From: Rothia halotolerans
GTDB taxonomy: Bacteria; Actinomycetota; Actinomycetes; Actinomycetales; Micrococcaceae
Assembly (NCBI RefSeq): GCF_004136635.1
Contig: NZ_NOIU01000001.1
Location: forward strand, 806,001-870,000
Direction: 5' to 3'
DNA length: 64,000 bases
Shown: one piece after another, positions 1-64,000 of the stretch
Layout: each line of letters begins with the position of its first letter
Numbering within the stretch: the stretch's first letter is position 1
The notes under the pieces: model-generated
What the model was told of the DNA's origin: nothing
The model's database searches: none
The model's input: only the letters and a program-made list of their open reading frames with translations
Translations under genes and position numbers: made by a program

Positions 1-365
1 AGCCGAACCTGGTCCGGACGGTCCGCTCGAACAGCCTGAACACGCTCTACGAGTTCTCGGCCGAACAGGCCCGGCGCTCCACGAGCGAGGACGTGGCCCA
101 CCAGGTCAGGGACTGGATGGTCAACGACGTGGACAACGGCATCGCCTCCGGCGCCGCCGTCGGCGGGACCCAGGTGGCCGGGAAGACGGGGACGGCGGAG
201 GTGGGCTCCGACGGCCTGAACGACGCGTGGTTCACGGGATTCGCCCCGGCGGACGACCCGCAGGTCGCAGTTGCTATTGTCTATGAAGATGTAGATGCGG
301 CTACCGGTGCTCAACTGACGAGTCCCGGCGCCCGGCAGATTTTTGAGGCGGTGTTGAACAAGTGA
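1..365 (+). CDS. pbpA: Penicillin-binding protein, 3' end (partial)
   Basis: Only the last 120 codons (reading from base 3) lie in the window. They are the end of the transpeptidase domain of a class B penicillin-binding protein, which cross-links peptidoglycan outside the membrane. The KTGT box (Lys codon 183-185), the third active-site motif of the family, is followed by the typical DAWFTGFAP and VAIVYED segments. The stop TGA overlaps the GTG start of the next kinase gene. The order PBP, kinase, kinase matches the actinobacterial rodA-pbpA-pknA-pknB operon, which supports the name. The serine nucleophile and membrane anchor are outside the window. Confidence 0.9.
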
Positions 366-2365
366 GGCCCTCATCATCCACGACCCTCGGGGGTCGCTAC
401 GGGCTGACCGAACGCATCGCCGTCGGCGGCATGGGCGAGGTCTGGAAGGCGAAGGACAAGGTCCTGGGCCGCGTCGTCGCCGTGAAGATCCTCAAGGAGG
501 AGTACACGGGCGACCCGGGGTTCCTGGAGCGCTTCCGTGCCGAGGCGCGCCACACCGCGCTGCTGAACCACCCGGGCGTCGCCAACGTGTTCGACTACGG
601 CGAGGAGGACGGCTCGGCCTACCTGGTCATGGAGCTGGTGCCCGGCGAGCCGCTGTCCAACATCATCGAGCGGGAGAAGACCCTGCCCGCCGACAGGACG
701 CTGAACATCATCGCCCAGACCGCCCGGGCGCTGGCCGCCGCGCACGCCCAGGGCCTGGTCCACCGCGACGTCAAGCCCGGCAACATCATGATCACCCCGG
801 ACAACCGGGTGAAGGTCACCGACTTCGGCATCGCCCGGCTCGCGGACCAGGTCCCGCTGACCGCGACCGGCCAGGTGATGGGCACCGCCCAGTACCTCGC
901 GCCCGAGCAGGCCACGGGGCAGACCGCGACCGCGTCCTCGGACCTCTACTCGCTGGGCGTCATCGGCTACGAGTGCCTCGCGGGCAAGCGGCCCTTCACC
1001 GGGGAGTCGCAGATCGCGATCGCCCTGGCGCAGGTCAACGACCCGCCCCCGCCGCTGCCCAAGACCGTGCCGGTGGCCGCGCAGGCGATGATCATGTGCC
1101 TGCTGTCCAAGGACCCGGCGCAGCGCCCCGCCAACGCCACCACGCTGGCCTCGGCGATCGACGCGATGCGCCGCAACGACCTCAAGGCGGCGGTCAAGGC
1201 CGTCCCGGCCCTCTCGACCTACCTGCCGATCAGCGCCGACGAGGACCAGACGCAGGCCCTCACCGCGCCCACCGAGGCCATCGGCTCCGACGCGACGGCC
1301 ACCAGGTCCTTCGGCTCGGGCGCGGCGACGGGTCAGCAGACCCAGCCCACCACCTCGACCCTGCCCGCCCTGGACGAGGAGCCCCGTTCCCTGAAGTACC
1401 AGGGCGACTATGCCTCGGACTCGGACGGCGAGGGCAGGCGCAAGGGCGGCGCGTGGCGCTGGATCGTCCCGCTGATCGTGCTGCTGCTGGCCATCGGCGG
1501 CGGCATCTGGTGGATCGTCGCCTCGGACGCCTTCGGCAGCGGGCAGGAGCAGTCCTCGCCCGGGACCGTCACCTCGGCGAGCCCCAGTGCCTCGGAGTCC
1601 CCGAGCAGCGACCCCAGCGCCTCCGGGCAGACCGTCACGGTCGACGCCGCGGCCTACCAGGGCCGTCCCCTGGACGCGGTGGTCTCCGAGCTCTCGGACC
1701 TGGGGCTGCGCGTCAGCTCCGAGGGCGAGGACTCGGAGCAGGACGAGAACACCGTGCTGGACGTCTCCCCCACGGGCGAGATCGCCGTGGGCTCGCAGGT
1801 CACGGTCTCCTACTCCACCGGTCCCGAGTCCGTCACCCTGCCCGGCTCGATGGTCGGCCGGGACGCCGACGCGGTGATCGACGAGATCACCGAGCTCGGC
1901 GTCAACGTGACCCGCCACCAGCAGTCCTCGGACGAGTACCCCGCCGGCCAGGTCATCCGCACCTCCCCCGACTCCGGGACCCGCGTCTCGGTGGGCTCCA
2001 ACGTGGACGTCTACGTTTCCACCGGCTCCGGGTCCGGCGGCGGCTCCTCGCCCTCGCCCTCGTCCTCCTCCGGCGGCGGCTCGACGCCGTCCTCCGCCCC
2101 CTCCTCGTCCTCCGGCGGCAACGGCGGCGGCAGCTCGCCCGCCCCGACCCAGGACTCCGGCGGCTCCGGCCAGGGCTCGACCAACGCCGGCGGCGACCCC
2201 GCCCCGGCCGAGTCCGGCTCCCCCGAGTCCGGATCCTCGGACTCCGACGCCGCCCAGCAGGCCGAGGGCGGGCAGTCGGGCGCCCAGCAGCCCGGCAGCC
2301 AGCAGGCTGACGGTCCGCAGCAGGCCGACCCCGCCCCGCGGGGCCAGACGGGCACCGACGGGTAA
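362..2365 (+). CDS. pknA: Ser/Thr protein kinase with two PASTA repeats (PknA position)
   Basis: Membrane-anchored Hanks-type kinase of 667 aa that phosphorylates cell-wall and division proteins. Visible motifs: glycine loop VGGMGEV, ATP lysine K42 (VAVKIL), HRDVKPGN with catalytic D136, DFG at D154, and APEQ. One transmembrane helix starts near W365 ([16 protein letters not shown]). Two PASTA repeats follow outside (about 420-490 and 490-555), then a Ser/Gly/Pro/Gln-rich tail of about 110 residues. The GTG start overlaps the pbpA stop (GTGA), implying translational coupling. By position it is pknA. Mycobacterial PknA has no PASTA domain, so the two repeats here are a difference from that model. 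The glycine loop lacks the usual first Gly. Confidence 0.9.
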
Positions 2366-2374
2366 CAGGGAACG

Positions 2375-4495
2375 ATGAACCAGCGGATTCCCAGGATCCT
2401 GGAGAACCGGTACGAGCTCGGCGAGCTCATCGGCTCCGGCGGGATGGCCACCGTCTACGCGGCCCAGGACACGCGGCTCGGGCGCGGCGTCGCCATCAAG
2501 GTGCTGCGCCCCGAGCACGCCCAGAACAGCGTCTTCCGGGCCCGGTTCCAGCGCGAGGCCGAGGCGGTCGCGTCCCTGAACCACCCCTCGATCGTCGCGG
2601 TCTACGACACCGGCACGTTCACCCCCGTGGACGAGGACGCGGCGGACTCCGAGGCCACGGTCCCGCTCGGCCTCCTGGAGGCCCCGGAGGGCGACGCCGA
2701 GAGCACCCGCCCCCTGCCCACGACCCCGCGCGCGGAGCTGATCCCCTTCATCGTCATGGAGCTGCTGACCGGCCGCACCCTGAAGGACGTCCTGGCCGAG
2801 GGCGAGCTGCCGATCGAGACCGCCGCGGCCTACGCCGAGGGCCTGCTCGACGCGCTCGAGTACAGCCACGAGCACGGCGTCGTCCACCGGGACATCAAGC
2901 CGGCCAACATCATGGTGCCGGACCGGGAGGAGGACCCCGAGGCCGGGCCCCTGGTGAAGGTCATGGACTTCGGCATCGCCCGGGCCCTGACCGAGACCGC
3001 CACCCCGCTCACCGAGGCGCAGACCGTCATGGGCACGGCCCGGTACATCCCGCCCGAGCAGGCGCGCGGCGAGACCGTGGACGCCCGCTCGGACCTCTAC
3101 GCCGCCGGGTGCATCCTGTACCAGATGCTCGCGGGCCGCCCGCCCTTCGACGGCGCCACCAGCCTCGAGGTCGCCGAGCAGCACCTGCGCGAGATCCCCG
3201 AGCCCCCGAGCCGCCACCGGCAGGCCGTCTCTCCCGCCCTCGACTCGGTGGTGCTGCGCGCCCTGCGCAAGGACCGCCACAGCCGCTTCCAGTCGGCGGG
3301 CGAGTTCAGCGGGGCCCTGCGGAACGCCCTGAACGGCATCTCGGTCGCCTCCGACCCCGCCGGCCCCGCGATCACCTCGGCGGGACCCACGACGATGCCG
3401 GCCGGCATGGCCGCCGTGCCCGCCGCGGACCGGCCGGCGCAGCCGGGCGAGGCCGTGCAGCCCTCGGACGAGGGCACCCGCCCCCTGACCTACGAGGAGT
3501 ACGACCCCTCGGCCCGCCGCTCCCCGGAGGCCGAGGAGGCCGACGTCGCGGGCTTCTTCCCCTCCGCCCAGGACGAGTACGACGAGGCGGAGCTCTACGC
3601 GAGCGAGCGCAACGTGGCCCTGGCCGCCCGCCGGCGCCGCCGCACCGCGTGGATCTTCGCCATCCTGGGGACCATCATCTTCCTGCTGCTGGCCGCCACC
3701 GCCGGCGCCTGGATCTACTACCAGTACGAGCTGAACAAGCCCGTCTACGCCTCCGTGCCGCAGGTGCAGAGCCTCTCGCAGGAAGAGGCCGAGCAGTCGC
3801 TGCGCAACGAGGGCTTCCGCGTCTCGGTCCAGGAGGAGTTCTCCGACGACGTCGCCGCCGGCCAGACGATCCGGACCGACCCGGGCTCCGGCGAGGAGCT
3901 CGAGGAGGGCTCCAGCGTCTCGCTGGTGGTCTCGGACGGTCCCGCCAGCGTCACCCTCCCGGAGGACTTCGCGGGGCAGTCGGAGGCCTACGTGCGCTCC
4001 CAGCTGACGGACCTGGGGCTGGTGCCCGGCACCGTGACCACCGTGGACAGCCCGAGCATCCAGGCGGGCATGGTGGTCGGCACCGAGCCCGCGATCGGCG
4101 AGCCGGTGGCCAGCGGCGAGACCGTCAACCTGGTGCTCTCCACCGGCAAGGTGACCGTCCCGGACATCACCGGGATGGACCGCGACGCCGCGATCGCGGC
4201 GCTCACGGCCGAGGAGACCCAGCTGACCACGCAGATCGTCACCGAGCCCTCGAGCGAGGAGGCCCCCGGCACCGTCCTGCGGCAGTCGGCGGCGCCCGGC
4301 TCCTCGATCGCCCAGGGCTCCACGGTGACGATGACCGTGGCGGAGAGCCCGCGGGCGACCTCCTCGGCCGCCCCCACGCCATCGGCCGAGCCCACGCCCT
4401 CCTCGGAGCCCTCCGCGTCGCCGAGCCCCAGCCGGAGCTCGACGCCGAGCCCCTCCCGCTCGAGCGCCTCGCCCTCGGCGAGCGGCCGGGACTGA
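2375..4495 (+). CDS. pknB: Ser/Thr protein kinase with three PASTA repeats (PknB)
   Basis: Receptor kinase of 706 aa sensing peptidoglycan fragments or lipid II through extracellular PASTA domains and controlling growth and division. Motifs: GSGGMATVY loop, VAIKVL lysine, HRDIKPAN (H171, D173), DFG (D198), PPEQ. A transmembrane helix begins near W426, followed by three PASTA repeats (about 450-650) and a Ser/Pro-rich tail. An acidic insertion of about 40 residues (roughly 85-123) lies between the beta-4 region and the hinge IVMELL, which is unusual. The gene starts 9 nt after the pknA stop and is the last gene of the operon in the window. It converges on pabA. Confidence 0.93.
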   Translation: MNQRIPRILENRYELGELIGSGGMATVYAAQDTRLGRGVAIKVLRPEHAQNSVFRARFQREAEAVASLNHPSIVAVYDTGTFTPVDEDAADSEATVPLGLLEAPEGDAESTRPLPTTPRAELIPFIVMELLTGRTLKDVLAEGELPIETAAAYAEGLLDALEYSHEHGVVHRDIKPANIMVPDREEDPEAGPLVKVMDFGIARALTETATPLTEAQTVMGTARYIPPEQARGETVDARSDLYAAGCILYQMLAGRPPFDGATSLEVAEQHLREIPEPPSRHRQAVSPALDSVVLRALRKDRHSRFQSAGEFSGALRNALNGISVASDPAGPAITSAGPTTMPAGMAAVPAADRPAQPGEAVQPSDEGTRPLTYEEYDPSARRSPEAEEADVAGFFPSAQDEYDEAELYASERNVALAARRRRRTAWIFAILGTIIFLLLAATAGAWIYYQYELNKPVYASVPQVQSLSQEEAEQSLRNEGFRVSVQEEFSDDVAAGQTIRTDPGSGEELEEGSSVSLVVSDGPASVTLPEDFAGQSEAYVRSQLTDLGLVPGTVTTVDSPSIQAGMVVGTEPAIGEPVASGETVNLVLSTGKVTVPDITGMDRDAAIAALTAEETQLTTQIVTEPSSEEAPGTVLRQSAAPGSSIAQGSTVTMTVAESPRATSSAAPTPSAEPTPSSEPSASPSPSRSSTPSPSRSSASPSASGRD

Positions 4496-4619
4496 GCGTC
4501 CCCGGCTGACCGGGCTGACCGGGCCGATCTGCCGACTCGGCCGGCCGGGCCGGAGGGGAGCGCCGCGATCACCGGGCCGGCCTCCGCCCTGACCGGGCCG
4601 GCGCCGCCGGGCGCACGGC

Positions 4620-5258
4620 CTAGGAGCTGATGAGCGGGGACATGCCGCGGCCCCTGCCCGCCGCGCCCTTGAGCCCCGTCGTCTCCAGCCAGTTGCCGAC
4701 CATGAGGTAGCCGTCCTCGGTCAGGACCGACTCGGGGTGGAACTGCACGCCGTGGATCGGCGCGCTCCGGTGCCTCACCCCCATGATGATCCCGGACTCG
4801 GTGGTCGCGGTGGCCTCGAGGACCTCGGGCAGGGTGCCCTCGGCGATGGCCAGCGAGTGGTAGCGGGTCGCGGTGAAGGGGTTGCGCACCCCGGAGAACA
4901 CGCTGGTGCTCCCGTGGGTCAGCACCGAGGTCTTGCCGTGCATGAGCTCGGGCGAGTGCCCCACGGTGCCACCGAAGGCCTCGGCGATCGCCTGGTGGCC
5001 CAGGCAGACCCCGAACAGGGGCTTGCCCTCCTCCGCCGCCCAGTGGACGAGGTCCAGGCAGACGCCCGCGTCGGCGGGGGCGCCGGGGCCGGGGGAGAGC
5101 AGCACGCCGTCGTGCTGACGGGCCAGCTCGACGGCGTCCTCGGCGCTCAGGGCGTCGTTGCGGATCACCGTGGTCTCGGCGCCGAACTGCTCGACGTAGC
5201 CGACCAGGGTGAAGACGAAGCTGTCGTAGTTGTCCACCACGAGGATCTTGACGGTCAT
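4620..5258 (-). CDS. pabA: Class I glutamine amidotransferase, PabA/TrpG type
   Basis: Glutaminase subunit (212 aa) that supplies ammonia to anthranilate or aminodeoxychorismate synthase. Motifs: N-terminal VDNYDSF, oxyanion region SPGPGAP, nucleophile C85 in GVCLGHQA, and the His/Glu pair in VQFHPES. The start ATG at 5258 is preceded by AAGGAG about 7 nt upstream; an in-frame ATG 30 nt further upstream has no such site. The location next to pknB and crgA is the same as Rv0013 (trpG/pabA) in Mycobacterium tuberculosis. No synthase partner is adjacent, so the choice between folate and tryptophan roles stays open. Confidence 0.88.
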   Translation of the reverse strand: MTVKILVVDNYDSFVFTLVGYVEQFGAETTVIRNDALSAEDAVELARQHDGVLLSPGPGAPADAGVCLDLVHWAAEEGKPLFGVCLGHQAIAEAFGGTVGHSPELMHGKTSVLTHGSTSVFSGVRNPFTATRYHSLAIAEGTLPEVLEATATTESGIIMGVRHRSAPIHGVQFHPESVLTEDGYLMVGNWLETTGLKGAAGRGRGMSPLISS

Positions 5259-5518
5259 GAGCGCTCCTTGTCGATCGGTCCGTCGCATCGGGGTTCAGCG
5301 GCGGCGCCCGCCCTGCGGGGGCGAGGCGCTCCGGCGGGGAGACGGACCGCAATGATCAAGGGTACCGCGAGGACGGCGGGCGGCCACAGGGGCGGGCGGT
5401 AGGGTCCCTGACCGTGGCCGTCTGAGGCCCCGGCCCCGGATCGAGCGTGAGGGCCCGGGCCCGCGGCCGGATGAGGTTCCGGGCCGCGGGCGGGTCGGAA
5501 ACTCTCAGGGCGATTGGC

Positions 5519-5524
5519 TACACT
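5519..5524 (+). promoter_or_regulatory. Possible -10 box for crgA
   Basis: TACACT fits the actinobacterial TANNNT -10 pattern and lies about 100 nt before the crgA start. No convincing -35 box was found, so this is a weak call. Confidence 0.3.
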
Positions 5525-5623
5525 CGGACGGTGGACGGTCGCGGGGACCGCGGCGACGTCCGCCCGAATCTTTACCGCGCGCGGCGCCCGCACTCGCGGG
5601 TCCGGCCGCACAGGAGGAACTAC

Positions 5624-6325
5624 ATGGCCAAGAGAAAGAGGCAGCAGCCCGAGGTGCATCCGGAGGAGCTCGTGGGCGACGGGTCGGAGACCCGGGAGAA
5701 GCGCCGCTTCCGTCTCTCCAACTGGAGCCGCGGCAAGACCACGCCCGTGGAGGAGCTTCCCCCGGAGGAGGCGGCGGACCTCGCCGTGGTGACCGACGAG
5801 CAGGAGGCCGTTGAGGCGGGCGAGTCCGATCCGGAGCCGAAGGGGAGGACCCCGGCGGCCGAGCCCGACGCCGCTGACGCCGAGCCCGCCTCGGAGGCCG
5901 GCCCCGCCGCAGAGACCGGCCCCGCCGCAGAGACCGGCCCCGCCGCGGAGGCCGACGCCGAGGAGGCCGGCACCCGCGCCGCCCGCCGCTCGGGGAACCC
6001 GGCCAAGTCCGGCCGCTTCCAGCCCGCCGCCGAGGGCCCGGAGGACGACGCCGCGGCCTCCCGGGTCGCCGTCGAGGACGAGATCCACGAGGAGCGGCTG
6101 CGCCGGGTCGCGGAGGAGATGACCGCCAGCATCGGGGACCGCTCGGTCACTCCCACCTGGTACAAGGCGCTGATGCTCGGCCTCATGATCGTCGGCCTGC
6201 TGTGGATCATCGTCTGGTACATCACCCAGAGCGCCCTGCCGATCCCGCAGATCGGGTACGGCAACATCGGCATCGGCATCGGCCTGATGATGGTGGGGCT
6301 GATCATGACGACCAGGTGGAAGTAG
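5624..6325 (+). CDS. crgA: Cell division protein CrgA with long acidic N-terminal extension
   Basis: CrgA is a small two-helix membrane protein that helps assemble the actinobacterial divisome. The last 85 residues match it: SVTPTWYKALMLGLM, a first helix ending WYITQ, the ALPIPQIGYGN linker, a second helix and the terminal TTRWK. Family members are usually around 90 aa; this one is 233 aa because about 145 acidic, Ala/Pro/Glu-rich residues precede the core, including three GPAAE(T/A) hexapeptide repeats. ATG 5624 was chosen because AGGAGG lies just upstream and the protein then begins MAKRKRQQ. Its position after pabA agrees with actinobacterial synteny. Confidence 0.88.
   Translation: MAKRKRQQPEVHPEELVGDGSETREKRRFRLSNWSRGKTTPVEELPPEEAADLAVVTDEQEAVEAGESDPEPKGRTPAAEPDAADAEPASEAGPAAETGPAAETGPAAEADAEEAGTRAARRSGNPAKSGRFQPAAEGPEDDAAASRVAVEDEIHEERLRRVAEEMTASIGDRSVTPTWYKALMLGLMIVGLLWIIVWYITQSALPIPQIGYGNIGIGIGLMMVGLIMTTRWK
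5900..5953 (+). repeat. 18-bp tandem repeat, three copies, within crgA
   Basis: Units start at 5900, 5918 and 5936 and encode GPAAET, GPAAET, GPAAEA. The first two are almost identical in DNA. Being multiples of 3, copy-number changes would keep the frame. Confidence 0.85.
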
Positions 6326-6678
6326 TGCCCGGCGAGCGCCGCGAGGCGGCGGAGGGCCCCGAGGCCGGGGACCGCGGCGAACACGGCGTCCCCGCGGAGG
6401 GAGACCCCGGGGAGAGCGCCGGGAGCCGCGGCCCCGCGGACAGCGAGCACCGCGAGGCGGGCTCCGGGCCGGCCTCCCCCGGGCCCGAGGCCGCCGACGG
6501 CAGCGGACGGGAGGGAGCCGCCCCGGCCGCCGGCGCGCCGTCGGCCTCCGAGGAGGAGGACCGCCGCTCCCGCCCGGACATCCGGGCCGCCCGGACGGAG
6601 ACGCGCCTGCGCCGGTGGGCGCTGCTCCTGCTGGTCCTCGTTCCGGTGGTCTACTTCCTCTACCAGCGCTTCTCCTGA
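6325..6678 (+). CDS. Small tail-anchored hypothetical protein
   Basis: The GTG at 6325 overlaps the last base of the crgA stop and is preceded by AGGTGGA. It opens a 117-aa frame: about 90 residues rich in Glu, Gly, Pro and Ala, a basic segment (RRSRPDIRAARTE), and one hydrophobic helix (WALLLLVLVPVVYFLYQ) four residues before the end. This is the layout of a tail-anchored membrane protein with the bulk in the cytoplasm. The overlap suggests co-translation with crgA, so a role at the divisome or envelope is possible, but I do not recognise the family. A GTG at 6316 is an alternative start. Confidence 0.6.
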   Translation: MPGERREAAEGPEAGDRGEHGVPAEGDPGESAGSRGPADSEHREAGSGPASPGPEAADGSGREGAAPAAGAPSASEEEDRRSRPDIRAARTETRLRRWALLLLVLVPVVYFLYQRFS

Positions 6679-6741
6679 CCCGCGGCGCCCCGGCGGGTCA
6701 GACGGGGCACTCGGCGGGTCGGGCGGGGCGCCCCCGGCGGC

Positions 6742-7497
6742 TCAGGCGGCGGCGCTGGTGAGCCAGGCGTCGACGGCGAGGTAGAGCGGGACCACCCAGA
6801 ACACCGCCAGCACCGGCAGGCGGGCCGGGCGGGGCCGCCGCTCCCCCGACGCCGAGACCCCGTCCTCGACCTCCACCGGGTCCAGCCCCTTGAAGCCGCC
6901 GCGGACCTCGCGGACCGTGCTGGTGACGGCGATCAGCACGATGATCGCGGCGCACAGGATCCCGAGCGGCACGGGGTTCCCGGCGGCGACGACGGGCAGC
7001 CCGGTCCGGGAGAGCAGCGCGCCGGCGATCCCGGCGCCGAGGGCGACGACGTAGGAGACGATCAGCAGCCAGATGCTGTAGACCCTCCGCCCGCTCCAGG
7101 CCACCAGGGCGCCCAGCCCCGAGATCACCAGGGCCATGACGAGCCACGAGATGAGGGTGCCGAGGTTCAGCCGCAGGTCGATGCCCTCGATCCAGGCCCG
7201 GATCGCGTAGGTCCCCACCAGCGCGAGGACCGCCTGGATCGCCACGGGGCTGACCCAGGAGAGGATGCCGCGCTGCTCCGCGCCGGCGCGGTGGACCGGG
7301 TAGCCGATGGCCTCGGCGTAGTCGTCGGGGTGGCCGAGGATCTCCTCGGGGACGCCGCCGGCCTGCTCGCACTGGGCGTGTGCGGCGGTGAGCTCCTCGC
7401 CGATCTCCCGCTCCGGCAGGCCCGCCGAGCGCAGGTTCAGGACGAAGCGCTCCACCCAGGGACGGTGGGCGATGCTCCAGTCTTTCAGGGTGCTCAT
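6742..7497 (-). CDS. Integral membrane protein with HAAS-like N-terminal domain
   Basis: Protein of 251 aa. The first 70 residues (MSTLKDWSIAHRPWVERFVL onward, then EEIGEEL-like helices and GHPDDYAEAIGYP) resemble the short helical HAAS/DUF1700-type domain found in front of membrane segments. About five or six hydrophobic helices follow. ATG 7497 has GGAGG about 8 nt upstream. HAAS proteins often pair with PadR regulators, but none is adjacent here. The function is unknown. Confidence 0.65.
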   Translation of the reverse strand: MSTLKDWSIAHRPWVERFVLNLRSAGLPEREIGEELTAAHAQCEQAGGVPEEILGHPDDYAEAIGYPVHRAGAEQRGILSWVSPVAIQAVLALVGTYAIRAWIEGIDLRLNLGTLISWLVMALVISGLGALVAWSGRRVYSIWLLIVSYVVALGAGIAGALLSRTGLPVVAAGNPVPLGILCAAIIVLIAVTSTVREVRGGFKGLDPVEVEDGVSASGERRPRPARLPVLAVFWVVPLYLAVDAWLTSAAA

Positions 7498-7618
7498 GGG
7501 TCGTCTCCCTCCGGTGCGCGCCGGCTCCTCCAGGGGCGCCGCGCCTGAGCCGCGCCGCGCCCGCGGCCAGCGTCGTGGCCGAGGACTGCCGTCCTCTCAC
7601 GATACCTCCGCACGCGCC

Positions 7619-7648
7619 GAGGGCCCCGGGCGTTCGCCCGGGGCCCTC
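7619..7648. terminator. Intrinsic terminator hairpin, GC-rich
   Basis: A perfect 12-bp stem (7619-7630 with 7637-7648, arm GAGGGCCCCGGG) around a 6-nt loop containing TTCG. It lies downstream of the leftward yceI-type gene. No T tract follows, as is common in high-GC actinobacteria. Confidence 0.7.
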
Positions 7649-7755
7649 GTCCTGCTCCCCCTCGCCGCAAGGTCCCGCGGCGGGACGGCGGGCGCCCGTT
7701 CAGCGGCCGGCCCGGCCGGCCCGCCCGGCGGGATCACCGCCGGACCGTCGCGTCC

Positions 7756-8304
7756 CTACGCCGCCGGAGCGGTGAAGGCCACGTCCAGGGTGATCTTGAC
7801 CTTGTCCGAGACCAGCACCCCGCCGGCCTCGAGGGCGGCGTTCCAGGTGATGCCGAACTCCTTGCGGGAGATCGAGGTCTCCACCGAGAAGCCGGCGCGG
7901 GTCTGCCCGAAGGCGTCGACCGCGACGCCGCCGAACTCGCCCTTCAGCGTGACCGGCCGGGTCTCGCCGCGGATGGTGAGCTCGCCGTCGATGTCGAGGT
8001 CCTCGCCGTCGACCCGGACGGCCGTGGAGGCGAAGGTCAGCTCGGGGTGGCTCTCGACGTCGAAGAAGTCCGCGGACTTTACGTGGCCGTCCCGCTGGGG
8101 GCTGTTGGTGTCCACGGAGGCGGTCTGGATGCTCGCCTCGACGCGGGAGTCCTCCACGTCCTCGGCCACCTCCAGCGTCGCGGTGGCCTCGTTGAAGGTG
8201 CCGCGCACCGTGGAGATGCCGGCGTGGCGCACGGAGAAGCCGATCTCGGAGTGGGCGGGGTCAAAGTCCCAGGTGCCGGGGACGAGTCCGGGGAGGGTGG
8301 TCAT
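7756..8304 (-). CDS. YceI family lipocalin-like protein
   Basis: YceI proteins are beta-barrels that bind isoprenoid-type lipids. The 182-aa sequence shows the family hallmarks: W.FDPAHSEIGFSVRH near the N-terminus, GTFNE, the DGHVKSADFFDVESHPE block, a second hydrophobic strand with ELTIRGETRPVTL, and EFGITWN. There is no signal peptide, so this copy is probably cytosolic, as in many actinobacteria. The upstream region carries overlapping palindromes that probably act as an operator. A hairpin terminator lies about 110 nt downstream. Confidence 0.9.
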   Translation of the reverse strand: MTTLPGLVPGTWDFDPAHSEIGFSVRHAGISTVRGTFNEATATLEVAEDVEDSRVEASIQTASVDTNSPQRDGHVKSADFFDVESHPELTFASTAVRVDGEDLDIDGELTIRGETRPVTLKGEFGGVAVDAFGQTRAGFSVETSISRKEFGITWNAALEAGGVLVSDKVKITLDVAFTAPAA

Positions 8305-8342
8305 GGCGTGTTCCTTTCGCGTGGTCTGCTGTCGCTCAAAAC

Positions 8343-8362
8343 TTTACATGTAAACCGTTTAC
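8343..8362. promoter_or_regulatory. Overlapping palindromic operators upstream of the YceI gene
   Basis: TTTACATGTAAA (8343-8354) is a perfect 12-bp palindrome. It overlaps GTAAAC-C-GTTTAC (8350-8362), a second perfect dyad. Both lie about 40-58 nt upstream of the yceI-type start in an AT-rich patch, the expected place for a repressor site. Which regulator binds is not shown; MarR or TetR types are candidates. Confidence 0.55.
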
Positions 8363-8557
8363 CGTGCAATGGATTTCCTGTCCGGGCTCCGTCCGGGCGA
8401 GGCGGGGCCGCGATGGGAGCCGAAGAGGAGGCCTGAGCCGTGGCAGATGACAGAATCTTGCGCCGGGTGAAGCGGAGGCTCCCACCCGGCGGGCGCGCCT
8501 GTCTCCTCCGGCGATTTCCATCTACCCTGTGAGGTGGACCTAACCCATGGAGGATAT

Positions 8558-10168
8558 GTGACTACCGCACCCGTGTTCGAGCCCCGTCACGACGCCGAGC
8601 ACTACGAGGCCGAGCTGCTGGTCATCGGCGCCGGCGGCACCGGGATCGCCGCGGCGCTGGCCGCCGCCGAGCGCGGCGTCGGCGTCGTCCTGCTGGAGAA
8701 GGGCAACCGGCCCGGCGGGGCGGCCATGTTCGGGGCCACCGGCTTCGCCGCCTACGAGTCGGAGGCCCAGAAGGAGGCCGGCGAGACCTTCACCGCCCGG
8801 GACGCCTTCCTCGCGATCACCGAGTACAACCGGCACCGCTGCAACGAGAGGCTGGTGCGCGCCGTCGTCGGCCGCTCCGGGGACACCGTGTCCTGGCTGG
8901 GCGGGTACGGGCTGAAGACGGCGCTGGCGGAGCGCTCCGCCAAGGAGGGACCCGCCTCCCCCGACGCCGGGATCCTCACCTCCCACCGCACGGCCCGGAC
9001 GTACCACCACTACGTCTCCAAGTTCGGCGGGTTCAAGAAGCTGCTCAAGGCCTTCCAGGAGATGGGCGGCACGCTGCTGACCGAGACCGCCGCGACCGAG
9101 CTGGTCACCGGCCCGGACGGCGAGGTCCTGGGCGTGCGCGCGGAGAAGACCGACGCCGGGAAGCCGCTGTCCGTGGCCACCGCGATCTCCAAGGACGCCA
9201 GCGAGGACATCGCCTCCGACGAGGAGACCGGGCCGGTCTACGTGGACGTCTCCGCCCGGGCCGTGGTGATCGGCAGCGGCGGCTACGTGGGCAACCAGGA
9301 GCTCGTGCAGCGCGACCTCGGCCCCATCGACGCCGGCTCCCTCCACTTCACCGGCGAGCGCAAGTCCGTGGGGACCGGCCGGGAGATCGCCGAGGCCGCG
9401 GGCGGCGTCGCCGACGCCGAGCGGACCCTGGACATCCCCAGCTTCACCGTGCCGGGGCGCTACTCCTCCCGCGCCCTGGCGATCCTCGCCAACCTGCCGC
9501 TGCTGTGGGTCAACGGCGCCGGCAAGCGCTTCGTCAACGAGTCCGTCACCTACCGCTTCGGCCAGCGCGGCCCGGCGGTGTACCAGCAGGGCGGTCAGTT
9601 CTGGATGATCCTGGACTCCGCCACCGTGGCCGCGTTGGCCGAGGAGGGCCTGCCGCTGGCCCCGGCCGAGGACCACAGCGCGCCGCTGCCCGCCGGGAGC
9701 GAGGGCACCCCGGTGCAGCCGCAGATCGCGGAGGCGCTCGGCGAGGCGGTCGACTTCGGCCACGCCCACATGGGCGCCTCGGTGGAGGACCTCGCCGGTG
9801 CCGTGGGCTTCCACGCGGAGGAGTTCGCGCGGACCGTCGAGGCCTACAACGCGGCCGTGGCCTCGGGCGAGGACGAGGAGTTCTTCACCCCCTCCGCCGT
9901 CCTCTCCTACGCGGTGACCGACGGGCCGTTCTACGCCGTGCGGGTCGTCAACACGGTGCGCGGCACCCTGGGCGGACTCCGGATCGACGAGCGGGCGCGC
10001 CTGCTCGACTCCCGCGGCGCCCCGGTGCCCGGCGTCTTCGCCGGCGGCAACGAGGCCACCGGGTTCTACGGCGGCACCTACCCCCAGATCGACGGCCTGA
10101 CCCTGGCCTTCGCCTTCAACTCGGGCCGCATCGCCGGGGAGTCGGCGGCGGAGTTCCTGGGGAAGTAG
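8558..10168 (+). CDS. FAD-dependent oxidoreductase (fumarate reductase/KstD flavoprotein superfamily)
   Basis: Protein of about 536 aa. A dinucleotide-binding fold near the start (LLVIGAGGTGIAAALAAAER, then LLEKGNRPGG) binds FAD. The C-terminal GVFAGGNEATGF and GGTYPQIDGLTLAFAFNSGR are typical of the fumarate reductase/3-ketosteroid dehydrogenase flavoprotein family, which catalyses alkene reduction or dehydrogenation. The substrate cannot be deduced. GTG 8558 was chosen because GGAGG lies 4 nt upstream; an in-frame GTG at 8534 is an alternative. TACCCT at 8523-8528 could be the -10 box, giving a short leader. It converges on the aldolase gene with a 7-nt gap. Confidence 0.8.
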   Translation: MTTAPVFEPRHDAEHYEAELLVIGAGGTGIAAALAAAERGVGVVLLEKGNRPGGAAMFGATGFAAYESEAQKEAGETFTARDAFLAITEYNRHRCNERLVRAVVGRSGDTVSWLGGYGLKTALAERSAKEGPASPDAGILTSHRTARTYHHYVSKFGGFKKLLKAFQEMGGTLLTETAATELVTGPDGEVLGVRAEKTDAGKPLSVATAISKDASEDIASDEETGPVYVDVSARAVVIGSGGYVGNQELVQRDLGPIDAGSLHFTGERKSVGTGREIAEAAGGVADAERTLDIPSFTVPGRYSSRALAILANLPLLWVNGAGKRFVNESVTYRFGQRGPAVYQQGGQFWMILDSATVAALAEEGLPLAPAEDHSAPLPAGSEGTPVQPQIAEALGEAVDFGHAHMGASVEDLAGAVGFHAEEFARTVEAYNAAVASGEDEEFFTPSAVLSYAVTDGPFYAVRVVNTVRGTLGGLRIDERARLLDSRGAPVPGVFAGGNEATGFYGGTYPQIDGLTLAFAFNSGRIAGESAAEFLGK

Positions 10169-10175
10169 GGGCGGC

Positions 10176-11057
10176 TCAGGCCGTCGAGGCCCGGTAGATC
10201 GACTCGATCGAGGCCTCGAGCGTCCGGTCGAACTCCTCGGGCGACTGCCCGGCGGTCAGGCCGTCGAGCAGGGCCCGGCTGAAGCTCGCGATGAGCCCCG
10301 GGTTGCGGGCCAGGCGGGCGTTCGCGTCCTCGCGCCCGTATCCGCCGGAGAGGGCGACGACGCGCGCGACCTTCGGATGGCCGATCAGCTCCGCGTAGAA
10401 CCCGTCCTCGGTGGGGATGGTGACCTTGAGGGCCACCGGGGCCGTGACGCCGTCGAGCCGGTCCAGTACCTCCCGCCTCAGCAGGGCCTCCGCCTCGGCC
10501 TTGGCGGGCGCGTGGATGTCCACCTCGGGCTCGAGGATCGGGGTGAGGCCGGCGGCCAGGACCCGCTCGCCGACCTCGAACTGCTGCTCGACGATCCGGG
10601 CGACGCCGGCGGCGTCGGCCTCGTGGACCACCGAGCGCTCCTTGGTGCCGAAGACGCCCCGCTCGGCGGCCCGGGCCAGCGTCCGCTCCAGGTCCGGGAT
10701 CTCCTTCATGAGCTGCACCCCGTGCTCCCGCTCGGCCAGACCCCTGTCGATCTTGAGGAACGGGAGGATGCCCTTCTCCTCCCACAGGTAGGAAGCGGCG
10801 TCGCGGCCCCCGACCTCGCGCTCGAGGGTGCCCTCGAAGAGGATCGCGCCGAGCACGCGCTCCCCGGTGAAGACCGGACTGGTGATGATGCGCGAGCGGG
10901 CGGCGTGGATGAGGTCGAACATCTCCTCCTCCGTGGAGTACCGCGACTCGTCGACGCCGTACGCGGCGAGCGCCTTGGGCGTGCTGCCGCCGCTCTGGTC
11001 CAGTGCCGCGATGAATCCGGGGTCGTTCTCGAAGCGATGCTGCCGGGCGTCCGTCAT
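10176..11057 (-). CDS. fda: Class I fructose-bisphosphate aldolase
   Basis: Schiff-base aldolase (293 aa) that interconverts fructose 1,6-bisphosphate with dihydroxyacetone phosphate and glyceraldehyde 3-phosphate. It matches the bacterial class I family: FIAALDQSGGSTPKAL, ILFEGTLER, the lysine segments ILPFLKIDRG and VALKVTIPTE, LEPEVDI, and SGGYGRE. ATG 11057 is preceded by AGGAGT at normal spacing. An inverted repeat at 11108-11124 sits in the promoter region and suggests regulated expression. It is an isolated gene. Confidence 0.9.
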   Translation of the reverse strand: MTDARQHRFENDPGFIAALDQSGGSTPKALAAYGVDESRYSTEEEMFDLIHAARSRIITSPVFTGERVLGAILFEGTLEREVGGRDAASYLWEEKGILPFLKIDRGLAEREHGVQLMKEIPDLERTLARAAERGVFGTKERSVVHEADAAGVARIVEQQFEVGERVLAAGLTPILEPEVDIHAPAKAEAEALLRREVLDRLDGVTAPVALKVTIPTEDGFYAELIGHPKVARVVALSGGYGREDANARLARNPGLIASFSRALLDGLTAGQSPEEFDRTLEASIESIYRASTA

Positions 11058-11107
11058 GGGTGACTCCTGTCTGGGCGGGCTCGTGTGATCGGGCCCTTCC
11101 AGCATAG

Positions 11108-11124
11108 ATGAGAACGCTTCTCAT
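11108..11124. promoter_or_regulatory. Operator-like inverted repeat upstream of the aldolase
   Basis: ATGAGAA-CGC-TTCTCAT, two perfect 7-bp arms around 3 nt, about 50 nt upstream of the aldolase ATG. The AACG/CTT centre resembles sites of LacI-type regulators, but no regulator gene adjoins it. Confidence 0.5.
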
Positions 11125-11526
11125 ATACCAGGGGTCATATGCGATGAAGACGGGCCGCCGAACCATCCGGAGCAGGGTGAGGCGCTCAGTCCCGCTGGAT
11201 AGGCTGACCGGGTCACCTCCACGGCGACCGCTCCCCGAGCCAACGACAGATCTGCCTCGTGGAGAGCAGGAAGCGGAAAGGGGGTGGCGGGCTGATGGGT
11301 CATGCCCCTCGACACCGAGATGGTCATGGGAAGCAGAAGGCCCAGATCTGGTGCGGAATCCTTGGAGGTATCGCACCAGTGATCTGGGCCCTTGCTGATC
11401 TGCTACGCGCTCTTGACGGGCGCTAGCTCCCCTCAGTGACGGCGGGTCCACCGGTCGCACCCGGTGAGCCTGCCCCGCAGGAAGCACCCCCACCATAACA
11501 GCCCGGCATGAGGGGGTGAACTGCCC
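11125..11526. other. Intergenic region with a large imperfect inverted repeat
   Basis: I see no convincing gene in these 400 bases. Bases 11339-11355 and 11372-11390 form an imperfect inverted repeat (GGCCCAGATC-TGGTGCG against its complement with two extra bases), giving a stem of about 17 bp and a 16-nt loop. It could be a structured RNA, a terminator for the leftward transporter gene (which ends 137 nt away), or a relic of a mobile element. It does not fold as a tRNA. Confidence 0.4.
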
Positions 11527-13815
11527 TCATCCGCCGCCCTCCCGGGAGCGCGTGCTCGCAGAGACCTGCGCGGGCTCCGGCCGGGTCGGTCCGTGCCGGA
11601 GCTTCGAGGGCCACCAGACGGCGTCGCCGACGTCGTGCACCAGGGCCGGGACCAGCAGGGCGCGGACCAGGCTCGCGTCCAGCAGCACCCCGAAGGCGAC
11701 GAGGAAGGCCAGCTGCGCGAGGAACATCAGCGGGATGACGCCCAGCGCGGCGAAGGTCGCGGCCAGGACCACCCCGGCGGAGGTGATCACCCCGCCCGTC
11801 AGGATCACGCCCCGCCTCACGCCGCGACGCGTGCCGTGGCGCAGCGACTCCTCCCGCACCCGGGTCATCAGGAAGATGTTGTAGTCGATGCCCAGCGCCA
11901 CGAGGAAGACGAAGGCGTAGAGGGGCACGGTGGGGTCGGCGTTCGGGAAGCCCAGCACGTGGTCGAACACCAGGGCCCCGACGCCGAGCGCGGAGAGGTA
12001 GGAGACCACCGTGGTGGCCACTAGCAACAGCGGAGCCAGCAGGGATCTGAGCAGGAGCATGAGGATCACCGTGATCACCACCAGGATGATGGGGATGATC
12101 AGCGCCCGGTCGTGGATCGAGGAGTCGAGCGTGTCCACCTCCTGGGCCGTGGTGCCGCCCACCAGGACGTCGTCGAAGTCCGCGGCGGCATCCCGCATCT
12201 CGCCCACGGTCCGCTGGGCCGCTGCCGTGTCCGGCGAGTCGGCGAGGGTCACCTGGAGCATCACCCGACCGTCGACGACGGTGGGGGCGGCGTCCGCGAA
12301 GGGCGGTGCGCCGGGACCACCGGCGGCGTCGGAGCCGGGGGCACCCATCTCGGCGTCGGCCCCCGAGGTGCCGTCGGCCGCGGTTCCGCCCGCCTCTTCG
12401 CCGGCCGCGGACCCCACAGGGATCGAGCCCGAGGGCGAGTCGGCGGAGGCGAGCGCGATCGAGGAGACGCCCGGCAGCGCCTCGAGCCCCCGCACGACGT
12501 CGTCCCCCTCCCCCTCGGGCGCGAGGACCTGCGCGGGCGTCCCGGAGCCGCCGGGGAAGTGCTCCGCCTGGACCTCCTGGCCGTCGCGGGCGTCGGAGGC
12601 GCCCAGGACCAGCTCGGACTGCTGGACGCCCTCGGCCCGGAACTGCACGGCCAGCACCGCGAGGATGCCCAGCACGGCAGCGCTGCCCAGCCAGATCCGC
12701 CGGGGCGAGCGCTCCACGAAGCCGGCGACCCGGCTCCACAGCTTGGAGTCCGCCGCGACGTCGGAGCGGGAGAACCGCGGACGGAAGGGCCAGAAAGCGC
12801 TGCGCCCGAACACGAACAGCAGGGCCGGCAGGAAGGTCAGGGCCGCGAGCATCGAGAAGACGATGCCGGTCCCCGCCACCGGCCCGAGCGCGGCGTTGGT
12901 CTTCAGCTCCGAGAACAGCAGGCACAGCAGCCCCGCGATCACGGTGCCGCCCGAGGCCGCGACGGGCTCGATCGTCCCCTTCAGTGCGGTCCAGGTCGCC
13001 TTCTGCCGGTCCCGGTGCCGGACGAGCGCCTCGCGGTACCGTGCCACGTACAGCAGCGAGTAGTCGGTCGCGGCGCCGATGACCAGGATGAACAGGATGC
13101 CCTGGATCTGGCCGTTGACGGTCAGGATCCCGGCGTTCGCGAGGTTCCAGATGACCAGGATCGACGCCGAGAGGGCGGCCATCGAGGTCAGCAGCACCAG
13201 CACGGGCAGCAGCGGCGAGCGGTAGACGATCAGCAGGATCACGAAGACGACCGCCAGCGCGACGCCGAGCAGCAGCCCGTCGATGCCGGAGAACGCCTCC
13301 GCGAGGTCGGCGCTGAACCCGGCAGGACCGGTGACGTGGGCCTCGAGCCCCTCCGGGGCGGTCCCGGCGAGGTCGGCCCGGATCTGGTCCACCGCCTCCC
13401 CGGCGTCGACGTCGGGGGACAGCGGCGCGACCACCTGGATCGCACGCCCGTCCTCGGACTCGATGGGCGGGGACGCCTCGCCCTCCAGCAGCGATCGGTC
13501 GCCGAGCCGCTGGACGACGTCGGCGGCGTAGTCCCGGTCCGCGTCCTCCAGGCCGTCCTCCCGGGCGAGGACGAGGATCGCGGGGATCGCGTCCGCGTCG
13601 GAGAACCCGGCGCTGAGCTCCGCGACCCGCGTCGACTCGGCGGACTCCGGGAGCCGGTCCGTGGCCGCCTCGGTGGAGACCTCGGAGATCTTCCCGAAGT
13701 ACGGGCCGCCGACGCCGGCTGCGCCGAACCACGCGAGGATCAGCAGCGCGGGGATCAGGATCCGCAGCCAGTGGACCCGGCGGCGTCGGCCTCGGGCGAG
13801 GTGCTGTGGGGGCAT
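11527..13815 (-). CDS. MMPL family transporter
   Basis: Large RND-superfamily membrane transporter (762 aa), a family that exports lipids, siderophores or drugs using proton motive force. It shows the duplicated plan: an N-terminal helix (LRILIPALLILAWFGAAG), an extracellular domain, helices including GAATDYSLLYVARYREAL, a second extracellular domain rich in Ala/Gly/Asp, and a second helix set with ALGIDYNIFLMTRVREES. The Asp-Tyr pairs in the two helix sets are the proton-relay signature. The gene lies 122 nt downstream of a MarR-type gene in the same direction, so it is probably MarR-controlled. The substrate is unknown. Confidence 0.88.
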   Translation of the reverse strand: MPPQHLARGRRRRVHWLRILIPALLILAWFGAAGVGGPYFGKISEVSTEAATDRLPESAESTRVAELSAGFSDADAIPAILVLAREDGLEDADRDYAADVVQRLGDRSLLEGEASPPIESEDGRAIQVVAPLSPDVDAGEAVDQIRADLAGTAPEGLEAHVTGPAGFSADLAEAFSGIDGLLLGVALAVVFVILLIVYRSPLLPVLVLLTSMAALSASILVIWNLANAGILTVNGQIQGILFILVIGAATDYSLLYVARYREALVRHRDRQKATWTALKGTIEPVAASGGTVIAGLLCLLFSELKTNAALGPVAGTGIVFSMLAALTFLPALLFVFGRSAFWPFRPRFSRSDVAADSKLWSRVAGFVERSPRRIWLGSAAVLGILAVLAVQFRAEGVQQSELVLGASDARDGQEVQAEHFPGGSGTPAQVLAPEGEGDDVVRGLEALPGVSSIALASADSPSGSIPVGSAAGEEAGGTAADGTSGADAEMGAPGSDAAGGPGAPPFADAAPTVVDGRVMLQVTLADSPDTAAAQRTVGEMRDAAADFDDVLVGGTTAQEVDTLDSSIHDRALIIPIILVVITVILMLLLRSLLAPLLLVATTVVSYLSALGVGALVFDHVLGFPNADPTVPLYAFVFLVALGIDYNIFLMTRVREESLRHGTRRGVRRGVILTGGVITSAGVVLAATFAALGVIPLMFLAQLAFLVAFGVLLDASLVRALLVPALVHDVGDAVWWPSKLRHGPTRPEPAQVSASTRSREGGG

Positions 13816-13937
13816 GGGGTCCGTCCGTTCTGTGCGGGGTGTCGCGGGGAGGGATGGGGGCCGGGCGGGGTGGCCGGCCCGGCGGGAGGGCCGGTTGGAG
13901 GGGCCCGCGGATGGGTCCGGCGGGTGGGTCCGGCGGT

Positions 13938-14423
13938 TCAGTCCCGCAGCGCCTCGCCGAGCCGGGCGAGGAAGTCGTTGATGAGGGCGAGCTGCTCGTC
14001 CTCGTAGGAGGCCGCGACGGCGCGCATGGCCGCCAGCCGATGGCCGAAGTGGGTGAAGAAGTCCCGCCGGGCCTTCTCGGTCAGCACCACGATCCGGGCC
14101 CGCCGGTCCTGCGGGTGGGGGACGCGCTCGGCGTGCCCGCTGGCGACGAGCCGGTCGATCAGGGCCGTGGTGGAGGCGGTGGAGATCCCGAGCTGCCGGG
14201 CGATCTCCCCCGCCGTCACGGCCTGCCCGGCCCGCTCGCGCATGACGAGCATGCGCAGCGTGGCGAGGTCGCTCGCGTTCATCCCCATCGAGTCCTTGAG
14301 GTCCCCGTGCATCTGGTCCATGCGCTCGCTCAGGCCCTGGATGCCCTCCAGGGTCTCCAGGACGCGCGGCGGGACCGGTGGCCGGGGACCCGCGGACGCC
14401 CCGTCGGATGCGCTCTCCGTCAT
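13938..14423 (-). CDS. MarR family transcriptional regulator
   Basis: Winged-helix repressor of 161 aa. The recognition region is TAGEIARQLGISTASTTALI, followed by the wing VPHPQDRRARIVVLTEKA, the most conserved MarR signature. It probably represses itself and the MMPL transporter gene that follows. Just upstream lies a dense CTAG cluster that would make a good operator. AAGAGG precedes ATG 14423 at normal spacing. Confidence 0.9.
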   Translation of the reverse strand: MTESASDGASAGPRPPVPPRVLETLEGIQGLSERMDQMHGDLKDSMGMNASDLATLRMLVMRERAGQAVTAGEIARQLGISTASTTALIDRLVASGHAERVPHPQDRRARIVVLTEKARRDFFTHFGHRLAAMRAVAASYEDEQLALINDFLARLGEALRD

Positions 14424-14437
14424 GCTCGCCTCTTTTC

Positions 14438-14466
14438 CTAGCTTACCTAGTTACTAGCCTAGCTAG
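14438..14466. promoter_or_regulatory. CTAG-rich operator/promoter upstream of the MarR gene
   Basis: Five copies of CTAG occur in 29 bp (14438, 14447, 14454, 14459, 14463), including the dyad CTAG-TTA-CTAG. The tetranucleotide is normally rare in high-GC DNA. On the minus strand the patch contains TTAACT and TAAGCT, usable as -35/-10 boxes. It is the probable MarR autoregulatory site. Confidence 0.55.
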
Positions 14467-14591
14467 TTAAAGAGGGCATCACAACGCGGCTCCTCACCCG
14501 GCGGACTCACCCCGCCGGGACCGGCCATTCGCCCCTTGACCCGGCGCCCTCCGGAAGATGGCGTTCACCATGCTCTTCGGAGCGTCGGATG

Positions 14592-14621
14592 TTGAAAGTT
14601 CGGCACGGCGAACAATATGCT
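14592..14621 (+). promoter_or_regulatory. Promoter and operator of the manganese-type ABC importer
   Basis: TTGAAA (14592-14597) and TATGCT (14616-14621) are separated by 18 bp. The spacer carries the inverted repeat GTTCG-N6-CGAAC (14598-14613). A repressor bound there would block RNA polymerase. The DtxR/MntR-like regulator encoded at 17438-18115 is the natural candidate. Confidence 0.65.
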
Positions 14622-14756
14622 GTTCTGTACGCGCCACCGGGGTCGCCCGCGAACCTTTCAGAGATCCGCACAGCGCCGGGCGGTCCCGGTGGCCGCGTCA
14701 CGCACCTCGGCGCGCCCCCTCGGCGTCGCGCCGCTCGTCATCTCGTCAGGAGGACC

Positions 14757-15752
14757 ATGAGACTCTTCGGACCCGCCCGGCGCCGCGCCCCGCGCGCGGC
14801 GGCCCCCTCCCCTCGCGCCCGCCGGGGCGCCCTCGCCGGGCTCCTCGCGGGCGCCGTCGCCCTGCTGCCCGTCCTCGCCGCCTGCGGCCCCCAGGAGACG
14901 GGGAGCGAGAGCGCGGCGGAGGACGAGCGCCCGGTGGTCCTCACCACCTTCACCGTGCTGGCCGACATGGCCGAGAACGTCGCCGGCGGGCACCTGCGGG
15001 TCGAGTCCATTACCAAGCCCGGCGCGGAGATCCACGAGTACGAGCCCACGCCCGACGACGTCAAGAAGGCCGCCGGCGCGGACCTCGTCCTGGAGAACGG
15101 CATGAACCTGGAGACCTGGATCCAGCAGTTCGTCCAGAACGCCGACGCCGAGCACGTGACCGTCTCCGAGGGCGTCGAGCCCATCGACATCGCCGCCGGC
15201 TCCTCCGAGGGCAAGCCCAACCCCCACGCCTGGATGAGCCCCGACGCGGCGGAGACCTACGTGGACAACATCGCCGAGGCCTTCTCCGCCCTGGACCCCG
15301 GGCACGCCGAGGACTTCGAGGCCAACGCCGGGGAGTACAAGGAGCAGATCCGCGGCGTCGGCGAGGAGCTCGAGACCTCGCTGGCCGACCTGCCCGAGCC
15401 CCAGCGGGTCCTGCTGACCTGCGAGGGCGCCTTCTCCTACCTCGCGCGCGACGCCGGCCTGGCCGAGAAGTACCTGTGGCCCGTCAACTCCGACGAGCAG
15501 GGCACCGCCCAGCAGATGACCGAGGCCATCGACTACGTCGAGGAGCACGAGGTCCCGGCCGTGTTCTGCGAGTCCACCGTCTCCGACCAGTCGATGCAGC
15601 AGGTCGTGAGCTCCACCGACGCCTCCTACGGCGGCACCCTCTACGTGGACTCCCTCTCCGAGGCGGACGGCCCCGTGCCCACCTATCTCGACCTGATCCG
15701 GCACGACGCCGAGACCATCTCCTCGGCGCTGACCGGGAAGGAGGGTCGATGA
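14757..15752 (+). CDS. mntA: Manganese-type ABC transporter substrate-binding lipoprotein
   Basis: Cluster A-I solute-binding protein of 331 aa. A basic N-terminus and hydrophobic stretch end in the lipobox VLAAC, so it should be lipid-anchored outside the membrane. The four ligands expected for a PsaA/SitA-type manganese protein are present: H93 (EIHEYEP), H157 (NPHAWM), E223 (CEGAFSYL) and D298 (LYVDSLS). The spacing of 64, 66 and 75 is close to that of pneumococcal PsaA. There is no His-rich loop as in zinc ZnuA. AGGAGG sits just before ATG 14757. It overlaps the ATPase gene by ATGA. Zinc or iron transport is not excluded. Confidence 0.88.
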   Translation: MRLFGPARRRAPRAAAPSPRARRGALAGLLAGAVALLPVLAACGPQETGSESAAEDERPVVLTTFTVLADMAENVAGGHLRVESITKPGAEIHEYEPTPDDVKKAAGADLVLENGMNLETWIQQFVQNADAEHVTVSEGVEPIDIAAGSSEGKPNPHAWMSPDAAETYVDNIAEAFSALDPGHAEDFEANAGEYKEQIRGVGEELETSLADLPEPQRVLLTCEGAFSYLARDAGLAEKYLWPVNSDEQGTAQQMTEAIDYVEEHEVPAVFCESTVSDQSMQQVVSSTDASYGGTLYVDSLSEADGPVPTYLDLIRHDAETISSALTGKEGR

Positions 15753-16546
15753 GCGAGGGGAACGGACGAGGCCGCGGCGACGGGCTGGCCGGGGGTCCCG
15801 GCGCCGAGGCCTCCGCCGAGCCCGCCCTGTCCGTGCGCGGCCTCAGCGTCTCCTACGGCGAGGTCAGGGCGGTCCGCGACGTCACCTTCGACCTCCCCTC
15901 CCACCGCGTCACCGCCCTGCTGGGCATGAACGGGTCGGGCAAGTCATCGCTGTTCAACGCCGTCTCGGGCTTCCTGAAGCCCGAGGCCGGGGACGTCCGC
16001 GTCTTCGGCATGAGCGCAGCGCGGGCCCGCCGGGAGAACCTCGTGGGCTACATGCCCCAGAGCGAGGCCGTGGACTGGGGCTTCCCGATCTCCGTGCGGG
16101 AGGTGGTGATGATGGGCCGCTACGGGTACATGGGGCCCGGGCGGCACCCGCGGCGGCGTGACCGCGAGGCGGTCGCGGCGGCCCTCGAGCGGGTCGGCCT
16201 CACCGAGTTCGCGCATCGCCAGATCGGGCAGCTCTCCGGCGGGCAGAAGAAGCGGGCATTCCTCGCCCGCTCGATCGCCCAGGGCGCCCGCCTGCTGCTG
16301 CTGGACGAGCCGCTGGCCGGGGTGGACCGCGTCTCCACCCGGACCATCGCGGACCTGCTGAAGGGGCTGGCGGCCGAGGGCGCCACGGTGCTGATCTCCG
16401 TGCACGAGATCGGCAACCTCGCCGAGCTCGCCGAGGAGGCCATCCTGCTGCGCCACAGCGTGGTCTACCGCGGCGACGTCGAGGACGTGCTGCGGCCCGA
16501 GCACCTGGCATTGGCCTTCGGCGACGACTCGCGGGACGGGGAGTGA
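15749..16546 (+). CDS. mntB: Manganese-type ABC transporter ATP-binding protein
   Basis: ATPase subunit of 265 aa with Walker A GMNGSGKSS, signature QLSGGQKKR, Walker B LLLLDEPLAG and switch histidine SVHEI. The segment VGYMPQSEAVDWGFP is typical of the Mn/Zn/Fe metal-chelate subfamily. The start overlaps the binding-protein stop (ATGA), indicating translational coupling. It energises the permease encoded next. Confidence 0.9.
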   Translation: MSEGNGRGRGDGLAGGPGAEASAEPALSVRGLSVSYGEVRAVRDVTFDLPSHRVTALLGMNGSGKSSLFNAVSGFLKPEAGDVRVFGMSAARARRENLVGYMPQSEAVDWGFPISVREVVMMGRYGYMGPGRHPRRRDREAVAAALERVGLTEFAHRQIGQLSGGQKKRAFLARSIAQGARLLLLDEPLAGVDRVSTRTIADLLKGLAAEGATVLISVHEIGNLAELAEEAILLRHSVVYRGDVEDVLRPEHLALAFGDDSRDGE

Positions 16547-16548
16547 AC

Positions 16549-17427
16549 ATGAACATCCTGGAATACATCTCCGAGCCCCTGGCCTACGAGTTCATGGTCC
16601 GGGCGCTGGCGGCCACCGTCGCGGCCGCGCTGGTCTGCGCCGTGCTCTCCTGCTGGCTGGTGCTCACCGGATGGTCCCTCATCGGCGACGCCGTCTCCCA
16701 CGCGGTGCTGCCCGGCGTCGTGCTCTCCTACATCTTCGGGCTGCCCTTCGCGGTCGGCGCGGTGCTCTTCGGCTTCCTCGCGGTGGGGCTGATCGGGGGG
16801 ATCAACCACACCAGCAAGGTCAAGGAGGACGCCTCCACCGGCATCGTGTTCACCACGCTCTTCGCGCTGGGCCTGGTGCTGGTCTCGGTGACGCCCTCGC
16901 AGGTGGACCTCAACCACATCATCTTCGGGAACCTGCTGGGCGTCTCCACCGCCGACCTGATCCAGGTGCTGGCGCTCAGCGCGCTGTGCCTGGCCGTCCT
17001 GCTGTTCAAGCGCCGGGACCTGACCCTCTACGCCTTCGACCCCGGCCACGCGCAGACCATCGGGATCAGCCCGCGGGTGCTCGGCGCGGTGCTGCTGGGG
17101 ACCCTGGCGCTGACCTGCGTCGTCGCGCTCCAGGCCGTGGGGGTGGTGCTCGTGGTGGCCATGCTGATCATCCCGGGGGCCACCGCCTACCTGCTGACCG
17201 ACCGCTTCGACCGGATGCTCGTCATCGCCTCGGTCAGCTCGGTGGGGTTCTCGCTGCTGGGCGTGTACCTGAGCTACTACCTGGACACTTCGATGGGCGG
17301 CACCGTGGTGCTGTGCCAGGGCCTCTGGTTCGCGGCGGTCTACGGGGCCAGCCTGCTCCGGCGCCGGTCTGGGAGCACGGGCGGGCGGCGGCTCCGCCCG
17401 GCGCGCCGCGGGCGCCAGGAGGCCTGA
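16549..17427 (+). CDS. mntC: Manganese-type ABC transporter permease
   Basis: Membrane subunit of about 292 aa with eight or nine helices of the ABC-3 family (ZnuB/SitC/MntB). Typical segments are GWSLIGDAVSHAVLPGVVL, the cytoplasmic DASTGIVFTTLFALG, and GVVLVVAMLIIPGATAYLLT. ATG 16549 has GGGGAG 5 nt upstream; GTG 16543, overlapping the ATPase stop, is an alternative. It completes the three-gene importer and converges on the regulator gene. Confidence 0.9.
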   Translation: MNILEYISEPLAYEFMVRALAATVAAALVCAVLSCWLVLTGWSLIGDAVSHAVLPGVVLSYIFGLPFAVGAVLFGFLAVGLIGGINHTSKVKEDASTGIVFTTLFALGLVLVSVTPSQVDLNHIIFGNLLGVSTADLIQVLALSALCLAVLLFKRRDLTLYAFDPGHAQTIGISPRVLGAVLLGTLALTCVVALQAVGVVLVVAMLIIPGATAYLLTDRFDRMLVIASVSSVGFSLLGVYLSYYLDTSMGGTVVLCQGLWFAAVYGASLLRRRSGSTGGRRLRPARRGRQEA

Positions 17428-17437
17428 GGGGCCCGCC

Positions 17438-18115
17438 TCAGGCCTGCGCGCGGGAGACGTAGAGCGCGTCGGTCGCGGCAGGACCCAGCGGGAGGGCAGC
17501 GCCGTCGTCGATCTGGACCTCGACGCCGCCCAGGTACGGGTCCCGGGCCCGCTTGAGCAGGCGGGTGCCCACCCGGATGCCGTGGCCGGCGAAGAACTGG
17601 AGCAGCTCGGGGTCGGCGTCGGAGATCCGCTCGACGCTCAGCGCCTGGTCCGCGCCCGCCTGCGTGAGGGGGATAGCGGCGGGCAGGGTGGTGGTGCCGT
17701 CGGCGGCCGGGATGGGGTCGCCGTGCGGGTCGCGCGAGGGATGGCCCAGGCGCTCGTCGATCCGCTCGATCATGAAGTCGGAGACCGAGTGCTCCAGCAC
17801 CTCGGCCTCGTCGTGCACCTGGTCCCAGGTGTAGCCGAGCACCTCCACCAGGAAGGTCTCCAGCAGGCGGTGGCGGCGCACCATGGCGACGGCGTGCAGC
17901 CGACCCGCCTCGGTGAGCTCCACGCTGCCGTAGGGAGCGTGCTCCAGGAGACCCTGCGAGGTCAGCCGGCGGATCGCGTCCGAGACGGAGGAGAGCCGCA
18001 GTCCCGTGGCCGCGGCGATGCCCGACGCCGTGACCTCGTCGTCGGACCACTCGGCCAGCGTCCAGATGGTCTTGAGGTAGTTCTGGGCGGAGCTGCTCAG
18101 CTGGGTGACAGACAT
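17438..18115 (-). CDS. mntR: DtxR/MntR family metal-dependent regulator
   Basis: Regulator of 225 aa. N-terminal winged helix (SAQNYLKTIWTLAEWSDDEV, then GIAAATGLRLSSVSDAI), the helical dimerisation and metal-site region (VRRHRLLETFLVEVLGYTWD, DEAEVLEHSVSDFMIERID) and a C-terminal SH3-like domain typical of the longer DtxR/IdeR/MntR proteins. The metal-site pattern His-Arg-Leu-Leu-Glu plus Glu-x-x-Glu-His is intact. ATG 18115 was chosen because GGAG lies 4 nt upstream. Adjacency to the importer suggests manganese-dependent repression of it. Iron response cannot be excluded. Confidence 0.85.
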   Translation of the reverse strand: MSVTQLSSSAQNYLKTIWTLAEWSDDEVTASGIAAATGLRLSSVSDAIRRLTSQGLLEHAPYGSVELTEAGRLHAVAMVRRHRLLETFLVEVLGYTWDQVHDEAEVLEHSVSDFMIERIDERLGHPSRDPHGDPIPAADGTTTLPAAIPLTQAGADQALSVERISDADPELLQFFAGHGIRVGTRLLKRARDPYLGGVEVQIDDGAALPLGPAATDALYVSRAQA

Positions 18116-18293
18116 GGTCTCCATGGTACGGAACCGCCGGGACGGGCGCGGGCCCGCCGGAGAAGAGGCCCACTGAACGCGCCTCGGCACTCGAGGTGGC
18201 GCCTGCGAAGGGGGAGGGCGGAGACCGCCGCCCGGCGGATCCGGACCCGCGGAGGACGAGGGACGGGCCCCCGCCCTGCGATGCCGAGCGCCC

Positions 18294-18313
18294 GTGCGGG
18301 ATCGATCCCGCAC
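18294..18313 (-). terminator. Terminator-like hairpin after the isomerase gene
   Basis: GTGCGGGATCGATCCCGCAC is a perfect 20-bp palindrome 15 nt past the stop of the leftward isomerase gene. It would form a 7-bp stem with an ATCGAT loop. There is no T tract. Confidence 0.5.
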
Positions 18314-18327
18314 AGGCGACGGAGGCC

Positions 18328-19341
18328 TCACCCCGCGTTCGTCGGGGCGCTTATCGCCGCCTCGGCCTCGCGCAGCGCCTCCGCGGCGAGCGCGATGCCC
18401 TCCTCGCGGCCCAGCTCGGTGTCCTCGTGCTCGATGTTGACCCACATCTGCGGGTCGATCTCGCGCAGCGCCTCGAGGAACCGGGTCCAGTACTCCACGG
18501 GGTGACCCTTGCCGATCGCCACGAAGTCCCAGGCGGCGGGCTGGGGCCACTCGTTGGCCCACTCGTCGCCGCCGAGGTTGGTGCGCTCCTCGTCCGGGCC
18601 GAGACGGCGGAAGGAGTTGTCCAGCACGCCGTTGATCGCCGCCTGCGGGTTGATCCGCACGTCCTTGGCCGCCGCGTGGAGGACGAGCGGGCCGAGGTCG
18701 CGGGCCACGGCCACCGGGTCCATCTGCTGCCAGAACAGGTGCGAGGCGTCGAGCTCGACGCCGAGGCTCCCGGCCCCGGTCCGCTCCAGCAGCTCCCGGA
18801 CGCCGGCGGGGTTGAAGACGAGGTTCTGCGGGTGCAGCTCCAGGGCCACCTTGACGCCGTGCTCGGCGGCCAGCTCGTCGATCTCGCGCCAGAACGGCGT
18901 CGCGATCCCCCACTGGTGCTCCAGGGCGTCCAGCGCGGCGGAGTTCCACGCGTTGACGATCCAGTTGGGGCGCGTACCGCCCTCCTCGCCGGCGGGCAGG
19001 CCGGACATGGTGACCACGCGGTCCTGGCCCAGGCGGGCAGCGAGCCGGATGGAGCGGCGGAGGTCCTCGGCGTGCCGGGGCCCGATCCGAGGGTTCGGGT
19101 GCAGCGGGTTGCCGTTGCAGTTCAGCCCGGCGATGCTCACGCCGGTGCCCTCGAACTGCGCCAGGTAGTCGTCGCGGGCGGCATCGCTGGTCAGGATGGC
19201 GTCCATGTCCGGGACGTGGAGGGGCGGGAGGAAGCCGCCGGTGTTCAGCTCGATCCCGGTGAGGCCCTGGCCGGCGACGGCCTTCAGGGCCTCGGCCAGC
19301 GGGCGGTCGTGCAGGATGGCGTTGTAGAGGCCCAGCTTCAC
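18328..19341 (-). CDS. Sugar phosphate isomerase/epimerase (xylose isomerase-like TIM barrel)
   Basis: TIM-barrel enzyme of about 337 aa: KLGLYNAILHDRPLAEAL at the start, GIELNTGGF, VALELHPQN, LGVELDASH and the C-terminal VNIEHED. The Glu/His/Asp/Glu set matches the metal ligands of the AP-endonuclease-2 fold used by sugar isomerases and epimerases. The exact sugar is unknown. The GTG start at 19341 is preceded by GAGGAG. The gene is divergent from a LacI-type regulator with a perfect operator between them, so it is probably a sugar-inducible catabolic enzyme. Confidence 0.8.
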   Translation of the reverse strand: MKLGLYNAILHDRPLAEALKAVAGQGLTGIELNTGGFLPPLHVPDMDAILTSDAARDDYLAQFEGTGVSIAGLNCNGNPLHPNPRIGPRHAEDLRRSIRLAARLGQDRVVTMSGLPAGEEGGTRPNWIVNAWNSAALDALEHQWGIATPFWREIDELAAEHGVKVALELHPQNLVFNPAGVRELLERTGAGSLGVELDASHLFWQQMDPVAVARDLGPLVLHAAAKDVRINPQAAINGVLDNSFRRLGPDEERTNLGGDEWANEWPQPAAWDFVAIGKGHPVEYWTRFLEALREIDPQMWVNIEHEDTELGREEGIALAAEALREAEAAISAPTNAG

Positions 19342-19390
19342 GGGGCGGCTCCTCTCCGGGGGCTTGTTCCGAGGGTCGCGTGGAAGAATG

Positions 19391-19402
19391 TGGAACGTTC
19401 CA
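19391..19402. promoter_or_regulatory. LacI-type operator between isomerase and lacI-type gene
   Basis: TGGAACGTTCCA is a perfect 12-bp palindrome with the central CG seen in LacI-family operators. It lies 50 nt from the isomerase start and 57 nt from the regulator start, so one site could control both. Confidence 0.65.
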
Positions 19403-19458
19403 GACTTCTCCACTCCTGAAGTGTGATCTATGTCTATATGTCCTGTCAAGGAGGCGGC

Positions 19459-20535
19459 ATGGCGCATCGGCAGCCCACCATCATCGACGTCGCCCGGCGC
19501 GCGGGCGTCTCCAAGTCGCTGGTCTCGATGGCGCTGCGCGGGGACCCCGGCGTCTCGGAGGCCCGGCGGACCGCGGTGCTCGACGCCGCGGCGCAGCTCG
19601 GCCACCGCCCCAACCGGGCGGCGTCGATCCTCGCCGGCACCCGGACGGACACCGTCGGCGTGATCGTCGACGACCTGCGCAACCCCTGGTACCTCCCCCT
19701 GCTGGAGGGCGTCCGGGAGGCGCTGGTCCCGCACGGGCTGCGACTGACGCTGACGGACGCGGCGATGAACCGGCACCTGGGCAGCGACCCCGTCGACGAC
19801 GCCCTCTCGCTCCGGGTGGACGGGCTGATCATGGCCGCCGAGGCCCTGGATCCCCGGGCCGTGCCGGCGGAGCTCCCGCTCGTCGTCGCCGGCACCCGGG
19901 CGCAGCGGCCGGCGGGCGCCTGGGCGGTGGCCGCGGACGAGGCCGCCGGGGCCCGCCTGGCGCTGGAGCACCTGCGCGGACTCGGGCATCGCCGCATCGC
20001 CCATCTGACCGGCACGGGAGGCAGTGCGCGGGCGCGCCGCGAGGCCGCGGAGGCGGCAGCCGCCGAGGACCCGGCGACGAGCCTTGCGGTGGACGGGGAG
20101 GGCGCCCCCACCGAGGAGGCGGGCTACATCTCGGCGCTGCGCCTGCTGCGCGAGCACCCGGACACCACCGCGATCCTCGCCGCCAACGACGTCATGGCGA
20201 TGGGCGCCCTGGCCGCGGCGCGGGAGCTGGGGCTGCGCGTGCCCGAGGACCTCTCGGTCATGGGGCAGGACGCCACTCCCCTGGCGGCCTCCCCGCTGCT
20301 GCGGCTCTCCACGGTGGACCCGCATCACGACGAGGTCGGCCGCGCGGCCGCCGGGCTGCTGGTGCGGCTGATCCGCGGGGAGGGCGGCGCGACGTCGGCC
20401 CCAGCATCGACATCGACACCAGGAGCGACCCCGGAGGCCCTCCTCGAACCCACCCTCATCGCACGCCGGACCACCGGGCCAGCCCCGGCGGAAACGGGCT
20501 CGTCCCAGCCGTTCCCCGCCCAGCCTCCGAATTAG
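19459..20535 (+). CDS. LacI family transcriptional regulator
   Basis: Regulator of 358 aa. The N-terminal helix-turn-helix TIIDVARRAGVSKSLVSMAL and hinge helix RPNRAASILAG are followed by a periplasmic-binding-protein-like sensor (GVIVDDLRNPWYLPLLEGV, FAANDVMAMG-like TAILAANDVMAMGALAA). AGGAGG precedes ATG 19459. It probably represses itself and the divergent isomerase through the palindrome at 19391. The last 60 residues are a Pro/Ala/Thr-rich tail. Confidence 0.92.
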   Translation: MAHRQPTIIDVARRAGVSKSLVSMALRGDPGVSEARRTAVLDAAAQLGHRPNRAASILAGTRTDTVGVIVDDLRNPWYLPLLEGVREALVPHGLRLTLTDAAMNRHLGSDPVDDALSLRVDGLIMAAEALDPRAVPAELPLVVAGTRAQRPAGAWAVAADEAAGARLALEHLRGLGHRRIAHLTGTGGSARARREAAEAAAAEDPATSLAVDGEGAPTEEAGYISALRLLREHPDTTAILAANDVMAMGALAAARELGLRVPEDLSVMGQDATPLAASPLLRLSTVDPHHDEVGRAAAGLLVRLIRGEGGATSAPASTSTPGATPEALLEPTLIARRTTGPAPAETGSSQPFPAQPPN

Positions 20536-20569
20536 ATGACGAATGACGTAGGAAATTCTCCGCAGACCC

Positions 20570-20606
20570 TTGGCAAGCGCGAACTGTTGAGGATAGGCTC
20601 ACCTTA
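20570..20606 (+). promoter_or_regulatory. Promoter overlapped by an IdeR/DtxR-like iron box
   Basis: TTGGCA (20570-20575) and TAGGCT (20594-20599) are spaced by 18 bp. The -10 box lies inside a 19-bp sequence (20588-20606) that matches the IdeR/DtxR consensus TTAGGTTAGGCTAACCTAA at 15 of 19 positions by my count. This predicts an iron-repressed rightward transcript. Confidence 0.5.
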
Positions 20607-20675
20607 CTGGTTGCTGATAAGTTTCCTGTGTGTGTGATGCTGGAAGCCCCCGCCGTGAGGCGGGGGCTTCCGTCG
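20606..20675 (+). ncRNA. Candidate short iron-regulated transcript
   Basis: From the predicted start near 20606 to the hairpin ending at 20671 the transcript would be about 70 nt. It contains no frame with a ribosome site. The promoter, iron box and terminator together resemble a small regulatory RNA gene, but the hairpin may simply end the lacI-type transcript. This is inference from sequence layout only. Confidence 0.3.
20642..20671. terminator. Strong terminator hairpin between convergent genes
   Basis: Perfect 13-bp stem (arm GGAAGCCCCCGCC, 20642-20654 with 20659-20671) and a GTGA loop. It serves the rightward lacI-type gene and possibly the leftward TetR gene. There is no T run. Confidence 0.75.
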
Positions 20676-20736
20676 TTGGGGAGCGGCCCCGCCGGAGGGC
20701 ACCGCGGAGTCGGACCGCCACGACGAGCCGACGCGG

Positions 20737-21402
20737 CTACCCGCCCAGCCGCCGCAGCCGGGCGCGCAGACCCTCCACCATGACCTCCAGCCCCAGCGTG
20801 AAGGCCTGGTCGGCGGCGCTGACGCCCCGCTCGCGGCCGTCCTCGCGGGCCGCCCGGACGGCCATAGCCAGGGCATCGTCCCCGCCCTCGCCCTCCGGCA
20901 GGGCGATCTCCCCCTGGGCCACGACGTCCAGGGCGGAGCCGATGATGAACGACTCCAGGGCGACGATGACGGGCACGATCTCCCGGTCCGGCCACCCGCC
21001 CGCGCGCAGGCTCGCCGCCATCGGCCGGTAGACGGCCAGGGCGGACTCGGCCGAGCCGACGGGGTTGACGGCCAGCAGCGTGGCGACCTCCGGGTCGCGG
21101 GCGAAGGCCTCGCGGTAGGACCACGCCATCGGGACGATCGCAGCGTCCCAGTCCGCCTGCGCGAAGGCGGAGCCGTCGATGCCGGCGGTGAAGGAGTTCC
21201 GCATCAGGGTCACGACCTCCTCGCGCCCCCTGACGTGGTTGTAGAGCGCGGGAGGCTGCACGCCGAGGTGCTTCGCCACCCGGGCGAGGCTGAACCCGGA
21301 CGCGCCCTGCTCCCGGCTCACCTCGAAGGCCGCCTCGAGGATGCGCTCCCTGCTGAGGAGGGGGCGGGTGGGGCGGCCTCTGGGGCGCGGGGGGACCGGC
21401 AT
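20737..21402 (-). CDS. TetR family transcriptional regulator
   Basis: Regulator of 221 aa. The helix-turn-helix SLARVAKHLGVQPPALYNHV is typical of TetR/AcrR proteins; the C-terminal ligand domain is the TetR_C_33-like type with VVALESFIIGSALD. ATG 21402 is preceded by AGGAGG. It is divergent from an amino-acid permease gene and probably represses it and the linked amidohydrolase. The 119-bp gap contains an AT-rich stretch at 21458-21485 suited to a promoter, but I could not define a convincing operator. Confidence 0.88.
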   Translation of the reverse strand: MPVPPRPRGRPTRPLLSRERILEAAFEVSREQGASGFSLARVAKHLGVQPPALYNHVRGREEVVTLMRNSFTAGIDGSAFAQADWDAAIVPMAWSYREAFARDPEVATLLAVNPVGSAESALAVYRPMAASLRAGGWPDREIVPVIVALESFIIGSALDVVAQGEIALPEGEGGDDALAMAVRAAREDGRERGVSAADQAFTLGLEVMVEGLRARLRRLGG

Positions 21403-21521
21403 CGGGCAATGACCTCCTGGAATTCCCTCTGGACACCTCCAGTATCCCATGTCACACTGTTGAAAATTATGGGGATTAATTATCGAGGGTCTCGGCCCCG
21501 TCCGGCGATGCGGAGAACACC

Positions 21522-22934
21522 ATGAGCGAGCACCAGAGTCCCATCACGGCGACCTTCGGCACCCCGCCGCAGGTCACCATGAAGAAGGTCCTCGGACTGC
21601 CGGCGGTCGTCGCCTACGGGCTCTCCTCCATGGGCCTGCTGGCCGTCTTCACGATCTACGGCACGGGGACGCGGCTGAGCGAGGGGCACCTGCCGGCGGC
21701 CTACATCGTGGCCATCGTGGCCATGCTGCTCACCGCCCACAGCTACGCCCGGATGGCCTGGGCGGTCCCCCGCTCGGGCTCGGCGTACGTGTACTCGCGG
21801 ATGTCCTTCGGGCCGTTCGTCGGCTTCCTCACCGGCTGGGTCATGCTCCTGGATTACATGTTCCTGCCCATGGTCAACTTCCTGCTGATCGGCATCTACC
21901 TCAACTCGGTGTTCGCCGCGGTGCCGATGTGGATCTTCACGCTGACCGCCATCGTCCTGGTGCTCTGCCTGAGCATCATCGGCGTGAGCTGGATCGGCAG
22001 GCTCAACCTCGCCCTCTCGGTGGTCGCGCTGCTGGTGGCGGGCGCCTTCGTCGTCCTGGCCTTCACCCATGCGGAGGACCTCACCGTCGAGTCCCTGACG
22101 GCCCCGCTGCTGCCCGAGAACGGGTCGCTGGGCTCCGTGATGGCCGCCGCGGCGGTGCTGTCCTTCGCCTTCCTCGGCTTCGACGGCGTCTCGACCCTCG
22201 CCGAGGAGACCCGGGACCCGCGCCGGACCATCCCGCGCGGCGTCGTGCTCTCGATCCTGTTCATCGGCGTGATCTTCTTCCTCGTCGCGTGGGCCGGCAA
22301 CGTGCTCTACCCGGACTGGACGCAGCTGACCAACCTCGACGCCGCCGGCACCGAGATGATGGCCGCGGTCGGAGGAGGCGTGCTGACGACGGCGTTCCTG
22401 ATCGCCTACCTCCTCGGCACCGTCCTGTGCGGCACGGCCGCCCAGATGAGCGTCTCCCGCGTCATCTTCGCCATGGGCCGCGACGGGATGCTGCCCCGGC
22501 CGCTGGCCTTCCTCCACCCGCGCTTCCGAACCCCCTACGTCGCGGCGATCCTCGTCTCGATCGTCTCCCTCACCGCGCTGTTCATCACGCTGGACCAGGC
22601 GGTGTACATGATCAACTTCGGGGCCCTGGTCGCCTTCGCGGTGGTGAACCTGGCGATGATCAAGCACTTCTGGTGGGACCGGAAGGACCGGGGCCCGCTG
22701 CAGGCCGTGCGGCACCTGCTCCTCCCCGCCCTCGGCTTCGCCTTCATCGCCTACCTCTGGAGCTCGCTGGCGCCGTTCACCTTCATCCTCGGCGGGGCGT
22801 GGATCCTCGTCGGCCTGGCGATCCTCGCCTGGCGCACCGGGGGCTTCCGCCGCCAGCCGCCGGCCATCGCCCTGGACGAGGATCCGGCAACGGGCACCGA
22901 GCCCCGCGCCCCCTCGACCGACATCCGCCTCTGA
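21522..22934 (+). CDS. APC family amino acid permease
   Basis: Membrane transporter of 470 aa with about twelve helices. The APC motif in helix 1 is GLPAVVAYGLSSMG, helix 2-3 shows the SGSAYVYSRMSFGPFVGFLTGW signature region, and FAFLGFDGVSTLAEETRDP is the highly conserved helix 6-loop motif of the amino acid-polyamine-organocation family. It probably imports an amino acid or amine. The linked amidohydrolase starts 64 nt downstream in the same direction, suggesting uptake and breakdown of one compound under control of the divergent TetR. Confidence 0.88.
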   Translation: MSEHQSPITATFGTPPQVTMKKVLGLPAVVAYGLSSMGLLAVFTIYGTGTRLSEGHLPAAYIVAIVAMLLTAHSYARMAWAVPRSGSAYVYSRMSFGPFVGFLTGWVMLLDYMFLPMVNFLLIGIYLNSVFAAVPMWIFTLTAIVLVLCLSIIGVSWIGRLNLALSVVALLVAGAFVVLAFTHAEDLTVESLTAPLLPENGSLGSVMAAAAVLSFAFLGFDGVSTLAEETRDPRRTIPRGVVLSILFIGVIFFLVAWAGNVLYPDWTQLTNLDAAGTEMMAAVGGGVLTTAFLIAYLLGTVLCGTAAQMSVSRVIFAMGRDGMLPRPLAFLHPRFRTPYVAAILVSIVSLTALFITLDQAVYMINFGALVAFAVVNLAMIKHFWWDRKDRGPLQAVRHLLLPALGFAFIAYLWSSLAPFTFILGGAWILVGLAILAWRTGGFRRQPPAIALDEDPATGTEPRAPSTDIRL

Positions 22935-22956
22935 CCCGAACCACCGCAGGAACCCC

Positions 22957-22980
22957 CGAACCGACGAACCCACGAACCGA
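22957..22980 (+). repeat. 8-bp tandem repeat between permease and amidohydrolase genes
   Basis: CGAACCGA, CGAACCCA, CGAACCGA at 22957, 22965 and 22973, with another CGAACC at 22937. It is a short repeat in the 64-nt intergenic gap with no evident function. Confidence 0.6.
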
Positions 22981-22998
22981 CCGGAAAGGCCCCACACG

Positions 22999-24600
22999 AT
23001 GACCCACGCAGGACCCGAGCTCGCGATCCTCGCCGGCACGATCCACACGCTATCCGACGAGCGCGGGATCACCGCCCTCGGCATCACCGACGGGCGCGTC
23101 ACCCACCTCGGCACCCGGGAGGAGGCCGCGGGCTGGGGCGCCCGGCGCGTCGTCGACCACGGCGCCGCGACGCTGGTGCCGGGGCTGGTGGACGCCCACA
23201 TCCACCCCGTCCACGGCCAGAGCGTGGCCCGCGGGGTCTTCCTCGGCGACGCCGCGACGCCGGAGGAGGTCGGCGAGGCCCTGGCGGAGCACGCCGGCGA
23301 GGCCGCCTCGTCCGGCGAGTGGGTCCTGGGCTGGGGGTTGAAGCAGACGGTCTTCGGCGAGCGCGCGCCCGAGGGCCGCTTCCTCGAGCGCTTCCTGCCG
23401 GGCTGCAGGGTCCACGTGATGTTCTTCGACGGCCACGCGAGCATCGCCTCCCCCGCCGCGCTGGCCGCGGCCGGGGTGAGGGAGGGCGGCCCGGTCGAGG
23501 GAGGCGGGGAGATCGTCGTCGACGCCGAGGGGGAGCCCACCGGCTTCCTCGTCGAAACCACCGCAATGGAGCGGGTGCTCGCCGTCGTCCCGGCGATGAC
23601 CTTCGAGGAGAAGACGCAGGCCGTGCTGGCGACCTTCGAGGGCATGGCCGCCGCCGGGCTGACCGGCGGGGAGGTCCTCGACCTGGAGGACCCCGACTCC
23701 ATCGGGATCCTCGAGGCCATCGAGGAGCGCGGCGAGCTGCCGATCCGGCTCCGGGTGGCGCCGTGGATCCTCTCCAAGCACGGCCCGGAGCAGCTGGAGC
23801 GGGTGCTCGCCCTGCAGGGCCGGGAGGGGCGGCGCTTCGCCGTCCGCGGCGCCAAGCTCATGATCGACGGGACCATCGACAACGGCAGCGCGTGGCTGCA
23901 CCGGCCCGACGCGTACGGCGAGGGCACCCACGGCCACTACTCCGAGCCGGAGCGGTACCTCTCCACCCTGCGCGCCCTCCACGAGGCAGGGGTCACGACG
24001 ACGACGCACGCGATCGGCGACCGCGGCATCCGCTTCGTCATCGACGCCATCGCCGCCCTGCCCGCCGGCGGCCCACGGCACCGCATCGAGCACCTCGAGG
24101 AGCTCGACGACGAGGGGCTGGCCGCCCTGCGCGCCTCCGGCGCCGCCGCGAGCATGCAGCCGACCCACTGCACGCACTTCCTGGAGGCCGACCGGTCCGA
24201 CGCGTGGTCGCGCCGCCTGGGCGACGAGCGGGTGGACTTCGCCTTCCGGCTGCGGGACGTGCACGACACCGGCGTCGTCCTCGCCCTCGGCTCGGACTGG
24301 CCGATCGCGCCCTACGACCCGCGCGAGATCATGGCCGACGCCCGCAGCCGGCGCCGCACGGCGGTGCCGGGGAGCGAGCCGATCCTGCCCGCGCAGGGGC
24401 TGACGGCCCTGGAGGCGCTGGAGGGGTACACGGCCGGGGGCCACGAGTCCACGGGGGCCGCCGGCGGGCGGATCGTCCTCGGCGCGCTCGCCGACCTCAC
24501 GGTGCTCGACGCCGACCCGCTGGCGGTCTCACCGGAGGAGATGGCCGCGGCGAGGGTCGTGGCGACCTACGTGGGCGGAGAGCGGGTCGTCCTCGTCTAG
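22999..24600 (+). CDS. Amidohydrolase family 3 (YtcJ-like) enzyme
   Basis: Metal-dependent hydrolase of 533 aa. Motifs: VDAHIHP (metal His pair), FDGHASIAS, KLMIDGTIDNGSAWL, THAIGDRG, HRIEHLEEL, and GSDWP (metal Asp). This is the amidohydrolase 3/YtcJ pattern, enzymes acting on amide or carbamate bonds. The natural substrate is not known. It follows the amino-acid-type permease gene and may share its transcript. Its stop codon shares the palindrome CTAG with that of the convergent small gene. Confidence 0.87.
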   Translation: MTHAGPELAILAGTIHTLSDERGITALGITDGRVTHLGTREEAAGWGARRVVDHGAATLVPGLVDAHIHPVHGQSVARGVFLGDAATPEEVGEALAEHAGEAASSGEWVLGWGLKQTVFGERAPEGRFLERFLPGCRVHVMFFDGHASIASPAALAAAGVREGGPVEGGGEIVVDAEGEPTGFLVETTAMERVLAVVPAMTFEEKTQAVLATFEGMAAAGLTGGEVLDLEDPDSIGILEAIEERGELPIRLRVAPWILSKHGPEQLERVLALQGREGRRFAVRGAKLMIDGTIDNGSAWLHRPDAYGEGTHGHYSEPERYLSTLRALHEAGVTTTTHAIGDRGIRFVIDAIAALPAGGPRHRIEHLEELDDEGLAALRASGAAASMQPTHCTHFLEADRSDAWSRRLGDERVDFAFRLRDVHDTGVVLALGSDWPIAPYDPREIMADARSRRRTAVPGSEPILPAQGLTALEALEGYTAGGHESTGAAGGRIVLGALADLTVLDADPLAVSPEEMAAARVVATYVGGERVVLV

Positions 24601-24824
24601 TGCCTGCTTCCGGGCCCGCGCTCCCCGTGCTCCGGCTTGTCCTTCGCCAGCCACACGACGGCGAGGACCACGAGGATCACGAAGACGACGAGCGCGGCGT
24701 ACACCCACAGGTGCGGGGTGCCCGACTGGATGGTGATCCAGGCGACCACCGCGGAGCCGACGATCAGAGTGCCCAGGAAGGCCAGGGTGACCTGGCTCCT
24801 GGAGCGCTTCGGAAACTGTGCCAC
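24597..24824 (-). CDS. Small two-helix membrane protein
   Basis: Protein of 75 aa with two hydrophobic helices (VTLAFLGTLIVGSAVVAWIT and YAALVVFVILVVLAVVWLA) and charged ends (MAQFPKRSRSQ; DKPEHGERGPGSRH). I do not recognise the family. Small proteins of this shape are common in actinobacteria. Its stop overlaps that of the convergent amidohydrolase by a shared CTAG. Confidence 0.6.
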   Translation of the reverse strand: MAQFPKRSRSQVTLAFLGTLIVGSAVVAWITIQSGTPHLWVYAALVVFVILVVLAVVWLAKDKPEHGERGPGSRH

Positions 24825-24957
24825 GCGTCCCCCTTCCGGAGAGGCCCACCGGACCCTCGGGACCGGCCGGCGACTGCGATGCCGCCGTGACTGTCCATGC
24901 TACCCGGCACGGACGCCGAACGTAGGAGATCGCGCTGCCGATGACGGCGACGGCGCG

Positions 24958-24985
24958 CCTTCGGCTCAGCCGAATCAGCCGAAGG
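24958..24985 (-). terminator. Hairpin overlapping the gntT stop codon
   Basis: CCTTCGGCT (24958-24966) pairs with AGCCGAAGG (24977-24985) across a 10-nt loop that contains the gntT stop. This is a plausible terminator for the leftward gluconate operon. Confidence 0.45.
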
Positions 24986-26375
24986 CTGCCGCCGCGTAGA
25001 AGATGATCGCGGCGAAGGCGAAGCCCACCACGCCGATCAGCGTCTCCATCACGGTCCAGGTCTTCAGGGTGGTCTTCTCGTCCATCTGGAAGAAGCGGCC
25101 CACCAGCCAGAAGCCGGAGTCGTTGAAGTGGGAGAGGATCACCGAGCCGGCGGCCACGGCCAGCACCATCGCGGCGACCTGGACCTCGTTGTACCCGCCG
25201 GCCTGGACGCCGGAGGAGATCAGCCCGGCCGCCGTCGTCAGCGCGACCGTGGCCGAGCCCTGCGCGACCCGCAGAATGCCGGCGATGAGGAAGCCCGCGA
25301 AGATCAGCGGGACGCCGATCCCCTCGAGCGAGTCCGTCAGGGCGTCGCCGATCCCGGAGGTCCGCAGCACGCCGCCGAACATCCCGCCGGCGCCGGTGAT
25401 GAGGATGACCGAGCAGACCGCGGGCAGCGCGCCCTCGAGCGTCGACTGCACGGCGTTCTTGCTCTGACCGCGCCCCCTCCCGAGGACGACGACGCCGACC
25501 AGCAGGGTGATCAGCAGCGCCACCGGCGTCTCGCCCAGCAGCCCGAAGATCTGGAACCAGAGCTGGTCCGCGGCGCCCTCGCCCAGGGCGCCGGCGCTGT
25601 CCAGGGTGCTCAGGCCGGTGTTGGCGAAGATCAGGATCATCGGCAGCAGCAGCAGCGCCACCACGGTGCCCCAGCGCGGCGGATCCGAGCGGTCCTGGAC
25701 CTCCTGGTCGCTGAAGAGGCTAGGCACCGGCAGGTTGACCTTGCGGCCGATGTACTTGCTGTAGACGTAGACGGCCAGCAACCAGGTCGGGATCGCGACG
25801 ACGAGGCCCACCAGCAGAACCATGCCGACGTTGGCGTCGAAGAACGACGCCGCCGTGACCGGCCCCGGATGCGGCGGGACGAAGACGTGCATCACGGAGA
25901 ACGCGCCGACGGCGGGGATCCCGTAGAACAGCATCGAGCCGCCGACCCAGCGGGCGACGGAGAAGACGACCGGCAGCATGACCACCAGGCCGGCGTCGAA
26001 GAAGATGGGGAAGCCGAAGAGCAGCGAGGCCACGCCCAGCGCCAGCGGCGCCCGGTGCTCGCCGAAGACCGAGATCAGCTTGTGGGCCAGCACCTTGGCC
26101 CCGCCGGAGACCTCCAGCAGGCCGCCGAGCATGGCCCCGAGCCCCACCAGCAGCGCCACGCTCGCCAGCGTGCCGCCGAAGCCGTCCAGCATCACGTCCG
26201 CGATCGAGTCGAGCGGGATGGTGACGACGGCGGTCAGGAGGCTGACGAGGATCAGCGCCGGGAAGGCGTGCAGCCTGAGCTTCATGATCAGCACCAGCAG
26301 CAGCGCGATGGCCGCCGCGGCGACCAGGAGCAGCGGAAGCGCTCCGAGTGTGGGGGTCCAGCCCTCGATCTCCAT
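24975..26375 (-). CDS. gntT: Gluconate permease, GntP family
   Basis: Membrane permease of 466 aa with twelve or more helices, importing gluconate with protons. Family segments: GFGGTLASVALLVGLGAMLG, GFPIFFDAGLVVMLPV, HVFVPPHPGPVTAASFF, and QGSATVALTTAAGLI. It lies 7 nt after the gluconokinase stop, in the same operon. That arrangement makes gluconate the likely substrate. Confidence 0.92.
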   Translation of the reverse strand: MEIEGWTPTLGALPLLLVAAAAIALLLVLIMKLRLHAFPALILVSLLTAVVTIPLDSIADVMLDGFGGTLASVALLVGLGAMLGGLLEVSGGAKVLAHKLISVFGEHRAPLALGVASLLFGFPIFFDAGLVVMLPVVFSVARWVGGSMLFYGIPAVGAFSVMHVFVPPHPGPVTAASFFDANVGMVLLVGLVVAIPTWLLAVYVYSKYIGRKVNLPVPSLFSDQEVQDRSDPPRWGTVVALLLLPMILIFANTGLSTLDSAGALGEGAADQLWFQIFGLLGETPVALLITLLVGVVVLGRGRGQSKNAVQSTLEGALPAVCSVILITGAGGMFGGVLRTSGIGDALTDSLEGIGVPLIFAGFLIAGILRVAQGSATVALTTAAGLISSGVQAGGYNEVQVAAMVLAVAAGSVILSHFNDSGFWLVGRFFQMDEKTTLKTWTVMETLIGVVGFAFAAIIFYAAAAFG

Positions 26376-26382
26376 GACGGTC

Positions 26383-26940
26383 CTAACTGTGCGAGGTGGT
26401 CTCTGCCGAGCTGTCGCCACTGTACCGGGGCAGCTGCTCCAGGACCTCCTCGACCTCCCGGTCCAGGGGGGCGGCGACGTCGACGGTGAAGCCGTTCTCC
26501 TCCGGGCGCAGCGGCTCGAGGGTGTCGAACTGCGAGTCGAGCAGGGCCTGCGGGAAGAAGTGGCCCTCCCGCCCGCCGAGCCGCGAGGCGATCAGCTCGC
26601 GGGAGCCGGCCAGGTGCACGAAGACGGTCCGGGCGCCGTTGCCGGCCAACACCTCGCGGTAGCTGCGCTTGAGCGCCGAGCAGGTGACCACCAGCGAGCC
26701 GCCCCGCCCGGCCTCCTCGCGCATGGCCTCCACGATGAGGTCCAGCCACGGCCAGCGGTCCTCGTCGGTGAGGGGGGTCCCGGCCGCCATCTTCTGCACG
26801 TTCGATTCCGGGTGCAGGGCGTCGCCCTCGATGAAGCGGCTGCCCAGCTCCCGGGAGAGGGCCTCGGCCACCGAGCTCTTGCCGGTGCCGGAGACCCCCA
26901 TGACGATCACGTGGACGGGTTGTGCGGGAGAAGGCATCAT
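26383..26940 (-). CDS. gntK: Gluconokinase
   Basis: Soluble kinase of 185 aa converting gluconate to 6-phosphogluconate, which enters the pentose phosphate pathway. Walker A MGVSGTGKSSVAEAL and the segments FIEGDALHPESNVQKMAAG, TDEDRWPWL, TCSALKRSYRE and LAGSRELIASRLGGREGHF are characteristic of GntK. It is the first gene of a gntK-gntT operon. No GntR-type regulator is adjacent. The start is one of two adjacent ATG codons (26940 or 26937). Confidence 0.93.
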   Translation of the reverse strand: MMPSPAQPVHVIVMGVSGTGKSSVAEALSRELGSRFIEGDALHPESNVQKMAAGTPLTDEDRWPWLDLIVEAMREEAGRGGSLVVTCSALKRSYREVLAGNGARTVFVHLAGSRELIASRLGGREGHFFPQALLDSQFDTLEPLRPEENGFTVDVAAPLDREVEEVLEQLPRYSGDSSAETTSHS

Positions 26941-27024
26941 GCCCCGATTGTGCCACCCTTCACGGCGGGGCGCCTCACCCTTCCGGCGCGGGCGTCATGA
27001 GGCGTCCGGGTGCCTTCGACGCGC

Positions 27025-27957
27025 TCACTCCCTCAGGGCCCGGGCGGCCGTCCCCCGCACCGAGGCCGTGAGCGTCTCCAGGGCAGGCGAGGCGATCGTC
27101 CAGCGCTGCCAGTAGATGGGCACGTCGATCGGCCGCTCCACCAGCCGCACCAGCTCGCCCCGCTCCAGTTCCCCGGCGCACTGCTGCTCGGGGATGCCGC
27201 CCCAGCCCAGGCCCAGCACCACGGCGCGGTGGTACTCCGTGGAGGAGGGGATGAAGACGCGCGGGGCGTGGTGCTGGGGGCGCAGGCCGTGCCGCCGGGC
27301 GAGCATCTCCGCCATGGAGTCCAGGCCGGTGTCCTTGCGGTCGAAGCGCACCGAGGGGGCGGAGGCGAGCTGCTCCTCGGTGAGGCCACCGCTGATGCGG
27401 CCGGACGGCGTCGTGCTCAGGTCGGGGAAGAGCTCGGCGGCGAATCCGGCCTCGGCCACGATCCAGTAGCGCATACTGCCGAGCCGCTCCACCGAGCAGC
27501 CCTGCACCGGCTGCGGGTCGGCCGTCAGGGCTGCCATCACCGTGCCCGAGCGCAGCAGGGCCGAGGAGTGCATCTCGTCCTCGCGGTGGATCTCGCAGAA
27601 GATCCGCTCCGCGCGGGGCAGGGCGGCGACGGCGTCGAGGAACCAGGTGGCCAGCGAGTCGGAGTTCGCCGCGACGGCGAGCCGCCGGTCCGTGGAGCGG
27701 CCGGTGAGCTCCCGCTCGGCCTCAAGGGTCAGCTGCTCGATCTGCTGAGCCAGGCGCAGGACCGTCCGGCCGGCGTCGGTGGGCTCCACGGGGTTGCTGC
27801 GCCGCAGCAGGATCTGACCGCTCGCCTGCTCCATGGCCTTGATCCGCTGCGAGATCGCCGACGCCGTCACGTGCAGCACCAGCGCGGCCTCCTCGAAGGT
27901 CCGCTCCTCGACGACGGCGGCGAAGGTGCGCAGCTGCTCGGCCGTGAATCTCCTCAT
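27025..27957 (-). CDS. lysG: LysR family activator LysG (ArgP type)
   Basis: Regulator of 310 aa. The N-terminal helix-turn-helix (EQLRTFAAVVEERTFEEAAL, HVTASAISQRIKAMEQ) and the sensor domain (LAVAANSDSLATWFLDAV, GWGGIPEQQC) match the ArgP/IciA/LysG group. The gene is divergent from lysE, as in Corynebacterium glutamicum, where LysG with lysine or arginine activates lysE. TATGAT lies 6 nt before ATG 27957, so the transcript is probably leaderless. Confidence 0.9.
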   Translation of the reverse strand: MRRFTAEQLRTFAAVVEERTFEEAALVLHVTASAISQRIKAMEQASGQILLRRSNPVEPTDAGRTVLRLAQQIEQLTLEAERELTGRSTDRRLAVAANSDSLATWFLDAVAALPRAERIFCEIHREDEMHSSALLRSGTVMAALTADPQPVQGCSVERLGSMRYWIVAEAGFAAELFPDLSTTPSGRISGGLTEEQLASAPSVRFDRKDTGLDSMAEMLARRHGLRPQHHAPRVFIPSSTEYHRAVVLGLGWGGIPEQQCAGELERGELVRLVERPIDVPIYWQRWTIASPALETLTASVRGTAARALRE

Positions 27958-27963
27958 CCGGCC

Positions 27964-27990
27964 ATCATAAGTTTTTCTCAGGCATCCTGA
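27964..27990. promoter_or_regulatory. lysG -10 box and candidate LysG-binding dyad
   Basis: On the minus strand TATGAT (27964-27969) fits a -10 box for leaderless lysG. TCAGG-CAT-CCTGA (27978-27990), in the same promoter, is a perfect dyad of the size bound by LysR proteins and lies between the two divergent genes. Confidence 0.5.
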
Positions 27991-28024
27991 AAGAGTTTAG
28001 CTGTACTGTTCCGTGCGCTCTGCC

Positions 28025-28030
28025 TACCGT
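28025..28030 (+). promoter_or_regulatory. Likely -10 box of leaderless lysE
   Basis: TACCGT ends 7 nt before ATG 28038, the spacing expected when transcription starts at the start codon. TACTGT at 28004-28009 is an alternative giving a short leader. Confidence 0.45.
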
Positions 28031-28037
28031 GGAGAGC

Positions 28038-28889
28038 ATGGTCGTTGAACTCCCCCTTATCCTCATGGGCGCGGGCACCACGCTCGCGCTGATCGTCGCC
28101 ATCGGCGCGCAGAACGCCTTCATCCTCCGCCAGGGCATCATGGGGCGCGCCATCCTGCCGGTGATCGTGTTCTGCACCCTCTCCGACGCGCTGCTCTACG
28201 CCCTCGGGGTCTCCGGCATGGGCTTCCTGGTCGAGCGCGCTCCGTGGGTGCTGACGGCGCTGAAGTGGGGCGGCGTCGCGTTCCTCCTCGGGTACGGGGC
28301 GATGGCCGCGCGGCGCGCGATCCGGCCCTCCGGGGAGACGCTGGTGGTGCCGCCGCGGGAGACCGGCAAGGACGACGACGCCGAGGGGCGCGGCCACGAC
28401 GTCGAGGGGCAGCACCACGACCCCCAGGGGAACGGCGCGGATGCCCGCCCCGCGACGACCCCGGCCCCCGGCGGCAGGGAGGCGGCTCGCGAGAGCGTGT
28501 CCCCCGACGCCACCACGGGGGCCCGCGCCACGACGGGCGTCCTGCCGCGGGTGGAGCAGCCCGCCTCCGCGCCGGCCGGTGCCTCCCGCGGACGAGGCCG
28601 CGAGCTGACCAAGGTCCTGCTGACCTGCGCCGCCATCACCTTCCTGAACCCGCACACCTACCTGGACACGGTGGTGCTGGTGGGCTCGGTCGCCAACCAG
28701 CAGGGAGAGGCCGGCCGCTGGTGGTTCTTCCTCGGCTCGTGCACGGGCTCGGCGGCGTGGTTCTTCGCCCTGGGATACGGCGCGCGGCTGCTGCGCCCGC
28801 TCTTCGCCCGGCCCCTCACCTGGCGGCTGCTGGACGGCGGGATCGCGGTGCTGATGCTCTGCATCGCGGGGAGCCTGGCGCTCCAGTAG
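28038..28889 (+). CDS. lysE: LysE family basic amino acid exporter
   Basis: Membrane exporter of 283 aa for lysine and arginine. IVAIGAQNAFILRQGIMG at the N-terminus and FLNPHTYLDTVVLVGS after the central loop are the family signatures; five or six helices are visible. The central cytoplasmic loop is enlarged: residues about 95-187 are Asp/Gly/Ala/Pro-rich and low complexity, making the protein about 50 aa longer than usual. Divergence from lysG supports the role. GTG 28029 is an alternative start. Confidence 0.9.
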   Translation: MVVELPLILMGAGTTLALIVAIGAQNAFILRQGIMGRAILPVIVFCTLSDALLYALGVSGMGFLVERAPWVLTALKWGGVAFLLGYGAMAARRAIRPSGETLVVPPRETGKDDDAEGRGHDVEGQHHDPQGNGADARPATTPAPGGREAARESVSPDATTGARATTGVLPRVEQPASAPAGASRGRGRELTKVLLTCAAITFLNPHTYLDTVVLVGSVANQQGEAGRWWFFLGSCTGSAAWFFALGYGARLLRPLFARPLTWRLLDGGIAVLMLCIAGSLALQ

Positions 28890-28895
28890 GCGCGC

Positions 28896-29669
28896 TCAGC
28901 CGGCGTCGTGCCCCAGGCCCAGCCGCGCGGAGATGCCCGCGTCGATGCGCTCGTAGACCTCGGGCGCGTAGTGGAAGGGCGCGAGGCCCCACTTGTGGCC
29001 GGGGTCGGCGTAGACGGGGCCCTCGACGCTCAGCACGTCGAACCCCAGCTCCCGCAGCCGGGCGTAGTAGGGCGCGTACAGGCGGTTGGCGTCCTGGGGC
29101 GCGAGCCCCATGCTCGCCGGGACGGGCTCGCCGCCCAGCGAGGCCTCGGCCCACGGGACTTCCAGGACCACGGTCCGCTCGAACAGGCCGGCGGCCCTCA
29201 GCCGCTCGGCGAAGTCCTCGGCGGCGTCGCTCCACGCCTCCAGGTGGTCCTCGGTGCCGAAGCCGATGAGCTGCTCCTCGGGCAGCAGGTCCATCAGCCC
29301 GGTGCCCATGATGTCCACCGAGCGGGTGACCACCCCGCCGTCGAGGAACCAGTAGGCGCCGTGGCGCTCGTCCACGAGGTCCCACACGAGCAGGTCCAGG
29401 CCCTCGGCGTCCTCGAGGCGCTCCCACAGGTCTCCGGCCCAGTCGCTGCGGACCATGCGCTCCTGGAAGGCGTGCTCCAGGCCGAGGTCCTCCGGCAGGC
29501 GCGCGGTCGCGTCCTGGTCCGCCGAGAGCAGCGACTGGCGGGCGACGTAGGCGATCAGCTCGTGGTCCTCGCCGCGGCCCGGGAGCTCCTCGTAGGCGTC
29601 CCGGGAGACGCACGAGCCGTAGATGAACACGCGACGCGGCGTGTTCCGCACTTCAGTTCCCAGAACCAT
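28896..29669 (-). CDS. DUF6270-like protein of polysaccharide loci
   Basis: Protein of 257 aa beginning with the motif VFIYGSCVSRDAYE, which is shared with DUF6270-type proteins found in capsule and glycan clusters. The GSC motif resembles the first block of SGNH-type hydrolases or acyltransferases, but I cannot identify a full catalytic set. Further blocks are LLVWDLVDERHG and HKWGLAPFHYAPEVY near the end. It is divergent from the first glycosyltransferase of the locus and shares a palindromic promoter region with it. A role in modifying the glycan is inference. Confidence 0.6.
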   Translation of the reverse strand: MVLGTEVRNTPRRVFIYGSCVSRDAYEELPGRGEDHELIAYVARQSLLSADQDATARLPEDLGLEHAFQERMVRSDWAGDLWERLEDAEGLDLLVWDLVDERHGAYWFLDGGVVTRSVDIMGTGLMDLLPEEQLIGFGTEDHLEAWSDAAEDFAERLRAAGLFERTVVLEVPWAEASLGGEPVPASMGLAPQDANRLYAPYYARLRELGFDVLSVEGPVYADPGHKWGLAPFHYAPEVYERIDAGISARLGLGHDAG

Positions 29670-29695
29670 ACTCCTGTCGGTCTTCACAGAGGACG

Positions 29696-29709
29696 AGTCT
29701 ATATAGACT
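29696..29709. promoter_or_regulatory. Perfect palindrome in the divergent promoter of the polysaccharide locus
   Basis: AGTCTATATAGACT is a perfect 14-bp palindrome containing TATAGA, which can act as a -10 box on either strand. It lies 27 nt from the DUF6270-like start and 36 nt from the glycosyltransferase start. Confidence 0.55.
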
Positions 29710-29744
29710 AGTCCCCGCCCCCATCTTCTCACTCGGAAGGCCCC

Positions 29745-31757
29745 ATGAGCTCTCCCCGCCCCAGCACCCTGCGCTCCCTCCGCCGGACCCTGTGGCATCT
29801 GCGGCACGGCGGCGTGCAGCAGGCGCGGAAGCACCTGCGGCGGGTGAGGCTGGGGCTCGACGCCGGCCCGGCCCCCCGCGCGCTCGAGGCCGGCACCGGG
29901 GCCGGGACCGCCGCGCCCGCCTCCCGCCGCTCCAACCCCTTCGGCGCCCGCGCCGGCGTCTCCCCCGGGGGCTCCCCCGCCGGCTACACCCTCGACTTCC
30001 TGCCGGCCGAGCCGACCGACCGGCCCCGCCGCTTCGCCGACGTCACGGTCGCCACCATCCTGGACGACTTCTCCGAGCTGGCCTGGGGCTACGAGTTCAC
30101 CACCGTGGCCCTCACCCCGCAGAGCTGGCGGCAGGACCTGGAGCGGCACCGGATCGACCTGCTGCTCGTGGAGTCGGCGTGGGCCGGCAGCGGCAAGGCC
30201 TGGCAGTACCAGCTCACCGGCTCCAAGGCGCCCTCGGATCAGCTGCGGGCCCTGGTGTCCCGCTGCCGGGAGCTCGGCATCCCCACCGTCTTCTGGAACA
30301 AGGAGGACCCACCGCACTTCGAGGACTTCCTGGGCACCGCCGAGCTCTTCGACGCCGTGTTCACCTCCGACTCGCGACTGATCGAGCGCTACCGCGAGGC
30401 CCTGGGCCACGACCGCGTCGCTCCCCTGCCCTTCGCCGCCCAGGACGCGATGCACAACCCCATCCGCCCGCAGTGGGGGTTCCACGAGCGCGACGTCGCC
30501 TTCGCCGGCATGTACTTCGCCCACAAGTTCCCCGAGCGCCGCGAGCAGATGGACCTACTGCTCGGCGCCGCGGAGGAGGCCTCCCGCCGGATGCCCACGG
30601 GCCTGGAGATCTTCTCCCGCTTCCTGGGCGACGACGAGCGGTACCAGTTCCCCGAGCCCTATGACCGCCGCGTCGTCGGCGGCCTGCCGTACGCGAAGAT
30701 GCTCACGGCCTACAAGGGCTACAAGGCGTTCCTCAACGTCAACTCGGTGACCGACTCGCCCTCGATGTGCGCGCGCCGGGTCTTCGAGATCACCGCCTCC
30801 GGAACGCCCGTGGTCACCACCCGCTCGGAGGCGATCCCCCGCTTCTTCACCGAGAACCAGGTTCCCGTGGTGGACACCCCGGAGCAGGCCCGCGACGTCC
30901 TGCGCTCCCTGGTCCGCTCCCCCGAGCTCAACGACCGCACCGTCCACCTGGCCCAGCGGACCATCTGGCGGCACCACACCTACTCGCACCGCGCCGTGGA
31001 CGTGCTGCGCGCGGCGGGCCTGGAGCACGACGCCGGCGGCCTCGCCTTCACCGAGCGGCTGCGGCTGCCCAGCGTGAGCGCCCTGGTCTCCACCAACCGG
31101 CCGCACCAACTCGAGCACGTGATCCGCACGGTGGGCGCCTTCCAGGACGTGGAGACGGAGCTGGTGCTGCTGACCCACGGCTTCGAGCCCGCCCCGGGGG
31201 AGGTGGCCCGGCTGGCCTGCGATGCAGGGATCGCCGACGTCCGCATCCTGCACGCCGAGCCCGGGGTGCCGCTGGGCGCGTGCCTCAACCGGCTCGTGGA
31301 CGCCGCCGCCGGCGAGGTCATGACCAAGGTCGACGACGACGACCTCTACGGCCCGCAGTACCTCGCCGACCTGCTCCGGGCCATGCGGTTCTCCGGGGCC
31401 GACGTCGTGGGCAAGCAGGCGCACTACATGCACCTGAAGGAGACGGACGCGACATTGTTGCGCTTCGCGGAGCGCGAGCACCGCTGGACCGACTTCGTCA
31501 TGGGACCGACCATCACGGGGACGGCCGAGACGTTCCGCAACACGCCGTTCGCCGAGGTATCCCGCGGGGAGGATTCGAACTTCCTAGTCAGCGTCCTGGA
31601 TGCCGGCGGGCGCATATACTCCGCGGACCGCTTCAACTTCTGCCAGATGCGCCATGCCGCGGAGGGCGGGCACGCGTGGGCGGTGGAGGATCGGGAGATC
31701 CTCGCCTCCGGAGAGCTCAAATATTACGGTCTCAATACCGCTCACATGATGACATAG
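29745..31757 (+). CDS. Two-domain glycosyltransferase (CgeB-like plus GT-A)
   Basis: Protein of 670 aa. After a basic 80-residue lead, residues about 90-420 resemble CgeB/DUF3880 glycosyltransferases of GT-B fold: LLLVESAWAGSGKAWQY, the FWNKEDPPHF motif near 184-193, ARRVFEITASGTPVVTT. The C-terminal domain (about 440-670) is GT-A-like: VSALVSTNRPHQLEHVIRTV, and the acidic KVDDDDLYGP near 527-536 is the metal/nucleotide-sugar site. Both halves look intact, so it may add two sugars in turn. GGAAGG precedes ATG 29745. It starts the rightward operon of the surface-polysaccharide locus and has a paralogue at 33440. Confidence 0.8.
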   Translation: MSSPRPSTLRSLRRTLWHLRHGGVQQARKHLRRVRLGLDAGPAPRALEAGTGAGTAAPASRRSNPFGARAGVSPGGSPAGYTLDFLPAEPTDRPRRFADVTVATILDDFSELAWGYEFTTVALTPQSWRQDLERHRIDLLLVESAWAGSGKAWQYQLTGSKAPSDQLRALVSRCRELGIPTVFWNKEDPPHFEDFLGTAELFDAVFTSDSRLIERYREALGHDRVAPLPFAAQDAMHNPIRPQWGFHERDVAFAGMYFAHKFPERREQMDLLLGAAEEASRRMPTGLEIFSRFLGDDERYQFPEPYDRRVVGGLPYAKMLTAYKGYKAFLNVNSVTDSPSMCARRVFEITASGTPVVTTRSEAIPRFFTENQVPVVDTPEQARDVLRSLVRSPELNDRTVHLAQRTIWRHHTYSHRAVDVLRAAGLEHDAGGLAFTERLRLPSVSALVSTNRPHQLEHVIRTVGAFQDVETELVLLTHGFEPAPGEVARLACDAGIADVRILHAEPGVPLGACLNRLVDAAAGEVMTKVDDDDLYGPQYLADLLRAMRFSGADVVGKQAHYMHLKETDATLLRFAEREHRWTDFVMGPTITGTAETFRNTPFAEVSRGEDSNFLVSVLDAGGRIYSADRFNFCQMRHAAEGGHAWAVEDREILASGELKYYGLNTAHMMT

Positions 31758-31761
31758 CGGC

Positions 31762-31788
31762 TTGCCAGAGGCGGGTATCCGATATACT
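31762..31788 (+). promoter_or_regulatory. Possible internal promoter before wecC
   Basis: TTGCCA (31762-31767) and TATACT (31783-31788) are spaced by 15 bp in an AT-rich 133-nt gap. The spacing is short but the -10 box is good; wecC may have its own promoter. Confidence 0.35.
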
Positions 31789-31890
31789 CCACCTCGGTTT
31801 AAAAACGCAACAATTACGGTCCGGCGAGGGCTATGCCTGGCCTTTCCCCGGTGACCACATCGCTCCCAAACATTTGAGGAACCCCTGAAT

Positions 31891-33144
31891 ATGACTTCTC
31901 AGTCAGTGTGCTTCGTCGGGCTCGGCTACATCGGCCTCCCCACCGCCGTCGTCATGGCCAACCACGGCGTCAAGGTGACCGGCGTCGACATCAATGCCGC
32001 CAACGTCGAGCGCATCAACCGGGGCGAGGTGACCATCGTGGAGCCCGGCCTGGACGAGCAGCTGCGGCAGGCGGTCGACTCCGGCAACCTCACCGCGACC
32101 ACGGAGATGGTCCACGCCGACGCCTACATCCTGGCCGTCCCCACCCCGTTCAAGGACAACTACGAGGGCGACCTTTCCTATGTCCTGGCCGCCGCGGAGT
32201 CGCTGGCGCCCCAGCTGACCGGCGACGAGCTGGTCATCCTCGAGTCGACCTCCCCGCCGCTCGCGACCCAGAAGATGGCGGAGAGGATCCTCTCCCTCCG
32301 CCCGGACCTGGTCGCCGACGGCGCCGAGAACCCCGAGGGCAAGCCTGTCCTCTACTTCGCCCACTGCCCCGAGCGCATCCTCCCCGGCAAGGCCATGGAG
32401 GAACTGATCACCAACGACCGCATCATCGGCGGCGAGACCCCCGAGGCCACCCGCCGGGCCACCGAGGTCTACGCGAGCTTCTGCGAGGGCGAGCTACTGC
32501 CCACCAACGCCGTGACCGCCGAGATGGCCAAGCTGACGGAGAACTCCTTCCGCGACGTCAACATCGCCTTCGCGAACGAGCTCTCCCTGATCGCCGACCG
32601 CCTCGGCGTCAACGTCTGGGAGCTCATCGAGCTCGCCAACCACCACCCCCGGGTGAACATCCTGCAGCCCGGCCCCGGCGTCGGCGGCCACTGCATCGCC
32701 GTGGACCCCTGGTTCATCGTCTCCGCCGATCCGGAGAACTCGCGTCTGATCCGCACCGCCCGCGAGGTCAACGACGGCAAGCCCGAGTGGGTCATCGGCA
32801 AGGTCGAGGAGGCCATGCGCGGCATCGCCGACCCCACGGTCGCCGCCCTCGGCCTGGCCTTCAAGGCCGACATCGACGACCTGCGCGAGTCGCCCGCCCT
32901 GAACATCACCAAGAAGCTCGCGGCGGACCTCCCCCACGCCACGGTGCTGACCGCCGAGCCGAACGTCGAGGAGCTCCCCGCCAAGCTGACGGGCACCCCC
33001 AACCTGGAGCTCGCCGAGTACTCGGAGGCCATCGAGCGGGCCGACGTCGTGCTGCTGCTGGTGGACCACCAGGAGTTCAAGGACCTGCCGGCCACCGCGC
33101 TCAAGGGCAAGACCGTGATCGACACCAAGGGCATCTGGCGGTAA
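31891..33144 (+). CDS. wecC: UDP-N-acetyl-D-mannosamine dehydrogenase
   Basis: NAD-dependent enzyme of 417 aa that oxidises UDP-ManNAc to UDP-ManNAcA. The N-terminal NAD fold FVGLGYIGLPTAVVMA, the substrate helix LTENSFRDVNIAFANELSLI, and the catalytic Cys268 in GPGVGGHCIAVDPWFIV are present. The GGHCIAVDPWF variant is characteristic of WecC rather than UDP-glucose dehydrogenase. Its partner WecB is encoded 10 kb away in the same locus (43662-44810). TGAGGA precedes the start. Its stop overlaps the next start (TAATG). Confidence 0.9.
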   Translation: MTSQSVCFVGLGYIGLPTAVVMANHGVKVTGVDINAANVERINRGEVTIVEPGLDEQLRQAVDSGNLTATTEMVHADAYILAVPTPFKDNYEGDLSYVLAAAESLAPQLTGDELVILESTSPPLATQKMAERILSLRPDLVADGAENPEGKPVLYFAHCPERILPGKAMEELITNDRIIGGETPEATRRATEVYASFCEGELLPTNAVTAEMAKLTENSFRDVNIAFANELSLIADRLGVNVWELIELANHHPRVNILQPGPGVGGHCIAVDPWFIVSADPENSRLIRTAREVNDGKPEWVIGKVEEAMRGIADPTVAALGLAFKADIDDLRESPALNITKKLAADLPHATVLTAEPNVEELPAKLTGTPNLELAEYSEAIERADVVLLLVDHQEFKDLPATALKGKTVIDTKGIWR

Positions 33145-33437
33145 TGGCGCACGAAGGAATCGCCGACTTACTCAATGAGCAGGGCTCGGAACTGGACAAG
33201 CTGTCCTCCGAGCTCATCAAGAGCTACCAGAAGGAACTGGAGCTCCTCGCCAAGATCCAGGATCAGCTCGCCAGGATCCAGGCTCAGGAGGAAGCTCTCG
33301 AACAGCTGAAGAGGCGGGAGAACGAGGCCAGGACCGAGGCGCTCCGCGCCCGTCAGCACCTGCGCGTTCTCCAGAACTCCCCTCTCGGACGCCTGCAGCG
33401 GAAATACTGGCAGCTGAACCGGAAGGGCAAGCGCTAA
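33144..33437 (+). CDS. Short coiled-coil protein
   Basis: Protein of 97 aa. After a short start (MAHEGIADLL) nearly the whole chain is heptad-patterned and charged (ELDKLSSELIKSYQKELELL, LARIQAQEEALEQLKRRENE), with a basic end (RLQRKYWQLNRKGKR). There is no membrane segment. The start overlaps the wecC stop and the next gene follows after 2 nt, so it is translated with the glycosyltransferases. It may scaffold or regulate chain length in the assembly complex, but that is inference. Confidence 0.7.
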   Translation: MAHEGIADLLNEQGSELDKLSSELIKSYQKELELLAKIQDQLARIQAQEEALEQLKRRENEARTEALRARQHLRVLQNSPLGRLQRKYWQLNRKGKR

Positions 33438-33439
33438 CG

Positions 33440-36112
33440 ATGTCCCCCAACACCCAGAAGCCCTCCTCCACCCCGCTCCGTCGAGAACGCGTTCAGCTGC
33501 GCATCGACCAGCTGAACGCCCGGAGGCTGCAGCTCCAGTCGCAGGAGAGCTACTTCAAGTCCTCCCACTTCGCTCGACTGATCGACTCCGACAGTCCTGC
33601 GGACGACCTCCGTCCTTCGCGCAGCCTGAGCGAGTACACCCAGCGGGTGCACAAGTATCAGCGTCGTGATCTGGTGCAGGAGATCGCAGCTGAAGCGGCG
33701 ATGCTGCCCGACCATCTCGGCTCGCGGCTCCTCCGCCCTCATCCCTACCGCGTGGGGATCGTCGCGGACCAATTCCTCTACGAGACGTTCGAAGGCACCG
33801 CCAACCTCGTCTACATCACGCCTGAGAACTACCGGGAGACGGCGTCCGGGGTGGACGTCCTCCTCGTGGCCTCCACCTGGACGGGCGTAGGAGGAGAGTG
33901 GCGGAGCGGGGCGGCCAAGAACCTGCTGAAGAACGACGTCATGCCCTTTTTCAAGGCGCAGGGCATCCCGGTGATCTTCTACTCCAAGGAGGATCCCCCC
34001 AACTACGGGAAGTTCCTGCCGTACGCCGCAGTCGCGGACTTCATCGTCACCTCGGCCGAGGAGAAGATCCCCGACTACATGACGAGCTGCCCTCAGGCAC
34101 AGGGGTACGGGGCCGTCACCTTCGGGGTGAGCCCCAAGCACCACAATCCGGTGGGCTCCAGGAAGAACCGCCGCGACGAGGTGATCTTCGCGGGGTCCTG
34201 GCTCGGCCACAAGTACCCCCAGCGGCGCGCGCACGCTCGCAACATCTTCGACGGCGTCCAGGACGCGGGCCGCGACCTGCTCATCCTGGATCGCAACTCG
34301 GAGCTCGGGAACCCCGACTACTGCTACCCGGAGGAGTACATCTCCTCGCTGGGGCCGGCGGTCGACCACAGCCTGCTGATGAAGATCCAGCGCATCACGG
34401 ACCTTCAGATCAACCTGAACTCCGTCTACGGCTCATCGACGATGTTCGCCAACCGAGTCGTCGAGCTGCAGGCCATGGGTGCCTCGGTGCTGTCCAACTA
34501 CTCGATGGGCGTCAACGACCAGTTCCCGAGCGTCCTCCTCGGGGACAGCCGCAAAGAGGTCGAGGCCATCGTCAGCTCCCGGGGCACCCCCCATCAGATC
34601 TATGCGGATCAGATGCGCGGCCTGCGCACCGCGTACTCCCATTACCTCGCACGCGACAGGATGGGGGAAATCCTCACGCTCGCAGGGTTCCCCGTCGATC
34701 GGGTCCAGCCGCGAGTCGCTCTCCTCACGCAGGAGGGCGTCTCACCGGAAGAGCTGGCCCTGCAGCCTCAGACGTACCGGAACACCGAGTTCCTCGGGGC
34801 GGACGCCGATGCGGCCGAGATGGAGAAGTTCGACCTGGTTCTCCCCCTCTCCAAGGACCTCTCCTACGATCCCTACGTCGTCGAGGACCTGGTCAACGGC
34901 TTCAAGTACGCGGACGTCGATTTCATCGAGAAGTCCCTGGACCTCTCCGCGGACGCCGGCCATCAGCAGGTCGAGCGTCCGACCCGGGGGGCGTGCGTTG
35001 CATACGACGCCGAGGCCTACCTGGGCCGCAAGGAGATGGCAGGCGGCTACCAGATCGACCCGTTCGGCGCCCGGCCGGTCGTCGAGACGGTCGAGCTGCA
35101 GACGGACGCGGACGGCGTCGAATCCGTGAGGGGAGAGCTCCCCGCCAAGTCCTTGTCGGTGATCGTCCCGATCTTCAACAACGGGCTTCATCTTCGAGAC
35201 AAGTGCTTCAGGTCCCTGAGGCGCTCCTCGGTCTTCGACCAGATGGAGATCATCCTCGTGGACGACGGGTCCACGGATGGCATCACCCCGTTCATCGCAC
35301 GGGACCTCGCCCGAGAGTTCCCCGACTCGGTGCGCGCCTACTTCAACGCGCCGGGCGGCTCCGGAAGCGCCTCGCGTCCGCGCAACCAGGGGCTCGACCT
35401 CGCCACCTGCGAGTTCGTGACCTACCTGGATCCTGACAACGAGGCCGTCGAGGACGGCTACGCCAAGCTGCTGCGCATGATGCAGAGCCACAAGGACATG
35501 GACTTCGCCATCGGTAACATGTCCAAGTGGTCCACCAGCCGGCGCAAGGTGGGCAACTCCGGGCCTCTCCGCAAGAGCCTGCGGGCTCCCGCGGCGCTGC
35601 CGAAGTCCACCACTCTCCGCAGGACCGGACCCGGCTCCATCGCCTCCATCAATTTCCAGCCGATGAGCATCCAGGCGCTCGTGGCACGCACCGACTGGCT
35701 GCGTTCGACGGGCATCCGTCAGCCCGAGGGGGCCCTCGGGCAGGACTCGCTCATGTTCCAGGAGATGCTGGAGGCCAGCGAGCTGATCGGCGTCACCGCC
35801 ACGGTGATCCACGTGTACTACGGGGCGGTCTCCAACTCCGTCGTCAATACACTGCAGCCGAAGTTCTACCGGAAGTACTTCCCGCTGGAGCGTGCCCGCA
35901 TCGACTGGCTGGAGCGGACGAACCTCATGGGCGCGTACCGTGAACGACGCCTGCGTCCGTACTTCACCGGTTGGTACCTGCATAAGTACAACAAGAACGT
36001 CTCCGAAGAGCACAAGCCTGAGTGCAAAGAGCTCATCGAAGGACTAGCGGATCTGTACGATCTGACGGTCCTGGAGGACCAGGACGGGGTCCTCTCCCTG
36101 GCGGACGGCTGA
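33440..36112 (+). CDS. Two-domain glycosyltransferase (CgeB-like plus GT2)
   Basis: Protein of 890 aa, related to the enzyme at 29745. The N-terminal half (about 100-420) carries LLVASTWTGVGGEW and FYSKEDPPNYGKF, the same blocks as the paralogue. A GT2 domain runs from about 569 to 800: LSVIVPIFNNGLHLRDKC, IILVDDGSTDG, the YLDPDNEAVEDGY acidic motif near residue 664, and GQDSLMFQEMLEA. An N-terminal coiled-coil-like segment matches the preceding small protein. It is probably bifunctional, transferring two sugars to the growing glycopolymer on the cytoplasmic side. It is the last gene of the rightward operon, followed by a strong terminator. Confidence 0.82.
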   Translation: MSPNTQKPSSTPLRRERVQLRIDQLNARRLQLQSQESYFKSSHFARLIDSDSPADDLRPSRSLSEYTQRVHKYQRRDLVQEIAAEAAMLPDHLGSRLLRPHPYRVGIVADQFLYETFEGTANLVYITPENYRETASGVDVLLVASTWTGVGGEWRSGAAKNLLKNDVMPFFKAQGIPVIFYSKEDPPNYGKFLPYAAVADFIVTSAEEKIPDYMTSCPQAQGYGAVTFGVSPKHHNPVGSRKNRRDEVIFAGSWLGHKYPQRRAHARNIFDGVQDAGRDLLILDRNSELGNPDYCYPEEYISSLGPAVDHSLLMKIQRITDLQINLNSVYGSSTMFANRVVELQAMGASVLSNYSMGVNDQFPSVLLGDSRKEVEAIVSSRGTPHQIYADQMRGLRTAYSHYLARDRMGEILTLAGFPVDRVQPRVALLTQEGVSPEELALQPQTYRNTEFLGADADAAEMEKFDLVLPLSKDLSYDPYVVEDLVNGFKYADVDFIEKSLDLSADAGHQQVERPTRGACVAYDAEAYLGRKEMAGGYQIDPFGARPVVETVELQTDADGVESVRGELPAKSLSVIVPIFNNGLHLRDKCFRSLRRSSVFDQMEIILVDDGSTDGITPFIARDLAREFPDSVRAYFNAPGGSGSASRPRNQGLDLATCEFVTYLDPDNEAVEDGYAKLLRMMQSHKDMDFAIGNMSKWSTSRRKVGNSGPLRKSLRAPAALPKSTTLRRTGPGSIASINFQPMSIQALVARTDWLRSTGIRQPEGALGQDSLMFQEMLEASELIGVTATVIHVYYGAVSNSVVNTLQPKFYRKYFPLERARIDWLERTNLMGAYRERRLRPYFTGWYLHKYNKNVSEEHKPECKELIEGLADLYDLTVLEDQDGVLSLADG

Positions 36113-36132
36113 GGCCCGCCTGAGAGACCATA

Positions 36133-36177
36133 GGGGCCTCCCCCATCCGATGCATCGGATGGGGGAGGCCCCTTTTT
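36133..36177. terminator. 40-bp perfect-palindrome terminator
   Basis: Bases 36133-36172 are a perfect 40-bp palindrome (each half GGGGCCTCCCCCATCCGATG), followed by five T. It terminates the rightward glycosyltransferase operon and, being symmetrical, may also stop the leftward transcript. Confidence 0.92.
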
Positions 36178-36322
36178 CTGTTCTGCTGGTATCGCCTCGC
36201 ATGAGGATGGCACTGTACCGAAGAGGGAGGCCATTCCATCGAAACATCCGCGTTCGATACCAGTTCAGGACCGTACCGGTGCTCCAGCGATAGACGAACA
36301 GATCATCAGATCCTGAAGCGCC

Positions 36323-38242
36323 TCAGTCCCCGTGGCCGGTTTCTTCATATGCGAGAACATCCGTGACAGAGGCCCTGAACCATGATTCGGTGCCCATTGT
36401 CCGGAGTGGCTTCAACTCGATCCAGATCCTGTCGCCGAGGACAGCCTCGGGGATCTCGACGACCTCAGCGAGTGCAGATTCAGACATATCTACCGCGCGC
36501 AGGGTCTGGTCGCCCACGCCGACCTCGATTTTCATATACCCGGCACCCCTACGTGCTGCCCATCGATTGCGGAACACTAGACGAGCAGCGCCTCTCTCGC
36601 GGGAGAATTCCCACTCCCGTCGCATAGCAGATCCCGCCACGTAGGTGTGCTCGTCCAGGGCCATCGGCCCCTCCGGCGAATACACGGTCTCCTCACCGGC
36701 CGGGCTTCTCCAGACCTGTCGATCCGTCGGACGCCCTGCAGCCCGTTCGATGAGAGATTTCTCTTCTTCATACAGACGGGTTCTGGCCTCCATGGACGGG
36801 TAGCTGTTCAGGTCGAAGCTGTTGAGCAGCGGGTATTCCTGATCGATCACCTGAAACATGCTGGACTCGTCCTGCCTCTCAGAGAAGGGGAATGCCAGGA
36901 AGAGGTCCAGGAGACGACGCTGGTTGATGGGCATCCATACATCGAAAGCGATGTCCGTTTCATTGGACACTTCGCTGATGAAACGGCCCATGCGCACCTC
37001 CCAGTACGCGAGGTCGGTGATCTGGTAGTCAGAGGAGATCACCGGGTCTTCGAATCGTTTCATCTCTTCGCGAGTCGCCTCGGCGCAGATCGCGAGTTCG
37101 TCGCTCTTCATGTCGCGTATCGAGGTTGCCAGCAAGAATTTCTCTACCGCCCGGTGCCAGTCCTTTCCCGGGGGAAGGCCGAGATGCGCTCGAACGGTCT
37201 CGACGAGGTTCCCTCGGTAGAAGAGAGTACGACGATCGGGAAAGCTCTCGAGGTAGAGCGGAAGGATATAACGTCCGTGAATATGTATGGAATTCCTGTC
37301 GAGGACATCGCTGTCAATATGCTTAAGCTTCTCGGAATCGAGGTAAAGCGATCGATGACGAAGTCCCATCGCTGACGCGATACGGTCCGCTCTCTCGAGA
37401 TCGAGCTTCAGACTCTTCTTGAACTTGCTTTCCTGCGGGCTGCCCGGAAGCGGCCCATAGGTGAAAGCATCGAACTGCTCTTCCTGGCCTTTGACGAATG
37501 AAAGCAGGAGTCGGGAGTCGATGCCCGCCGTGACAGACATGACGTTGGGCCGGCCCAGGGCGAGGACGGCGTCGAGCTGGGCGTGCCAGATCCTCCCGAT
37601 CTCCCGCGCCTTCTCCTCAGCGGTCCACCCCATGAAAGGGTTGTTCCGAAACGGGAAGAAGCGTCTCTCGTTCCGTTCTTCGAGTTCAAGACGGTGGTTG
37701 GGGAGCAAGGCCCGAATATTGGCATCACGAGTGTGCTCCCATCGACCGCCGATCGTCAGCCGGCTCAGCGGATGGGGGTTCGGCACTTCCTCTCGCAGGC
37801 GTTCCAGGATGTCGAAATGGGATGAGACCACTCCAGAGTCCGTCCGCCAGTACACGGTCCTGCCGCCGTGGGCATCGTGATAGATGCGAGTCTTCCCCTG
37901 CACATGGAGAAGCACGCAGTAGCGACCACCCATTTCATAGAGAAGATCCTCGACCTTCGTCATCTCCTGAGGGTCCTCGTGCGCAGCAGTGAGGAGTGAC
38001 TCGGCCAGGCCGTCCGTTCTCACCGTCCCCGTCACAGGATCGAACAGCAGGCCAAGCCCTATGAGTACGACCCAATCCGCAGAGTCGCGGACAACATCGC
38101 GGTCGGCCAGTTCTTCGATGTCCACCGATGCGCCGCCCGGCAGATCCATTCTCTCGAAGGCAGCGGTCGGGGCCGTCTCCGGGACGGTGTAATCCGCCGG
38201 ATAGAAAACAAAGCCTCTCGGATACAGGGTCACATCATACAT
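36323..38242 (-). CDS. Asparagine-synthase-like protein of the polysaccharide locus
   Basis: Protein of about 639 aa. The central part has the PP-loop of asparagine synthetases (VMSVTAGIDSRLLLSF, near residue 237), which binds ATP to adenylate a carboxylate. The N-terminal domain resembles the amidotransferase fold (GGRYCVLLHVQGKTRIYHDA) but there is no Cys after the initiator, so it cannot hydrolyse glutamine in the normal way. The last 130 residues are an extra beta-rich domain. Family members in glycan clusters amidate uronic acids; here ManNAcA is the obvious candidate, by inference. ATG 38242 was chosen for its AAGGA site. Base composition is less GC-rich than the flanks. Confidence 0.72.
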   Translation of the reverse strand: MYDVTLYPRGFVFYPADYTVPETAPTAAFERMDLPGGASVDIEELADRDVVRDSADWVVLIGLGLLFDPVTGTVRTDGLAESLLTAAHEDPQEMTKVEDLLYEMGGRYCVLLHVQGKTRIYHDAHGGRTVYWRTDSGVVSSHFDILERLREEVPNPHPLSRLTIGGRWEHTRDANIRALLPNHRLELEERNERRFFPFRNNPFMGWTAEEKAREIGRIWHAQLDAVLALGRPNVMSVTAGIDSRLLLSFVKGQEEQFDAFTYGPLPGSPQESKFKKSLKLDLERADRIASAMGLRHRSLYLDSEKLKHIDSDVLDRNSIHIHGRYILPLYLESFPDRRTLFYRGNLVETVRAHLGLPPGKDWHRAVEKFLLATSIRDMKSDELAICAEATREEMKRFEDPVISSDYQITDLAYWEVRMGRFISEVSNETDIAFDVWMPINQRRLLDLFLAFPFSERQDESSMFQVIDQEYPLLNSFDLNSYPSMEARTRLYEEEKSLIERAAGRPTDRQVWRSPAGEETVYSPEGPMALDEHTYVAGSAMRREWEFSRERGAARLVFRNRWAARRGAGYMKIEVGVGDQTLRAVDMSESALAEVVEIPEAVLGDRIWIELKPLRTMGTESWFRASVTDVLAYEETGHGD

Positions 38243-38259
38243 ATGGGAATCCTTCAGAA

Positions 38260-38772
38260 TCACAGCCGCTGGGAGTCGATCGAGAAGATCGCTGTTCGAG
38301 CCCATTTTCTTACAGAGTGGGGAATCTCTTCCTCCGCACGCAGGCCTACCCAGGCCGACTGTCCCGGCCCGATGAGCGGGATGTCCATGGCGTGGAGCCC
38401 CTCCGCCTCTGCTATAGGCGTCGCTTCGCTGAGGTCACCGTCCACTCCCACCCTCAGCGAGAGCGGGAGGTCACGCACAGCCGCGTCGGTCGAGATCAGG
38501 AACCTCATCCGCATCGGGAAGGAACCGTTCCTCCGCCTCTGCACATTCACGACGCCAGGTGCGCAGAGCTGCGGCGGAAGCCACAGCATATCCTGCGGCT
38601 CCCTGAGGATGGCGTGCTTCATCAGGACCGTTCCGGCCGCGTTTTCCGTGGTCCAACTCGTATGCCCCGGAATACCGCCCTTCCGGTTGTTCCGATAGTC
38701 ATCGCGCATTAACTTGTAGGTGGAGTACACAGACGGTCTTCTCCATCGAAGATCATCGTGGTCAGTCATCAT
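38260..38772 (-). CDS. Hypothetical protein of the polysaccharide locus
   Basis: Protein of 170 aa with no recognised domain, signal peptide or membrane segment. It begins MMTDHDDLRWRRPSVYSTYK and its second half has alternating strands (RMRFLISTDAAVRDLPLSLR, HAMDIPLIGPGQSAWVGLR) that suggest a beta-sandwich, perhaps carbohydrate-related. It overlaps the pyruvyl transferase stop by 11 nt and precedes the asparagine-synthase-like gene by 17 nt, so it is part of the leftward operon. The C-terminal domain of the next gene product has a similar strand-rich look, but I cannot show homology. Confidence 0.6.
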   Translation of the reverse strand: MMTDHDDLRWRRPSVYSTYKLMRDDYRNNRKGGIPGHTSWTTENAAGTVLMKHAILREPQDMLWLPPQLCAPGVVNVQRRRNGSFPMRMRFLISTDAAVRDLPLSLRVGVDGDLSEATPIAEAEGLHAMDIPLIGPGQSAWVGLRAEEEIPHSVRKWARTAIFSIDSQRL

Positions 38773-40195
38773 CTTCTACAGTCTCCTCCTGGGATGCGGC
38801 TTGCCTATCGATCAGTTCATCGAGCGACTTCTCGATCCCCTTGATCGATGCCTTGATAGACCCTTCGTGCTCTTTGCTCATCGTCTCCGCCAAGACGCGA
38901 TTGATGGTGGCCAATGCCTGGATCTGAGTCTTGGATGTATCGATGGGACGCTCGAACCCCTTTCGAAGCGCCGCCTCTAGCCAGGAGAGAGTCCGGACCT
39001 TCAGCGCATCGATGCGGGCCGCGGTATGCGCCTTCTGACGTACCGCGACACCGCAAGCATCGACCATCTCCGTCACCACCTGCGCCGCGGCTCTGTCGTC
39101 CAGACGGACAGAGCATTCTCCGAGCTCCAGAAGATCGAAGAGGCCGGGCATCTTATGTCCGTGGGTCTGCGAATAGATGCCGACGACGGGAACGCCTTGG
39201 GCGCTCGCGAGTATCGCTGCGTGGAAACGGGAGGTCACCAGCACACCCGGAGCGCGCATGCATTCTAAGAACGCCGAGAAATCCTCTGGATCCTCCAGGC
39301 GGATGCCGCTGTCCGGGAACTCTTCATGGAGGCCTTCGAAGAGCGCCAGCGATATCTCGCGATCTGCCAAGGTCTGCACCACGATCGTCACGCGGTGCCC
39401 CGCACGCAGCTGCCTTCTCCCGAATTCAGCGTACGTCTGGTACGCGGCGGAATCACGGAAATTCGAGTTCCGGTTCTTGGTCTGGACGAAGGCGCTGCGC
39501 CGAGACCCCGCTCTCAGCCCGTAGTCCTCCAGGCGCAGGACCATCCCATAGTGCGTGACGTCCCGTTCCCCGTCATCGTCCTCCTTGCGCTTCAGCCCCT
39601 TCGCGAAGAAACCGGGGTCCAACAGCACCGGCGTGTCCTCGGAGGGTTCCTGGCCCACGATCTCCGGCGACGTGGTCTCCCGAAAGGCCATGCCGACAGG
39701 AAGCCTCTTCAAAAGGTTCATGAGCGTCTCACCGAACGGCGTTCGAAACGGGCCCATGGTGGAGGGCATGACGACGACGGGGGTTCGTGCCCGGTTCGAT
39801 GCCATCACGGGAAGAGCACGCCACAGGAGATCCCGGAAATTCTCCTGCGTTGCGGATTCGAAGAAATGTTCGCCGGAGTTGATGATGATGAAGTCGAGAG
39901 ACCGCAGCTTGAAATCTCGGATGAAGCCGTCCAAGGCGGAGACGTAGTCATTGAGCTGCATCAGTTCACGCGATGCGCTCTTCGAGGCCCCGTCCAGCGG
40001 AGCATCGAGAAGGGCCATCGACTGCAGGCTCTCCCTGGAGGGCTCAGAATACTTGTCCGATGGGTTCAGCCTCACCGCGAAGGACTGTTCGACGTCGACG
40101 TCGAGGCTCTGCAGCATCTCGACGAGTCCGGAGTTGATGGCGAGGTCCCCCCAGTTGGAGGCTGCGTGGCCATAGAAGACTGCGACTCTTGTCAT
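38762..40195 (-). CDS. Polysaccharide pyruvyl transferase family protein
   Basis: Enzyme of 477 aa of the CsaB/WcaK type, which transfers a pyruvyl group from phosphoenolpyruvate to a sugar as a ketal. N-terminal YGHAASNWGDLAINSGLVEM is the typical opening block, VVVMPSTMGPF sits mid-protein, and the C-terminal VTSRFHAAILASAQGVPVVG is the strongest signature. The last 70 residues are helical and may form a coiled coil. It overlaps the upstream glycosyltransferase by ATGA. It would add a negative charge or an anchor for SLH-type proteins to the glycopolymer. Confidence 0.85.
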   Translation of the reverse strand: MTRVAVFYGHAASNWGDLAINSGLVEMLQSLDVDVEQSFAVRLNPSDKYSEPSRESLQSMALLDAPLDGASKSASRELMQLNDYVSALDGFIRDFKLRSLDFIIINSGEHFFESATQENFRDLLWRALPVMASNRARTPVVVMPSTMGPFRTPFGETLMNLLKRLPVGMAFRETTSPEIVGQEPSEDTPVLLDPGFFAKGLKRKEDDDGERDVTHYGMVLRLEDYGLRAGSRRSAFVQTKNRNSNFRDSAAYQTYAEFGRRQLRAGHRVTIVVQTLADREISLALFEGLHEEFPDSGIRLEDPEDFSAFLECMRAPGVLVTSRFHAAILASAQGVPVVGIYSQTHGHKMPGLFDLLELGECSVRLDDRAAAQVVTEMVDACGVAVRQKAHTAARIDALKVRTLSWLEAALRKGFERPIDTSKTQIQALATINRVLAETMSKEHEGSIKASIKGIEKSLDELIDRQAASQEETVEDDD

Positions 40196-42708
40196 GCCGG
40201 GCCTGCTTTCAGTGTGTGTGCCGTGAGAAGCCCAGCGAAGGCGGAGCCCACCGTCGACCAGCTTCGCTCCTGTTCGACCCAGGTGCGCGCTCTCTTCCTC
40301 ATCGCTGTCATGCGCAGAGGATCGTCCATCGCCACCTGTATCGCATCCGCCAGATCCTCGGGATCATCCTGCCTGACGATGAGCGCCCGCTCGTTGTCTC
40401 CGGCGATCTCCGTCAGAGCCGGAACATCGGAGACGATCACCGTCTTCTCAGAGGCCAACGCCTCGAAGGGCTTCAGGGGAGAGACCGCGACGGTAGCCGG
40501 CGTGCGCTTCCGCGGGTATACGCAGATGTCCACTACACTGTAGAGCTCGTCCACCTCCTCATGGGGGACTCTGCCGGTGAAGCGCACCCTTTCTCCGAGG
40601 TCGAGTTCCTCCGCGAGATGCGTGATATGGGCGTGCACCGCGCCGTCGCCGACCATCAGCCCTTGGAAGGCGGCGCCTCGCGATTTGAGGATGGCCAACG
40701 CCCGCATCAGAACGTCCAGGCCTTCATAATCCACGAACGTTCCGGCGTAGCCGACGACCGGCAGCTCCGAGAGCCAGCCCAGCTTCTCGAGCACGTCGTC
40801 GGACTTGGCCTGCGGAGCGAACCGGTGGGGGTCCACCGCGTTGGGCAGGACGTCCACCGGGGCCGCCAGGGATACCCTTTCCCGGATGATGTCCCGCATG
40901 GCCCCCGTCAGCGTGGATACCGCGTCCGCCGCGCACAGCACCGCGTTCTCGAGGGCCACCGTTCGCGCCCTCCGGCCTTCCATCCGCGACTCGTTCTTGG
41001 CTTCGTAGACCAGCTCCCACATGCCGGAGACCTCATAGACCACCGGCAGGCCGAGGGACTTCGCCGCTATGCAGCCGGGCAGCGCCGAGACATAGGTCGA
41101 GCGGAGATGGACGACTGAAGGCCTCTCCTGCAGGAGGATCTGTCGGTAGTACGAGACCGACTCCTCCATATACGTGTATTCGCCGGCCTTCCTCAGAGAG
41201 CTCGTGCCGATTCGCCGATAGGCGACCCCGTCGAAGTCAGCCTCGTCGATCTCTCCCGGCTCCAGACGATTCTCGCCCTCAGGGAACCCCGGACGTGTGT
41301 AGGCAGCCACCTCGAGACCCTGCTCCCCCAGCGACCGGAGCAGCTGATGAGCACGATTGGCGTACCCTCCGCTCTGTGAGGGTTGGCTCGCGTGAAGGAT
41401 CGATACGACCTTGCCCGGCACCGGTTCGAAGGGCGCCTTCGGGGCGGCCTCCTGTACTTCCGAGAGCTCTGAGAGCATCCGCTGCGCGGCCCGTCCCTCT
41501 CGGACCATCTGCGAGTCACGCTTTGAATTCATGGCGTCGAATGCAGGGTCGCAGAGCCTGTCGAAGTCCGCCGCGCCGTAGAGGGCCCTGACAAGACGTG
41601 GCAGATGATAGGCGCCCCAATGACTCTCAGGAACGTCGTCGAGCAGCCCGAGGGCCTCCTCGTAGAACCCGACCTCGAGGAGAGAGGCCGCGATCTCCTC
41701 TGCCTCTCGTGAGCGCTCACGGCCCGCCACGTGGTAGGCCAGCGCTGACGATATGCTCCTACTCCTGGACAGCAGCGGAAGGATCTCACATGCCTCCTGG
41801 CGCAGCCCGTCGAACAGAAGGGTGCGTCTGCCGCGGAAGGCCGGCTGACGTGCCAACCATACGGCGGCCCCGCCCAGCATCTGGGCGTCAAGCTCACGGA
41901 GCGTACGCCCGGCGAATCGTGCGGTGCCCAGCGTGGAGAGCAGACACCGATCCATGAAGCCTATGAACGTGTAGCTCTTCTGACCGTTCTCCGCTGAGCC
42001 CGAGATCGCCGTGGCGAGGCCCACGGGCACATCGAGCGACAAGGCTTCTCCACGTTCTCTGCACAGCCGCTGGACCTCATGCGCCTGTCGTGCGTTGTCT
42101 GCGATGAGAAGGGGGACGAGGGGGAGCATCTGCGCCCCGGAGAGCAGCAGCGATAAGGATCGCAGGTCGGCGTCGCCGGTGAGATGAACTCTCAGGACGT
42201 CCGGGAAGTAGCCCGGGCCGCCTCCCTCCATCAGGGAGACGAGTTCGGAGAACCACCTCTTCGGATCCACCGCCTCGGGGTTCTCCACGATCTCCCCACC
42301 GACCTGAACGGCCATGCCGATGGAATTGATTCCATGGGGACCGACCGTCACCGAGAGCACCCGGCGATGGTCGAAGTCCGATACCCGAGGCTCGTGCTCT
42401 TTGAGCGCATTGAGCTTGGTCCGATGCCAAGACTTCGTAGCGGACCTAGCCGCTTCCTCCGCCAGAACGCGAGCCATGCTGAGCTGCTCGCTCTCGGTCA
42501 GCACATCCGTGACGAACCGAGCCTGCTTCGGACTTCCCGAGAGCATCGCGGCTCGAAGGTAGATCCGCGACACGAGCTGCGGGCCGGAATGCGGGCGAAG
42601 AGAGTTGCAGACGCGGGACATGCGCCCTTCCAGACTCGTCTCGGCACCGCTGTCCAAGTACTCCGCCAGGTTCCAGAGTGTAGTGATGAGCGACGTCTGC
42701 TCAGGCAT
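40192..42708 (-). CDS. Large GT4-type glycosyltransferase
   Basis: Protein of 838 aa. The C-terminal 400 residues are a GT4 enzyme: VSILHASQPSQSGGYANRAH, DVLPNAVDPHRFAP, VVGYAGTFVDYEGLDVLMRAL, VRFTGRVPHEEV and the sugar-nucleotide site VAVSPLKPFEALASEKTVIV. The first 430 residues are unusual: helical, with no known motif apart from short helix pairs (EALGLLDDVPESHW) suggestive of TPR-like repeats. The plan matches the shorter GT4 at 46650. The start directly follows the stop of the upstream gene (TAGATG). It is probably a chain-building enzyme of the locus. Confidence 0.82.
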   Translation of the reverse strand: MPEQTSLITTLWNLAEYLDSGAETSLEGRMSRVCNSLRPHSGPQLVSRIYLRAAMLSGSPKQARFVTDVLTESEQLSMARVLAEEAARSATKSWHRTKLNALKEHEPRVSDFDHRRVLSVTVGPHGINSIGMAVQVGGEIVENPEAVDPKRWFSELVSLMEGGGPGYFPDVLRVHLTGDADLRSLSLLLSGAQMLPLVPLLIADNARQAHEVQRLCRERGEALSLDVPVGLATAISGSAENGQKSYTFIGFMDRCLLSTLGTARFAGRTLRELDAQMLGGAAVWLARQPAFRGRRTLLFDGLRQEACEILPLLSRSRSISSALAYHVAGRERSREAEEIAASLLEVGFYEEALGLLDDVPESHWGAYHLPRLVRALYGAADFDRLCDPAFDAMNSKRDSQMVREGRAAQRMLSELSEVQEAAPKAPFEPVPGKVVSILHASQPSQSGGYANRAHQLLRSLGEQGLEVAAYTRPGFPEGENRLEPGEIDEADFDGVAYRRIGTSSLRKAGEYTYMEESVSYYRQILLQERPSVVHLRSTYVSALPGCIAAKSLGLPVVYEVSGMWELVYEAKNESRMEGRRARTVALENAVLCAADAVSTLTGAMRDIIRERVSLAAPVDVLPNAVDPHRFAPQAKSDDVLEKLGWLSELPVVGYAGTFVDYEGLDVLMRALAILKSRGAAFQGLMVGDGAVHAHITHLAEELDLGERVRFTGRVPHEEVDELYSVVDICVYPRKRTPATVAVSPLKPFEALASEKTVIVSDVPALTEIAGDNERALIVRQDDPEDLADAIQVAMDDPLRMTAMRKRARTWVEQERSWSTVGSAFAGLLTAHTLKAGPA

Positions 42709-43575
42709 CTATGAGTTCCCTTCCGCCAGACTATGGTTGATCGCTGCAAGCGTCCTCGGCTTCGGCAGCGGCCAGTGACCCAGCGCTTTGTCATAATAGA
42801 CGGAAATATCGACCTTAGTATCTGCAAGCCTGCTACCGGACGATTTCACGCCTCTCATGAATTCAGACAGCTGCGCTTCGATGTCGTTTTTGCTCGCGGC
42901 GTTGACCAGGTATCGGATCTTCGGGATATAGCCAAGATCCTCGATGGCCTTCGCAGCTGACACCCGATCCGGGAACTCCTGGCGGACTGACTCAACATCA
43001 GACGTTCCGTAGGCGTATTCGGCCGCCTTCCGAGGGAAGTAGCTGACATATTTGCTCCAGTCCACCTGTGGGTTGTTCACCAAGGCGTATGAGCCGTCGT
43101 CTCTAGCCGCAAGCTGCAGCGCTTGGAAGCCACCTGCGCTGCTGCCGTAATAAAGATGCTGATGAGAGGGCACATCGAGACACTCGCTCACGTACTGCAC
43201 CGCCTGCGCCATCGCCGGAAGTGCGTATCGGTCGGCTTCTCCCTGCCCCCATCCGATCCTCAGGTCGTTCTCGGGCCTCAACGTGGGATCGGAGAGATAC
43301 AGGACGTGAGCGTGAAACTGGTCGGCCCAAGTGCGGCGCTGAAAGACCTCCAAGGGGGACTTGGATTCTTCGCGAGCCACCGCACCATTGGTCAGGACCA
43401 GCAGACGGTCCGAGCATTCCGGGTTGACCCACAGCAAAGCGGGCACGGCGACGAGCCCCACAAGGACATCCAATCGAAGGAAAGTTCCCGGCTCGGGAGC
43501 CAACGGGCTCCCTAACGGCACTTCTCCCATTCGGACGATCTGCGCCTCTTCCGCTATGCCCACTGGCCACTCCAT
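42709..43575 (-). CDS. Alpha/beta-hydrolase-like protein of the polysaccharide locus
   Basis: Protein of 288 aa. YYGSSAGGFQALQLA is a nucleophile elbow (G-x-S-x-G) with Ser, and late Asp and His residues (DKALGHWPLPKP) could complete the triad. The N-terminal third (VLVGLVAVPALLWVNP, LLVLTNGAVA) forms strands of an alpha/beta fold. No signal peptide is present. Such proteins in glycan loci may add or remove acyl groups, but the reaction is not shown. It lies between wecB (86-nt gap) and the large GT4 (no gap). The promoter may lie in that 86-nt gap. Confidence 0.6.
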   Translation of the reverse strand: MEWPVGIAEEAQIVRMGEVPLGSPLAPEPGTFLRLDVLVGLVAVPALLWVNPECSDRLLVLTNGAVAREESKSPLEVFQRRTWADQFHAHVLYLSDPTLRPENDLRIGWGQGEADRYALPAMAQAVQYVSECLDVPSHQHLYYGSSAGGFQALQLAARDDGSYALVNNPQVDWSKYVSYFPRKAAEYAYGTSDVESVRQEFPDRVSAAKAIEDLGYIPKIRYLVNAASKNDIEAQLSEFMRGVKSSGSRLADTKVDISVYYDKALGHWPLPKPRTLAAINHSLAEGNS

Positions 43576-43661
43576 TCTTTCATCAGGCTCGGATGTATTG
43601 CATGAGCGCCGAGAGCGCAGGTCAAGTCTCCCACGCCCTCAGCGCACCACACGGGCACTTC

Positions 43662-44810
43662 TTACGGCCGGAAATCCGTGAGACGCGAACCGACTCCGAA
43701 GAATTCCTTCAGAGCTGCAGCCGTCCTCTCGGCGGCCTGGCCATCCCCATAGGGATTGACTGCGTTGGCCATCGACGCGAAGTGCTCCTCATCGTCGATG
43801 AGTGCGGTCGCCTCCTCGACGATGCGGTCGAAATCGGTGCCGATCAGACGTACGGTTCCAGCAGTCACGGCTTCAGGACGCTCGGTGTTCTCGCGCAGGA
43901 CCAGCACCGGTTTCCCCAGACTGGGCGCTTCCTCCTGGACGCCGCCGGAGTCGGTGAGGACGAACCGGGAAGCCCCGATGAGCCGGGTGAACTCGCCGTA
44001 GTCGAGGGGTTCGATCGTCAGCACGTTCTCGAGATCTTCCAGCTGCGGCAGCACCGCGGAGCGAACCTTCGGGTTCTTGTGCATCGGGAACACGAAGCGG
44101 TACTCCGGGTGTTCGAGGGCCAGATGCCGGATGGCCCGGGAGATGCTGACCATCTTCTCGCCCAGGTTCTCTCGTCGGTGCGTCGTCACCAGCACCACCG
44201 GCTGATCGGTACTGAGGAAGCTCTCGAGCTTCGGGTCCGAGAATGCGACCTGCTTCTCCACGGTGGTGAACAGCGCGTCGATCACCGAGTTGCCCGTCAC
44301 CACGATGTCCTCTTCGGCGACGTTCTCACGCAGGAGGTTGCCCTTCGACTCGGCGGTGGGGGCCAGGTGCAGCTTGGTGATCTGGGTGGTCAGCTTGCGG
44401 TTCGCTTCCTCGGGGAAGGGGGAGTTGATGTCCCCCGACCGAAGACCGGCCTCCAGATGGATCACCGGGATCTCCCGGTTGAAGGCCGCCACGGCTGCAC
44501 CCATGACTGTCGACGTGTCGCCTTGGACGATAACGGCGTCGGGCTTGAACTCCTCGAGGATGCCGTCCACGCCCTGCACCACCTTGGCCACGATCCCGTT
44601 CAGGGTCTGGTTGGCAGTCATAACCTCGAGGTCACGCACCGGTTCGATTCCGAAGAGGTTGTTGACCTGGGCGAGCATCTCCTTGTGCTGACCCGTGACC
44701 ACCGGGAGGCTCTCGAAGGAGTCCGACTCCTCCAGCGCCTTGATGATGGGGGCCACCTTGATGGCTTCGGGGCGAGTGCCGTAGATGGTCATAATGCGCT
44801 TCGGGGACAT
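43662..44810 (-). CDS. wecB: UDP-N-acetylglucosamine 2-epimerase (non-hydrolysing)
   Basis: Enzyme of 382 aa converting UDP-GlcNAc to UDP-ManNAc. Family motifs are clear: MTIYGTRPEAIKVAPIIKAL, VVTGQHKEML, VQGDTSTVMGAAVAAF, HLEAGLRSGD, PFPEEANRKLTTQI, VTTHRRENLGEKM and DSGGVQEEAPSLGKPVLVLR. Together with WecC it supplies UDP-ManNAcA. The gene stands in the leftward series with 86-96 nt gaps on both sides, so it may have its own promoter. Confidence 0.95.
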   Translation of the reverse strand: MSPKRIMTIYGTRPEAIKVAPIIKALEESDSFESLPVVTGQHKEMLAQVNNLFGIEPVRDLEVMTANQTLNGIVAKVVQGVDGILEEFKPDAVIVQGDTSTVMGAAVAAFNREIPVIHLEAGLRSGDINSPFPEEANRKLTTQITKLHLAPTAESKGNLLRENVAEEDIVVTGNSVIDALFTTVEKQVAFSDPKLESFLSTDQPVVLVTTHRRENLGEKMVSISRAIRHLALEHPEYRFVFPMHKNPKVRSAVLPQLEDLENVLTIEPLDYGEFTRLIGASRFVLTDSGGVQEEAPSLGKPVLVLRENTERPEAVTAGTVRLIGTDFDRIVEEATALIDDEEHFASMANAVNPYGDGQAAERTAAALKEFFGVGSRLTDFRP

Positions 44811-44906
44811 CGACTGCTCCTTGGGGTGTCTTCGAGGGGTACTCTGCGGTATCGGACGCTATCAACGTCTGACTCTTGGAAGGCGAAACAAATATCTATG
44901 GGAGCG

Positions 44907-45728
44907 TCAGTCGTACTGACGCCGGTTCTCCGCGTAGGCGTCGTTGAGGAGGCCTAAGGCCTTCTCCTCATCGCCTTCGGCCAGAACGTGGGCGAACCAC
45001 CGGTACTTCCGGGCGACTTCTTCGGCGGACCCGTCCATCACCAGCCGGCCCTGTTCGAGCCAGATGGCCCGACTGCACAGTTCTTCGATGGTCTGGGCGG
45101 CGTGGCTGACGAGGAAGATGGTCCCGGCGTCGTCGAGGGCATCATTCATCGCCCGGCGGGATCTGTCGGAGAAGGCGGCGTCTCCGGTCGAGAGGGCCTC
45201 ATCGACCAGCAGGATCTCCGGATGGGCGGCCCTGGAGATGGCGAAGCGGAGACGGGCGCCCATCCCCGACGAATACGAGTTCATCGGCCGCTGTATAGCG
45301 TCTCCCAAGCCGGCCAGCTCCTCGATGCCGGGTCGGGCATCCTCCACCTGTTCAGGTGACATTCCCATCGCCAAGCACCCGAGCGTGATGTTCTCGGCAC
45401 CGGTCATCTCACCGATGAGGGCAGCGCTGATCCCGATGAGCGTCGGGGTGGAACGGGCGTAGACGGTCCCGGAGGTCGCGGGCTCGACCCCCGCGATCAC
45501 CCGCAGTAATGAGCTCTTGCCCGAGCCGTTGCGGCCGACCAATCCGACGAACTCGCCCCGTGAGACGCTGAAGCTGACGTCCTTGACGGCCTGCACCTGC
45601 GTCCGCGAGCCTCTGCGGAGGCCCGAGAGCAGCCCGCCAGAGGGAGAGCTCGTCTTCGACTGATAGGTCAAGGAGACCGAGTCCACCAGCACACTCGTCT
45701 CCTTGCCCAGAAGCTCACTCCCGGCCAT
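44907..45728 (-). CDS. Polysaccharide ABC exporter ATP-binding protein (Wzt/TagH type)
   Basis: ATPase of 273 aa. Walker A GLVGRNGSGKSSLLRVIAG, signature YSSGMGARLRFAISRA, Walker B ILLVDEALSTGDAAF and H-loop LVSHAAQTIEELC are typical of exporters for O-antigen, teichoic acid and related glycans. It lacks the C-terminal carbohydrate-binding domain of long Wzt proteins. Its start overlaps the permease gene by 14 nt. Together they should move the finished, lipid-linked polymer across the membrane. Confidence 0.92.
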   Translation of the reverse strand: MAGSELLGKETSVLVDSVSLTYQSKTSSPSGGLLSGLRRGSRTQVQAVKDVSFSVSRGEFVGLVGRNGSGKSSLLRVIAGVEPATSGTVYARSTPTLIGISAALIGEMTGAENITLGCLAMGMSPEQVEDARPGIEELAGLGDAIQRPMNSYSSGMGARLRFAISRAAHPEILLVDEALSTGDAAFSDRSRRAMNDALDDAGTIFLVSHAAQTIEELCSRAIWLEQGRLVMDGSAEEVARKYRWFAHVLAEGDEEKALGLLNDAYAENRRQYD

Positions 45729-46638
45729 AGCGTTCCTCCGACCTCCAGAAGAATAGGAACCCGACGACTGTCAGGCCGAGACCCCACAGCGCAACGGTCA
45801 ACCACTGGTCCCAGGAGGGGACGGTGTGGTCCAGCAGCAGAGACCGGTACATGGACAGCAGAATGAACAGCGGGTTGTTGGTGATCACGACATAGGCGGC
45901 AGGGTGATGCGCGAGGATTCGCTCGATCGGGAAGATCACGCCGGATCCGTACATCAGGATCCTGCTGAAGAAGCCGACGCCGAAGGAGATGTCCGGCAGG
46001 CTCACCGCCAGCCGCGAGACGATGAACACCACGCCCAGATTGATCAGCGACTGGAGCAGGATGAGGGGGAAGACGAGCAGCCACGAAAGGCTCGGGAACT
46101 CATGCGGCGGGATGATCATCAGCATCACGAAGACCGCCACGATGATCGGTCCGGCGGTGAGCAGCTCGCGTAGCGACATCGAGATCGCGAGGCTCGCTCG
46201 TGGGAAGCTGAAAGCCCGGATCATGGAGCGATTGGAATGGATCAGATTGGCCGACTGCCCGAGGGCGCCGGTCGTGAGCCTGAACATCAGCACGCCGACG
46301 ATGACGTAACCCGGATAGTTATCGATGCCCCGGTCGACCTGAAGCACCAGGCCGAAGATGACGTAGAAGAACGCCGCATCCAGGATCGGTTTGCCCACCA
46401 GCCAGAACGTGCCGAGCCGATGCTTGCTGTTCTTGGTCAGCACCCGCGAGCGCGCGTCGAACCACAGGAAGTGACGACGTCGCCAGATATCCCGGATATA
46501 GGCCCCGATCGAGGGGCGGGTGCCCACCGCCTTGAGCTCTCCGGCCGCGATGAGATCCCGGAACGGCTCCCGCTCCGCGAGGGCGCTGTCGTCCCAGGGA
46601 CCGGCCGGGCTCGCCCGGCGCTCGGTCTCAGTGCTCAC
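45715..46638 (-). CDS. Polysaccharide ABC exporter permease (Wzm/TagG type)
   Basis: Membrane protein of about 307 aa with a cytoplasmic N-terminus and six helices of the ABC-2 type: RHFLWFDARSRVLTKNSKHR precedes helix 1 (LGTFWLVGKPILDAAFFYVI), and later segments include LLQSLINLGVVFIVSRLAVS and SRILMYGSGVIFPIERIL, the latter a Wzm/TagG hallmark. GTG 46638 was chosen because GAGGA lies 8 nt upstream; GTG 46653, overlapping the stop of the upstream gene, is an alternative. It partners the ATPase encoded next. Confidence 0.9.
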   Translation of the reverse strand: MSTETERRASPAGPWDDSALAEREPFRDLIAAGELKAVGTRPSIGAYIRDIWRRRHFLWFDARSRVLTKNSKHRLGTFWLVGKPILDAAFFYVIFGLVLQVDRGIDNYPGYVIVGVLMFRLTTGALGQSANLIHSNRSMIRAFSFPRASLAISMSLRELLTAGPIIVAVFVMLMIIPPHEFPSLSWLLVFPLILLQSLINLGVVFIVSRLAVSLPDISFGVGFFSRILMYGSGVIFPIERILAHHPAAYVVITNNPLFILLSMYRSLLLDHTVPSWDQWLTVALWGLGLTVVGFLFFWRSEERYGRE

Positions 46639-46649
46639 TTCATCATTCC

Positions 46650-48431
46650 TCACCGGTTCACGGCCTCCGACGCCAGCCGGGCGTAGAGGTTCTCGAGGAT
46701 CTCGGCGTTGGCGGCCCAGGTCCTGGTCCGCGCGAACTCCCTTCCGGCACGGCCCAGCCGCGCCCGATCCTCCGCCGCTCGCAGCCTCCTCAGCCCGCGG
46801 GCCAGATCTTCGGCGTCCTCCGGACGGAACAGCGCCCCGCGCGGGGCGGCGTCGGGTCCGGCGTCCACCAGCTCGCGCAGCGGCGGAAGGTCGCTGAGCA
46901 GAACCGGCGTTCCCGCCGCCATCGCCTCGATGGGCTTGAGCGGGGTGACGGAACGGCACACCTCGGTGTCCCTGCGGGGTACGCAGAAGACATCCAAGGC
47001 GCGGTGATAGCTTACCGCCTGGTCCGCCGCGACTCGGCCCGTGAAGATGACCGCGGGGGCAATTCCCAGCTCGACCGCCAGCGCCCTGAGGGCGGGCTCG
47101 GCCGCGCCGGAGCCCACCAGCAGGACCCGGACGTCCTCGCCCTCGGCCCTCAGCAGGGCGACGGCGCGCAGCAGGGTGTCGAAGCCCTCGTAGCCCACCA
47201 GCGAAGAGACCGAGCCGATCCAGAGGCCCTCCTCCGCCAGACCGAGCTCGCGTCGCGCGGCCGCCGGGGCGGGCTCCCGCTCGAAGAACCGCTCCGCGAC
47301 GGCGTTGGGCAGCACCGTGATGCGCTCCCGGGGGATCCCGCGGCCCACCAGCGCATCCCGCATGACCCCGGAGAGCGTGACCACGTGGTCGGCGAGGCCC
47401 ATCATGCGGGTCTCCTGCTCCCGCAGCGCGCGGAAGCGCTCGCTGGCCCGGGCGGCGTCGTGATCCGGCTGCCCGGAGGCCCAGGTCTCCTCCAGCAGGC
47501 CGCGAACCTCGTAGACCCACGGCAGCCGCAGGCCGCGGGCCAGCGCCTCGGTCATCAGGGCGTTGGTGTAGTTGGTGGTGCAGTGCAGGACCCGGGGCCG
47601 GATCCGCTCGGCGAGCGCGGCCATCATGCGGGTCTGCTGCTCCAGGCGGGAGGGCAGGTCGGGGCCGGGGCGAATGGTGAGGGCGCGGCGGTAGCGGACG
47701 GCGTCGATCTCCTGGACGTCCTCGCCCCAGGGGATGCCGACCAGCACGGGGTAGCCCAGCCGGGTCACGACGTCGACGCCGACCCCGCGCGCGGCGAGCG
47801 CGCTCAGCAGGCGGTGGCTGCGCAGCGTGTAGCCGGACTGGGTGTGGGGCAGCGAGTTGGTGAGCACGTGGAGCGCGCGCATCGCCGGATGTTGGGAGCC
47901 GGGCTCAGCCGACGGCAGCGGGTTGCCCGTGGCGGGAAGCGCGAAGTCGGCGCGCATCGTGGCGGCCTCGCCCTCGAGCCGGCGCAGGAGGCCGCGAGTG
48001 CCAGACCGGCTCGATGCGGAGCCGCCGGCCTCTCCCCTGTCTCCCGAGAGGGCCTCCAGCGCCTCAGAGATCCTCCCCGCCTTCCACAGGGCGCGGGCGC
48101 GGGTGGCGGCCGGGAGGAGGGAGAGGTCCTGGTCCACGCCGCCGACCACCAGCGCGACCTCGGCGGCCAAACGGCGCCCGACGCCGCCGGAACGCCCCTC
48201 GAGGGCCCGGCGGCACAGCTCGCGCGCCCGGTCCTCCCGCCCGCCGAGGTACGCGGCCAGCGCCCGCGCGCCGTCCACAGGGACAGCGCCGATCCCGGCG
48301 CCGAGGGCCCGCGAGAGGCGCCGCGGAACCCGCCGGGACCCCTGCACCACGAGGTGGACGGGGTCGTCGACGGCGTGCTGGGTCAGGGTCCGCCCCATCA
48401 GCACCAGGTTGCGGAGGAGACTACGAGGCAT
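46650..48431 (-). CDS. GT4-type glycosyltransferase
   Basis: Protein of 593 aa. The GT4 domain occupies the last 400 residues: HVLTNSLPHTQSGYTLRSHR, HCTTNYTNALM, YEVRGLLEETWASG, ITVLPNAVAERFF, IGSVSSLVGYEGFDTLLRAV, VIFTGRVAADQAV and VTPLKPIEAMAAGTPVLLSD. About 190 N-terminal residues precede it, with Ala/Arg-rich helices (ARELCRRALEGR) like a TPR remnant. This is the same plan as the larger enzyme at 40192. It overlaps the upstream GT4 gene by 11 nt and the permease gene (with its alternative start) by GTGA. Confidence 0.88.
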   Translation of the reverse strand: MPRSLLRNLVLMGRTLTQHAVDDPVHLVVQGSRRVPRRLSRALGAGIGAVPVDGARALAAYLGGREDRARELCRRALEGRSGGVGRRLAAEVALVVGGVDQDLSLLPAATRARALWKAGRISEALEALSGDRGEAGGSASSRSGTRGLLRRLEGEAATMRADFALPATGNPLPSAEPGSQHPAMRALHVLTNSLPHTQSGYTLRSHRLLSALAARGVGVDVVTRLGYPVLVGIPWGEDVQEIDAVRYRRALTIRPGPDLPSRLEQQTRMMAALAERIRPRVLHCTTNYTNALMTEALARGLRLPWVYEVRGLLEETWASGQPDHDAARASERFRALREQETRMMGLADHVVTLSGVMRDALVGRGIPRERITVLPNAVAERFFEREPAPAAARRELGLAEEGLWIGSVSSLVGYEGFDTLLRAVALLRAEGEDVRVLLVGSGAAEPALRALAVELGIAPAVIFTGRVAADQAVSYHRALDVFCVPRRDTEVCRSVTPLKPIEAMAAGTPVLLSDLPPLRELVDAGPDAAPRGALFRPEDAEDLARGLRRLRAAEDRARLGRAGREFARTRTWAANAEILENLYARLASEAVNR

Positions 48432-50031
48432 CGCGGTACTCGCCCTCCTCGCGGGCGTCGGGTTCCCTGGAACCGTTCCCTGCGCCGGTGGGCCCTCCGG
48501 TGGCGGCCGGGCGCCCGGCCTCCCCCTCGGCGGGATCCGGCCCGGCAGCGCGGTGCTCCGAGGCCCGGGGGCCCTCGGTGCTCCCGCGGAGCTCGGGCGG
48601 CAGGGCCCGGGCGCGCCGGCCCTCGCGGTGCGCGGCCTCCAGCAGGCGGAGGTAGAGGGAGCTCAGGTCCTTGATGTCGGTGTGGGCGGCCGCCCAGCGC
48701 CTGCCGGCGCCGCCGTGGTCCAGCAGGGACCGGTCCGCGGCCACCTCCATCCAGTGTCTGGCCAGCGCCTTCGCATCCCCCGGCGCGGCGACGAAGCCGG
48801 CCCGGGCGTCCCGGATGATCTCCGCCGACTCCCCGGCGACCAGGGCGGAGACGTGCCGGTTGGTCGCGAGGAGCTCGTACAGCTTGGAGGGCACGGTCCA
48901 GCGGAAGGGCGCCCAGTCGCGCAGGGAGACCGCCACGGTGTCCGCCCACCGGTAGTGCTCGCCGACCTCCCGGTGGGGCACCGGATCGAGGAAGGTGATG
49001 GTGGCCAGGGACTCGCGGGCGCGCTCCTGGAGCGCCTCCCGCTCCGCGCCCGCGCCGACGAAGCGGAGCTGGACGTGCACGCCCCCCGCGGCGGCCATCC
49101 CGGCGGCGTCGATCACCGCCGCGAGCCCCTGGCTGCGTCCCAGCGTGCCCAGGTAGAGGATCCGCAGCGTGCCGGGAGAGCGCTCCGGGGCCGACGCCGC
49201 GGCGTCGTCGCCCGGAACGGGAGCCGCAGAGCCGCGGTCCGGCCCGGAAGCGGCGGGAGGGCAGCCCGGGGCTTCCCGCTGCCGCCGGAGCCCCCGGCGC
49301 TCGGCCGCCCGGTCTCCGCCGAGGTCCGGCGTCCTGGTCAGGTCCGCGCCGTTGCGGATCACCGTCACGGCCTCGACGCCGCGGGCGGTCAGCACCCCGG
49401 CGAAGCGCGCGCTGGTGGTCACCACCTGGTGGGAGCCCAGCTGGAGGCGGGTCACCAGCCGGTGCGTGAGCCCGCGGAGCAGGCCGGTGATCCCCTTGCC
49501 GGGCGCGATGCCGGGGGTGAAGGTCACCAAGTCCGGCCAGGCGTCGCGCATCTCCACCACCAGGGGCACCCGCAGGATCCGAGCGGCCACGTGCCCCACG
49601 AACAGGGAGGTCAGCGCCGGGACGGTGGTGATGACGACGTCGAACCTGCTGCCCGCCCGCGGCATGCCGACGACGAGGCTCTGGAGGCTGACGAAGGCGT
49701 GGTCGAGGGTGCGGGTGAGCACGTCCCTGCCGTGGGGCAGGAAGGGCATGCGGATCACGGTCTCGCCGAACTCGCCGGTCTCCCGCCGGTAGGGCCGCGT
49801 CCCTGCCCGCATGTCCGCGGTGAGGTCCGGATGCGGATAGTGCGGCATGGAGGTGAGCACGGTGACCTCGTGCCCGAGGGCACGCCACTCCCCCACCAGA
49901 GAGGACCACCGCCGCTGCGGGGCTCCGATCTCGGGAGCGTAGTAGTGGGAGATGAGGAGGATCCTCACGCGGGCCGTCGCCGACCCGGGATCGGCGCCTC
50001 CATGGTGTGTTCCACTGCGAATATTCCTCAT
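48421..50031 (-). CDS. GT4-type glycosyltransferase (WbuB-like)
   Basis: Protein of about 536 aa. The core begins VRILLISHYYAPEIGAPQRR and includes GHEVTVLTSMPHYP, VEMRDAWPDLVTF, TVIRNGADLTRTPD, ILYLGTLGRSQGLAAVIDAA and VPSKLYELLATNRHVSALV, the pattern of WbuB-type GT4 enzymes that transfer amino sugars. An inserted Arg/Pro-rich segment (about residues 245-290) and an 80-residue low-complexity tail are extra. The start is uncertain: ATG 50031 is used, but GTG 49968 at the conserved core is possible and neither has a good ribosome site. It is the first gene of the leftward series. Confidence 0.85.
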   Translation of the reverse strand: MRNIRSGTHHGGADPGSATARVRILLISHYYAPEIGAPQRRWSSLVGEWRALGHEVTVLTSMPHYPHPDLTADMRAGTRPYRRETGEFGETVIRMPFLPHGRDVLTRTLDHAFVSLQSLVVGMPRAGSRFDVVITTVPALTSLFVGHVAARILRVPLVVEMRDAWPDLVTFTPGIAPGKGITGLLRGLTHRLVTRLQLGSHQVVTTSARFAGVLTARGVEAVTVIRNGADLTRTPDLGGDRAAERRGLRRQREAPGCPPAASGPDRGSAAPVPGDDAAASAPERSPGTLRILYLGTLGRSQGLAAVIDAAGMAAAGGVHVQLRFVGAGAEREALQERARESLATITFLDPVPHREVGEHYRWADTVAVSLRDWAPFRWTVPSKLYELLATNRHVSALVAGESAEIIRDARAGFVAAPGDAKALARHWMEVAADRSLLDHGGAGRRWAAAHTDIKDLSSLYLRLLEAAHREGRRARALPPELRGSTEGPRASEHRAAGPDPAEGEAGRPAATGGPTGAGNGSREPDAREEGEYRDAS

Positions 50032-50351
50032 GCGATGGGGGCGAGGTGCCGCGCTGCAGGGGCTCGGCAACCGTGCGAGTTGTGCGGGAGCTGATGGGTG
50101 ACCGGCTGGGACGCCGCCTTCCGCAGTCTAAGCAAAAAGCGCCTCACGTGCAGGTATTTCTCAGATTACCTAGCCACGCCATTTATCATCATCCGACTTT
50201 CGATGCCAGATTGTGACACCGCCCGTTCTTCCGGTGTCACGATGACGCCCCGTCTTCCCCGTCCCCGCCGGCGGGCCTATCCTGGCCATGAGCCGCCGGA
50301 CCGCGTCCGGCGTCCTCACGCATGTACCCGCCACGGACGCAAAGGACCAGC
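50032..50351. other. Intergenic promoter region, AT-richer than surroundings
   Basis: I see no gene. The segment 50125-50220 is markedly AT-rich (runs such as AAAAAGC and ATTTATCATCATCC) and probably holds promoters for the leftward glycosyltransferase series and the rightward flavin reductase-like gene. I could not assign exact boxes. Confidence 0.4.
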
Positions 50352-50870
50352 ATGAGCGTCACCCCCGAGCCAGGCTCGCCGATCAGCGAGATCTTCAAGG
50401 AGGCCTTCGGCCACCATCCGGCCGGGGTCGCCATCATCACCGCGGACAGCGAGGAGGGGCCGGTGGGGCTGACGGCGTCGTCGGTCACCTCGATCTCCGC
50501 CTCCCCCGCGATCCTGGGCTTCTCCCTGGCGGCGCAGCGCGGATCCGCCGCCCACGTGGCGGAGGCCGAGACCTTCCTCGTCCACCTGCTCGACGCGGAG
50601 AACGTGGAGCTCGCCAAGACCTTCGCGACCCACGGCTCCTCGCGCTTCGACGACTCGATGGGCTGGGAGGCCCTGCCCACCGGGGAGCCCCTGCTGACCG
50701 ACGTGCGCCGCGTGCTGCGCTGCCGCCCGCTCACCAAGGCGCAGGCCGGCCCGGCCCTGGTCTTCACGGCCGAGGTCCTGGAGGCGACCCGTCACGACCT
50801 CTCCGGCACGCCGCTGGTCTACCATCACCGCACCTTCCACTCCCTCGGGGAGAACACCTACGTCATCTGA
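50352..50870 (+). CDS. Flavin reductase-like domain protein
   Basis: Protein of 172 aa of the FMN-binding split-barrel family that supplies reduced flavin to monooxygenases. HHPAGVAIITADSEEGPVGL, TASSVTSISASPAILGFSLA and the end LVYHHRTFHSLGENTYVI are typical. AAAGGA lies 5 nt before ATG 50352, giving a better start than ATG 50322. No monooxygenase is adjacent, so the partner is unknown. Confidence 0.88.
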   Translation: MSVTPEPGSPISEIFKEAFGHHPAGVAIITADSEEGPVGLTASSVTSISASPAILGFSLAAQRGSAAHVAEAETFLVHLLDAENVELAKTFATHGSSRFDDSMGWEALPTGEPLLTDVRRVLRCRPLTKAQAGPALVFTAEVLEATRHDLSGTPLVYHHRTFHSLGENTYVI

Positions 50871-51239
50871 AGCCTCCGGGCCGCCCCGCGGGCTCACCCG
50901 GGTGAGATGCCGACCAGGGCGTTTGCACTCCGTACCCTCTTCCGCTACCCACGCTGTCCCGAGCCGGGACAACTGAGGTGAAAGTCCCATTTTCCCTCAC
51001 GTCATAAAGCTTCATAAAGGTTGGTGGGATGGGGGTTGGAAGTAGCGTGAGAGTGGCGGGTTGTCGTGAGGGCCTGCGGGTTTGCTCGATGCAGATGATG
51101 GTCGATCCCCCCATAGTGACCACATTTTTCCGACTCTCCTGTTGACCTTTCCCCCAAATAGGCATAGGCCGCACGGCAACCCGCTCTTTCATGCCCTCGC
51201 GCAGGTGCGCGGCAGGCGACGGGGATTAGGCTGAGTCAT
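50871..51239. other. Intergenic region with a G-rich tract and direct repeat
   Basis: No gene is evident in 369 bases. It contains the direct repeat CATAAAG (51003 and 51013), a G-rich tract at 51019-51039 (runs of 2, 2, 3, 5 and 2 G) able to form a two-layer quadruplex, and near its right end the predicted argE promoter. Confidence 0.45.
51227..51232 (+). promoter_or_regulatory. Likely -10 box of a leaderless argE-type gene
   Basis: TAGGCT ends 7 nt before ATG 51240, and there is no ribosome site before that ATG. This is the layout of leaderless actinobacterial transcripts. Confidence 0.55.
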
Positions 51240-52499
51240 ATGGCTCAGAACGCGAACGCATCCCAGCACACGCCCGCTTCCCTCCCCTGGACCGAGAAGC
51301 TGATCCGCATCCCCACCGTCAGCTACGAGTCCAACCTGGAGCTGATCGAGGTCCTCGAGGCCGAGTTCTCCCGCCACGGCGTCGAGAGCCACCGGAGCTA
51401 CTCCGAGGACGGCACGCGCGCCAACCTCTTCGCCACCGTCCCGGCCGCTGACGGCGGTACCGACGGCGGCGTGGTGATCTCCGGGCACACCGACGTCGTG
51501 CCCGTGGAGGGCCAGCCGTGGGAGACCGACCCCTTCGAACCGGTGGTCAAGGACGGCAGGCTCTACGGGCGCGGATCCGCGGACATGAAGGCCTACATCG
51601 GGGCCGCGATGTGGCTGCTGCCCCGGATCGCGGAGGCCGAGCTGGCCGAGCCCATCCACTTCGCCTTCTCCTACGACGAGGAGCCCGGCTGCCTCGGCGC
51701 GCCGCGGATGATCGAGGAGTTCGGTGCCCGCGGGATCCGCCCCGAGCACTGCGTGGTCGGCGAGCCCTCGCTCATGAACGTGATCCAGGCGCACAAGTCG
51801 CCACAGCGCGGCCGCGTGACCTTCCGCGGCGTCCCCAAGCACTCCTCGATGGCCGTGCACGGCGTCAACGCGGTGCACTACGCCGGGGAGTTCATCCACT
51901 TCTACAAGGGTCTCGCCGACGATTGGCGCGATCAGGGCCCCTACGACGAGGGCTTCGCGATCCCCCACACCACCGGCGGCGTGAACTTCGTCCGCGGCGG
52001 GATCGCCTACAACATCGTGGCCGAGGAGTGCGTGCTCGAGTACGACTTCCGGGCGATCGCCGCGACGCCGCCGCACAAGATCCGCGCCCGGATCGAGCGG
52101 TTCCTCTTCGAGGAGCTGGAGCCCGCCATGAAGCGGGAGGCCGAGCTGGTGCGCGGCCTCGGCGGGGCGGACGAGAAGGCGCTCGACGCCGTCGGCATCT
52201 CCCTGGAGATCCTGGCCGACGTCCCCGGCCTGAACACCTCCGACGACGACCCGGCGATCGCACTGGGCGAGGAGCTCGGCGGCCACCGCGGCGGCCCCGG
52301 TCCCGACGGCGCCCCGCTGCCCTCGCGCGTTCCCTACGGCACCGAGGGCGGCCAGTTCCAGGGCGCCGACCTGCACACGATCGTGTGCGGCCCCGGCGAC
52401 ATCGCCCAGGCGCACACCGCCAACGAGTGGATCGAGCTGTCCCAGATCGAGGCGTGCGAGGAGTTCCTCACGGCGCTGCTGGAGCGGGCGAAGGCGTAG
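51240..52499 (+). CDS. argE: Acetylornithine deacetylase (M20 family)
   Basis: Zinc-dependent hydrolase of 419 aa. GHTDVVP (H83, D85), GRGSADMK, the catalytic SYDEEPGCLGAP, VVGEPS, and the C-terminal metal His in DIAQAHTANEWIEL are the M20 set. The overall pattern, including TIPHTTGG-like FAIPHTTGGVNFVRGG, is that of ArgE, which releases acetate from N-acetylornithine in arginine synthesis. No other arg gene is nearby, so a related deacylase role is possible. The gene converges on the PPOX gene with a hairpin between. Confidence 0.85.
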   Translation: MAQNANASQHTPASLPWTEKLIRIPTVSYESNLELIEVLEAEFSRHGVESHRSYSEDGTRANLFATVPAADGGTDGGVVISGHTDVVPVEGQPWETDPFEPVVKDGRLYGRGSADMKAYIGAAMWLLPRIAEAELAEPIHFAFSYDEEPGCLGAPRMIEEFGARGIRPEHCVVGEPSLMNVIQAHKSPQRGRVTFRGVPKHSSMAVHGVNAVHYAGEFIHFYKGLADDWRDQGPYDEGFAIPHTTGGVNFVRGGIAYNIVAEECVLEYDFRAIAATPPHKIRARIERFLFEELEPAMKREAELVRGLGGADEKALDAVGISLEILADVPGLNTSDDDPAIALGEELGGHRGGPGPDGAPLPSRVPYGTEGGQFQGADLHTIVCGPGDIAQAHTANEWIELSQIEACEEFLTALLERAKA

Positions 52500-52504
52500 G
52501 GGGC

Positions 52505-52548
52505 GAGGCCGGCCGGCGAGGACTCTGCGGGTCCCCGGCCGGCGCCTC
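52505..52548. terminator. Hairpin between convergent argE and PPOX genes
   Basis: GAGGC and CGGCCGG on the left pair with CCGGCCG and GCCTC on the right (52505-52548) with small bulges and a loop of roughly 10 nt. It is a likely bidirectional terminator. Confidence 0.5.
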
Positions 52549-52557
52549 GGCATCCGG

Positions 52558-53034
52558 CTACAGCTCCGTGGTCCCGCTGCCGCCCTCGGGGCGCTGGCCG
52601 GTGACCTTGGACTTGACCAGCTCGGCGATCGAGGCGACCTTGCCGCCCGGCTGGCCCCAGAACTGCGCCGAGTCGCCGATCACGCGGATCAGGCCCAGGT
52701 TCGGGTCGTCCTTGCCGCCGTCGAACCACTTGGAGACGCCGTCGTTCCACAGCTCGTCGATCTTGGAGCGGTCCTCCTCGAAGACCGCGCGCCCCGAGAC
52801 CGAGAGCCATGAGCCGGCCTCCGTGAAGGCGAGGTTGACCTCCGGGTTGGTGCGCAGCTCGTCCGCCTGCTCGCCCTGCAGGCCGATGAAGAAGCGCACG
52901 TCGGCGTCGTCGGTGACCTCCTGGGGCGCCATCGGGTGGGAGTGCAGCTTGCCGTCGTGGGAGATGCACGTGAGCATCGCGAGGCCCTCGCCCCGCATGA
53001 TCTCGACGACCTTCTCCTGTGTCAGCTCCGTCAT
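52558..53034 (-). CDS. Pyridoxamine 5'-phosphate oxidase-like general stress protein
   Basis: Split-barrel flavin-binding protein of 158 aa, similar to general stress protein 26. LAMLTCISHDGKLHSHPMAP, VRFFIGLQGEQADELRTNPE, NLAFTEAGSWLSVSGRAVF and the end block IRVIGDSAQFWGQPGGKV match that group. It probably binds FMN or F420; true pyridoxine oxidation is unlikely for such short proteins. GAGGAGG precedes ATG 53034. Confidence 0.85.
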   Translation of the reverse strand: MTELTQEKVVEIMRGEGLAMLTCISHDGKLHSHPMAPQEVTDDADVRFFIGLQGEQADELRTNPEVNLAFTEAGSWLSVSGRAVFEEDRSKIDELWNDGVSKWFDGGKDDPNLGLIRVIGDSAQFWGQPGGKVASIAELVKSKVTGQRPEGGSGTTEL

Positions 53035-53175
53035 GGTTCCTCCTCGTGGTCGGGATTGTCTGTGACGCCAGTCAACCCGACGGCGCGGCGGAGGGGAACG
53101 CCTTCGGCTCTCGGCGAGATATGTGGTCGTCAGAGGATTCGTTCACGGACGCTCAGGCCACGAGATGCGGAACCC

Positions 53176-54852
53176 TCATCGACCCGCCACATCCTCCGCG
53201 AACATCTCACTGGGATGGAGATCGAATTCTGGAAGGTGGTACTCCTGGCCATCGACCCGCAGATGCAGCACTCCCATCTCAGAGTGCTCCTCAACGGTAC
53301 GAGGCTGTCCTGCCGAAAGGGCGATCGAACCCCGGAATTCGTGACCGCCATCCCTGCTCGCGACGACCTGCGACGTCGGCACAACCTTCCCGCTCGCAGG
53401 AGAGTTCAGGGCGGACGGCCATTTCGATTTCGTGTTCCCCTGAATGATCTTCACATCCGCGTCATATAAATATTTCAAGTTGAGGGAGGCCCCGGCTCGG
53501 CTGAGCATGTACTCATTCGACCCCATCGCTTCGATCGCCACGTCCTGATGGAGGTTGAACCTTTCAAACCAGCGTTCATCCGAACGGTCGGATCGCCCAT
53601 GATCTCGAATCAAAGTCAAACCTTCAGCGGGAAGATAGTACACGGTACGTCGCAGGATCGCACCTTCATAACCCGCGTTATAACCAGAGGCAACGGTGAA
53701 CGATTTCGAATCGAGGAAATGGTCGGTGGCTATCTTTCGGGTTATTTTATTATCAGGCGTCTTGATGTAACCACGATTGAGGGAGAAGGAGGAGTGCGCC
53801 TTGCTGGAGACCACGTATCGCCGAAATTTGTTGTTCCCGTAATTATATTTTCCGGCATCGACAAAAAAGTCGACACCGCCGCTTGACAGGATGACGCTCA
53901 AATCATCGGAATGCTTGTGGGCAGTCTGCGAAAATCCGGATATGAAGGCCAGGTAAAACCCGCTGTCCTTGTGCTTCATGACGCTTGTCCCCGAGAGCTC
54001 GTCATGGAAGTTGCCCCAGAGGATTCGAGGTGACGATATGCCGCTCGAGCTGTCACCCAGGGCTGGAAGCTTCCGATCGGGCTTCGCGATAATCGCCGGA
54101 TACCGATCGATATTGTCCAAGGACTCGACTATATCGCCGCCGAGCGTGGCCCCGTTTTCGCCGAGATACTCCTCTAGCGACCGGAACATCCCCGAGACCA
54201 TCCGATGATATTCGGGGGAGTTCTCCTGGTGAACCCCACGTGGGCTGAAAGTCTGCCAGAAAATCGACCGAACCCGCCCGAGACCATTGAGCACGTAGCT
54301 CTCGTTTCCCAAAACGAATCCGGAGCAGATCAAGGCCCAGTCAACCATGATGCCATGGTTATTCATGCGGTGGTTCTCATCGAGCATGAGCAACTCGGCG
54401 TGCTGGCGGATCGACTGCGCAATTCGCTCTTCGTCGATCGCCACTTCCGCCAACCGGCACACGTACGCATAGTAGATCAAGGTACGCACGCGCGACGCAA
54501 TGGCGTGATCATACCAAGTCATCGCCACTGAATTACCGTCATCAACATATTCGAGCCAACTGAAAACAAGCTCAGTCGCCTTATCCACGAATTCAACATC
54601 CCCTGAACGCTGATACTCGTTCAGCAGCTCGTTAACAACACGCAGGTTCTGCAAATATAGTTGATAGGTTGTCGTCAGACCCGGCTCTTCGTGCCCCCAA
54701 TCGAATGACTCGCCGAACTCCACTTGGGGGTATCCGGGGAACGGGATAATAAAACCATCCATTGCTTTCTTGGCAACGGGCCCTGTATGGCGGCTCGTCT
54801 CGACCGACGGTGAAACCGTCTGCTCCGTCAGATTCGGGAACAGGTCATCCAT
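53176..54852 (-). CDS. Heparinase II/III-like polysaccharide lyase
   Basis: Protein of 558 aa. The first 300 residues are an alpha-helical toroid-like domain (YQLYLQNLRVVNELLNEYQR, MNNHGIMVDWAL, QENSPEYHRMVSGMF). The second half is the beta-sandwich heparinase II/III domain with the key TAHKHSDDLSVILSSGG and DFFVDAGKYNY blocks. No signal peptide is seen, so it may act on cytoplasmic or released glycans, or be exported otherwise. Its base composition is strikingly low (bases 53701-53760 are 43% G+C by direct count) in a genome otherwise near 70%, a sign of recent transfer. It stands alone 3 kb from the glycan locus. Confidence 0.82.
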   Translation of the reverse strand: MDDLFPNLTEQTVSPSVETSRHTGPVAKKAMDGFIIPFPGYPQVEFGESFDWGHEEPGLTTTYQLYLQNLRVVNELLNEYQRSGDVEFVDKATELVFSWLEYVDDGNSVAMTWYDHAIASRVRTLIYYAYVCRLAEVAIDEERIAQSIRQHAELLMLDENHRMNNHGIMVDWALICSGFVLGNESYVLNGLGRVRSIFWQTFSPRGVHQENSPEYHRMVSGMFRSLEEYLGENGATLGGDIVESLDNIDRYPAIIAKPDRKLPALGDSSSGISSPRILWGNFHDELSGTSVMKHKDSGFYLAFISGFSQTAHKHSDDLSVILSSGGVDFFVDAGKYNYGNNKFRRYVVSSKAHSSFSLNRGYIKTPDNKITRKIATDHFLDSKSFTVASGYNAGYEGAILRRTVYYLPAEGLTLIRDHGRSDRSDERWFERFNLHQDVAIEAMGSNEYMLSRAGASLNLKYLYDADVKIIQGNTKSKWPSALNSPASGKVVPTSQVVASRDGGHEFRGSIALSAGQPRTVEEHSEMGVLHLRVDGQEYHLPEFDLHPSEMFAEDVAGR

Positions 54853-55190
54853 GTCGCACCTTTCAGATCTTTCAGGCCAGCGATACAGGATAATACCTAG
54901 CCTCGAGAGGGAAGAATTATTTTTAGGTTGTCACAGCCTATCAGACTTAGCATCACTGGATACGCAAATTGTCAACGGGCCAGTGGGGATGTGGGTCGTC
55001 TGAAACCAGGGTCATATGAGGGCTTGCAGGCTGAGGAGAGGAACGGGACGACGAATGTGGGCGGAGCGCCTCTAGCGCTTACCGGCAGTCATCAACGGGA
55101 GTGAAGCGGCGCCTGCTGGGTGCGGCCCCACACTGCTCAGCATGTCGAAGCAGAGGGGCAGCACGCGATCGAGGTCATGAGACGTGCCGG
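54853..55190. other. Intergenic region with AT-rich promoter stretch
   Basis: No gene is seen. Bases 54890-54970 are AT-rich and contain the dyad at 54924-54940, probably the control region of the leftward heparinase-like gene. The rest, to thiE, has no notable feature. Confidence 0.45.
54924..54940. promoter_or_regulatory. Inverted repeat upstream of the heparinase-like gene
   Basis: TAGGTTGT-C-ACAGCCTA, 8-bp arms with one mismatch, about 75-90 nt upstream of the start. It is a candidate repressor site, faintly similar to a DtxR/IdeR box. Confidence 0.4.
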
Positions 55191-56057
55191 TCAGATGATC
55201 GGCAGGACCTCGCGCAGGGCACGGACGGCACCCTCCGGGTCCGCCGCCTCGGTGATCGCCCGCACGACGACGACGCGGCCCGCCCCGGCGTCGACCACCG
55301 GGCCGACGGTCTCGGCGTCCACCCCGCCGATCGCGAAGAACGGCTTGCCGGCCGTCGTCGTCGAGCCCTTGTCCGTGGTGGGGCCCATGCCGCCGACCTC
55401 GCCGTGCACCATGACCCCGCGCGCGGTCACCTGCGCCGCGAAGGCGGGCAGGTCCAGGCCGACGGCCGCGCGGCCCGGCTTGGTGGGGGTCTCCCAGACG
55501 GGCCCGGTGCAGAAGTAGTCGGTCTCCGGGTCCTGCGCCGCGACGCTGACCTGGTCGCGGTCGTGGCAGGAGCGGCCCAGCACCACGTCGGGTCCCAGCA
55601 GCTGCCTGGCCTGGGCGGAGGTCAGGTCGGTCTGGCCGACGTGGAACACGTCCGCTCCCGCCAGCAGCGCGACGTCGGCCCGGTCGTTGGCCGCGAAGAG
55701 CCCGCCGTGGCGCCTCGCCGCCTCGCCCAGCAATCGCAGCGCCTCGAGCTCCGCCTGCACCGAGACCTTCTTGTCCCGGACCTGGACGATGTCGACGCCG
55801 CCGCGGAAGCAGGCCTCGAAGAACCGTTCCAGCGCCTCGGCGTCGAGCACCTCCACGGTCTCCCCGTCCGAGGGATCGAGGAGGTACCGCTGCAGGTCGG
55901 TGCAGAGGTACAGGCGCGCCTCCTGCAGCCGACGACGGCGCCACGCCCCGTCGCGGGCGGGGAGAGGGGAGGCCTCCTCCGGGGCTCCGAGTGACTGTTC
56001 GGCGCTGGAGGCGAGTGGCTGCTCGTCGTACGGCTGCTGGCCGGATGATGGAGTCAT
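55191..56057 (-). CDS. thiE: Thiamine-phosphate synthase
   Basis: Enzyme of about 288 aa coupling the pyrimidine and thiazole halves of thiamine. TIM-barrel motifs: [65 protein letters not shown] and [11 protein letters not shown]. About 50 N-terminal residues are extra compared with the usual length near 220. TACTGT lies 7 nt before ATG 56057, so the transcript is probably leaderless and not under the riboswitch. It is divergent from the riboswitch-led thiOSGF operon. Confidence 0.92.
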
Positions 56058-56064
56058 GGTGCCC

Positions 56065-56070
56065 ACAGTA
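56065..56070 (-). promoter_or_regulatory. Likely -10 box of leaderless thiE
   Basis: On the minus strand TACTGT ends 7 nt before the thiE ATG, the same geometry as upstream of argE. Confidence 0.5.
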
Positions 56071-56118
56071 GATCACGCGCGCTTCAAGAGGGTGATGCAT
56101 CCCACGCCCATTCTTCCG

Positions 56119-56124
56119 TACACT
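56119..56124 (+). promoter_or_regulatory. Likely -10 box of the thi operon
   Basis: TACACT lies about 10 nt before the riboswitch start, so transcription would begin right at the aptamer. Confidence 0.5.
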
Positions 56125-56129
56125 GGGGA

Positions 56130-56216
56130 GCACACGTGGGAGTCCGGGCAGGCCGGGCTGAGAGGGCGAAGCCGCCGACCATCAGAACTCGATGCGGGTC
56201 ATGCCGCCGTGAGGAG
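56130..56216 (+). ncRNA. TPP riboswitch (THI element)
   Basis: The conserved blocks are in order: GGGAG, the CCGGGCTGAGAGGGC core with CTGAGAG, a GAAG-loop hairpin (GGC-GAAG-GCC-like), ACCATCAGAACTCGATGCGG, and GTCATGCCGCCGTGAGGA. These are the pyrimidine- and pyrophosphate-sensing sites of the thiamine pyrophosphate aptamer. The 3' end contains the GAGGAG ribosome site of thiO, so ligand binding could block translation directly. Confidence 0.93.
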
Positions 56217-56225
56217 ATGAATTCA

Positions 56226-57545
56226 GTGCATATCGCCGTGGTGGGCGCCGGGATCGTCGGCGTGCAGACCGCGTGGCAGCTGCGCCGGCGCGGCCACCGG
56301 GTCGTCGTCGTCAGCCCGGACGTCGGGGAGGGGGCCAGCTGGGCCGCGGCCGGGATGCTCGCCCCGGTCAGCGAGGTGCAGTTCGGCCAGGAGCGCCTCT
56401 ACCCCTTGATGATGCGCGCGCGGGAGGAGTACCCCGCCCTGATCGAGGACCTCGAGCGCGCGACGACGCGCCCGCACGGCTACCGGGAGAACGGGATGGT
56501 GCTGCTGGGCTGGGACGCCGCGGACCGGCGCGCCCTGGACGACCGCGCGGCGGTCCAGCGCGGCCACGGCATGGAGGTCCGCGAGCTGACCGGCCGCGGG
56601 CTGCGCCGCGCCGAGCCCGCCCTGAACCCCCGTCTGGCAGGCGGATACGCGGCACCGGAGGACCAGCAGGTGGACCCTCGGCTGCTGATCGGGGCGCTGA
56701 CCGACGCGCTCGGCCGCGAGCTCGACCCGGCTGCGTTCCCCGAGGCGGGACCGCCCGCCGAGTGGGTGCGCGGGAAGGTCACCCGGATCGACGCCGAGGG
56801 CGAGCGGTGGAGGCTCACGGTCTCCGCCGGCGGTGACGAGCCGCCGCCTCGGGGCGACGAGTCGTCACCCCCAGGTGACGAGTCGACGCTGGCCGGTGAC
56901 GAGTCGTCACCCACCGGCGACGACTCGTCGCTCACCGCCGACCGCGTCCTGGTCGCGGCCGGCCTCTCCCACGGCGAGATCGCCGGCGTCACCGAGCGGC
57001 TCCCCCTCGACCTGCGCCCCGTCCACGGCGACGTCCTGCGCCTGCGGCTCACCCCCGGCCAGCTGCTGCCCGGGGAGGCCCACCTGATCGGCGCCACCGT
57101 CCGGGCGACCGTGCGCGGCCGCCAGGTCTACCTCGTGCCGCGCGAGGACGGCGGCCTGGTCGTCGGCGCGAGCGTGCGGGAGGACGGCCTGGCCGGCGTC
57201 AGCGCCGGCGGGGTCCAGGAGCTGCTGGACGACGCCGTCGCCGTCCTCCCCGCCGTCAAGGACATGGAGCTCGTGGAAATGACCGCCCGCGCCCGCCCCG
57301 GCACGCCGGACGACGTCCCCTGCCTCGGCCGCGTTCCGGGTGCCGAGGGCGTGGTGGTCTCCACCGGGTACTCCCGGCACGGGATCCTCCTCGCCCCGCT
57401 CGGCGCGCGCCTGGCCGCCGAGCTGCTCACCGACCACCCCCTCGGGGACCGCGACGCCGCGCTGCTGGCCGGCATGGACCCCGCCCGCTTCACCTCGGCC
57501 CAGGCCGCACCCTCGACCCCCTCCCTGGAAGGAGCCCCCGCATGA
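56226..57545 (+). CDS. thiO: Glycine oxidase ThiO
   Basis: FAD enzyme of about 439 aa that oxidises glycine to the imine used for the thiazole ring. The start HIAVVGAGIVGVQTAWQL is the FAD fold, followed by GASWAAAGMLAPVSEVQFG, GGYAAPEDQQVDPRLLIGAL, PVHGDVLRLRL, and the end STGYSRHGILLAPLGARLAA. A block of five 7-residue repeats (GDESSPx type) interrupts the middle. GTG 56226 was chosen because GAGGAG lies 9 nt upstream; ATG 56217 directly abuts that site. It follows the TPP riboswitch and overlaps thiS by ATGA. Confidence 0.88.
   Translation: MHIAVVGAGIVGVQTAWQLRRRGHRVVVVSPDVGEGASWAAAGMLAPVSEVQFGQERLYPLMMRAREEYPALIEDLERATTRPHGYRENGMVLLGWDAADRRALDDRAAVQRGHGMEVRELTGRGLRRAEPALNPRLAGGYAAPEDQQVDPRLLIGALTDALGRELDPAAFPEAGPPAEWVRGKVTRIDAEGERWRLTVSAGGDEPPPRGDESSPPGDESTLAGDESSPTGDDSSLTADRVLVAAGLSHGEIAGVTERLPLDLRPVHGDVLRLRLTPGQLLPGEAHLIGATVRATVRGRQVYLVPREDGGLVVGASVREDGLAGVSAGGVQELLDDAVAVLPAVKDMELVEMTARARPGTPDDVPCLGRVPGAEGVVVSTGYSRHGILLAPLGARLAAELLTDHPLGDRDAALLAGMDPARFTSAQAAPSTPSLEGAPA
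56832..56936 (+). repeat. 21-bp tandem repeat, five units, inside thiO
   Basis: Units start at 56832, 56853, 56874, 56895 and 56916 and encode GDEPPPR, GDESSPP, GDESTLA, GDESSPT and GDDSSLT. The DNA core GGTGACGAGTCGTCACC is nearly palindromic. The length is a multiple of 3, so the frame is kept. Confidence 0.9.
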
Positions 57546-57780
57546 TCACCGTGTCCGTCAACGGGAAAACCGTGGAATTACAAGAAGACGCGACCATCGT
57601 GGACGCCGTCGCCAGCACCCTCGAGCGCGAGCTCACGCCCGAGGGCAGGCCCGCCGACGGCGGCCGGCTCGGCGTAGCCGTCTCCCTCGCCGACGCCGTG
57701 GTGCCGCGCAGCGCCTGGCAGAGCACCGTGCTCGCGCCCGGCGCCGAGCTCGAGCTCGTCACGGCGGTGCAGGGCGGCTG

Positions 57781-57781
<1 letters not shown>
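57542..57781 (+). CDS. thiS: Sulfur carrier protein ThiS
   Basis: Ubiquitin-like carrier of 79 aa that brings sulfur to ThiG. It starts MITVSVNGKTVELQEDATIV and ends QGG, the diglycine tail activated by ThiF. The middle (AVSLADAVVPRSAWQ) matches the family. It overlaps thiO by ATGA. Confidence 0.92.
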
Positions 57782-60093
<2,312 letters not shown>

Positions 60094-60251
60094 ACGTCAC
60101 GGGGTGGGGCCCCGCGCGGCCGGACGTCGCGAGGTCGGGCGCCGCCGCGTGAAGTCCCGCCGGCTCTCGCCCGGGCCCGTCCGGCCCCTCCGGCCGGGCC
60201 CGGCACGCCTGATCCGACGAGGCGCGCCGCTCGAGGAGGGCGCGAGGTCGC

Positions 60252-60971
60252 CTACTGCGAGAGCTCGAGCTCGATCCGGTCCAGCAGGGTCTCCAGCGAG
60301 GACTCGAACTCCTCCTCGCCGTGGTCCTCGCTCAGGGCGTCCCGCAGCCGGTACACCTCGCTCTCCCGGCTGAGATCGGTGTTGCCGTCGCCGTGGGGGA
60401 TCTGCGCGTCGCCTTCGTCGAGGGGGTCCTCCACCGGGCCCGTACCCCCGCCGCGCGCGGCGGCGTCGAGCAGGAGGTGGCCCAGCAGGAAGCTGGTGAA
60501 CGAGCGGTAGGCGCCCACCTTCTGCGCGTCGGTGAAGCCGAAGTCCCCCAGCGTCGTCAGGAAGTTCTCCACCACCTCCAGGCTGCGCAGGGGCGGGCGC
60601 AGCCACGGCGCGGCCGGATGGCGGGTCGCGATGAGGGGGAAGGCCCGGGGGTGCGCGAGGGCGAGATCCCGCACGCTGTGCGCGAGGTTCTGCAGATACC
60701 CCTGCCAGCTGCCGGTGATCGAGCCGTCGAGCTGGTCCATCAGCCCCTCCAGCAGCCGCACCACCACGGCCTCGAGCAGCTCCTCGCGGCCGGTGACGTA
60801 GCGGTAGAGGGACATGGCCTCGACGCCGAGCTCCTTGCCGAGCCCGCGCATCGTCAGCAGGTGGGGGCCCTCGGCGTCGATCATCTGCAGCGCGGCGTCG
60901 ATCACCTGGTCGCGATCCAGCCCGCGCGCGCTCGTCCGGTGGCCCTTCCGCTTCGTCGTCTCACTGTCCAT
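60252..60971 (-). CDS. TetR family transcriptional regulator
   Basis: Regulator of 239 aa. The helix-turn-helix RGLGKELGVEAMSLYRYVTG and the TetR_C_1-type C-terminal domain (TRHPAAPWLRPPLRSLEVVE, FLLGHLLLDAA) belong to the TetR class that includes drug-responsive repressors. It is divergent from yihY. A palindromic motif at 61022-61034 lies between them. Matching motifs occur twice near the right edge of the window. Confidence 0.88.
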   Translation of the reverse strand: MDSETTKRKGHRTSARGLDRDQVIDAALQMIDAEGPHLLTMRGLGKELGVEAMSLYRYVTGREELLEAVVVRLLEGLMDQLDGSITGSWQGYLQNLAHSVRDLALAHPRAFPLIATRHPAAPWLRPPLRSLEVVENFLTTLGDFGFTDAQKVGAYRSFTSFLLGHLLLDAAARGGGTGPVEDPLDEGDAQIPHGDGNTDLSRESEVYRLRDALSEDHGEEEFESSLETLLDRIELELSQ

Positions 60972-61021
60972 GCCACCCAGTTTCCGATTTTCGTCCGGCG
61001 AGCGCCAGTGGACGCTCAGCC

Positions 61022-61034
61022 TTACGTTGTTAGT
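61022..61034. promoter_or_regulatory. Candidate TetR operator, copy 1
   Basis: TTACGTTGTTAGT; on the minus strand CTAACAACGTAAGG. The core ACAACGTA is shared with the sites at 63765 and 63900. It lies between the tetR-type gene and yihY. Confidence 0.55.
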
Positions 61035-61156
61035 CTTGAGGAGGAGCGTCATCCGAGCTCGGCCCCTCGCGCCGAGCCGGAGCGGCCCGGTCCGGGCCGC
61101 GGGCGCTCCCCCGCCCGGCGCCGCACGGCGGGCGCACCCGAGGAGAGGAACGACCC

Positions 61157-62347
61157 GTGACACGATCCACCACCCGCGGAACGGAGGATCCGGCCCAGGC
61201 GCCGGCCCCGGAGGACGACCGCAAACCCGACACGCCGACCGAGCTGACGACCCGCTCCTGGAAGTACGTGCTGCGAACCACCGTGCGGGAGTTCTCGGCG
61301 GACAAATGCTCAGACCTCGCGGCCAGCCTCACGTACCGCACCGTCTTCTCGATGTTCCCCGCGCTCATCGCGCTCGTGTCCATCCTGAGCCTGTTCGGCC
61401 AGAGCGGCTCGGCCGTGACCGGCATCCTGGACGAGGCGGAGGGCATCGTCCCGGCGGACGCCTGGTCCACGGTGAAGCCGGCGCTCGAGGCCGTGCTGAC
61501 CGCGCCCGCCGCCGGGCTGGGACTCGTCCTCGGCCTGCTCACGGCGCTGTGGTCGGCGTCGAGCTACGTCAAGGCCTTCGGGCGGGCCATGAACACCATC
61601 CACGACGTCCCCGAGGGCCGGGGGCCCATCAAGCTCAACCTGCAGCAGTACCTGCTGACGGCGCTGATCCTGGTGCTGGGCGCCGTGGCGCTCATGGTCT
61701 TCGTGCTCTCCGGGCCCGTCGCCGAGGCGGTGGGGAGCGCCATCGGGCTGGGAGAGGTCGCGCTGACCGTGTGGGGCATCGCCAAGTGGGTGATCCTGGC
61801 CGGCGTCGTCGTGCTGGTCGTCGCCCTGATGTACTACGCGACGCCCAACGTGAAGCAGCCCAAGTTCCGGTGGATGAGCATCGGCGCGCTGATCGCCATC
61901 GTCGTCGCCGTCCTGGCGAGCCTGGGCTTCTTCTTCTACGTCGCCAACTTCGGCAGCTACAACGCCACGTACGGCGCCCTGGCCGGCGTGATCATCATGC
62001 TGCTGTGGCTGTACATCCTCAACGTGATCCTGCTGTTCGGCGCCGAGGTCGACGCCGAGGTCGAGCGGGGGCGTGAGCTGCAGGCCGGGATCCCGGCCGA
62101 GGAGGAGCTGCAGCTGCCGGCGCGCGACACCAAGGCCAGCGACAAGCGCGAGCGGAAGTACGAGGAGGACGTGGAGCGGGCGCGCTCGCTGCGGATGAGC
62201 GCGGGGGAGGACGACTCCCCCACCGCCGACGACGCCGAGGCGCACGCTGTCGAGGAGGATCGCACCGCCCGGGACGCTGAGGACGGTTCCAACGCCCCCG
62301 GCGGGGAGGACGGCGCCGGTGGCGGGTCCTCGGCCCGCCGGGACTGA
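61157..62347 (+). CDS. YihY/BrkB family membrane protein
   Basis: Integral membrane protein of 396 aa with six helices. Family blocks: LAASLTYRTVFSMFPALIAL, ALWSASSYVKAFGRAMNTIH, LMYYATPNVKQPKFRWMSIG, and SYNATYGALAGVIIMLLWLY with the ending LFGAEVDAEVER. The molecular role is unresolved; envelope or transport functions have been proposed. A charged tail of about 85 residues follows. The GTG start at 61157 has GAGGAG upstream. It is divergent from the TetR gene and probably controlled by it. Confidence 0.88.
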   Translation: MTRSTTRGTEDPAQAPAPEDDRKPDTPTELTTRSWKYVLRTTVREFSADKCSDLAASLTYRTVFSMFPALIALVSILSLFGQSGSAVTGILDEAEGIVPADAWSTVKPALEAVLTAPAAGLGLVLGLLTALWSASSYVKAFGRAMNTIHDVPEGRGPIKLNLQQYLLTALILVLGAVALMVFVLSGPVAEAVGSAIGLGEVALTVWGIAKWVILAGVVVLVVALMYYATPNVKQPKFRWMSIGALIAIVVAVLASLGFFFYVANFGSYNATYGALAGVIIMLLWLYILNVILLFGAEVDAEVERGRELQAGIPAEEELQLPARDTKASDKRERKYEEDVERARSLRMSAGEDDSPTADDAEAHAVEEDRTARDAEDGSNAPGGEDGAGGGSSARRD

Positions 62348-62367
62348 GTCCCTTCCGCGCGACGGGG

Positions 62368-62402
62368 AACGCTCCCGGGTCCGATGGGACCCGGGAGCGT
62401 TT
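62368..62402. terminator. Terminator between yihY and the DUF4235 gene
   Basis: Perfect 15-bp stem (arm AACGCTCCCGGGTCC, 62368-62382 with 62387-62401), GATG loop and TTT at the end. It separates two convergent genes. Confidence 0.85.
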
Positions 62403-62447
62403 CTGGTTTCCGGTGGGGGCGCCGGCGGAACGGCGTCGGCGGCCGAC

Positions 62448-62747
62448 TCAGTCGCCCGGCCACTCTCCCATGACCCGCTGGAACGCGCGCGCCCCGCCGC
62501 GGTCGACGAGCGCCTTGACCAACGCGAAGATCGCGCCCTGCAGCGCCGCCGCGGCGAGCACCTCGCCGAGGTTGAACTCGGACTCGAGCGCCTTGGGGGC
62601 GTCGTCGCCGGACTTCTGCGGAGAGACCAGCTTCCACACCTGCTTGAACACGACGCCGGCCACGGCGCCGCTGACCAGGCTCCCGGCCATTCCGAGGGGG
62701 CGGTAGAGGATCTTCGCGGACGTGCTGGTGGAGGAGTTCTTCGACAT
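62448..62747 (-). CDS. DUF4235 family membrane protein
   Basis: Protein of 99 aa. AKILYRPLGMAGSLVSGAVA, VFKQVWKLVS, LGEVLAAAALQGAIFALVKA and the ending FQRVMGEWPGD match DUF4235, a two-helix protein widespread in actinobacteria with unknown function. It is the last gene of the holin-like/DUF3618/DUF4235 operon. AAAGGAA precedes ATG 62747. Confidence 0.85.
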   Translation of the reverse strand: MSKNSSTSTSAKILYRPLGMAGSLVSGAVAGVVFKQVWKLVSPQKSGDDAPKALESEFNLGEVLAAAALQGAIFALVKALVDRGGARAFQRVMGEWPGD

Positions 62748-62793
62748 GTCGGTTCCTTTCACGGGGAGGGATGGGTGGTCGTGGGACTCGCGC

Positions 62794-63189
62794 TCACCGG
62801 CGGGTCGCGCGGACCAGCAGGACGACGCCCAGGCCGAGGCACACCCCGAGGGCGCACACCGCGACCCAGCCGTTGCGTGCGAGCCGGCCGTCGTCGTCGG
62901 TCACCGAGTCCCGGGCGGTGCGCAGGCCCTCCTCGGCACCGGCCCTGGCGCGGGTCAGCTGCGCCGCGGCGCGGTCCTTGGCGGCGTCGAGCTGGTGCCT
63001 GGCCTGCTCCTTCACGTCCAGGGCCGAGGTCAGCTGCTCGACGGTCTCGCCGAGGTCCTGACGGGTCCGGGCGATGTCGGCCTCGATCTGCTCCGGGGTG
63101 GCCTCGGCGTCGGGCTCCCGGCCGGGGGCGGCCGCGGGCCGGTTGCTCGCGGTCCGGTCCGAGGGCTTCGGGGATTCAGGAACGGTCAT
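62794..63189 (-). CDS. DUF3618-containing membrane protein
   Basis: Protein of 131 aa. PEQIEADIARTRQDLGETVE and LDVKEQARHQLDAAKDRA are the DUF3618 signature, an amphipathic helical region. A single C-terminal helix (GWVAVCALGVCLGLGVVLLV) anchors it in the membrane. It overlaps the holin-like gene by 14 nt, so the two are translated together. The function is unknown, probably structural at the envelope. Confidence 0.85.
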   Translation of the reverse strand: MTVPESPKPSDRTASNRPAAAPGREPDAEATPEQIEADIARTRQDLGETVEQLTSALDVKEQARHQLDAAKDRAAAQLTRARAGAEEGLRTARDSVTDDDGRLARNGWVAVCALGVCLGLGVVLLVRATRR

Positions 63190-63586
63190 GGCGGATGTGT
63201 CCTTTCAGCTCGTCGACGTCCTGGGAGACGCTGTCGATGGTTCGTTCGGGGGCCGGAGAGAGGTCCTGGACCTTCTTCTTGCCGAGCAGGGCCGCGATGC
63301 CCGCCGCGATGAAGAGCACGACGGTCACGATCAACGCCGCGAGCCAGGCGGGGAGGACCAGGGCCAGCGCGATGATCGCCGTGGCGATGAGCGCCGCGAA
63401 GCCGTACGCGGCGAGGATGCCGCCGGCGCCGAGCAGGCCCGCGCCGACGCCTCCCTGCTTGGCCGTGGCGGTCAGCTCCGCGCGGGCGAGCTTGAGCTCG
63501 TCGCGCACCAGGCGCGAGGTCTGCTCGGAGAGGCGCGTGATCAGCTGTGCCGGGCTCGGCTCTTCCGGGGGTGCTGGATGGCTCAT
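63176..63586 (-). CDS. Holin-like superfamily protein (actinobacterial holin-X/DUF1469 type)
   Basis: Protein of 136 aa. SAQLITRLSEQTSRLVRDEL-like and KLARAELTATAKQGGVGAGL segments and two helices (AYGFAALIATAIIALALVLP; LAALIVTVVLFIAAGIAALL) match this family. Despite the name these are usually chromosomal envelope proteins, not lysis proteins. ATG 63586 is preferred over the upstream in-frame start at 63763 because the family homology begins near here. It is the first gene of the operon. Confidence 0.82.
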   Translation of the reverse strand: MSHPAPPEEPSPAQLITRLSEQTSRLVRDELKLARAELTATAKQGGVGAGLLGAGGILAAYGFAALIATAIIALALVLPAWLAALIVTVVLFIAAGIAALLGKKKVQDLSPAPERTIDSVSQDVDELKGHIRHDRS

Positions 63587-63764
63587 GACGCTCGCTTTCT
63601 GTGGGGACGGGGACGGATGCGCCGGAGGGGACCCGGAGACGACGGGGCGGCCGATGAGGGCCGGCTCCCGGCCCGTCACGGCACCGGACCACCTGAATCG
63701 GTGGTTCGGATCCCGTCGCGGACGTACTCCTTCATGGATCCGCCATGGCGTGATGCGGCCCACC

Positions 63765-63774
63765 TTACAACGTA
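63765..63774. promoter_or_regulatory. Candidate TetR operator, copy 2
   Basis: TTACAACGTA, 179 nt upstream of the holin-like operon. It shares the core ACAACGTA with the other two sites. Confidence 0.5.
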
Positions 63775-63898
63775 TGCTCGAGAGGTGTCACCCTCTTCCG
63801 GGCGGGCCCGGCCTCGTGTTCCCGGCTCCTGCAGACTCCGGCCTGACGAGGGGTCCTCGCCCGCAGGGCGCCCCGGTTCCGCGGCTCGATCTGGTTGG

Positions 63899-63927
63899 TT
63901 TACAACGTAAGGCTACGGGACTACGGT
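63899..63927 (+). promoter_or_regulatory. Promoter overlapping candidate TetR operator, copy 3
   Basis: TTTACA (63899-63904) and TACGGT (63922-63927) are spaced by 17 bp. The palindrome TTACAACGTAA (63900-63910) covers the -35 box. It would control a rightward gene lying beyond the edge. Confidence 0.55.
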
Positions 63928-64000
63928 GGTTCCACCCGTCATCCTCGGGCAGGCGGACCGCGCATCTCACGGGCGGTCATGAATGAAAAGGTGTGATCCA

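What the first reader, a model, noticed from the sequence alone, without database searches (positions are those of the whole stretch)
28896..50031. Surface glycopolymer locus that may build a pyruvylated, ManNAcA-containing polymer
Two facing operons encode UDP-ManNAcA synthesis (WecB, WecC), five glycosyltransferases, an ABC exporter, a pyruvyl transferase, an asparagine-synthase-like protein, an alpha/beta-hydrolase-like protein, a DUF6270-like protein and a coiled-coil protein. Known: Micrococcus luteus teichuronic acid contains ManNAcA and glucose; Wzm/Wzt or TagGH exporters move finished polymers. Inference: this combination makes a decorated teichuronic-type wall polymer whose structure is not predictable from any cluster I can recall.
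Basis: partly seen in the sequence, partly recalled or inferred. Interest (0 to 1): 0.75.

Follow-up and report, generated by a model that had tools for sequence, protein, structure and literature searches.

The report
Wall sugar-polymer locus with swappable interior
This stretch of a Rothia genome carries genes that most likely build and export an acidic sugar polymer of the cell wall: a conserved frame shared with Micrococcus luteus surrounds an exchangeable block that probably adds pyruvate groups, so it is a new variant of a known kind of locus and not a new kind of system.

Summary
Two convergent operons (29745-36112 + and about 49968-36323 -) meet at a 19-pair stem-loop (36132-36173). 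They encode WecB, WecC, five glycosyltransferases, Wzm/Wzt, a PF04230 pyruvyl transferase, an asparagine-synthetase-fold protein, an alpha/beta-hydrolase-like and a coiled-coil protein; DUF6270 stands divergently. A 170-aa gene (38260-38772) was missed.

The locus has two parts. A frame (GT549-GT593-Wzm-Wzt-WecB ... WecC-GTa) recurs in many Actinomycetales. All of it but GTa lies within 23 kb in the M. luteus type strain, whose wall polymer is the known Glc/ManNAcA teichuronic acid. The interior is a low-GC3 block; another Rothia has other genes there. Coiled coil, GTb, ABH, GT838 and PyrT recur together in a Kocuria and in Brevibacterium permense.

Best reading: an ABC-exported, wall-anchored, ManNAcA-containing polymer with pyruvate ketals and perhaps amides. 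Open: whether ManNAcA is in the repeat or only in a primer, and whether the repeat is teichuronic or teichoic. Pyruvate on an inner ManNAcA is chemically unlikely. None of the papers I saw links this gene set to a solved polymer.

The parts
28896..29660 (-). DUF6270 protein, divergent from GTa; flanks the frame in Rothia G270 too
   Evidence: PF19786 216 bits, cut-off 27.5; 57% identity in G270; found in 33 of 80 named loci
29745..31757 (+). GTa, CgeB-like glycosyltransferase with a C-terminal GT2-like part (frame gene)
   Evidence: PF13524 73 bits; PF00535 23.2, just under its cut-off 23.3; 46-57% identity in five relatives
31891..33144 (+). WecC, UDP-ManNAc dehydrogenase (frame gene)
   Evidence: NF008286 564.9 bits, cut-off 459; found in 73 of 80 named loci
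33144..33437 (+). CC, 97-aa protein with coiled-coil look
   Evidence: only sub-threshold Pfam hits; 33% in Kocuria G404, 28% in B. permense; coiled coil judged by eye
33440..36112 (+). GTb, GT2 glycosyltransferase with CgeB-like N-terminal part
   Evidence: PF00535 55.6 bits; PF13524 17.3, under cut-off; found in 10 of 80 named loci
36132..36173 (+). terminator-like stem-loop between the convergent operons
   Evidence: 19 pairs, 14 G-C, T-rich tail; 10 such sites in the region against 7.3 expected (sd 2.8), this one with the longest stem
36323..38242 (-). AsnLike, asparagine-synthetase-fold protein without N-terminal nucleophile Cys, with an extra C-terminal beta-sandwich (frame open to 38305)
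   Evidence: TIGR01536 only 19 bits; six rows aligned; model and fold match
   Evidence: 34% in Kocuria G404; hhalign to AsnLike C-terminus E 4.4e-4, probability 33%; model (pLDDT 69) nearest a CBM15 xylanase chain, E 3.2e-4
38762..40195 (-). PyrT, polysaccharide pyruvyl transferase
   Evidence: PF04230 69.8 bits, cut-off 25.3; CsaB model only 33.4 of 213.1; 46% and 45% in Kocuria G404 and B. permense
40192..42708 (-). GT838, GT4 glycosyltransferase with a 430-aa N-terminal part
   Evidence: PF00534 94.9 bits at 641-810; TIGR04063 253.3 bits, under its cut-off 442
42709..43575 (-). ABH, alpha/beta-hydrolase-like protein
   Evidence: Pfam Abhydrolase_1 E 0.11 only; GSSAGG by eye; 50% in B. permense
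43662..44810 (-). WecB, UDP-GlcNAc 2-epimerase (frame gene; only one in the genome)
   Evidence: TIGR00236 448.2 bits, cut-off 210.15; one match in the genome
44907..45728 (-). Wzt/TagH-like ATPase of the exporter (frame gene)
   Evidence: PF00005 69.4 bits; best NCBIfam models are polymer exporters, all under cut-off
45715..46638 (-). Wzm/TagG-like permease of the exporter (frame gene)
   Evidence: PF01061 33.1 bits, cut-off 26.9; NF050109 37 of 380; GTG start
46650..48431 (-). GT593, GT4 glycosyltransferase (frame gene)
   Evidence: PF00534 94.4 bits; found in 51 of 80 named loci
48421..49968 (-). GT549, GT4 glycosyltransferase, WcaI-like (frame gene; another start at 50031)
   Evidence: PF13579 53.5 bits; NF007640 99.7 of 276; found in 47 of 80 named loci; starts

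Best explanation
This is a cell-wall glycopolymer locus of a Rothia species, made of a conserved frame and an exchangeable cassette. Shown by sequence: gene families, operon layout, recurrence of the frame around different interiors, and the shared cassette in a Kocuria and in Brevibacterium permense. Inferred: WecB and WecC turn UDP-GlcNAc into UDP-ManNAcA; GT549, GT593 and GTa start and extend a lipid-linked chain that contains ManNAcA; the cassette enzymes GTb and GT838 add species-specific residues; PyrT puts a pyruvate ketal (from PEP) on a diol of a co-sugar; AsnLike, an ATP-dependent amide-forming fold without its own glutaminase, amidates carboxylates, most plausibly of ManNAcA; o170 may hold the glycan; ABH may remove or move an acyl group; Wzm/Wzt export the chain; an LCP enzyme coded elsewhere in the genome anchors it to peptidoglycan. 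Likelihoods: wall polymer with ManNAcA about 0.85, pyruvylated about 0.7, amidation by AsnLike about 0.4.
For: Curated-model hits for WecB and WecC, PF04230, exporter. Same frame in Rothia G270 with other genes inside. Frame genes other than GTa within 23 kb in the genome taken as the M. luteus type strain, whose polymer is a wall-bound Glc/ManNAcA teichuronic acid (PMC3005890). LCP-like genes beside related loci in 31 of 94 sequences; this genome has three LCP genes elsewhere, one of them 56% identical to the LCP that stands beside the Kocuria frame. CC, GTb, ABH, GT838 and PyrT together in Kocuria G404 and B. permense. PF04230 in or within 20 kb of the locus in 13 of 50 genomes, 1.1 expected. 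Cassette GC3 0.70-0.79 against 0.92-0.97 for most frame genes.
Against: No polymer of this organism is known. GT specificities are not predictable from these hits. PyrT scores far under the CsaB equivalog (33.4 of 213.1). AsnLike is far under the asparagine synthase model and its lysine was not tested. WecB, Wzt and Wzm have middling GC3 (0.84-0.86) and GTb 0.89, so the border of the cassette is not sharp. In 14 of 60 loci interior GC3 is not lower. The frame also stands beside TagF-like genes in relatives. No LCP-like gene in the window.
Confidence: 0.66

Rival explanations
1. The polymer is a teichoic acid (alditol-phosphate chain). ManNAcA made by WecB and WecC occurs only in a short shared linkage unit, and the pyruvate sits on an alditol or a neutral sugar.
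For: TagF-like sequence near the frame in 6 of 94 locus sequences, two of them one locus of R. aerolata, and PF04464 beyond DUF6270 in B. permense. B. permense is reported to have a mannitol teichoic acid with rhamnose and pyruvic acid acetal (title in a reference list only; another strain), and the cassette's PF04230 gene is the only one over cut-off in the B. permense genome.
Against: No TagF-like match in the window or in the three own-genome stretches around LCP genes; the M. luteus relative makes a teichuronic acid (PMC3005890). The whole Rothia genome was not searched for PF04464.
Confidence: 0.2
2. It is a capsule or released exopolysaccharide, not a peptidoglycan-bound polymer.
For: Wzm/Wzt-type exporters and pyruvyl transferases also serve capsules (family knowledge); no LCP-like gene in the window; a heparinase II/III-like gene stands 3 kb away.
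Against: LCP-like genes beside related loci in 31 of 94 sequences, the M. luteus genome among them; M. luteus polymer is covalently wall-bound (PMC3005890).
Confidence: 0.12
3. Pyruvate on ManNAc (not oxidised by WecC) serves as an anchor for SLH-domain surface proteins, as in Paenibacillus alvei.
For: WecB also yields UDP-ManNAc; CsaB of P. alvei pyruvylates ManNAc (PMC6801904 passages).
Against: No SLH domain found in this genome, while the same search rings in 4 of 14 control genomes; CsaB model far under cut-off.
Confidence: 0.02

Closest known systems
Teichuronic acid system of Micrococcus luteus
   Same: Homologues of WecB, WecC, GT549, GT593, Wzm and Wzt within 23 kb, an LCP-like gene next to GT549; polymer with ManNAcA (PMC3005890, first quarter and passages)
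   Different: No GTa match over 1e-5 and no PyrT, AsnLike, o170, GTb or ABH match in the 60 kb looked at; a second dehydrogenase instead
Pyruvylated teichuronic-type polymer of Promicromonospora sp. VKM Ac-1028 (2,3-Pyr-GlcA)
   Same: Teichuronic-type repeat with a pyruvate ketal (PMC6801904 section 3.4)
   Different: GlcA, not ManNAcA; the section seen names no genes
Brevibacterium permense wall polymer locus (strain Ln26)
   Same: CC, GTb, ABH, GT838, PyrT inside the same frame, bounded by WecB and WecC
   Different: No o170; its AsnLike is of a more distant kind (29%) and interrupted as it lies; TagF-like gene nearby
Streptomyces griseus Utr locus (teichuronic-like polymer on wall teichoic acid)
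   Same: Actinobacterial teichuronic-like polymer with a mannuronic-type sugar and variable gene content between species (PMC13274773 passages and section on cluster diversity)
   Different: ManNAc3NAcA pathway and attachment to teichoic acid as told in the paper; not compared by sequence here
CsaB pyruvyl transferases
   Same: PF04230 family
   Different: 33.4 bits of 213.1 to the CsaB model; no SLH domain in the genome

Membership tests
M. luteus-type teichuronic acid locus | UDP-ManNAcA genes WecB and WecC | tested here: met
   TIGR00236 and NF008286 over cut-off
M. luteus-type teichuronic acid locus | same frame genes as in M. luteus | tested here: met
   six of the seven frame genes within 23 kb, GTa missing there
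M. luteus-type teichuronic acid locus | Glc and ManNAcA transferase specificities | not testable with these tools
   only GT family hits
M. luteus-type teichuronic acid locus | phosphate-free uronic-acid repeat bound to peptidoglycan | not testable with these tools
   needs wall chemistry; no TagF-like match in the window
Peptidoglycan-linked glycopolymer | LCP ligase | tested here: inconclusive
   three LCP genes in the genome, none in the window
TagF-type teichoic acid locus | PF04464-like polymerase in the locus | tested here: not met
   tblastn with the B. permense protein: best window match E 2.1; whole genome not searched
PF04230 pyruvyl transferases | family score over cut-off | tested here: met
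   69.8 against 25.3
CsaB pyruvyl transferase (TIGR03609) | equivalog score | tested here: not met
   33.4 of 213.1
Asparagine synthetase, glutamine-hydrolysing (TIGR01536) | family score and N-terminal nucleophile Cys | tested here: not met
   19 of 267.1; no Cys next to the start in six rows
Asparagine-synthetase fold superfamily | fold and pyrophosphate-loop residues | tested here: met
   Foldseek 1q19 E 5.2e-11, TM 0.41 by query and 0.52 by target; G261, D263, S264 invariant
Wzm/Wzt or TagGH exporter | ABC-2 permease and ATPase pair | tested here: met
   PF01061 and PF00005 over cut-off; specific NCBIfam exporter models under cut-off
SLH-anchoring pyruvylated polymer | SLH-domain proteins in the genome | tested here: not met
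   0 matches

The most novel reading that the evidence does not exclude
WecB, WecC, GT549, GT593 and Wzm/Wzt form a common ManNAcA-based priming and export frame of Actinomycetales walls. Different polymer types (teichuronic, TagF-type teichoic, pyruvylated or amidated) are plugged into it as exchangeable interior cassettes, a serotype-like switch of the main acidic wall polymer. The Rothia cassette would make a ManNAcA-linked polymer with both pyruvate ketals and uronamides.
Probability: 0.3. Interest if true: 0.68.

Novelty: new variant of a known kind. Interest (0 to 1): 0.45.

Why it matters
It ties a wall polymer long studied by chemistry in M. luteus to a gene frame found in many actinobacterial genera, and points to one interior block as the likely source of pyruvate decoration in three of them. 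That would make wall polymers known mostly by structure testable through single gene deletions. Such polymers can decide which toxins bind a cell: a Streptomyces teichuronic-like polymer was shown to be a toxin receptor (PMC13274773, passages).

Tried and rejected
Claim that the combination is unique: rejected. SLH anchoring: no SLH domain. Plasmid-borne cassette: no PyrT match in 72,556 plasmid records and three weak partial AsnLike matches. PyrT clade elsewhere: full length only in this genome of 345 of the class, 8 others weak and partial; 2 of 345 of the family, 6 others weak and partial; in the genus own plus one weak partial match, 2 of 35. AsnLike: 7 of 248 genomes of the order, the own one included; three relatives over most of the length, three weak and partial. 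A two-motif pattern for pyruvyl transferases found only the three known ones in 94 sequences and missed the PF04230 genes inside L090 and L121, so it is too blunt and is not used as a count. Naming by catalase: searches used another catalase type and the wrong strand, so their results mean nothing for the naming; others (near relative; identical) are valid. PDB sequence search: nothing for AsnLike, one chance-level match for PyrT. Promoter scan: 0 found, 2.0 expected by shuffling. Papers: nine searches; in their listings I saw none that links this gene set to a solved polymer; a paper I took for the 2010 M. luteus genome paper is not held, nor are most subscription papers.
Full report
Gene content. 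The window lies in a genome of 3.04 Mb in 10 contigs. The finding's genes are confirmed (parts). One gene was missed, o170 at 38260-38772. GT838 and PyrT overlap by 4 bases and ABH abuts GT838. Both operons end at one stem-loop, 36132-36173, with 19 pairs; 10 terminator-like sites were found in the region against 7.3 (sd 2.8) in shuffles, but this one has by far the longest stem.

A frame around an interior. I searched the window proteins by tblastn on fetched loci. In Rothia G270 the order is GT549, GT593, Wzm, Wzt, WecB (54, 54, 60, 68, 75% identity), then other genes, then WecC (79%), GTa (62%) and DUF6270 (57%). PyrT, AsnLike, o170, GTb and CC gave no match there at E 1e-5; ABH gave a partial 26% match and GT838 matched by its glycosyltransferase part only. 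Flanks are at most 10 kb and matches are by likeness to the window's own proteins, so these are lower bounds, and several GT838 matches cover only its common C-terminal half. TIGR00236 is over cut-off in 13 of 35 Rothia genomes.

The Micrococcus link. G382 has a catalase identical to PDB 1GWE over 379 residues and one contig of 2,501,097 bases. That 1GWE is the M. lysodeikticus (luteus) enzyme, and that this length is the published size of M. luteus NCTC 2665, are recalled and come from no call. It carries homologues of GT549, WecC, GT593, Wzt, Wzm and WecB at 962.6 to 985.4 kb and two LCP-like genes, one directly before GT549. It has no GTa match and no cassette match in the 60 kb looked at. 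M. luteus teichuronic acid is a Glc/ManNAcA polymer bound to peptidoglycan, made by a complex of a glucosyltransferase and a ManNAcA transferase; the parts seen name no genes for it (PMC3005890, first of four parts and passages).

The cassette. G404 holds GTb (46%), ABH (34%), AsnLike (53%), o170 (34%), PyrT (46%) and GT838 (45%) inside the frame, CC (33%) before GTb, an LCP gene before GT549, a second AsnLike and a second dehydrogenase. Brevibacterium permense Ln26 holds CC (28%), GTb (38%), ABH (50%), GT838 (41%), PyrT (45%) and a second ABH (25%) in a row after GTa, followed by WecB and WecC; beyond DUF6270 stand a TagF-like gene, an interrupted AsnLike (29%) and an LCP-like gene. At such identities these are not recent transfers. 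GC3 in the window is 0.70-0.79 for AsnLike, o170, PyrT, GT838 and ABH, 0.83 for CC, 0.89 for GTb, 0.84-0.86 for WecB, Wzt and Wzm, and 0.92-0.97 for GT593, GT549, GTa, WecC and DUF6270. In 60 of 94 locus sequences that had both kinds of gene, interior GC3 was lower in 46 (Wilcoxon p 2.7e-6). The p value is too small, since the loci are related, some are held twice, and second copies of frame genes were counted as interior; the M. luteus genome, B. permense and G391 go the other way.

Pyruvyl transferases in general. PF04230 occurs in 37 of 50 genomes with GTa (50 of the 80 were searched; 71 matches). Sugar genes cluster anyway, so the excess shows association and not function. The window's own PyrT clade is rare: full length in 1 of 345 genomes of the class and 2 of 345 of the family.

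AsnLike and o170. Six rows align with G261, D263 and S264 of the pyrophosphate loop invariant and no Cys next to the start. The model (pLDDT 75.4, pTM 0.71) is nearest to carbapenam and beta-lactam synthetases, TsnB9 and asparagine synthetases (E 5.2e-11 to 5.8e-8; TM 0.40-0.45 by query, 0.51-0.57 by target), with weaker matches to CBM chains such as 2w3j (E 1e-3), which I assign to the C-terminal beta-sandwich by position, the output giving no ranges. o170 aligns by profile with that region (hhalign E 4.4e-4 but probability only 33%); its low-confidence model (pLDDT 68.9, two rows) is nearest a CBM15 xylanase chain (E 3.2e-4), followed by many unrelated beta-sandwich proteins. Uronamide formation by WbpS-type asparagine-synthase-like proteins is known (PMC7468200, passages), which makes amidation of ManNAcA plausible; the catalytic lysine was not tested here.

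Teichuronic or teichoic. There is no TagF-like match in the window (best E 2.1). TagF-like sequence lies near the frame in 6 of 94 sequences, R. aerolata counted twice, and in B. permense. B. permense is reported to have a pyruvylated mannitol teichoic acid (title in a reference list, another strain), and in its genome the cassette's PF04230 gene is the only one over cut-off, the other match scoring 22.6 against 25.3. So pyruvate could sit on an alditol there, and the frame's ManNAcA could belong to a shared linkage unit. For this Rothia I still prefer a teichuronic-type chain; its whole genome was not searched for PF04464.

Literature. The pyruvate review (PMC6801904: abstract, passages and section 3.4) gives a pyruvylated teichuronic-type polymer with GlcA in Promicromonospora and holds the word ManNAcA 0 times. 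In the listings of nine searches I saw no paper that joins wecB, wecC and a pyruvyl transferase to a solved polymer; this speaks for those listings and an open-licence library only.

Verdict. A real locus, in the main correctly described, of a known kind with a new interior. Interest is moderate and would rise if the frame-and-cassette reading held in deletion tests.

Noticed in passing
window 53176-54852 (-): Heparinase II/III-like gene (PF07940 59.6 bits, cut-off 24) with GC 0.55 and GC3 0.66 in a 70-75% GC neighbourhood. Heparinase-like matches (22-26% identity) also lie in 14 of 80 related loci and in the interior of G270 and G391; perhaps a lyase for such polymers.
   Followed up: partly
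L212 about 5678-7719: B. permense has an AsnLike gene (82% to a relative in G128) that is interrupted as it lies, beside a TagF-like and an LCP-like gene.
   Followed up: partly
L043 1538-3523 and 3628-4980: Kocuria G404 has a second AsnLike (29%) and a second UDP-sugar dehydrogenase (29% to WecC) between GT838 and WecB.
   Followed up: no
window 40192-42708: GT838 has a 430-aa N-terminal part without a Pfam match; it is shared with Kocuria G404 and B. permense.
   Followed up: no
window 24975-28889: Ordinary flank: gluconate permease and gluconokinase, then an ArgP/LysG-type regulator divergent from a LysE exporter.
   Followed up: yes
window 50322-53034: Between the locus and the heparinase-like gene: a flavin-reductase-like gene, an M20 peptidase and a pyridoxamine-oxidase-like gene, with high GC3 for the last two.
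   Followed up: no
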